Shown: positions 1 through 18,213 of the stretch, in pieces
Numbering within the stretch: the stretch's first letter is position 1
How the letters are laid out: the number at the start of each line of letters is the position of its first letter
Translations under genes and position numbers: made by a program
Origin: Chloroflexota bacterium
GTDB taxonomy: Bacteria > Chloroflexota > UBA6077
Reading direction: 5' to 3'
Assembly (NCBI GenBank): GCA_021845945.1
Contig: JAJZRD010000050.1
Location: forward strand, 1 to 18,213
Length of the DNA stretch: 18,213 nucleotides
The notes under the pieces: generated by a model
The model's input: the letters and a program-made list of their open reading frames with translations, nothing else
Database searches by the model: none
Told to the model about the DNA's origin: nothing

Positions 1-591
1 GGTGATGTACTCCGCCACCCTGGCCGGCACCAGCTCCAGCAGGATCGAGTAGACACCCGCATCCTCCAGCGCCAGGGCGTCGTCCAGCAGCCGCTTGGCC
101 GCGTCCCCCGTCTTCGCCTGCACCTTGAAGCCGCCCTGCATGGAGGCGCTCTGTGGGGTGAGACCGAGGTGGCCCATCACCGGTATCCCGGAGTCCACGA
201 TGGCCCTCACCCTGTCGGCCATGGCCCTACCGCCCTCCAGCTTGATCCCATCGCAGCTCGCCTCGCTCATGAAGCGGCCCGCGTTCTTCACCGCCAGCTC
301 CACACTGGGCTGGTAGGTCATGTAGGGCATGTCGCCGATCACGAAGGCCCTCTTGCAGGCCCTGGTCACGGCCCTGGCGAAGACGACCATCTCGTCCATG
401 GTCACGGGCAGGGTGTTGGGGTAGCCCAGCACGGTCATGCCCAGGGAGTCGCCCACCAGCACGATGTCCATCCCCGACCGGTCCACCAAGAGGGCGTTGG
501 GGTAGTCGTAGCAGGTGATCATGGCGATCTTCTCGCCCTTGCGCTTCATCTCCACCAGCTGGGATACCGTTACCTTGGATTGCTCAGCCAT
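1..591 (-). CDS. panB: 3-methyl-2-oxobutanoate hydroxymethyltransferase, N-terminal part (partial at window edge)
   Basis: This enzyme of pantothenate/CoA synthesis transfers a hydroxymethyl group from 5,10-methylene-tetrahydrofolate to 2-oxoisovalerate to give ketopantoate, in the cytoplasm. The visible 197 residues begin MAEQSKVTVSQLVEMK and show the PanB landmarks in order: the VGDSLGM loop (Asp48), GDMPY (Asp87) and KLEGG (Glu119), which correspond to the metal and substrate ligands, then GHLGLTPQ near 140-147 and LLELVP with the probable catalytic Glu186. The usual length is about 260-280 residues, so roughly the last third lies outside the window. The ATG at 591-589 is preceded by an AAGGAG Shine-Dalgarno sequence seven bases upstream. 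It is divergent from the regulator gene and probably unrelated to the catabolic cluster, although it uses a folate C1 donor. Confidence 0.95.
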   Translation of the reverse strand, partial: MAEQSKVTVSQLVEMKRKGEKIAMITCYDYPNALLVDRSGMDIVLVGDSLGMTVLGYPNTLPVTMDEMVVFARAVTRACKRAFVIGDMPYMTYQPSVELAVKNAGRFMSEASCDGIKLEGGRAMADRVRAIVDSGIPVMGHLGLTPQSASMQGGFKVQAKTGDAAKRLLDDALALEDAGVYSILLELVPARVAEYIT

Positions 592-640
592 TGGACAACT
601 CCTTTTCGCCGACAAAGGTGGGGGGTCCAGCAGATCTTCA

Positions 641-659
641 CTCCCTCTCGGGGAGGGAG
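641..659 (-). promoter_or_regulatory. Small hairpin in the panB leader
   Basis: CTCCCTC (641-647) and GAGGGAG (653-659) pair perfectly around a 5-base loop, about 50 bases upstream of the panB start. It could fold in the panB 5' leader. There is no T tract on either side, so an intrinsic terminator is unlikely. Confidence 0.3.
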
Positions 660-953
660 CTTAATCGAGGCGTGACTTCGCTCGCCCGCGGGCGTACCTT
701 TGCCTTCCAGGTTCGCCTCGACAAGGGTACAACGCCGCGAAAACGAACGCAAGCCAAGTGCGCCGTTCCGCAATTCCGCGGGTGCGGCGCAGATTTCCGG
801 GCGGCTCATGGGGCCATTGTCCTGAAGGGCTGGTGACACCTGCGGAGGACAGGGGCATGAAAAAGGTAGCCGCAAGCCTTAGCCTGCGCGCGCCTCGTCC
901 CGAAGCACCATCTCGTCGCTCAGGCCTACGCTCACCCCGGCCGAATCTGCTAC

Positions 954-982
954 TTGACAGCCGCCCCATCTTTCTGCAAACT
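954..982 (+). promoter_or_regulatory. Candidate promoter of the GntR gene
   Basis: A perfect TTGACA box lies at 954-959. At 17-base spacing the candidate -10 hexamer is CAAACT (977-982), which matches the consensus at only three positions. The palindrome at 983-1002 would begin right after the -10, a suitable place for autorepression. The -35 is clear but the -10 is weak. Confidence 0.4.
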
Positions 983-1002
983 GTTAACGGTTTTCCGTTA
1001 AC
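983..1002 (+). promoter_or_regulatory. Palindromic candidate operator of the GntR regulator
   Basis: GTTAACGG (983-990), TTTT, then CCGTTAAC (995-1002) is a perfect inverted repeat with 8-bp arms and a 4-base spacer. It lies 16 bases before the regulator's start codon and just after the candidate -10. Palindromes here are typical autoregulatory operators of GntR-family proteins. Related sequences occur at 1684-1691, 3831-3843 and 4383-4391. That this regulator binds them is inference. Confidence 0.55.
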
Positions 1003-1018
1003 CCACAAGGAGCCTGGC

Positions 1019-1690
1019 ATGATTACCCTGCACCTCCACAAGTCCGACCTCGTAGGTGTCCCCCTGGGTCACCACGCGGCGGACTCCATCCGCGACGCCA
1101 TCCTTCAGGGCTCCCTTCGGCCCGACGAGAGGCTGGTCGAGTCCGCTATCGCCTCTCAACTCAACCTGAGCCGCGGACCCGTCCGCGACGCCCTCAGGCA
1201 GCTCGCTCTCGAAGGACTTGTCGTGATTGTTCCTCGACGCGGCACCTTCGTGAGCCGGCTGGACCGGGCAGACATACGGGAGATCTCCACCCTTCGGGCC
1301 GTGATCGAGGGGCTGGCAGCCCGTTTCCTCGCTGTGAGGCGCGACCAGGCAGCTGTCGATCAGCTGGAGGAGTGCCTCAACGCGATGGCCGAAGCGGGAG
1401 ATGCCGACCCCGTCCGCTTCGCCACCTTCGACCTGAAGTTCCACGAGACCCTGGTGCGAGCCTCCGGCCACAGGCGGCTCTACCATTCCTGGGCCAACCT
1501 CCGCACTCAGATCTGGATGTTCATCAGGGAAACCCGGCTCGGAAACCTCCGCTCGGCGGAGGGCACGCGTGAGTTCCACCAAACCATCGTCCGAGCGATC
1601 AGGGCCGGCGACGCCGCCGAGGCCGAGCGCGCCGCCAGGCACCATAGCGAATCCACAGGACCTGAGCTAGAAGACTACCTTACCCGTTAA
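1019..1690 (+). CDS. GntR-family transcriptional regulator, FadR/FCD subfamily
   Basis: A 223-residue DNA-binding regulator, the usual length for the FadR/FCD branch. The N-terminal winged helix-turn-helix covers about residues 15-85, including ESAIASQLNLSRGPVRDAL and the wing PRRGTFVS. The C-terminal FCD ligand domain keeps the metal/ligand-binding pattern: Asp and His in FDLKFHE, His in EFHQTI and His in ARHHSES. FCD regulators generally bind small carboxylic acids, which fits the TRAP transporter and dehydrogenase genes downstream. The ATG at 1019 was chosen because AAGGAG lies eight bases upstream and because the candidate promoter and palindrome would otherwise be coding. An in-frame ATG at 857 with its own GGAGGA would add 54 low-complexity residues and is less likely. 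It is the first gene of the plus-strand cluster and probably its local regulator. Confidence 0.93.
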   Translation: MITLHLHKSDLVGVPLGHHAADSIRDAILQGSLRPDERLVESAIASQLNLSRGPVRDALRQLALEGLVVIVPRRGTFVSRLDRADIREISTLRAVIEGLAARFLAVRRDQAAVDQLEECLNAMAEAGDADPVRFATFDLKFHETLVRASGHRRLYHSWANLRTQIWMFIRETRLGNLRSAEGTREFHQTIVRAIRAGDAAEAERAARHHSESTGPELEDYLTR

Positions 1691-1691
1691 C
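1684..1691 (-). promoter_or_regulatory. Half-site copy of the candidate operator before URO-D gene 1
   Basis: CCGTTAAC at 1684-1691 is identical to the right arm of the palindrome at 983-1002. It overlaps the stop codon of the regulator and lies 75 bases upstream of the first methyltransferase gene. A single 8-bp half-site could be chance; its position before the next gene makes it worth noting. Confidence 0.3.
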
Positions 1692-1765
1692 TCCGTCGTC
1701 TCCCATGGTGATCGAATAGTGCCCCTGGCGTGGATTAGTAGAGTCTGCCAACAGGGAGGCTCCCG

Positions 1766-2989
1766 ATGGGTGGCGTCGACTCAGGAAACGGTTCCATCCG
1801 GTCCGAGATTCCCCGGCTGCTCGACCAGTTCTGCGCGGCCGTGGAGAGCCCTGAGAACAGGTCCCGGCTCAAGCTGTGGGCCGAGCCGTCCTTCCACCTG
1901 AAGACGGTCAAGTTCAGGGGCCAGCCGCTTCCCCTCGTCGAGACAGGAGGCAAGATCCCGATCCAGGCCGACGTGTACAGCGTCGCCTTCTGGGCCAGGA
2001 TCTTTGGCTTCAGCCTCGCCCAGTACTACACCGACCCCGCTACCTACCTTCACTACTATCTCAAAGCCCGCCTGCGCTGCTTCTCTGATATCCCGGATGA
2101 CAGCCCCCTCGTGCCTGCTGTCCCAACATGGATCGGGCTGGGCTTCGAGGCGAGCCTCTTCGGCATCCGCCAGCTCTACGACGAAGTCGCCGAGCCTTGG
2201 GTCGACCGCGATTCCGCTCTCAAAGACTACGGCGAGCTCGGGAAGATCGGCAGACCCGACTTCAGAGCCACCGGCCTCATGCCGCTCGCCCTGCGTTTCT
2301 ACGACGAGATCCAGCAGATGGTGGACGGCTACCCCGTCAGGGTACAGTTCCACGATTGGGCCCCGGGCCTCCTCACGAGCTTGATCTACCTAAGGGGTTA
2401 CGACAACCTGATGGTCGACATGCTGGAGGAGCCGGAGCTGGTGCATGGCATCGTTCGCCTGGTCACGGACATCCGCAAGCAATGGGAGGTCGACCGCTCC
2501 AACTACCTCGGTCGCCCGATTCCCCAGGCAATGTACTACGACGACGACGTCAACATACCTCAGCTCTCCCCTGGCCTCTTTACGGAATTCCTCCTTCCCT
2601 ACGAGAAGGAGATCCACGATTTCCAGGGCGGCGTGTCCTACTGGCACAGCTGCGGCAACATCACTCCGTTCCTGCCTGCGATCCGCGAGATGCCGCGCAT
2701 CGAGCTTCTGAACGTCAGCGCCTGGACCGACGTTCGTCGCGCGGCGACGGTGTTCGCGGGCACACCATTGGAAGTCTGCGTCCACGCGGTGGACGACGTG
2801 CTTCAGGCCACTCCGGAGCAGATGGAGGCCCGAGCGCGCGGGCTCGTGGAGGCATGCTGCGAGATGAAGGTGCCGGCCTGGACCATTCGGGCCGAGGGCA
2901 TCACCGGCCTGGAGGATCCTCAGGCGGATCTTCGCCAGGTGAAGGCCTGGGTCGAAACCACCCGGAGAGCAGTGGAGGATAGAGGGTAG
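1766..2989 (+). CDS. URO-D-family corrinoid-dependent methyltransferase 1 (HxC type)
   Basis: A 407-residue cytoplasmic protein of the uroporphyrinogen-decarboxylase/MtaA-CmuA superfamily, predicted to move a methyl group to or from a corrinoid protein. The C-terminal half has the diagnostic features: YYDDDVN (257-263), the stretch SPGLFTEFLLPYEKEI (268-283), WHSCGN (His294 and Cys296), and a distal Cys pair at 364-365 in EACCEM. A His-x-Cys plus distal Cys set is the zinc site of MtaA/MtbA-type methyltransferases, where zinc activates a thiol or other methyl acceptor. True heme-pathway UroD lacks this site, so heme synthesis is unlikely. The ATG follows GGGAGG by six bases. The SDR gene starts 10 bases after the stop. 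The substrate cannot be told from sequence; it could be a substrate demethylase or the methyl-acceptor side. Confidence 0.85.
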   Translation: MGGVDSGNGSIRSEIPRLLDQFCAAVESPENRSRLKLWAEPSFHLKTVKFRGQPLPLVETGGKIPIQADVYSVAFWARIFGFSLAQYYTDPATYLHYYLKARLRCFSDIPDDSPLVPAVPTWIGLGFEASLFGIRQLYDEVAEPWVDRDSALKDYGELGKIGRPDFRATGLMPLALRFYDEIQQMVDGYPVRVQFHDWAPGLLTSLIYLRGYDNLMVDMLEEPELVHGIVRLVTDIRKQWEVDRSNYLGRPIPQAMYYDDDVNIPQLSPGLFTEFLLPYEKEIHDFQGGVSYWHSCGNITPFLPAIREMPRIELLNVSAWTDVRRAATVFAGTPLEVCVHAVDDVLQATPEQMEARARGLVEACCEMKVPAWTIRAEGITGLEDPQADLRQVKAWVETTRRAVEDRG

Positions 2990-2998
2990 GAGGCGTCC

Positions 2999-3784
2999 AT
3001 GAGGCTGGAGGGCAAGGCAGCCATAGTCACGGGGGCCGGGCGGGGCATCGGGCGGGGCGTGGCATTGCGGCTGGCCCGGGAAGGGGCCGACGTCGCGGTG
3101 GTCGACATCCAGGGCGACCTGGCCGACCAGACGGCTGGAGAGATAGAGAAGCTGGGCCGCAGTCCCCTCGCCCTGCCTACCGACGTCAGCGACAGCGCCG
3201 CGGTAGCCGAGATGGTGGGCTCCGTCCACAGCAAGTACGGCCATATCGACATCCTCGTCAACTCCGCCGCCATCGTCGTCACCACCCCGATGGTTGAGAC
3301 GCGGGAAGAGGATTGGGACCGGATCATGGCCATCAACCTCAAGGGCACCTTCCTCTGCTGCAAGGCGACCGTGCCCCACATGATGACGCAGCGATCCGGC
3401 AAGATCGTGAACTTCTACTCCTCGGGAGCCAAGTACGGCTCCCCCAACTCCACGGCCTACGCCGCGACGAAGTTCGGCGTTTGGGGCTTCAGCCTATCCC
3501 TTGCCGTGGAGTTGGCTCCCCACGGCATCAACGTCAACTGCGTCTCGCCGGGGGTAATCGATACCGAGATGATCAGGGACGTGTTCACAGCTAAGAGCCG
3601 CCTGGCGGGCAAGGAGGTGGACGCGGTGCGGGCGGAGATCACATCCCAGATGCCACTTGGACGGATGGGGACGCCCGAGGACATCGCGGGCGCGGTAGCC
3701 TACCTGGTTTCCTCCGATGCCGATTACGTCACCGGCCATGTGCTGGAGGTCAGCTCGGCGATGAACAGGCTCCGGTTCAAGTGA
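2999..3784 (+). CDS. Short-chain dehydrogenase/reductase (classical SDR, probably NAD-dependent)
   Basis: A 261-residue Rossmann-fold oxidoreductase that interconverts an alcohol and a carbonyl compound. Family signatures are complete: the TGAGRGIG cofactor loop (11-18), Asp36 at the end of the second strand (favouring NAD over NADP), NSAA (88-91), the catalytic Ser at 141/142, and YAATK with Tyr154 and Lys158, followed by the SPGVIDTEM loop. The ATG is preceded by TAGGAGG, which overlaps the stop of the methyltransferase gene, so the two are almost certainly co-transcribed. In this context it probably oxidises a hydroxyl group of the imported compound before cleavage by the E1/E2 complex, but that is inference. 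The substrate is unknown. Confidence 0.92.
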   Translation: MRLEGKAAIVTGAGRGIGRGVALRLAREGADVAVVDIQGDLADQTAGEIEKLGRSPLALPTDVSDSAAVAEMVGSVHSKYGHIDILVNSAAIVVTTPMVETREEDWDRIMAINLKGTFLCCKATVPHMMTQRSGKIVNFYSSGAKYGSPNSTAYAATKFGVWGFSLSLAVELAPHGINVNCVSPGVIDTEMIRDVFTAKSRLAGKEVDAVRAEITSQMPLGRMGTPEDIAGAVAYLVSSDADYVTGHVLEVSSAMNRLRFK

Positions 3785-3830
3785 GGCATCAACCGCAGCA
3801 ACGGCGCGGGCATTTCGGCTGCGGCGAGTT

Positions 3831-3843
3831 GTTGACAGTTTTC
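3831..3843 (+). promoter_or_regulatory. Copy of the candidate operator motif upstream of the cupin gene
   Basis: GTTGACAGTTTTC matches the 983 palindrome's left part (GTTAACGGTTTTC) at 11 of 13 positions and lies about 40 bases before the cupin start. It includes a TTGACA hexamer, so it may instead be a -35 box, but no acceptable -10 lies 16-18 bases downstream. Confidence 0.4.
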
Positions 3844-3871
3844 AATTCGGAATGAGGGGGCCGACAACAAC

Positions 3872-4261
3872 ATGGAATTGCTCAGGAGGGAGGATCTCCC
3901 GAAAACCCGTCTACCTGGACGCATCATTCAGAAGACGATTGGCAGGGATGCCTCGGTCGCGAGCCGCAAGATAACCATGGGATTCGCGCAGTACTCCGCC
4001 GAAGCTGGCCCAATGACGCCACACCAGCACGCCGAAGAGGCGGTCTACGTCATCAGCAGTCATAACGGCTGGGTGCGCTTCGGAGAGGACCAGAGCCGAT
4101 TGTGCCCCCCCGTGCCGCTCGCAGCCGGGATGACCCTGCACTTCCCCGAACTCGAATGGCACGTATTCGAGTACGAGGAAGGGGGGCACGTCGACATAGC
4201 GTTCTTCTACGGTCAGGTGGACAACATTCGTCCTGAGGAGATAGCCGCCAGTCGGCGATAA
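3872..4261 (+). CDS. Single-domain cupin protein
   Basis: A 129-residue protein with one conserved beta-barrel cupin domain. Motif 1 is HQHAEEAVYV (His51, His53, Glu55/56, Gly66) and motif 2 is PELEWHVFEY (His97), so a full set of metal ligands seems present. Single-domain cupins act as isomerases, dioxygenases, decarboxylases or effector-binding proteins, and nothing here decides among them. No signal peptide is visible. GAGGGGG lies 11 bases before the ATG, a rather long spacing. An 87-base gap separates it from the SDR gene, and a hairpin follows its stop, so it may be its own transcription unit inside the cluster. A role in processing or sensing the pathway substrate is a guess. Confidence 0.8.
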   Translation: MELLRREDLPKTRLPGRIIQKTIGRDASVASRKITMGFAQYSAEAGPMTPHQHAEEAVYVISSHNGWVRFGEDQSRLCPPVPLAAGMTLHFPELEWHVFEYEEGGHVDIAFFYGQVDNIRPEEIAASRR

Positions 4262-4294
4262 TTGGCACTCCACCATGACTTCGTCAGGAAGTAT

Positions 4295-4319
4295 CCGTCG
4301 GCACGTCGTGCGCCGACGG
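4295..4319 (+). terminator. Hairpin after the cupin gene
   Basis: CCGTCGGC (4295-4302) pairs with GCCGACGG (4312-4319); the stem extends by GTG/CAC pairing with one bulged base. It lies 34 bases after the cupin stop. No T tract follows, so it is either a Rho-assisted terminator or an mRNA-stabilising stem. Confidence 0.4.
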
Positions 4320-4382
4320 CGGCAGCGATGGGCTGCGTGATTCTGGCGCTGGGTTCTGCGGTGGTTTCTTGGCCGATCTTCT

Positions 4383-4391
4383 GTTAACAGT
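4383..4391 (+). promoter_or_regulatory. Copy of the candidate operator motif upstream of URO-D gene 2
   Basis: GTTAACAGT matches the motif start (GTTRACRGT) shared by the sites at 983 and 3831. It lies 30 bases before the ATG of the second methyltransferase gene. The match stops after nine bases, so this is a weaker copy. Confidence 0.35.
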
Positions 4392-4421
4392 CAACCGCCG
4401 AATCAGACGGGGAGGTGCGAG

Positions 4422-5537
4422 ATGACGCGCACAGTCGAAGCGGAGTTCCTGGCCACGGTACGCGACCGGCAGCCCGGTCGAATACTTCCCGTGCTCGTGA
4501 GCGCAGGACCTTTCCTTCCCATCCTGCGCGGCATCCCTATGCTCAAGTACTACCGCGACCCAGCCCTGCTGCTGGAGTGCAACCTCTGGCTCCAGGACCG
4601 CTTCCCGGACGTCAAGCTGGTCGTTGGACCCTGGGGCGACTTCGGCGTCGCCGCTGTGCCCTCGGCCTTCGGTTGCCCGGTCTTCTGGACCGAGGAGGAC
4701 CCACCCTACGTCAAGCCTGTGCTCGGGTCCATCGAGGAGGTGGACAGGCTCCGCCCGGTAGATCCTCACCGGGACGGCCTGATGCCGGACGCCCTCGAGA
4801 TCTACCGCTACGCCTGGAAGAACACCCCCAGGCGCTACGTGGAGGAGTACGGCTGGCTGGACGGCGTCGCTTGGGTCCTGGGGCCGCTGGAGAACGCTGC
4901 GCTCATCCGCGGGTACAGCGAGTTCCTGGCGGATCTGGTCGAGGAACCAGAAAGAGTCCACAAGCTTCTCTCGATCGTGACAGAGACAACCCTGGCGTTT
5001 CTGCGTGCCCACGAGGAGGTGAACGGGCCGATGAAGCTCCTCTTCGTCGCCGAGCACTTCCCCTCGCAAGTAGGGCGCGCTCACTTCGAGGAGTTCTGTC
5101 TGCCCTACGTCCGAGCCATCTTCGCCGAGTTTCCCGGGGCGATAGGGCTGTATCACAACGAGGGGAATGTCTCCCATATCTTGGACCGCATTCCAGAGTT
5201 GGGAGCGGAGATCTTCCACTTCGGGCTCGTCACCCCCCAGGGACGCAGCCGGAGCGGGAGCGAGAGGGAGCGGTTCCGCGAGAGCATAAAGACGGCCGTG
5301 GCGGCTCTGGGCGACCGGATGTGTCTTGCCGGCAACGTCCATCCCGTCGACGTGATGCTGAATGGGACTCCGCAGGAGGTCGCCGAGGAGGCTCGTTTCT
5401 GCATGGACGCGGCGGTGGGCAAGGCGCCCTTCCTTCTCACCGGCGGTGGCGGAATGGCTCCCGGCACGCCGTTGGAAAACGTCGACGCGCTGGTGGCAGC
5501 GGCGCGAGAGTATCGCTTGATCCCATCTCCTGTCTAG
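4422..5537 (+). CDS. URO-D-family corrinoid-dependent methyltransferase 2 (HxE type)
   Basis: A 371-residue URO-D-superfamily protein placed directly before the corrinoid protein, the normal position for the substrate-specific methyltransferase that charges it. It retains [22 protein letters not shown] geometry (about 217-233) and ends with the [17 protein letters not shown] loop (about 347-363) that is typical of the family. The metal-site motif reads YHNEGNV, with His245 and Glu247 where URO-D protein 1 has His and Cys, and no obvious distal Cys partner is seen. A Glu ligand suggests a different metal site or acceptor chemistry. GGAGGT lies five bases before the ATG. The gap to the corrinoid gene is 30 bases. 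Substrate unknown; a methoxy, methylamine or methylthio compound are all possible. Confidence 0.85.
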
Positions 5538-5567
5538 CACTGGGGAATCTCTGAAGGGAGGGCACCT

Positions 5568-6239
5568 ATGACCGAAGAAGTGCGAGAGAAGCTGGACGCA
5601 GTGCGCGAAGCGGTGATCCACGGCAAGACCAAGGTGGTTAAGGATCTCACCTCCGCCTGCCTGGATGCCGGAGCTACGCCTGGGGCGATCCTCAACGAGG
5701 CGTTGATCCCAGGCATGGCCAGGGTCGGAGAACGGTTCGGCTGCGGCGAGATCTTCGTACCGGAGATGCTGATCGCCGCCAGGGCCATGTACGCCAGCCT
5801 GGACGTCCTGAAGCCCCTCATGAACGCCACGCAGATGGAGCCCCGAGGTACCGTGCTGATCGGCACCGTCAAGGGCGACCTCCACGATATCGGGAAGAAC
5901 CTGGTCAGGATGATGGTGGAGGGGGCTGGCTACACGGTGGTGGATCTGGGAGCGGACGTGGCGCCTTCGGCCTTCATAGAGGCCGTGCACAAGCACCGCC
6001 CCCAGGTGCTGGGGCTGTCCGCTTTGCTCACTACGACGATGGCCCAGATGCGCACAACCCTGCGGGCGCTGGACGAGGCAGGGCTCCGGGCCAAGACAAA
6101 GGTGATGGTGGGCGGAGCCCCCGTGACCCAGCGCTATGCGGATGAGATCGGCGCGGACGGCTACGGGGCCGACGCCAACTCCGCCGTACGCATGGTGAAC
6201 CAGTGGTGTTCGGAGCCGCAGAAAGTGAGCGCACCATGA
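5568..6239 (+). CDS. Methyltransferase corrinoid protein (MtaC/MtbC/MttC-like)
   Basis: A 223-residue cobalamin-binding protein that carries the methyl group between methyltransferases. The N-terminal four-helix cap domain (about 1-88) includes EALIPGMARVGERFGCGEIFVPE. The Rossmann-like B12 domain (about 90-215) has GDLHDIGKN with Asp104, His106 and Gly109 (the DxHxxG motif; His106 is the lower cobalt ligand), GLSALLTTT near 149-157 and VGGAPVT near 181-187. Length and architecture match stand-alone corrinoid proteins rather than MetH. It follows URO-D gene 2 and its TGA overlaps the ATG of E1 alpha. Reactivation of oxidised cobalt normally needs an ATP-dependent activase, which is not encoded in this window. 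Confidence 0.95.
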   Translation: MTEEVREKLDAVREAVIHGKTKVVKDLTSACLDAGATPGAILNEALIPGMARVGERFGCGEIFVPEMLIAARAMYASLDVLKPLMNATQMEPRGTVLIGTVKGDLHDIGKNLVRMMVEGAGYTVVDLGADVAPSAFIEAVHKHRPQVLGLSALLTTTMAQMRTTLRALDEAGLRAKTKVMVGGAPVTQRYADEIGADGYGADANSAVRMVNQWCSEPQKVSAP

Positions 6240-7228
6240 CCGAATTGATCGCGAAGATCAACGAGGAAGTCGACGTCGAACCCACCGAGTTGGTGCGCAT
6301 GTACCGCAGCATGCTGCGCATCCGCCACTTCGACGGCACCATCAAGGACCTCTTCACCAAAGACTTCATCTCCGGCCCTACCCACACATACATCGGGGAG
6401 GAGGCGGTGGCCGTCGGGGCGATGTCCATACTGACCAGGGATGACTACATCATCAGCACCCATCGCGGCCACGGCCACTGCATCGCCAAGGGCGGGGACG
6501 TCAAGCGCATGATGGCGGAGCTCCTGGGCAAGGCGACCGGCTATTGCAAGGGCAAGGGCGGCTCCATGCACATCGCCGACTTCGACCTGGGCATCCTCGG
6601 AGCCAACGGCATCGTCGCCGCGGGACTGCCGATCGCCGTCGGCGCTGCCCTGGCCCTTCAGATGGACGGGAATGGTCGGGTGATCCTCGCCTTCTCCGGG
6701 GACGCGGCTACCAACAACGGCGCATTCCACGAGGCCCTGAACCTCGCCTCCGTCTGGAAGCTCCCGGTGGTGTTCGTCTGCGAGAACAACCTCTACGGAA
6801 TCACCACCCGGATCACCAGCGCCACAGCCATAGAGGACCTGGCGATCAGGGCTTCCTCCTACGGCATGGAGGGCGTAATCGTGGATGGAAACGATGTCCT
6901 CGCCGTCCGCCGGGTGGTGGGCGAGAAGGTCGCGAAAGCCCGGGCCGGGGGTGGACCCACCCTGGTCGAGTGCAAGACCTACCGCTGGTTCGGGCACGTG
7001 GCCACCGACCCGGGGCTCTATCGCGGAATCGAGGAGATCGAGATCTGGAAGGCCAAGGACCCAATCGCCCGCTTCAGGAAGGACCTGGTGGCCCGGGGAG
7101 TCCTCACCGATGAGCAGGCCGAGGCCATCGATCAGGAGGCAGCCCGGGAGATCGAAGAGGCCATCGAGTTCGGCATGCAGAGCCCTGAGCCAGACCTCGA
7201 CCAGCTACTGGTAGACATCTACGGGTAG
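6236..7228 (+). CDS. Thiamine-diphosphate dehydrogenase E1 alpha subunit (acetoin/pyruvate dehydrogenase type)
   Basis: A 330-residue alpha subunit of a 2-oxoacid or acetoin dehydrogenase E1, which decarboxylates or cleaves its substrate on thiamine diphosphate and passes the acyl group to lipoyl-E2. The ThDP motif is clear: GDAATNN from Gly155 to Asn161, ending with ENN at 183-185. STHRGHGH (75-81) and the GKGGSMHI segment (107-113) are typical of E1 alpha. Length and SGPTHTYIGEEAVAVGAM-like N-terminus are closest in style to AcoA/PdhA. The ATG at 6236 overlaps the corrinoid stop (ATGA), indicating translational coupling; an in-frame ATG at 6203 inside the upstream gene is rejected. Substrate specificity cannot be read from the sequence, so no aco or pdh symbol is given. 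Confidence 0.92.
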   Translation: MTELIAKINEEVDVEPTELVRMYRSMLRIRHFDGTIKDLFTKDFISGPTHTYIGEEAVAVGAMSILTRDDYIISTHRGHGHCIAKGGDVKRMMAELLGKATGYCKGKGGSMHIADFDLGILGANGIVAAGLPIAVGAALALQMDGNGRVILAFSGDAATNNGAFHEALNLASVWKLPVVFVCENNLYGITTRITSATAIEDLAIRASSYGMEGVIVDGNDVLAVRRVVGEKVAKARAGGGPTLVECKTYRWFGHVATDPGLYRGIEEIEIWKAKDPIARFRKDLVARGVLTDEQAEAIDQEAAREIEEAIEFGMQSPEPDLDQLLVDIYG

Positions 7229-7243
7229 GAGATTCGGTCTCCA

Positions 7244-7270
7244 GTGGACCGGGGCCTTCTGCCCGTCCAC
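7244..7270 (+). other. Imperfect hairpin between E1 alpha and E1 beta
   Basis: GTGGAC (7244-7249) and GTCCAC (7265-7270) pair, with an inner GGGC/GCCC stem and a short bulge, in the 70-base gap. It may adjust the ratio of the two subunits or stabilise the mRNA. No T tract follows. Confidence 0.3.
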
Positions 7271-7298
7271 CGGTGAGGCAGCGCAACGGAGTGGATAG

Positions 7299-8273
7299 AT
7301 GAAAGAACTCACCTATTCAAAGGCCATCAACGAAGCCCTCAGGGAGGAGATGGCCAGGGACAGCAAGGTCCTTGTCCTCGGCGAAGAGGTCGGCGTGCCA
7401 CGCGGCGGTGTCTTCGGAGTGACTCAGGGACTGGAAGAGGAGTTCGGGAAGAGTCGGGTGCGCAACACCCCCATCTCGGAGATGGCTATAGCGGGCGCGG
7501 CCGTAGGGGCCTCGCTCCTGGGGTACCGGCCCGTGGCCGAGATCATGTACGTCGACTTCATCACCCTGGCAATGGACCAGATCGTCAACCAGGCAGCCAA
7601 GGTGCGATACATGTTCGGCGGGAAGGCCCGGCCGAGCCTGGTGATCCGGACCCAGGGCGGGGTCGGCCGGGGCGGGGCAGCTCAGCACTCCCAGAGCCTG
7701 GAGATCTGGTTCGCCACCATTCCAGGGCTGAAGGTGGCGATGCCCGCGACGCCCGCCGACGCCAAGGGGATGCTGAAGGCGGCCATCCGCGACGACAACC
7801 CCGTCATCTTCATAGAGCACAAGAAGTTGTACGCCACCAGGGGCATGGTGCCGGAGGGGGACCACGTGGTGCCCCTCGGCAAGGCGGAGGTGAAGCGCCA
7901 GGGCACGGCCGCGACGATAGTCACCTATTCCTACATGGTCCTGGAAGCGCTGGCGGCAGCGGAGCAGCTGGCGGCGAGGGGGATTGACGTGGAGGTAGTG
8001 GACCTCCGGAGCGTCAATCCCATTGATTGGGAGCGGGTCCTCTCCTCCGTGAAGAAAACCGGCAAGCTGATAGCCGTCTACGAGGCCTGCAAGACCGGCG
8101 GGTTGGGCGCCGAGATCTGCTCCCGCGCGGCCGAGGAGCTGTTCGACTACCTGGACGCCCCGGTCCAGAGAGTAGCAGGGCTGGACACGCCGATACCCTA
8201 CAATCGCAAGCTGGAGCGCGCGGCCATACCCAACGCAGACCAGATAGTCGCCGCCGTGGACAGGGTTCTCTAG
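7299..8273 (+). CDS. Thiamine-diphosphate dehydrogenase E1 beta subunit
   Basis: A 324-residue partner of E1 alpha in an alpha2beta2 heterotetramer. The transketolase-like pyrimidine-binding domain covers about residues 4-180 and contains NTPISEMAIAG, in which Glu61 should activate the thiamine ring, and AQHSQSLE with His130 near the active site. The transketolase C-terminal domain (about 195-315) includes VDLRSVNPID and the EACKTGGLGAEI loop. The length is typical for AcoB/PdhB. A GGAG lies seven bases before the ATG. It sits 70 bases after E1 alpha, an expected arrangement; what is unusual is that E2 does not follow, the TRAP genes do. Confidence 0.94.
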   Translation: MKELTYSKAINEALREEMARDSKVLVLGEEVGVPRGGVFGVTQGLEEEFGKSRVRNTPISEMAIAGAAVGASLLGYRPVAEIMYVDFITLAMDQIVNQAAKVRYMFGGKARPSLVIRTQGGVGRGGAAQHSQSLEIWFATIPGLKVAMPATPADAKGMLKAAIRDDNPVIFIEHKKLYATRGMVPEGDHVVPLGKAEVKRQGTAATIVTYSYMVLEALAAAEQLAARGIDVEVVDLRSVNPIDWERVLSSVKKTGKLIAVYEACKTGGLGAEICSRAAEELFDYLDAPVQRVAGLDTPIPYNRKLERAAIPNADQIVAAVDRVL

Positions 8274-8459
8274 GGGTGGCAAGGAAGCCTGTGGGATAGA
8301 GGGGGCGACGAAGCCTTCGCTGGACTCATCGTAGCGTACCTGGTTTGTCCAACGACTCCCGCGGGGGGATTTCGAGAGGAGGTGAGACGGCCACAAAGAG
8401 CGCCAGCATCGCGTTGATTTGTTGGTCCTGGTAGCTTCTAGACTAGGAGGAGAATGGGC

Positions 8460-9590
8460 ATGTCGAGAGCACGATCCAAGGGTCTTTCGTTTCTTGTGAT
8501 GGTCACCGGTGTCGTGATGCTGGCGCTGCTGGTCCAGGCGTGTGCGCCGGCCGCCCCAGCGCCGGCCCAGGCTCCTGCCAAGCCGGCAGCAGAGCCGACC
8601 AAGGCTTCGGCACCCGCACAACCCGCCGCAGCACAGCCTACCGCGGCCGCGGCTCCGGCCAAGGCCGCTGCGCCCAAGTACACCCTCAGGCTTGCCCACC
8701 ACGTGGCCCTGACCCACTTAGTGCAGACCGTATCGGAAAAGTTCGCCGAGACGGTGAGCAAGAAGACCAACGGCCAGGTGGAGGTGAAGGTCTTCGGTGC
8801 CGGCCAGATCGGCGGCCTCAAGGACAACACGGAGGGTGTGAAGCTGGGTACCCTGGATCTGGCGTGGGCCGACCTGAGCGCCGCTGCCCTCTACTATGAC
8901 CGGGCTAACATCATCAGCCTCCCGTTCCTGTTCCGCGACCACGACCACTGGCAGAAGGTGGCCAATGGGCCGATAGGCAAGCAGCTGGCCAGCGAGCTGC
9001 TGGAGAAGACCGGCATTCGAACCCTCTCCTACCAGGTTTCCGGCTTCAGGGTGATGATGTCCCGGAACAAGCCAATCAACAGTGCAGCCGACATGAAGGG
9101 GTTGAAGATACGCATCCCCGAAGTGCCGATCTACGTCGACACCATGAAGGCGCTGGGGGCCAACGCCACGCCGCTGCCTTGGGGTGACGTCTACACGGCC
9201 CTGCAGACGGGCGTTGTGGACGCTGTGGAAGTGCCCGCCGACACCGCGCTGTCTGGCAAGATACCGGAGGTCGCCAAGTACGTTTCCAAGACCTACCACA
9301 TCTTCACAGATGTCAATCTCATCATGAGCGATAAGGTGTACAAGGGCCTGCCGGCCGACATCCAGAAGGCGATCGACGACTCGGCCAAGGAGGTAGTGAC
9401 CGACTGGGGTCAAGCCGAGGCAATCAAGCTGGACAAACGGTCCTACGACGACCTGGTCAAGGCGGGCATGCAGGGAATCGATAAGCCCGACATGGCTTCC
9501 TTCCAGAACGCCGTTAAGCCCGTGTGGGACAACTTCATCACCACAACCAAGTCCGCTGAGTTGGTCAAGGCGATAACCGACACCAAGTAG
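8460..9590 (+). CDS. dctP: TRAP transporter solute-binding protein, DctP family, lipoprotein
   Basis: A 376-residue extracytoplasmic receptor that captures a small organic acid for the TRAP permease. The N-terminus MSRARSKG followed by a hydrophobic segment and LLVQAC is a lipoprotein signal, with Cys28 as the lipidated residue. An Ala/Pro-rich linker (about 29-72) follows, a style common in Chloroflexota. The DctP domain (about 74-370) includes GAGQIGGLKDNTEGVKLG and LKIRIPEVPIY; Arg218 in IRIP is the family Arg that usually grips the ligand carboxylate. PWGDVYTALQTGVVDAVE is also a family signature. Two in-frame ATGs follow AGGAGG: 8454 is only three bases away and 8460 is nine, so 8460 is preferred. 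The ligand is probably a carboxylate; its identity is unknown. Confidence 0.93.
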   Translation: MSRARSKGLSFLVMVTGVVMLALLVQACAPAAPAPAQAPAKPAAEPTKASAPAQPAAAQPTAAAAPAKAAAPKYTLRLAHHVALTHLVQTVSEKFAETVSKKTNGQVEVKVFGAGQIGGLKDNTEGVKLGTLDLAWADLSAAALYYDRANIISLPFLFRDHDHWQKVANGPIGKQLASELLEKTGIRTLSYQVSGFRVMMSRNKPINSAADMKGLKIRIPEVPIYVDTMKALGANATPLPWGDVYTALQTGVVDAVEVPADTALSGKIPEVAKYVSKTYHIFTDVNLIMSDKVYKGLPADIQKAIDDSAKEVVTDWGQAEAIKLDKRSYDDLVKAGMQGIDKPDMASFQNAVKPVWDNFITTTKSAELVKAITDTK

Positions 9591-9609
9591 TCCTATTCAT
9601 CGCCTGCAG

Positions 9610-9650
9610 TCCCGGGCCGTGCCGCAGCAGAGCCACGGTGCGGCCCGGGA
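9610..9650 (+). promoter_or_regulatory. Strong stem-loop between dctP and dctQ
   Basis: TCCCGGGCCG (9610-9619) pairs exactly with CGGCCCGGGA (9641-9650), and five more pairs including two G-T wobbles extend it inward to an 11-base loop. It sits 20 bases after the dctP stop with no T tract. Such stems commonly protect the binding-protein mRNA and lower expression of the membrane subunits. Confidence 0.5.
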
Positions 9651-9703
9651 GCCGATAGCCCGGCCTTTGGTGGTGAGCTCGACAACACAGGGAGGTAGCC
9701 GCC

Positions 9704-10231
9704 GTGCAACTCCTTTTCAGCTACCTGGACAAATTGCTTTACTGGATCGTCGGTGCCATGATCCTCGTCTTGGCGGCCGTTGGCTTTGCCGGAGTCGTAT
9801 TCCGGTACGTTCTCCAGTCGTCGCTGTTCTGGGCAGACGAGTTCCTACGATACTGGGACATCTGGCTTATCTTCCTGGGGGCCGCGCTTGCCACTCGCCA
9901 CGGGTCCCTGATAACGGTGGACATCTTCACTGGCTTGCTGCCATACCGGGCACGCCACTACCTGGAGGCAGCCGTGCACGCTGTGGCCACGCTCTTTCTC
10001 ATTGCCATGATCTGGTTCTCCTGGGAGCTTGTTACCCGCAGCTCGGGCGGCGTCTCGGCTGCGATGAGGGTACCAATGGACAGAATGTACATGGTGTTTC
10101 CCGTCGGGATGGGGCTAATGGCAATCAACTGCCTTCGCCAAGCAGTCGAACGCTTCAAAGAGGCCTCCAGGGGTAAGCCTGCTGTGACATCAAGCCTGGA
10201 GGTGCCCGACCTCCAAGCCCATCCTGAGTAG
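9704..10231 (+). CDS. dctQ: TRAP transporter small permease, DctQ family
   Basis: A 175-residue inner-membrane subunit that pairs with DctM. Four hydrophobic helices are visible (about residues 10-33, 45-63, 86-108 and 125-145), the standard DctQ topology. FRYVLQSSLFWADEFLRY (about 33-50) is the family signature after helix 1. The start is GTG at 9704, chosen because GGAGGT lies seven bases upstream and no better ATG exists. The hydrophilic C-terminal tail of about 25 residues is unremarkable. It follows the dctP stem-loop and precedes dctM by 66 bases. Confidence 0.9.
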   Translation: MQLLFSYLDKLLYWIVGAMILVLAAVGFAGVVFRYVLQSSLFWADEFLRYWDIWLIFLGAALATRHGSLITVDIFTGLLPYRARHYLEAAVHAVATLFLIAMIWFSWELVTRSSGGVSAAMRVPMDRMYMVFPVGMGLMAINCLRQAVERFKEASRGKPAVTSSLEVPDLQAHPE

Positions 10232-10297
10232 CCCGTGATCGTCCTCACGATGAGAATGAGCTAGAGATGCCCCCCAAGTCTGTCCAGGAGGTGATCG

Positions 10298-11581
10298 ATG
10301 CTTGTCCTGATGTTCGTGGTCCTGACGGTGTTGATGTTCGTCGGGATGCCGGTGGCTCTCGCGATGGGCATCTCGGCCTTGATGGTGGTGGTCCTCAGGG
10401 GTGAGGTTGCGCCCATGGTCCTGGCCCAGAGGATGTTCGTGGGCGTGGATTCGCTTCCGCTCCTGGCTATTCCTTTCTTCATCCTAGCCGGCGAGTTGAT
10501 GGAGAGGGGCGGCATCTCCTTGCGCCTCATTCGGTTCGCCGCTGCCCTGATAGGGCACGTGAAGGGTGGGCTAGCCATGGTCACCATTGTGGCGAGCATG
10601 ATCTTCGCGGGCATCTCCGGTTCGGCCGCCGCCGATACCAGTGCCATCGGCTCCATCATGATGCCCGCCATGATCAAGCGGGGCTACAAGCGGGGCTTCG
10701 TGGTCACTCTCCAGGCCTCGGCAGGCACCATCGGGCCCATCATCCCGCCCAGCATCCTGATGATCGTCTACGGGTCAATGACGAATCTCTCCATCGGGCA
10801 GCTGTTCCTGGCGGGTGTGGTGCCTGGCGTGCTGGTCGGCCTCTCGTTGATGGCGCTGACCTACTACTACGCTGTCAAGGACGGATATGAAGGGGAGGCA
10901 CGGGTCAGCATCAAAGAGACGAGGAGCGCCTTCTGGAACGCCCTCCCCGCTTTGGCGCTTCCCTTCGCCATCATCGGTGGCATTCTCGGCGGCATCTTCA
11001 CCGCCACAGAGGCGGGTGTCTCCGCCGTGGTCTATGCCTTGATCGTCGGCTTCTTCGTCTACCGCGACCTGAAGCCGAGAGAGCTGCCCCAGATCCTTGC
11101 CCGCGCTGCCACGACCTCCATGGGGCTCATGTTCATCGTGGCCAACGCGGCGATGTTCGGATGGGTGCTGGCGCGGGAGGAGTTCCCCAGGCTCACCGTG
11201 GGCCTTCTCACCTCCCTGACAACCGATCCCAACGTGATCATCCTCTTGATCATCGCTTTTCTTGCGCTTGTGGGGTGCTTCATCGAGACGATGGCAGCCA
11301 TGATCATCCTGGTGCCGGTGCTGTTCGCCACCGGCGCGGCCTACCACTTCGATCCGGTTCACTTCGCCATGGTGATCGTCGTGATGCTGCTGATCGGCAC
11401 CATCACGCCGCCGGTCGGGATACTGCTCTACCTGACATGCTCAATGACCAGGACGCCAATCGCCGAGGCAATGAAGTACGTCATACCCTTCGCCGGCGCA
11501 ATGCTGGCGGTGGTGATCCTCATTGCCTACGTGCCGGAGCTCACCCTATTCATACCGAGACTGTTCTTCGGAGGTAGGTAG
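10298..11581 (+). CDS. dctM: TRAP transporter large permease, DctM family
   Basis: A 427-residue polytopic membrane protein forming the ion-coupled transport channel. It is almost continuously hydrophobic, consistent with about 11-12 helices. Family signatures include AIPFFILAGELMERGGIS (about 52-69), SMIFAGISGSAAADTSAIG (about 98-116), GTIGPIIPPSILMIVYG (about 144-160) and, near the C-terminus, GTITPPVG. The length is normal for a separate DctM. The ATG follows AGGAGGTG by a few bases. With dctP and dctQ it completes a secondary, sodium-coupled uptake system for an organic acid. Confidence 0.95.
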   Translation: MLVLMFVVLTVLMFVGMPVALAMGISALMVVVLRGEVAPMVLAQRMFVGVDSLPLLAIPFFILAGELMERGGISLRLIRFAAALIGHVKGGLAMVTIVASMIFAGISGSAAADTSAIGSIMMPAMIKRGYKRGFVVTLQASAGTIGPIIPPSILMIVYGSMTNLSIGQLFLAGVVPGVLVGLSLMALTYYYAVKDGYEGEARVSIKETRSAFWNALPALALPFAIIGGILGGIFTATEAGVSAVVYALIVGFFVYRDLKPRELPQILARAATTSMGLMFIVANAAMFGWVLAREEFPRLTVGLLTSLTTDPNVIILLIIAFLALVGCFIETMAAMIILVPVLFATGAAYHFDPVHFAMVIVVMLLIGTITPPVGILLYLTCSMTRTPIAEAMKYVIPFAGAMLAVVILIAYVPELTLFIPRLFFGGR

Positions 11582-11610
11582 CCATCGGGCTACGAGACTC
11601 GGAGGGAAAC

Positions 11611-11996
11611 GTGACGACAAACATTCGCTTCCTCGGCGCCGCAGCTTACGAGATCACCGCGCCCAACGGCATCAAGATCCTGATGGACCCCTGGCTGGAA
11701 TAGGCGAGTTGTACAAGCCGAACATCGGTCTGATGCACGTTACATTGCCTATCCCGATCGAGGCCGACGGCATGCGCGTCGTGACGGGCGAGCTAACCCC
11801 CTACGAGGCTGTGCTTGCCACTCAGTGGCTCGGCCTGGAGTACGTTCTGCCGATGCACTACCTGGATCCCGACTGCGATGAAGTCCGGGAGTATCTCAAC
11901 CTGCTCGAGACCATGTCGGTGCGGGGCGGACCCGTCGCGAAGCCGGTCGTCCTCAGGGCGGGGGAATCCTGGACCTTTACACCACCGGCGCAGTGA
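11611..11996 (+). pseudogene. MBL-fold metal-dependent hydrolase, internally deleted and frameshifted
   Basis: A GTG at 11611 with GGAGGGAA upstream starts a normal-looking MBL-fold N-terminus (30 residues, TNIRFLGAAAYEITAPNG then MDPWLE) that ends at TAG 11701-11703. From about 11700, in another frame, the C-terminal part of the same kind of protein continues to 11996: IGELYKPNIGLM, ATQWLGLEYVLPMHYLDPDCD and LRAGESWTF. In intact relatives these parts are separated by well over 100 residues that carry the HxHxDH metal motif, so the catalytic middle is missing and the frame has shifted. The remnant sits between dctM and E2, with dctM 29 bases upstream. It cannot be an active hydrolase. An assembly error is possible. 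Confidence 0.8.
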
Positions 11997-12033
11997 CCCC
12001 GGCGAGTTGGGCCGAGAACTGGAGGATGGAACC

Positions 12034-13317
12034 TTGGCAGTCGAAGTAATCATGCCCCGCCTCGCGGCCGAGATGGAGGAGGGGACTGTCGCTTCCTGGC
12101 TCGTGGCGGAGGGCGACCCTATCGAAAAGGGCCAGCCGCTCTTTCAGGTCGAGAGCGAGAAGGCCAACGTGGAGGTGGAGGCCCCTGCTTCGGGGTTTCT
12201 CCGCTCGCTCAAGGTGGTGGCGGGGACGACGGTAAAGTGCGGCACCTCCCTCGCCCTGATAGCCACCGGTGACGAGATGGTGCTGGAGACTCTTCCTGCT
12301 ACGGCTCCACCGCAGGAAGCCCCCCCGGCGGGCGCGGTACCGTGCGTCGGCGCCTCGAGTCCCAGACTGCCGCACCGCTCCACTCCAGCCGCGAGAAGGG
12401 TCGCGGCGGAGTTGAACGTGGACGTGGGCCAGATCCATGGTACGGGGCCCGGGGGCAGGGTCATCGAGGACAACGTTCGCGCCTATGCCCTGGCCAGGAA
12501 CGCGGCCCTCGCTACGGCGGGAGCCCCCCGCGCAGCCGCGCAGAAGGGGGAAGCGGATCCTCTCCCTCAGCCGACGTCCGCGGCCGTCGCGACCGCTGCC
12601 CCACCCACCGACACAGCATCCACCGTGTTCGCCCAGGCGGAGACGATCGAGCTTTCCCGCCTCCGCAGGGTCACCGGCGAGCGAATGGTGGAGAGCGTTC
12701 GCCAGGCTCCCCACTTCGACCTCACCGTGGACGTGGACATGGAAGAGGCCTCCAGGCTTCGAGATCGCTGGTATCACGAAACAAGCCAGGAATCCGGGAA
12801 GGCGAGCTACACGGCCATCCTCACACGCGCCGTGTCCCAGATCCTCGTGCGGCATCCCATGGTGAACGCGACCTTCCAGGCAGGGCAGCTCCGTCTCCTG
12901 AAGGAGATTAACCTCGGCATCGCCATGGCCGTCAAGGACGGGCTCATGGTTCCGGTGGTCAGGAACGCGGATCGCAAGAGCCTCTCGCAGCTCTCCAACG
13001 CCTTGGAGGACCTGCGAAAGCGAGCTGCGGAGATGCGGTTCAAGGCGGAGGAGCTGTCCGGAGGTACCTTCACCATCTCCAATCTGGGGATGTACGGCAT
13101 CGACCAGTTCTCCGCGATCATCAATCCGCCGGAGGCCGCCATCCTGGCCGTGGGGCAGATCGCCAAGCGGGCGGTGGTGGTGGATGACCATGTGGTTATC
13201 CGGCCGATAATGACGATGACCCTATCCGTCGATCACCGCGTGCTGGACGGCGCAATCGCTGCGGCCTTCCTGCGCGACGTGAAGCGAGTACTGGAGAACC
13301 CCTATTTGCTGATCTAG
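12034..13317 (+). CDS. Dihydrolipoamide acyltransferase E2 of the 2-oxoacid/acetoin dehydrogenase complex
   Basis: A 427-residue core subunit that takes the acyl group from E1 on its lipoyl arm and transfers it to CoA. Domains in order: lipoyl domain (1-78) with Lys43 in ESEKANVEV as the lipoylation site; a Pro/Ala linker; a peripheral-subunit-binding domain (about 110-152) with TPAARRVAAELNVDV and GTGPGGRV; a second Ala/Pro-rich linker; and the CAT-like catalytic domain (about 205-427) with VDHRVLDG, where His401 and Asp405 are catalytic. The start is TTG at 12034, with GGAGGA seven bases upstream; this gives the conserved opening MAVEVIMPRL. ATG 12052 would cut the first strand. It is separated from E1 by the TRAP genes, and no E3 follows. 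Confidence 0.92.
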   Translation: MAVEVIMPRLAAEMEEGTVASWLVAEGDPIEKGQPLFQVESEKANVEVEAPASGFLRSLKVVAGTTVKCGTSLALIATGDEMVLETLPATAPPQEAPPAGAVPCVGASSPRLPHRSTPAARRVAAELNVDVGQIHGTGPGGRVIEDNVRAYALARNAALATAGAPRAAAQKGEADPLPQPTSAAVATAAPPTDTASTVFAQAETIELSRLRRVTGERMVESVRQAPHFDLTVDVDMEEASRLRDRWYHETSQESGKASYTAILTRAVSQILVRHPMVNATFQAGQLRLLKEINLGIAMAVKDGLMVPVVRNADRKSLSQLSNALEDLRKRAAEMRFKAEELSGGTFTISNLGMYGIDQFSAIINPPEAAILAVGQIAKRAVVVDDHVVIRPIMTMTLSVDHRVLDGAIAAAFLRDVKRVLENPYLLI

Positions 13318-13366
13318 CCCGACTATTCGCGGGCGGCCGCGGGCGTCAATCAAAGGAGTAGCGACG

Positions 13367-14548
13367 ATGTTGCCTAAGGAGCGCATGCTGGCGGCGATGG
13401 AACACCGAGAGGGCGACCGCGTCCCTGTGGGCGAGCTGGCCTCCGACTTCGAGATGACCGAGCGAGTGCTGGGTCATCCCACCTACTACCGCTCCAAATG
13501 GAGAGAGTACAAGGCGGAGTGGGAGGGCCGGCGTGAGGACGTAGCCGCTTCCTACTCCCGGGACATAGTCGATCTCGCCCGCACCCTGGAGTGGGACTTC
13601 CTGGTGGTGCCGCTTGTGCCGGCCCGACGACACGTCTGCCCGAAGCCGGAGATGCTGGGCGAGTACCGCTGGCGCGACGCCTCCGGAAAGGTGTGGCAGT
13701 ACTCGCCAGATTCGGGTGGCCACGCCATGCTGATCGAGGCTCCGCCCATGAACGTCGCGGACATCGTCTTGCCTAAGGACTTTCAGGTCGACGAATCGCG
13801 CCTCGAGGCGATCGCCGCTGCCGTGAGAGCGCTAGGGGATACCCACTTCGTGGTGGGGAGGCTGCCTGAATGCACCTTCCCCTGGGACCTGACGATCGGG
13901 ATGGAGGACTTCCTCATGAGGATGATCACCCAGCGGGAGTTCGTACAGAGGGCTACCGAGGCAGCCGTGCGCCAGGGCGAAGCCTGGGCGGCGGCGATGT
14001 GCGACCTCGGCGTCGACGCCGTGATAGAGTGTACCGATTACTGCGACAACTTCGGCCCTATGATGGGTCCGAAGCTCTTCCGTGAATTCATTCTGCCGGG
14101 CATCAGGAGGCTGGGCAAGGTCGCCCACTCGAAGGGCAAGTACTTCCTGAAGCACACCGACGGCAACACCTGGGCCATCTTGGACGACATGATCGCGGCC
14201 GGCATCGACGGCTGGCAAGGTATACAGCCCAGCATCGGCATGGATCTCAAGGCGCTCAAGGAGAAGTACTGCGGCAAGCTCTGCCTCTTCGGCGGGGTAA
14301 ACAACGAGACGCTGATCGCCGGTACGCCCGCGGAGGTGATGGAGGAGGTGGAGTACGCCTTCCGCTACGCGGCCCCTGGAGGTGGCTACGTGCTCGCCTC
14401 CGGCAACACACTCCAGATCGGCACGAAGTACGAGAACTACGTGGCAATGCGAAAGGCGGCCAGGCAGTTCGGAACCTACCCTATCGTCCTGCCTGAGGTC
14501 AACTGCCCTGGCCGACCCCTGAGTCCGGTTCGCCCGACAGACAGCTAG
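13367..14548 (+). CDS. URO-D-family corrinoid-dependent methyltransferase 3 (HxD type)
   Basis: A 393-residue URO-D-superfamily protein, distinct from the other two in this cluster. The N-terminus PKERMLAAMEHREGDRVPV is the classic opening of this superfamily. The C-terminal half has YCDNFGPMMGPKLFREFILP (225-244), LKHTDGNTWAILDDM (261-275; His263 and Asp265), GIQPSIGMDLKALKEKY (285-301) and LFGGVNNETLIAGTP (307-321). Asp265 stands where URO-D protein 1 has Cys296. AAAGGAG precedes the ATG by nine bases. It follows E2 by 49 bases and is the last intact gene of the cluster. Its partner is probably the corrinoid protein at 5568; it may have a different substrate from URO-D protein 2. Confidence 0.87.
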   Translation: MLPKERMLAAMEHREGDRVPVGELASDFEMTERVLGHPTYYRSKWREYKAEWEGRREDVAASYSRDIVDLARTLEWDFLVVPLVPARRHVCPKPEMLGEYRWRDASGKVWQYSPDSGGHAMLIEAPPMNVADIVLPKDFQVDESRLEAIAAAVRALGDTHFVVGRLPECTFPWDLTIGMEDFLMRMITQREFVQRATEAAVRQGEAWAAAMCDLGVDAVIECTDYCDNFGPMMGPKLFREFILPGIRRLGKVAHSKGKYFLKHTDGNTWAILDDMIAAGIDGWQGIQPSIGMDLKALKEKYCGKLCLFGGVNNETLIAGTPAEVMEEVEYAFRYAAPGGGYVLASGNTLQIGTKYENYVAMRKAARQFGTYPIVLPEVNCPGRPLSPVRPTDS

Positions 14549-14629
14549 CCGAGACCTGGTCATGAATCATCAGGCTGCCTGCAAGCAGGGCTTGAGCCCG
14601 ACTCGTAGGTCAGCACCGCTCTCGAAACG

Positions 14630-14852
14630 ATGGAGCAAGGTCAGTTGGTACACCAAGACGGCACCCAGGACGTAGAGCGGGTGATCGTCGGCAACCGGCC
14701 TCTACTTCTTCAACCAGCGCACGGGGGATTTCGAGTTCCGCCCCGGCCCCATCTTCGCTCACATGGTGCTGGCCGACGAGATCAATCGGGCCACCTCTCG
14801 CACCCAATCCGCCCTCAACGATGGCTTCGATCTCGAGGAGTCGAGGCTTTAG
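14630..14852 (+). pseudogene. MoxR-family AAA ATPase remnant with internal deletion
   Basis: Two pieces of a MoxR ATPase are recognisable in different frames. From 14630 the N-terminus reads up to [10 protein letters not shown], the standard MoxR opening. From about 14697 another frame reads [19 protein letters not shown], then [17 protein letters not shown] with the Walker B Asp-Glu, and stops at TAG 14850-14852 soon after. The segment that should lie between them, including the Walker A loop, is missing, and so is everything after Walker B (sensor and lid domain). It is therefore non-functional. The end of the remnant merges into a long inverted repeat, suggesting a rearrangement broke it. 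Confidence 0.8.
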
Positions 14853-14896
14853 CCGGCACCCCGGGGAGACCTCCGACCGAAGCCTCGATTCCTCGA
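14833..14896. repeat. Inverted repeat with 17-bp arms
   Basis: The arms 14833-14849 and 14880-14896 are complementary at 16 of 17 positions, with one G-T mismatch (CGAGGAGTCGAGGCTT against AAGCCTCGATTCCTCG), around a 30-base centre. The left arm begins where MoxR similarity ends. It could be a small mobile-repeat end, a REP-like element or a stable hairpin. No transposase is nearby. Confidence 0.6.
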
Positions 14897-15101
14897 TGGC
14901 TGCTAGCCCGCTGGCTTTCGCGCCGGGTGGGCTGGCTCGCAGGGCCGGAGGAGCGGGCTGGAACCCTGCCTGGTCCCCCTTTTGCTTACTCCTGTACCTT
15001 CCTTCGAGGGCGAAGGCTGGCCCCCGGGGGTCCACGGCCTCTCCTCACCGCCGATAGGGAGGCCGCCGCACCGACATAACTACATAGGATCGGGGTTTCA
15101 T

Positions 15102-15125
15102 CCGGCCCTCGTGACGAGGGGCCGG
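15102..15125 (+). promoter_or_regulatory. Leader hairpin before the deacetylase gene
   Basis: CCGGCCCTC (15102-15110) pairs with GAGGGGCCGG (15116-15125) with one bulged G and a GTGAC loop. It lies 41 bases upstream of the GTG start. It may be a leader structure or the terminator of a lost upstream unit. Confidence 0.35.
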
Positions 15126-15166
15126 AGAGCACACTACACCATGTATGGAACCGGTAGGGAAGAAAA

Positions 15167-16324
15167 GTGAACTCATTCCTCAAGCTCCGCAGCAACCATC
15201 GATTTCTCAGGACGCGGTTCGGGTTGTACCCAGCCACTACCCTTGCTCTCGCGCTGGCGCTGGCCACGGCCGCTTGCTCCGGCATCGGCACCACCAGCTT
15301 GAACCTCGACAACGGCCCCGGAAACCGATCGGCGTCGGGACCCTCCAACGCCGCCAAACCGGCGGCCGCCCCGGCCTCACCGACGTCGGTACCCACCCCG
15401 GCGGCCACAGCTACTCCGACCCTGGACTTGCAGAAGGTGAAGCCCAACGAGTTGGGCAACATCCCGATCCTGGAGTTCCACATCATTGCCTACGCCGAGG
15501 AGGACCAGTGGACCATCACCCCGGACCACTTCCGGCAGACGCTGCTGCAGCTGTACGACGCCGGCTTCCGGCCCGTATCCCTCAACGAAGTGCTGGACAA
15601 CCAGATCGACATCCCGGCCGGCACCAGTCCGGTGGTGTTGACCTTCGACGATTCCAGCCCCGGGCAGTTCACCTTCATACAGAAGGATGGACAGCTGGTG
15701 GTAGACCCGGACTCCGCCGTCGGCATAATGGAGGCCTTCCACACGACCTATCCGGATTTCGCGGCGAAGGCCACCTTCAACGTCCTGCCGGAGGCGGCGG
15801 AACCCCACAAGCTGTTCGGACAGCCTGAGTACGAGGCTCAGAAGCTCCAGTACCTGGTGCAGCACGGCTTCGAGATCGGCAACCACACCTACTGGCACCA
15901 GCGACTGGACGAGTTGGACGACCAGGGGGTTCAGAAGCAGCTGGCCCTGGCGGTGAAGGAGATCGACCAGGCCGTCCCGGGCTATAAGGTGCGCGTCCTG
16001 GCACTTCCCCTGGGGCTCTGGCCCAACAACCGATCCCTGGCCCTCACCGGCTCCTTCCAGGGGGTTTCCTACCAGAACGACGCCATCCTCCTGGTAGGGT
16101 CGGATCCCGCCCCCAGCCCGAACGCCCAGGACTTCGATCCGCAGGCCCTGCCGCGGGTCCAGGTCTTCGACCACAACCTGGACAACTGGCTGGACTACCT
16201 GTCCCAGCACCCGGACGAACGATACGTGAGCGACGGGGATCCGAACACCGTTACCTTCCCCCAGCGTCTGGAAGCGAGATTCAACTCGGCTTCGGCGAGC
16301 AACCGCACCGTCCGGACCTACTGA
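15167..16324 (+). CDS. Polysaccharide deacetylase (NodB-like) lipoprotein
   Basis: A 385-residue exported, probably membrane-anchored, carbohydrate esterase family 4-type enzyme that would remove acetyl groups from cell-surface polysaccharide. The N-terminus has basic residues, a hydrophobic stretch and ALATAACSG, giving a lipidated Cys37, then a disordered Ser/Pro/Ala/Thr linker (about 40-88). The NodB domain follows: ILEFH near 101-105, TFDD (159-162, catalytic Asp and metal Asp), and GNHTYWH with metal ligands His240 and His244. The third motif appears as LALPLGLWP rather than the usual RxPxG form. The start is a GTG with only a weak GGTAGGGA ahead; no better start was found. Two strong hairpins follow the stop. 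It is not obviously related to the methyltransferase cluster. Confidence 0.85.
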   Translation: MNSFLKLRSNHRFLRTRFGLYPATTLALALALATAACSGIGTTSLNLDNGPGNRSASGPSNAAKPAAAPASPTSVPTPAATATPTLDLQKVKPNELGNIPILEFHIIAYAEEDQWTITPDHFRQTLLQLYDAGFRPVSLNEVLDNQIDIPAGTSPVVLTFDDSSPGQFTFIQKDGQLVVDPDSAVGIMEAFHTTYPDFAAKATFNVLPEAAEPHKLFGQPEYEAQKLQYLVQHGFEIGNHTYWHQRLDELDDQGVQKQLALAVKEIDQAVPGYKVRVLALPLGLWPNNRSLALTGSFQGVSYQNDAILLVGSDPAPSPNAQDFDPQALPRVQVFDHNLDNWLDYLSQHPDERYVSDGDPNTVTFPQRLEARFNSASASNRTVRTY

Positions 16325-16334
16325 GGCAACGCCC

Positions 16335-16370
16335 CGGGGTAGAGGTGCACGGCGTTGCACCTCTACCCCG
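16335..16370 (+). terminator. Perfect 15-bp hairpin after the deacetylase gene
   Basis: CGGGGTAGAGGTGCA (16335-16349) and TGCACCTCTACCCCG (16356-16370) are exact inverse complements around a 6-base loop, 10 bases after the stop. No T tract follows. It probably ends or protects the transcript, and could serve the convergent gene too. Confidence 0.6.
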
Positions 16371-16411
16371 TCGAACGGCATCTGGCCCTGGCATCGCACT
16401 CTCAACAAGCG

Positions 16412-16446
16412 TTGGGGAGGGTTGGACTGTGTCCAACCCTCCCCAA
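16412..16446. terminator. Perfect 16-bp hairpin between convergent genes
   Basis: TTGGGGAGGGTTGGAC (16412-16427) and GTCCAACCCTCCCCAA (16431-16446) pair perfectly around a TGT loop. It is the second strong hairpin in a 190-base convergent spacer and lacks a T tract on either strand. It could be a bidirectional terminator or a member of a dispersed palindromic repeat family. Confidence 0.55.
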
Positions 16447-16515
16447 ACTTCACGTCAAGGTCTGCGCCGATCGCGTGGGCTCAGGCGGTTCTTCGCCTCC
16501 TGCACCCATCGAGCC

Positions 16516-17583
16516 CTATGGCAGCGGGATGAGCGACTGGTACTGGGTGTTCAGTGAATTCAGGTTGAACCCAGTGGACGACTGGAGTTGCGACTCGAAG
16601 TTCTGGCCGGCACCAAGGCCGCTCAGGAGGCTCGTTATCTGCGTTCCGCTCACGCTATCGAGAAGGCTTCGCGCCGAGAGGAAGGAGACGCCCTCCCCCA
16701 CGGCAGCGGACGTCCCACCGGTGCTTAGCAGGGTCGGGAAGCCGCCTGCGTTGATCTGGGAGAGAGTCGGCAGCATACCGACGTTGCTCTGGGACCGCGC
16801 TACAGACTCGGCCAGCCCGCTCTCCAAGGGAGTCCCGGGAACTATGCCGAAGGCGAGCGAGTCCGACACCCCCTGTCGGAGCCAACCAGGCACATTGTTG
16901 CCACCGAGGTCGGTCATCATCAGGTTCGCATACTGTTTGGCCAGCGACTCCTGGATCAGCAGCATGGCGTTGTTGAACATCTGGGACTGGGACAGCTCGC
17001 CGGTGTTGACGCTGCTGCTGCTGCCAACCGAGCTGGAGGTGGCGCCTGGGACCAGGCTCGCGTTGATTGCGTTTATCTGGCCGCTCAGGATGGCGAATTG
17101 CTGAGATGCTGCGTCCGTATCCGTGTTGACCAGGATCGCAAAACTGTTCGTGGGTACCAGGCCATCGCCCTGAGTGACCATGACAAGGGCCGCAGGCTCG
17201 CTCAACGCCCGGGCTTGCTGACTGGCACTGAGCGTGCCGCCCGTGAAGCTTTGGAGACCGCCAGCCAAGTTGCTGCTGGTGGAGTACAGCAACACCGTCG
17301 CCGGCTTTGAGGGCCTCCAGCCAAAGCGGGTGGCGAAGTAGGCATCCAGATCCTGGACGTAGGGCACTAGAGTGGTTCCCATGGAGGCCGACGTGAAGTC
17401 GACCGCCTTCACCTGAGGCACGAAGGTCCCAGACGCAACGGCCGGCACAGCCTCGGTTTGAGATAAGCCGACGATCTGGTCGACTCGACCGTTCGATGTG
17501 ACCGCCACCTGGGCGAAGGCACTGGCGACCGTGGCCAGGATGACTAGTCCTGCCAAGGCCAGGCTCAAAACGCGGTGTTTCAT
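16516..17583 (-). CDS. Secreted peptidase-MA-like (gluzincin-fold) protein, probably catalytically inactive
   Basis: A 355-residue exported protein. MKHRVLSLAL plus a hydrophobic stretch and ASAFA-Q give a Sec signal peptide cleaved after about residue 24. The rest resembles the peptidase MA-like domain: an early beta-rich part with FGWRPSKPATVLLYS (87-101), a region aligned to the HExxH helix, VPGWLRQGVSDSLAF (231-245) aligned to the WLxEG segment, and a C-terminal repeat-like end SLLSGLGAGQNFESQLQ typical of that family. The zinc ligands look lost: HExxH reads QESLA (211-215) and the Glu of WLxEG is Gln237. A Ser/Gly-rich insert lies at about 180-198. The ATG at 17583 was chosen over 17598 because GGAGG lies seven bases ahead of it. 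A structural or binding role is more likely than proteolysis. Confidence 0.7.
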   Translation of the reverse strand: MKHRVLSLALAGLVILATVASAFAQVAVTSNGRVDQIVGLSQTEAVPAVASGTFVPQVKAVDFTSASMGTTLVPYVQDLDAYFATRFGWRPSKPATVLLYSTSSNLAGGLQSFTGGTLSASQQARALSEPAALVMVTQGDGLVPTNSFAILVNTDTDAASQQFAILSGQINAINASLVPGATSSSVGSSSSVNTGELSQSQMFNNAMLLIQESLAKQYANLMMTDLGGNNVPGWLRQGVSDSLAFGIVPGTPLESGLAESVARSQSNVGMLPTLSQINAGGFPTLLSTGGTSAAVGEGVSFLSARSLLDSVSGTQITSLLSGLGAGQNFESQLQSSTGFNLNSLNTQYQSLIPLP

Positions 17584-17831
17584 TCGAAATCCTCCCATTG
17601 GTTGACTCGGGGAACGAATGCGGTCTCACCGAGCCGCAGACATCCCCCATCCTCTCTGTCTGCTCGTACTCAGACCAGTTGCTTGGAAACGCAGACCTTG
17701 ACGATGGCGGTGCGTTGCCATGGAGGGGGGATCGAGAGGCTGTCGTAACCTTCGAGCTCTTTTCCCGAGGCGGCGAAGGAGCAAGGTGTGTACCAGACAA
17801 TTGCTCTTGCTATTCTTCGACTATTGCCTTT
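17584..17831. other. Intergenic region between the secreted protein and the FtsH-like gene
   Basis: These 248 bases presumably hold the promoter of the minus-strand secreted protein, but no hexamer pair clear enough to call is visible. The only confident element is the GGAGG ribosome-binding site just upstream of 17583. No gene, RNA or repeat was recognised. Confidence 0.4.
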
Positions 17832-18213
17832 TCAGTCGAGGTTACCAAGCCGGATTGGAGGTGTGCTCAATGTGGTTGATGAAGTCGACTCGGCAGCCTG
17901 GACCCGCTCCCTTATCTCCTCCTCGTCCAATTCATCCTTCAGGAGGAGCCCCTCGGCGATGCCGGCCACGGCCTCCTTGTTGCTTTCCAGCAGCAGCTTT
18001 ACCTTCTTGTACTGGTCCTTCAGCATCTTGTCGATCTCACGCTTCATGACCGGATCCGGGGTCATCTCGCCGAAGGCTCGCACCGAGTAGAGGCTGCCGT
18101 TCATGCCGAACCAGCCGATGGCGGCGGCGGCCATGCGGGTCGCCTGCTCCAGGTCCGAGGTCACGCCGGTGAGCGCCGTGCCCAGGAAGATCTCCTCGGA
18201 GGCCCTGCTCGCC
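17832..18213 (-). CDS. ftsH: FtsH-like ATP-dependent zinc metalloprotease, C-terminal end (partial)
   Basis: The last roughly 127 residues of a peptidase M41 protein that enters from the right edge. The diagnostic segment reads ASEEIFLGTALTGVTSDLEQ, equivalent to the AEELVFGEVTTGASNDLE region of FtsH that carries the third zinc-ligand Asp, followed by a helical region (ATRMAAAAIGWFGMNGSL) and a charged helical end (DELDEEEIRERVQAAE). The AAA domain, HExxH and membrane segments lie outside the window. FtsH is a membrane-anchored quality-control protease. The Ser/Thr-rich tail after AAE is not conserved in the family. The segment differs somewhat from housekeeping FtsH (GWFGMNGSLYSVRAF in place of YGMS-type sequence), so a divergent paralog is possible. 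Confidence 0.8.
   Translation of the reverse strand, partial: ASRASEEIFLGTALTGVTSDLEQATRMAAAAIGWFGMNGSLYSVRAFGEMTPDPVMKREIDKMLKDQYKKVKLLLESNKEAVAGIAEGLLLKDELDEEEIRERVQAAESTSSTTLSTPPIRLGNLD

Follow-up and report, generated by a model that had tools for sequence, protein, structure and literature searches.

Approximately 14 genes on the plus strand of an 18,213-nucleotide stretch of Chloroflexota DNA (hereafter the window) may form an operon for the breakdown of an aliphatic compound with an O-methyl and a carboxyl group, likeliest a sugar acid or polyol-derived acid, which would be O-demethylated and then converted to acyl-CoA by an E1/E2 complex. We give this reading a probability of roughly 45%. 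Because partial versions with other transporters occur in a few other genomes, the cluster may represent a genuine degradation route not yet described.

Gene content and layout

Based on a Pfam scan of 18 open reading frames (ORFs), the cluster (positions 1019-14548) comprises a GntR/FCD regulator, three UroD-superfamily proteins (URO-D1 to URO-D3), an SDR, a cupin-like protein, a corrinoid protein, E1 alpha and beta, the TRAP transporter DctPQM and E2. A first-pass annotation had listed these same genes, and every one was found on the plus strand within this span. The short gaps it described are present (-4 to 180 bases); only around a broken metallo-beta-lactamase (MBL) gene, which lies between DctM and E2 and was missing from its list, do they reach 330 bases. 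The modules are interleaved on the single strand in the order corrinoid protein, E1 alpha/beta, DctPQM, E2 and URO-D3. A GGAG core precedes 12 of the 14 assigned starts, the exceptions being the cupin-like gene and E1 alpha. Between positions 600 and 15200, terminator-like sites are not enriched (5 found against a mean of 7.1 in shuffles) and promoter-like sites are barely above expectation (4 against a shuffle mean of 2.3, sd 1.7). The run is probably one operon. The window itself seems to be an entire contig, the longest contig that carries its URO-D3 being 18,213 bases.

The regulator (1019-1690, plus strand; Pfam GntR 3.7e-18, FCD 8.2e-25) opens the cluster. The SDR oxidoreductase (2999-3784, plus strand; adh_short_C2 9.1e-66) carries the motifs TGAGRGIGRG and YAATK, with NCBIfam matches spread over many SDR kinds. 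The small cupin-like protein (3872-4261, plus strand) yielded no Pfam or NCBIfam match; its HQHAEE...EWH residues follow an HxH...E...H pattern as read by eye. The MBL-fold hydrolase gene is split into an N-terminal piece (11611-11703, plus strand) that ends in TAG and a C-terminal piece in another frame (11700-11996, plus strand). These align, the former weakly, with residues 699-726 (14 bits, E 0.0026) and 857-936 (59 bits, E 2.8e-17) of one ORF with an intact MBL domain in genome G004 (Chloroflexi), and approximately 130 middle residues are absent from the window gene.

The uptake system consists of the solute-binding protein DctP (8454-9590, plus strand; Pfam DctP 1.4e-80, TIGR00787 above cut-off), the small permease DctQ (9704-10231, plus strand, GTG start; Pfam DctQ 4.5e-33) and the large permease DctM (10298-11581, plus strand; Pfam DctM 5.3e-119). 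The DctP arginines in SGFR and KIRI line up with their counterparts in 4n8y and 4mhf, so that both carboxylate-binding arginines are kept and, together with the adjoining DctQ and DctM genes, the protein has the features of an organic-acid TRAP system of the DctP type. Entries 4nq8 and 4pdh, which we take to be pantoate/erythronate-type binders, score almost as high as the uronate binders 4n8y and 4mhf. The latter two, with galacturonate and glucuronate/galacturonate as ligands, are the best-scoring solved relatives, and the carboxylate-binding role of such arginines is described for DctP proteins in PMC11668362 and PMC7660916. A further Asn of uronate-binding DctP proteins (PMC7660916) seems, by eye, to be aligned with Val in the window protein.

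The 2-oxoacid dehydrogenase complex is represented by E1 alpha, E1 beta and an E2 with lipoyl, E3-binding and catalytic domains. E1 alpha (6236-7228, plus strand; Pfam E1_dh 1.4e-85), a TPP-dependent 2-oxoacid/acetoin-type dehydrogenase subunit, has pyruvate dehydrogenase (PDH) E1 alpha as best solved relatives, and PDH models are also nearest in NCBIfam, at 368.3 bits, under the cut-off of 393.85. E1 beta (7299-8273, plus strand; Transket_pyr, Transketolase_C) exceeds the cut-off of NF006667 (382.1 bits, cut-off 321). The E2 acyltransferase (12034-13317, plus strand; Biotin_lipoyl, E3_binding, 2-oxoacid_dh) has a probable TTG start with GGAGG upstream. No E3 was detected among the 18 scanned ORFs; E3 is often common to several complexes.

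UroD-superfamily and corrinoid proteins

URO-D2 (4422-5537, plus strand; Pfam 5.3e-42) and URO-D3 (13367-14548, plus strand; Pfam 8.5e-21) are predicted to be O-methyl, not S-methyl, corrinoid methyltransferases on the basis of fold, motif and gene adjacency. In O-type UroD methyltransferases, one or both metal-binding Cys residues are replaced by a carboxylate or a non-coordinating residue, according to PMC10418091. Both window proteins accord with this rule: URO-D2 has H245-N-E247, with H245, N246 and E247 invariant across 31 aligned sequences and Gly at the third metal ligand position in the alignment to 4ay7, and URO-D3 has H263-T-D265 and N347, with H263, D265 and N347 invariant across 32 aligned sequences and Asn at the third position in the same alignment. 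Zinc is described as dispensable for some UroD-type methyltransferases (PMC13222342).

The structure models of both proteins reach a pLDDT of 92. For URO-D3, the best fold match is the methylcobalamin methyltransferase 4ay7 (Foldseek 6.6e-16 vs 8.0e-12 for the best HemE), and 4ay7/4ay8 are its only PDB sequence matches at 1e-3. URO-D2 is not clearly set apart from HemE: 4ay7 ranks first (1.0e-15) with HemE nearly level (5.2e-15), the TM score is 0.75 for 4ay7 and equally for the HemE entry 6w2o, and the PDB sequence search places HemE 4wsh (5.1e-9) ahead of 4ay7 (7.5e-8); in NCBIfam it scores higher with MtaA-type models (81.3 and 73.1 bits) than with hemE (42.1). Of 7998 candidates scored, 433 proteins match URO-D3 at E<=1e-3. 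URO-D1 (1766-2989, plus strand; Pfam URO-D 9.4e-9) belongs to a rarely seen family, with 13 relatives at the same threshold, one of them 99% identical, and zero PDB sequence matches at 1e-3. Its metal-site residues are H294-S-C296 and E377, the third site being assigned by eye.

By score cut-off or metal site, these proteins fall outside several established families. URO-D2, at 42.1 bits, stays under the curated hemE cut-off of 302.95, and for URO-D1 and URO-D3 the hemE model is not among the matches listed at 1e-3. All three fall under the cut-off of the MtaA/CmuA family TIGR01463 (235.4), at 23.1, 73.1 and 64.8 bits for URO-D1, URO-D2 and URO-D3, respectively. The His-Cys-Cys site of type 1 mlp proteins is replaced by H-x-E plus G in URO-D2, H-x-D plus N in URO-D3 and H-x-C plus E377 (by eye) in URO-D1.

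The corrinoid protein (5568-6239, plus strand) is of the MtgC/MttC type, combining a helical B12-binding_2 domain with a B12-binding domain that carries DxHxxG (GDLHDIG). It scores 233.8 bits with MtgC_2 (cut-off 370) and 204.4 bits with TIGR02370, just under the cut-off of 215.3, and matches 1y80 in the PDB (E 4.9e-62). Since neither a methyl-acceptor methyltransferase (Pterin_bind) nor a RACo reactivase was found among the 18 scanned window ORFs, both would have to be encoded elsewhere. Around nine other corrinoid loci, RACo was found in three and Pterin_bind in two of the 77 proteins.

Related clusters and known systems

Nine gene types of the window recur together in G004. Over approximately 22 kb, this genome encodes counterparts of GntR (35% identity), SDR (35%), the corrinoid protein (52%), URO-D3 (53%), the cupin-like protein (50% over 127 residues), E1 alpha (48%) and E1 beta (54%), alongside the intact MBL, pieces of E2, a sugar-binding protein, ABC genes, SMP-30 and two TAL_FSA; a sugar ABC transporter takes the place of DctPQM. 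The shared GntR and SDR weigh little because both families are large. A cupin-like homologue at E<=1e-10 occurs in one of the 177 genomes of this class, which is G004 itself. In G200, URO-Ds, a corrinoid protein, an aminotransferase, E1 alpha, E1 beta, E2 and aldolases follow each other on one strand. The G043 cluster, on a 4.4 Mb contig, holds Zn-ADH, URO-D, class II aldolase, PTS EIIA/EIIC-GAT of the galactitol type, a Sugar-bind regulator, E1 alpha/E1 beta/E2, PTS EI, TAL_FSA and a corrinoid protein. In the E1 tree, the window and G004 are grouped with only 48% support, and G200 and G043 are placed elsewhere.

The expected co-occurrence of URO-D, corrinoid protein, E1/E2 and DctPQM was borne out for the first three components in G004, G200 and G043, but the full set including DctPQM was found in the window only, among the neighbourhoods compared. 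E1 is present in two of 35 URO-D3 loci (L002 and L006), many of which end early at contig ends, and none of another 17 URO-D3-family loci, from the class to which G006 belongs, shows E1, E2 or TRAP, which gives two of 52 overall for E1. A corrinoid gene lies in one of the 18 top-ranked E1 alpha neighbourhoods (G200), and E1 in one of 20 corrinoid neighbourhoods (G043, selected for that pair) and in none of the other 19. Three corrinoid-E1 alpha pairs within 11 kb occur among the matches listed from 301 Chloroflexota genomes, with 0.67 expected. This is a modest excess, and URO-D3 had already brought G004 to attention.

Described systems resemble parts of the window. The UroD O-demethylase systems (MtvB, OdmB, VdmB, MtoB) and the Cdm chloromethane system likewise co-encode a separate UroD-fold methyltransferase and a corrinoid protein, and the carboxylate-type metal site of the window fits the published O-type rule. 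Unlike in those systems, no Pterin_bind enzyme or reactivase was found in the window, and E1/E2 and TRAP genes lie inside the cluster; 9rui, the one structure of these systems searched, is weakly similar to URO-D2. Type 1 mlp clusters (Kountz and Balskus, PMC10418091) share several UroD-type methyltransferases and a corrinoid protein with the window, but their sites are almost invariably His-Cys-Cys and they are assigned to S/Se-methyl metabolism; the text of that paper contains 'dehydrogenase' once and 'TRAP' nowhere, whereas the window has both TRAP and E1/E2. Plasmid operons of Rhizobium sophoriradicis and Terrarubrum encode E1 alpha proteins 52-53% identical to that of the window, also with E1 beta and E2 adjacent and a transporter and regulator alongside. 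They differ in having no annotated URO-D or corrinoid gene, and the Rhizobium stretch has an E3. The first-pass annotation knew of no described pathway with this gene set, and we likewise found none in the open-access literature searched, whose coverage is far from complete.

Candidate pathway and competing explanations

In the favored catabolic operon, DctPQM would import the methylated acid, as its family and two arginines suggest. The methoxy oxygen would be bound by URO-D2 and/or URO-D3, at a non-thiolate metal site, and the corrinoid protein in its cob(I)amide state would receive the methyl group, consistent with fold, motif and gene adjacency; URO-D1 would be a third methyltransferase. 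The SDR might oxidize a hydroxyl, while intermediates might be handled by the cupin-like and MBL proteins, the MBL gene being broken in the window. The 2-oxoacid or acyloin formed in this way would yield acyl-CoA through E1 alpha/beta and E2, with an E3 encoded elsewhere. The transporter may be an exchangeable front end: TRAP in the window, sugar ABC in G004, galactitol-type PTS in G043. In outline this retains the single pathway of the first-pass annotation: the modules are interleaved and corrinoid, URO-D and E1/E2 genes recur in three genomes, both carboxylate arginines of DctP point to organic-acid import, and Glu/Asp instead of Cys at the predicted URO-D2/URO-D3 sites suggests that the methyl removed is an O-methyl. 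Against it, E1/E2 is missing in almost all of the remaining URO-D3 and corrinoid neighbourhoods compared, and neither DctPQM alongside the other modules nor the complete set was found elsewhere.

That scarcity (E1 in 2/52 URO-D3 loci and 0/19 corrinoid loci chosen without a known pair, with modest pair enrichment) would also be expected of unrelated neighbouring operons for methyl transfer, TRAP uptake and 2-oxoacid dehydrogenation that share a strand by chance. We consider this unlikely, given that E1 lies between the corrinoid protein and DctP, E2 after DctM and URO-D3 last, with short gaps and nine gene types together again in G004. TRAP systems can carry aromatic acids, and it is conceivable, albeit rather improbable, that methoxylated aromatic acids of the vanillate type are imported and O-demethylated, with E1/E2 serving general metabolism. 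MtvB, OdmB, VdmB and MtoB are characterized UroD-superfamily O-demethylases of methoxylated aromatics (PMC13222342). However, the ORFs scanned in this span include no ring reductase, dioxygenase or CoA ligase, 9rui is matched by URO-D2 at E 3.4e-6 only and not at 1e-3 by URO-D1 or URO-D3, and the related clusters contain sugar transport or aldolase genes.

Related E1 genes on alphaproteobacterial plasmids adjoin sugar or polyol uptake genes in both stretches inspected, a context that also fits the favored operon. The Terrarubrum operon, whose E2 is annotated as acetoin dehydrogenase, adjoins a PTS glucitol system, and the Rhizobium stretch combines sugar ABC, kinase, E1/E2/E3 and class II aldolase genes. 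An acetoin-dehydrogenase-like E1/E2 with a sugar-derived acyloin or methyl ketose as substrate, next to methyltransferases for separate C1 salvage, would match this context, but we regard it as quite unlikely. E1 alpha is nearest to PDH models (below cut-off), and its PDB matches are PDH, BCKDH, other 2-oxoacid types or transketolases, a spread that fits more than one kind of E1 substrate. Salvage of S- or Se-methyl groups is very improbable. His-x-Cys is kept in URO-D1, and type 1 mlp clusters also combine UroD-type methyltransferases with corrinoid proteins (PMC10418091), yet in URO-D2 and URO-D3 Glu/Asp takes the place of the first Cys and Gly/Asn that of the second, and no sulfur or selenium genes were recognized in the span.

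A narrower form of the O-methyl acid operon is speculative and unlikely: an oxygen-independent route for O-methyl sugar acids (e.g. 4-O-methylglucuronate from plant xylan), with corrinoid ether demethylation, a dedicated E1/E2 leading to acyl-CoA and uptake swapped between TRAP, sugar ABC and PTS by lineage. No sugar-specific enzyme was recognized in the window, a point against the broader operon reading too. The characterized corrinoid O-demethylases named in the cited literature act on aromatic methyl ethers. Should methylated sugars or sugar acids be the substrates of such clusters, the methyl ethers abundant in plant and microbial polysaccharides would gain an oxygen-free fate, and C1 release would be coupled directly to skeleton breakdown. 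Such clusters would then also aid the annotation of many UroD-superfamily proteins now called uroporphyrinogen decarboxylase.

Gene order and layout of the cluster

The window, 18,213 bases long, appears to represent an entire contig. All genes assigned between 1019 and 14548 lie on the plus strand, in the order GntR/FCD regulator, URO-D1, SDR, cupin-like protein, URO-D2, corrinoid protein, E1 alpha, E1 beta, DctP, DctQ, DctM, a broken metallo-beta-lactamase (MBL) fold gene, E2 and URO-D3, where URO-D1 to URO-D3 are the three UroD-superfamily proteins. In gene order, the intergenic gaps are 75, 9, 87, 160, 30, -4, 70, 180, 113, 66 and 29 bases, followed by 330 over the broken MBL gene and 49. 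GGAG is found upstream of 12 of the 14 assigned starts, the exceptions being the cupin-like gene and E1 alpha. Terminator-like sites were not above shuffled sequences and promoter-like sites barely so; no tRNA was found in the window, nor did any Rfam family reach its gathering threshold. The broken hydrolase gene (11611-11996, plus strand) has internally lost about 130 codons, and its whole-domain relative precedes E1 alpha in the related cluster of Chloroflexi WY4.bin17 (G004).

The E1 alpha, E1 beta and E2 proteins have their full domain complement, and no E3 was found among the 18 window ORFs scanned. E1 alpha is closest to PDH models, below their cut-offs.

The cluster adjoins panB (ketopantoate hydroxymethyltransferase; 1-615, minus strand), which is cut by the contig end. 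Some close solved relatives of the window DctP bind pantoate or erythronate, and the match with panB adjacency is probably a coincidence. Downstream, no link to the cluster was seen for a polysaccharide deacetylase (15167-16324, plus strand), a protein weakly matching peptidase-MA (16516-17598, minus strand) or the end portion of an M41 peptidase (17832-18212, minus strand).

Predicted methyl-transfer proteins

Both B12 domains are present in the corrinoid protein, together with a DxHxxG motif. URO-D2 and URO-D3 were modeled with a pLDDT of 92 each. In fold searches, the Methanosarcina methylcobalamin:CoM methyltransferase 4ay7 ranked clearly first for URO-D3 (6.6e-16 versus 8.0e-12 for HemE), whereas for URO-D2 it ranked first yet level with HemE (TM 0.75 for both), and a PDB sequence search with URO-D2 placed HemE 4wsh ahead of 4ay7. 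The curated NCBIfam models score URO-D2 at 81.3 and 73.1 bits for MtaA-type against 42.1 for hemE. A HemE function for the URO-D proteins was rejected on the basis of such curated scores, with which the fold rank agrees for URO-D3 but not clearly for URO-D2.

The cysteine of the 4ay7 His-x-Cys motif aligns with E247 in URO-D2 and D265 in URO-D3, and its later cysteine with a glycine and an asparagine, respectively. H245-N-E247 is invariant across 31 aligned URO-D2 sequences, as are H263, D265 and N347 across 32 aligned URO-D3 sequences. According to one source, S-methyltransferases of the superfamily use His-Cys-Cys, while in O-methyltransferases one or both cysteines are replaced by Glu/Asp or non-coordinating residues (PMC10418091). 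By this rule both proteins would be of the O-type; the rule serves as a guide only, since CdmB and one Moorella O-demethylase are described as lacking zinc (PMC13222342).

URO-D1 carries H294-S-C296, with E377 assigned by eye and not conserved within its family. Thirteen relatives were found, one of them 99% identical, and only Chloroflexi NC_groundwater_656 (G001) matched among 29 genomes of its class and 400 of its phylum (at most four candidates scored per genome in the latter). An SDR lies beside the URO-D1 relative there, on a contig of only 4.3 kb. A first look at this genome with URO-D2 gave 76 UroD-superfamily candidates, with nine matches at E ≤ 1e-15.

Relative searches scored 7997 candidates for URO-D2 and 7998 for URO-D3, whose closest named relatives are mostly Chloroflexota MAGs, making Chloroflexota the probable source of the window. 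The protein cluster of URO-D2 also occurs on a contig of 40,085 bases. Among viral contigs, 45 pattern matches to URO-D2 included no relative. A plasmid search with the URO-D2-corrinoid DNA returned 22 records, the five matches listed covering the corrinoid part only, and one with the URO-D2 protein returned four, of which the one retrieved carried no annotation.

Recurrence in other genomes

Scanning genome contigs for URO-D3 gave 35 loci, many ended by contig ends, and E1 was seen in two (L002 and L006), the queries being window genes and some relatives. At the threshold applied, neither E1 nor E2 nor TRAP genes showed up in a further 17 URO-D3-family loci from the class of another compared genome (G006), so that E1 was seen in 2 of 52. 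In L002 (Deltaproteobacteria SM23_61), a 10-kb stretch carries E1a, E1b, E2, a corrinoid fragment, TRAP genes and URO-D3, all on the same strand. It was discounted as the same cluster because its TRAP system, the sole other one seen, is of the TAXI type by Pfam and its E1/E2 proteins are only 28-45% identical to those of the window. The corrinoid fragment (5948-6295) comprises 116 residues with a partial B12-binding domain, inside the E1/E2-TAXI-URO-D3 run. L006 combines URO-D3 with a fused E1 and with genes of sugar-acid type, its locus also holding SDR, PALP, transketolase and an altronate-type dehydratase, and no corrinoid gene was seen in it.

In G004, an SDR, a sugar-binding protein, ABC genes, corrinoid, URO-D, URO-D3, SMP-30, a second URO-D, a cupin and two TAL_FSA genes (loci L004/L057) are flanked by a divergent GntR gene, beyond which lie an intact MBL gene, E1a, E1b, a fused E1 and pieces of E2; E1a is about 12 kb from URO-D3. 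Nine gene types are common to the window and G004 (GntR, SDR, cupin, corrinoid, URO-D3, MBL, E1a, E1b and E2), and each additionally encodes a pair of URO-D proteins belonging to other subtypes. Among 177 genomes of this class, the cupin was found in one, namely G004 itself.

E1 matches at E ≤ 1e-85 occur in 129 of 301 Chloroflexota genomes (45-59% identical among the matches listed). The 18 top-ranked E1a neighbourhoods, which exclude G001:C422 and G004:C73 as these were obtained for other reasons, include one with a corrinoid gene (G200). There, an aminotransferase gene separates corrinoid from E1a-E1b-E2 in a long plus-strand run with URO-D proteins and aldolases. The run (L088, 2379-17030) holds one corrinoid protein and the E1/E2 complex amid three URO-D genes by homology, two more proteins that look UroD-like by eye without a Pfam match, an FAD oxidoreductase, a class IV aminotransferase, and HpcH and DHDPS-type aldolases. 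Locus L109 of this genome (G200:C57) has two corrinoid genes on the same strand, at 9783 and 11815, about 2 kb apart.

The 117 corrinoid places listed in 301 Chloroflexota genomes (a draw showing the same genomes as the E1a draw wherever these are listed) were compared by eye with those listed for E1a; at least three pairs lay within 11 kb (G200, 1.2 kb; G043, 5.1 kb; G004, 10.2 kb) against 0.67 expected, with genome sizes rounded and contig breaks ignored. As E1a places were listed down to about 1.7e-90 and the expectation took all matches at 1e-85, three is a minimum and 0.67 a slight overestimate. In G043, corrinoid, URO-D, E1a/E1b/E2 and TAL_FSA genes stand together with a galactitol-type PTS on a contig of 4.4 Mb; this locus, chosen for its corrinoid-E1a pair, is the only one with E1 among 20 fetched corrinoid loci. 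In nine of these twenty, picked for a nearby URO-D (77 of 89 ORFs tallied), RACo, MTHFR, Pterin_bind and ABC are among the commonest families.

The first-pass annotation looked to co-occurrence of its modules in other genomes, and this was borne out for corrinoid, URO-D and E1/E2 in G004, G200 and G043; among the loci searched, only the window combined all of these modules with DctPQM. The E1a+E1b tree scatters these clusters: the window and G004 group together with 48% support, G043 falls among E1s of rhizobial sugar operons, and G200 lies in a different part of the tree. Either E1 was acquired on several occasions or the linkage is partly due to chance.

Predicted transporter ligand and candidate substrate

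The highest-scoring solved relatives of the window DctP were 4n8y and 4mhf/4mij, with 4nq8 and 4pdh close behind. The sources give galacturonate as ligand of 4n8y and glucuronate of 4x8r (PMC11668362), and both uronates for 4mhf (PMC7660916). The window protein retains both arginines, a further Asn apparently being Val. Together, the ligands of the solved relatives and the retained arginines indicate that the DctP ligand would be a carboxylate.

A single pathway had been proposed in which a methylated organic acid is imported, demethylated through the corrinoid protein, oxidized by the SDR and cleaved to acyl-CoA. Its outline is supported in part, by the interleaving of the modules and by the recurrence of corrinoid, URO-D and E1/E2 genes with transporters and aldolases. 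Among the papers listed in literature searches, none dealt in its title or abstract start with corrinoid demethylation of methylated sugars or with this gene combination.

The interleaved modules and the recurrence of the corrinoid/URO-D/E1/E2 genes with sugar-metabolism transporters and aldolases suggest that a methylated compound of carbohydrate type is O-demethylated. In the window this compound is probably an acid, because a TRAP transporter replaces the ABC or PTS systems. 4-O-methylglucuronate may be considered a candidate substrate, given its chemistry and the uronate-like relatives of DctP.
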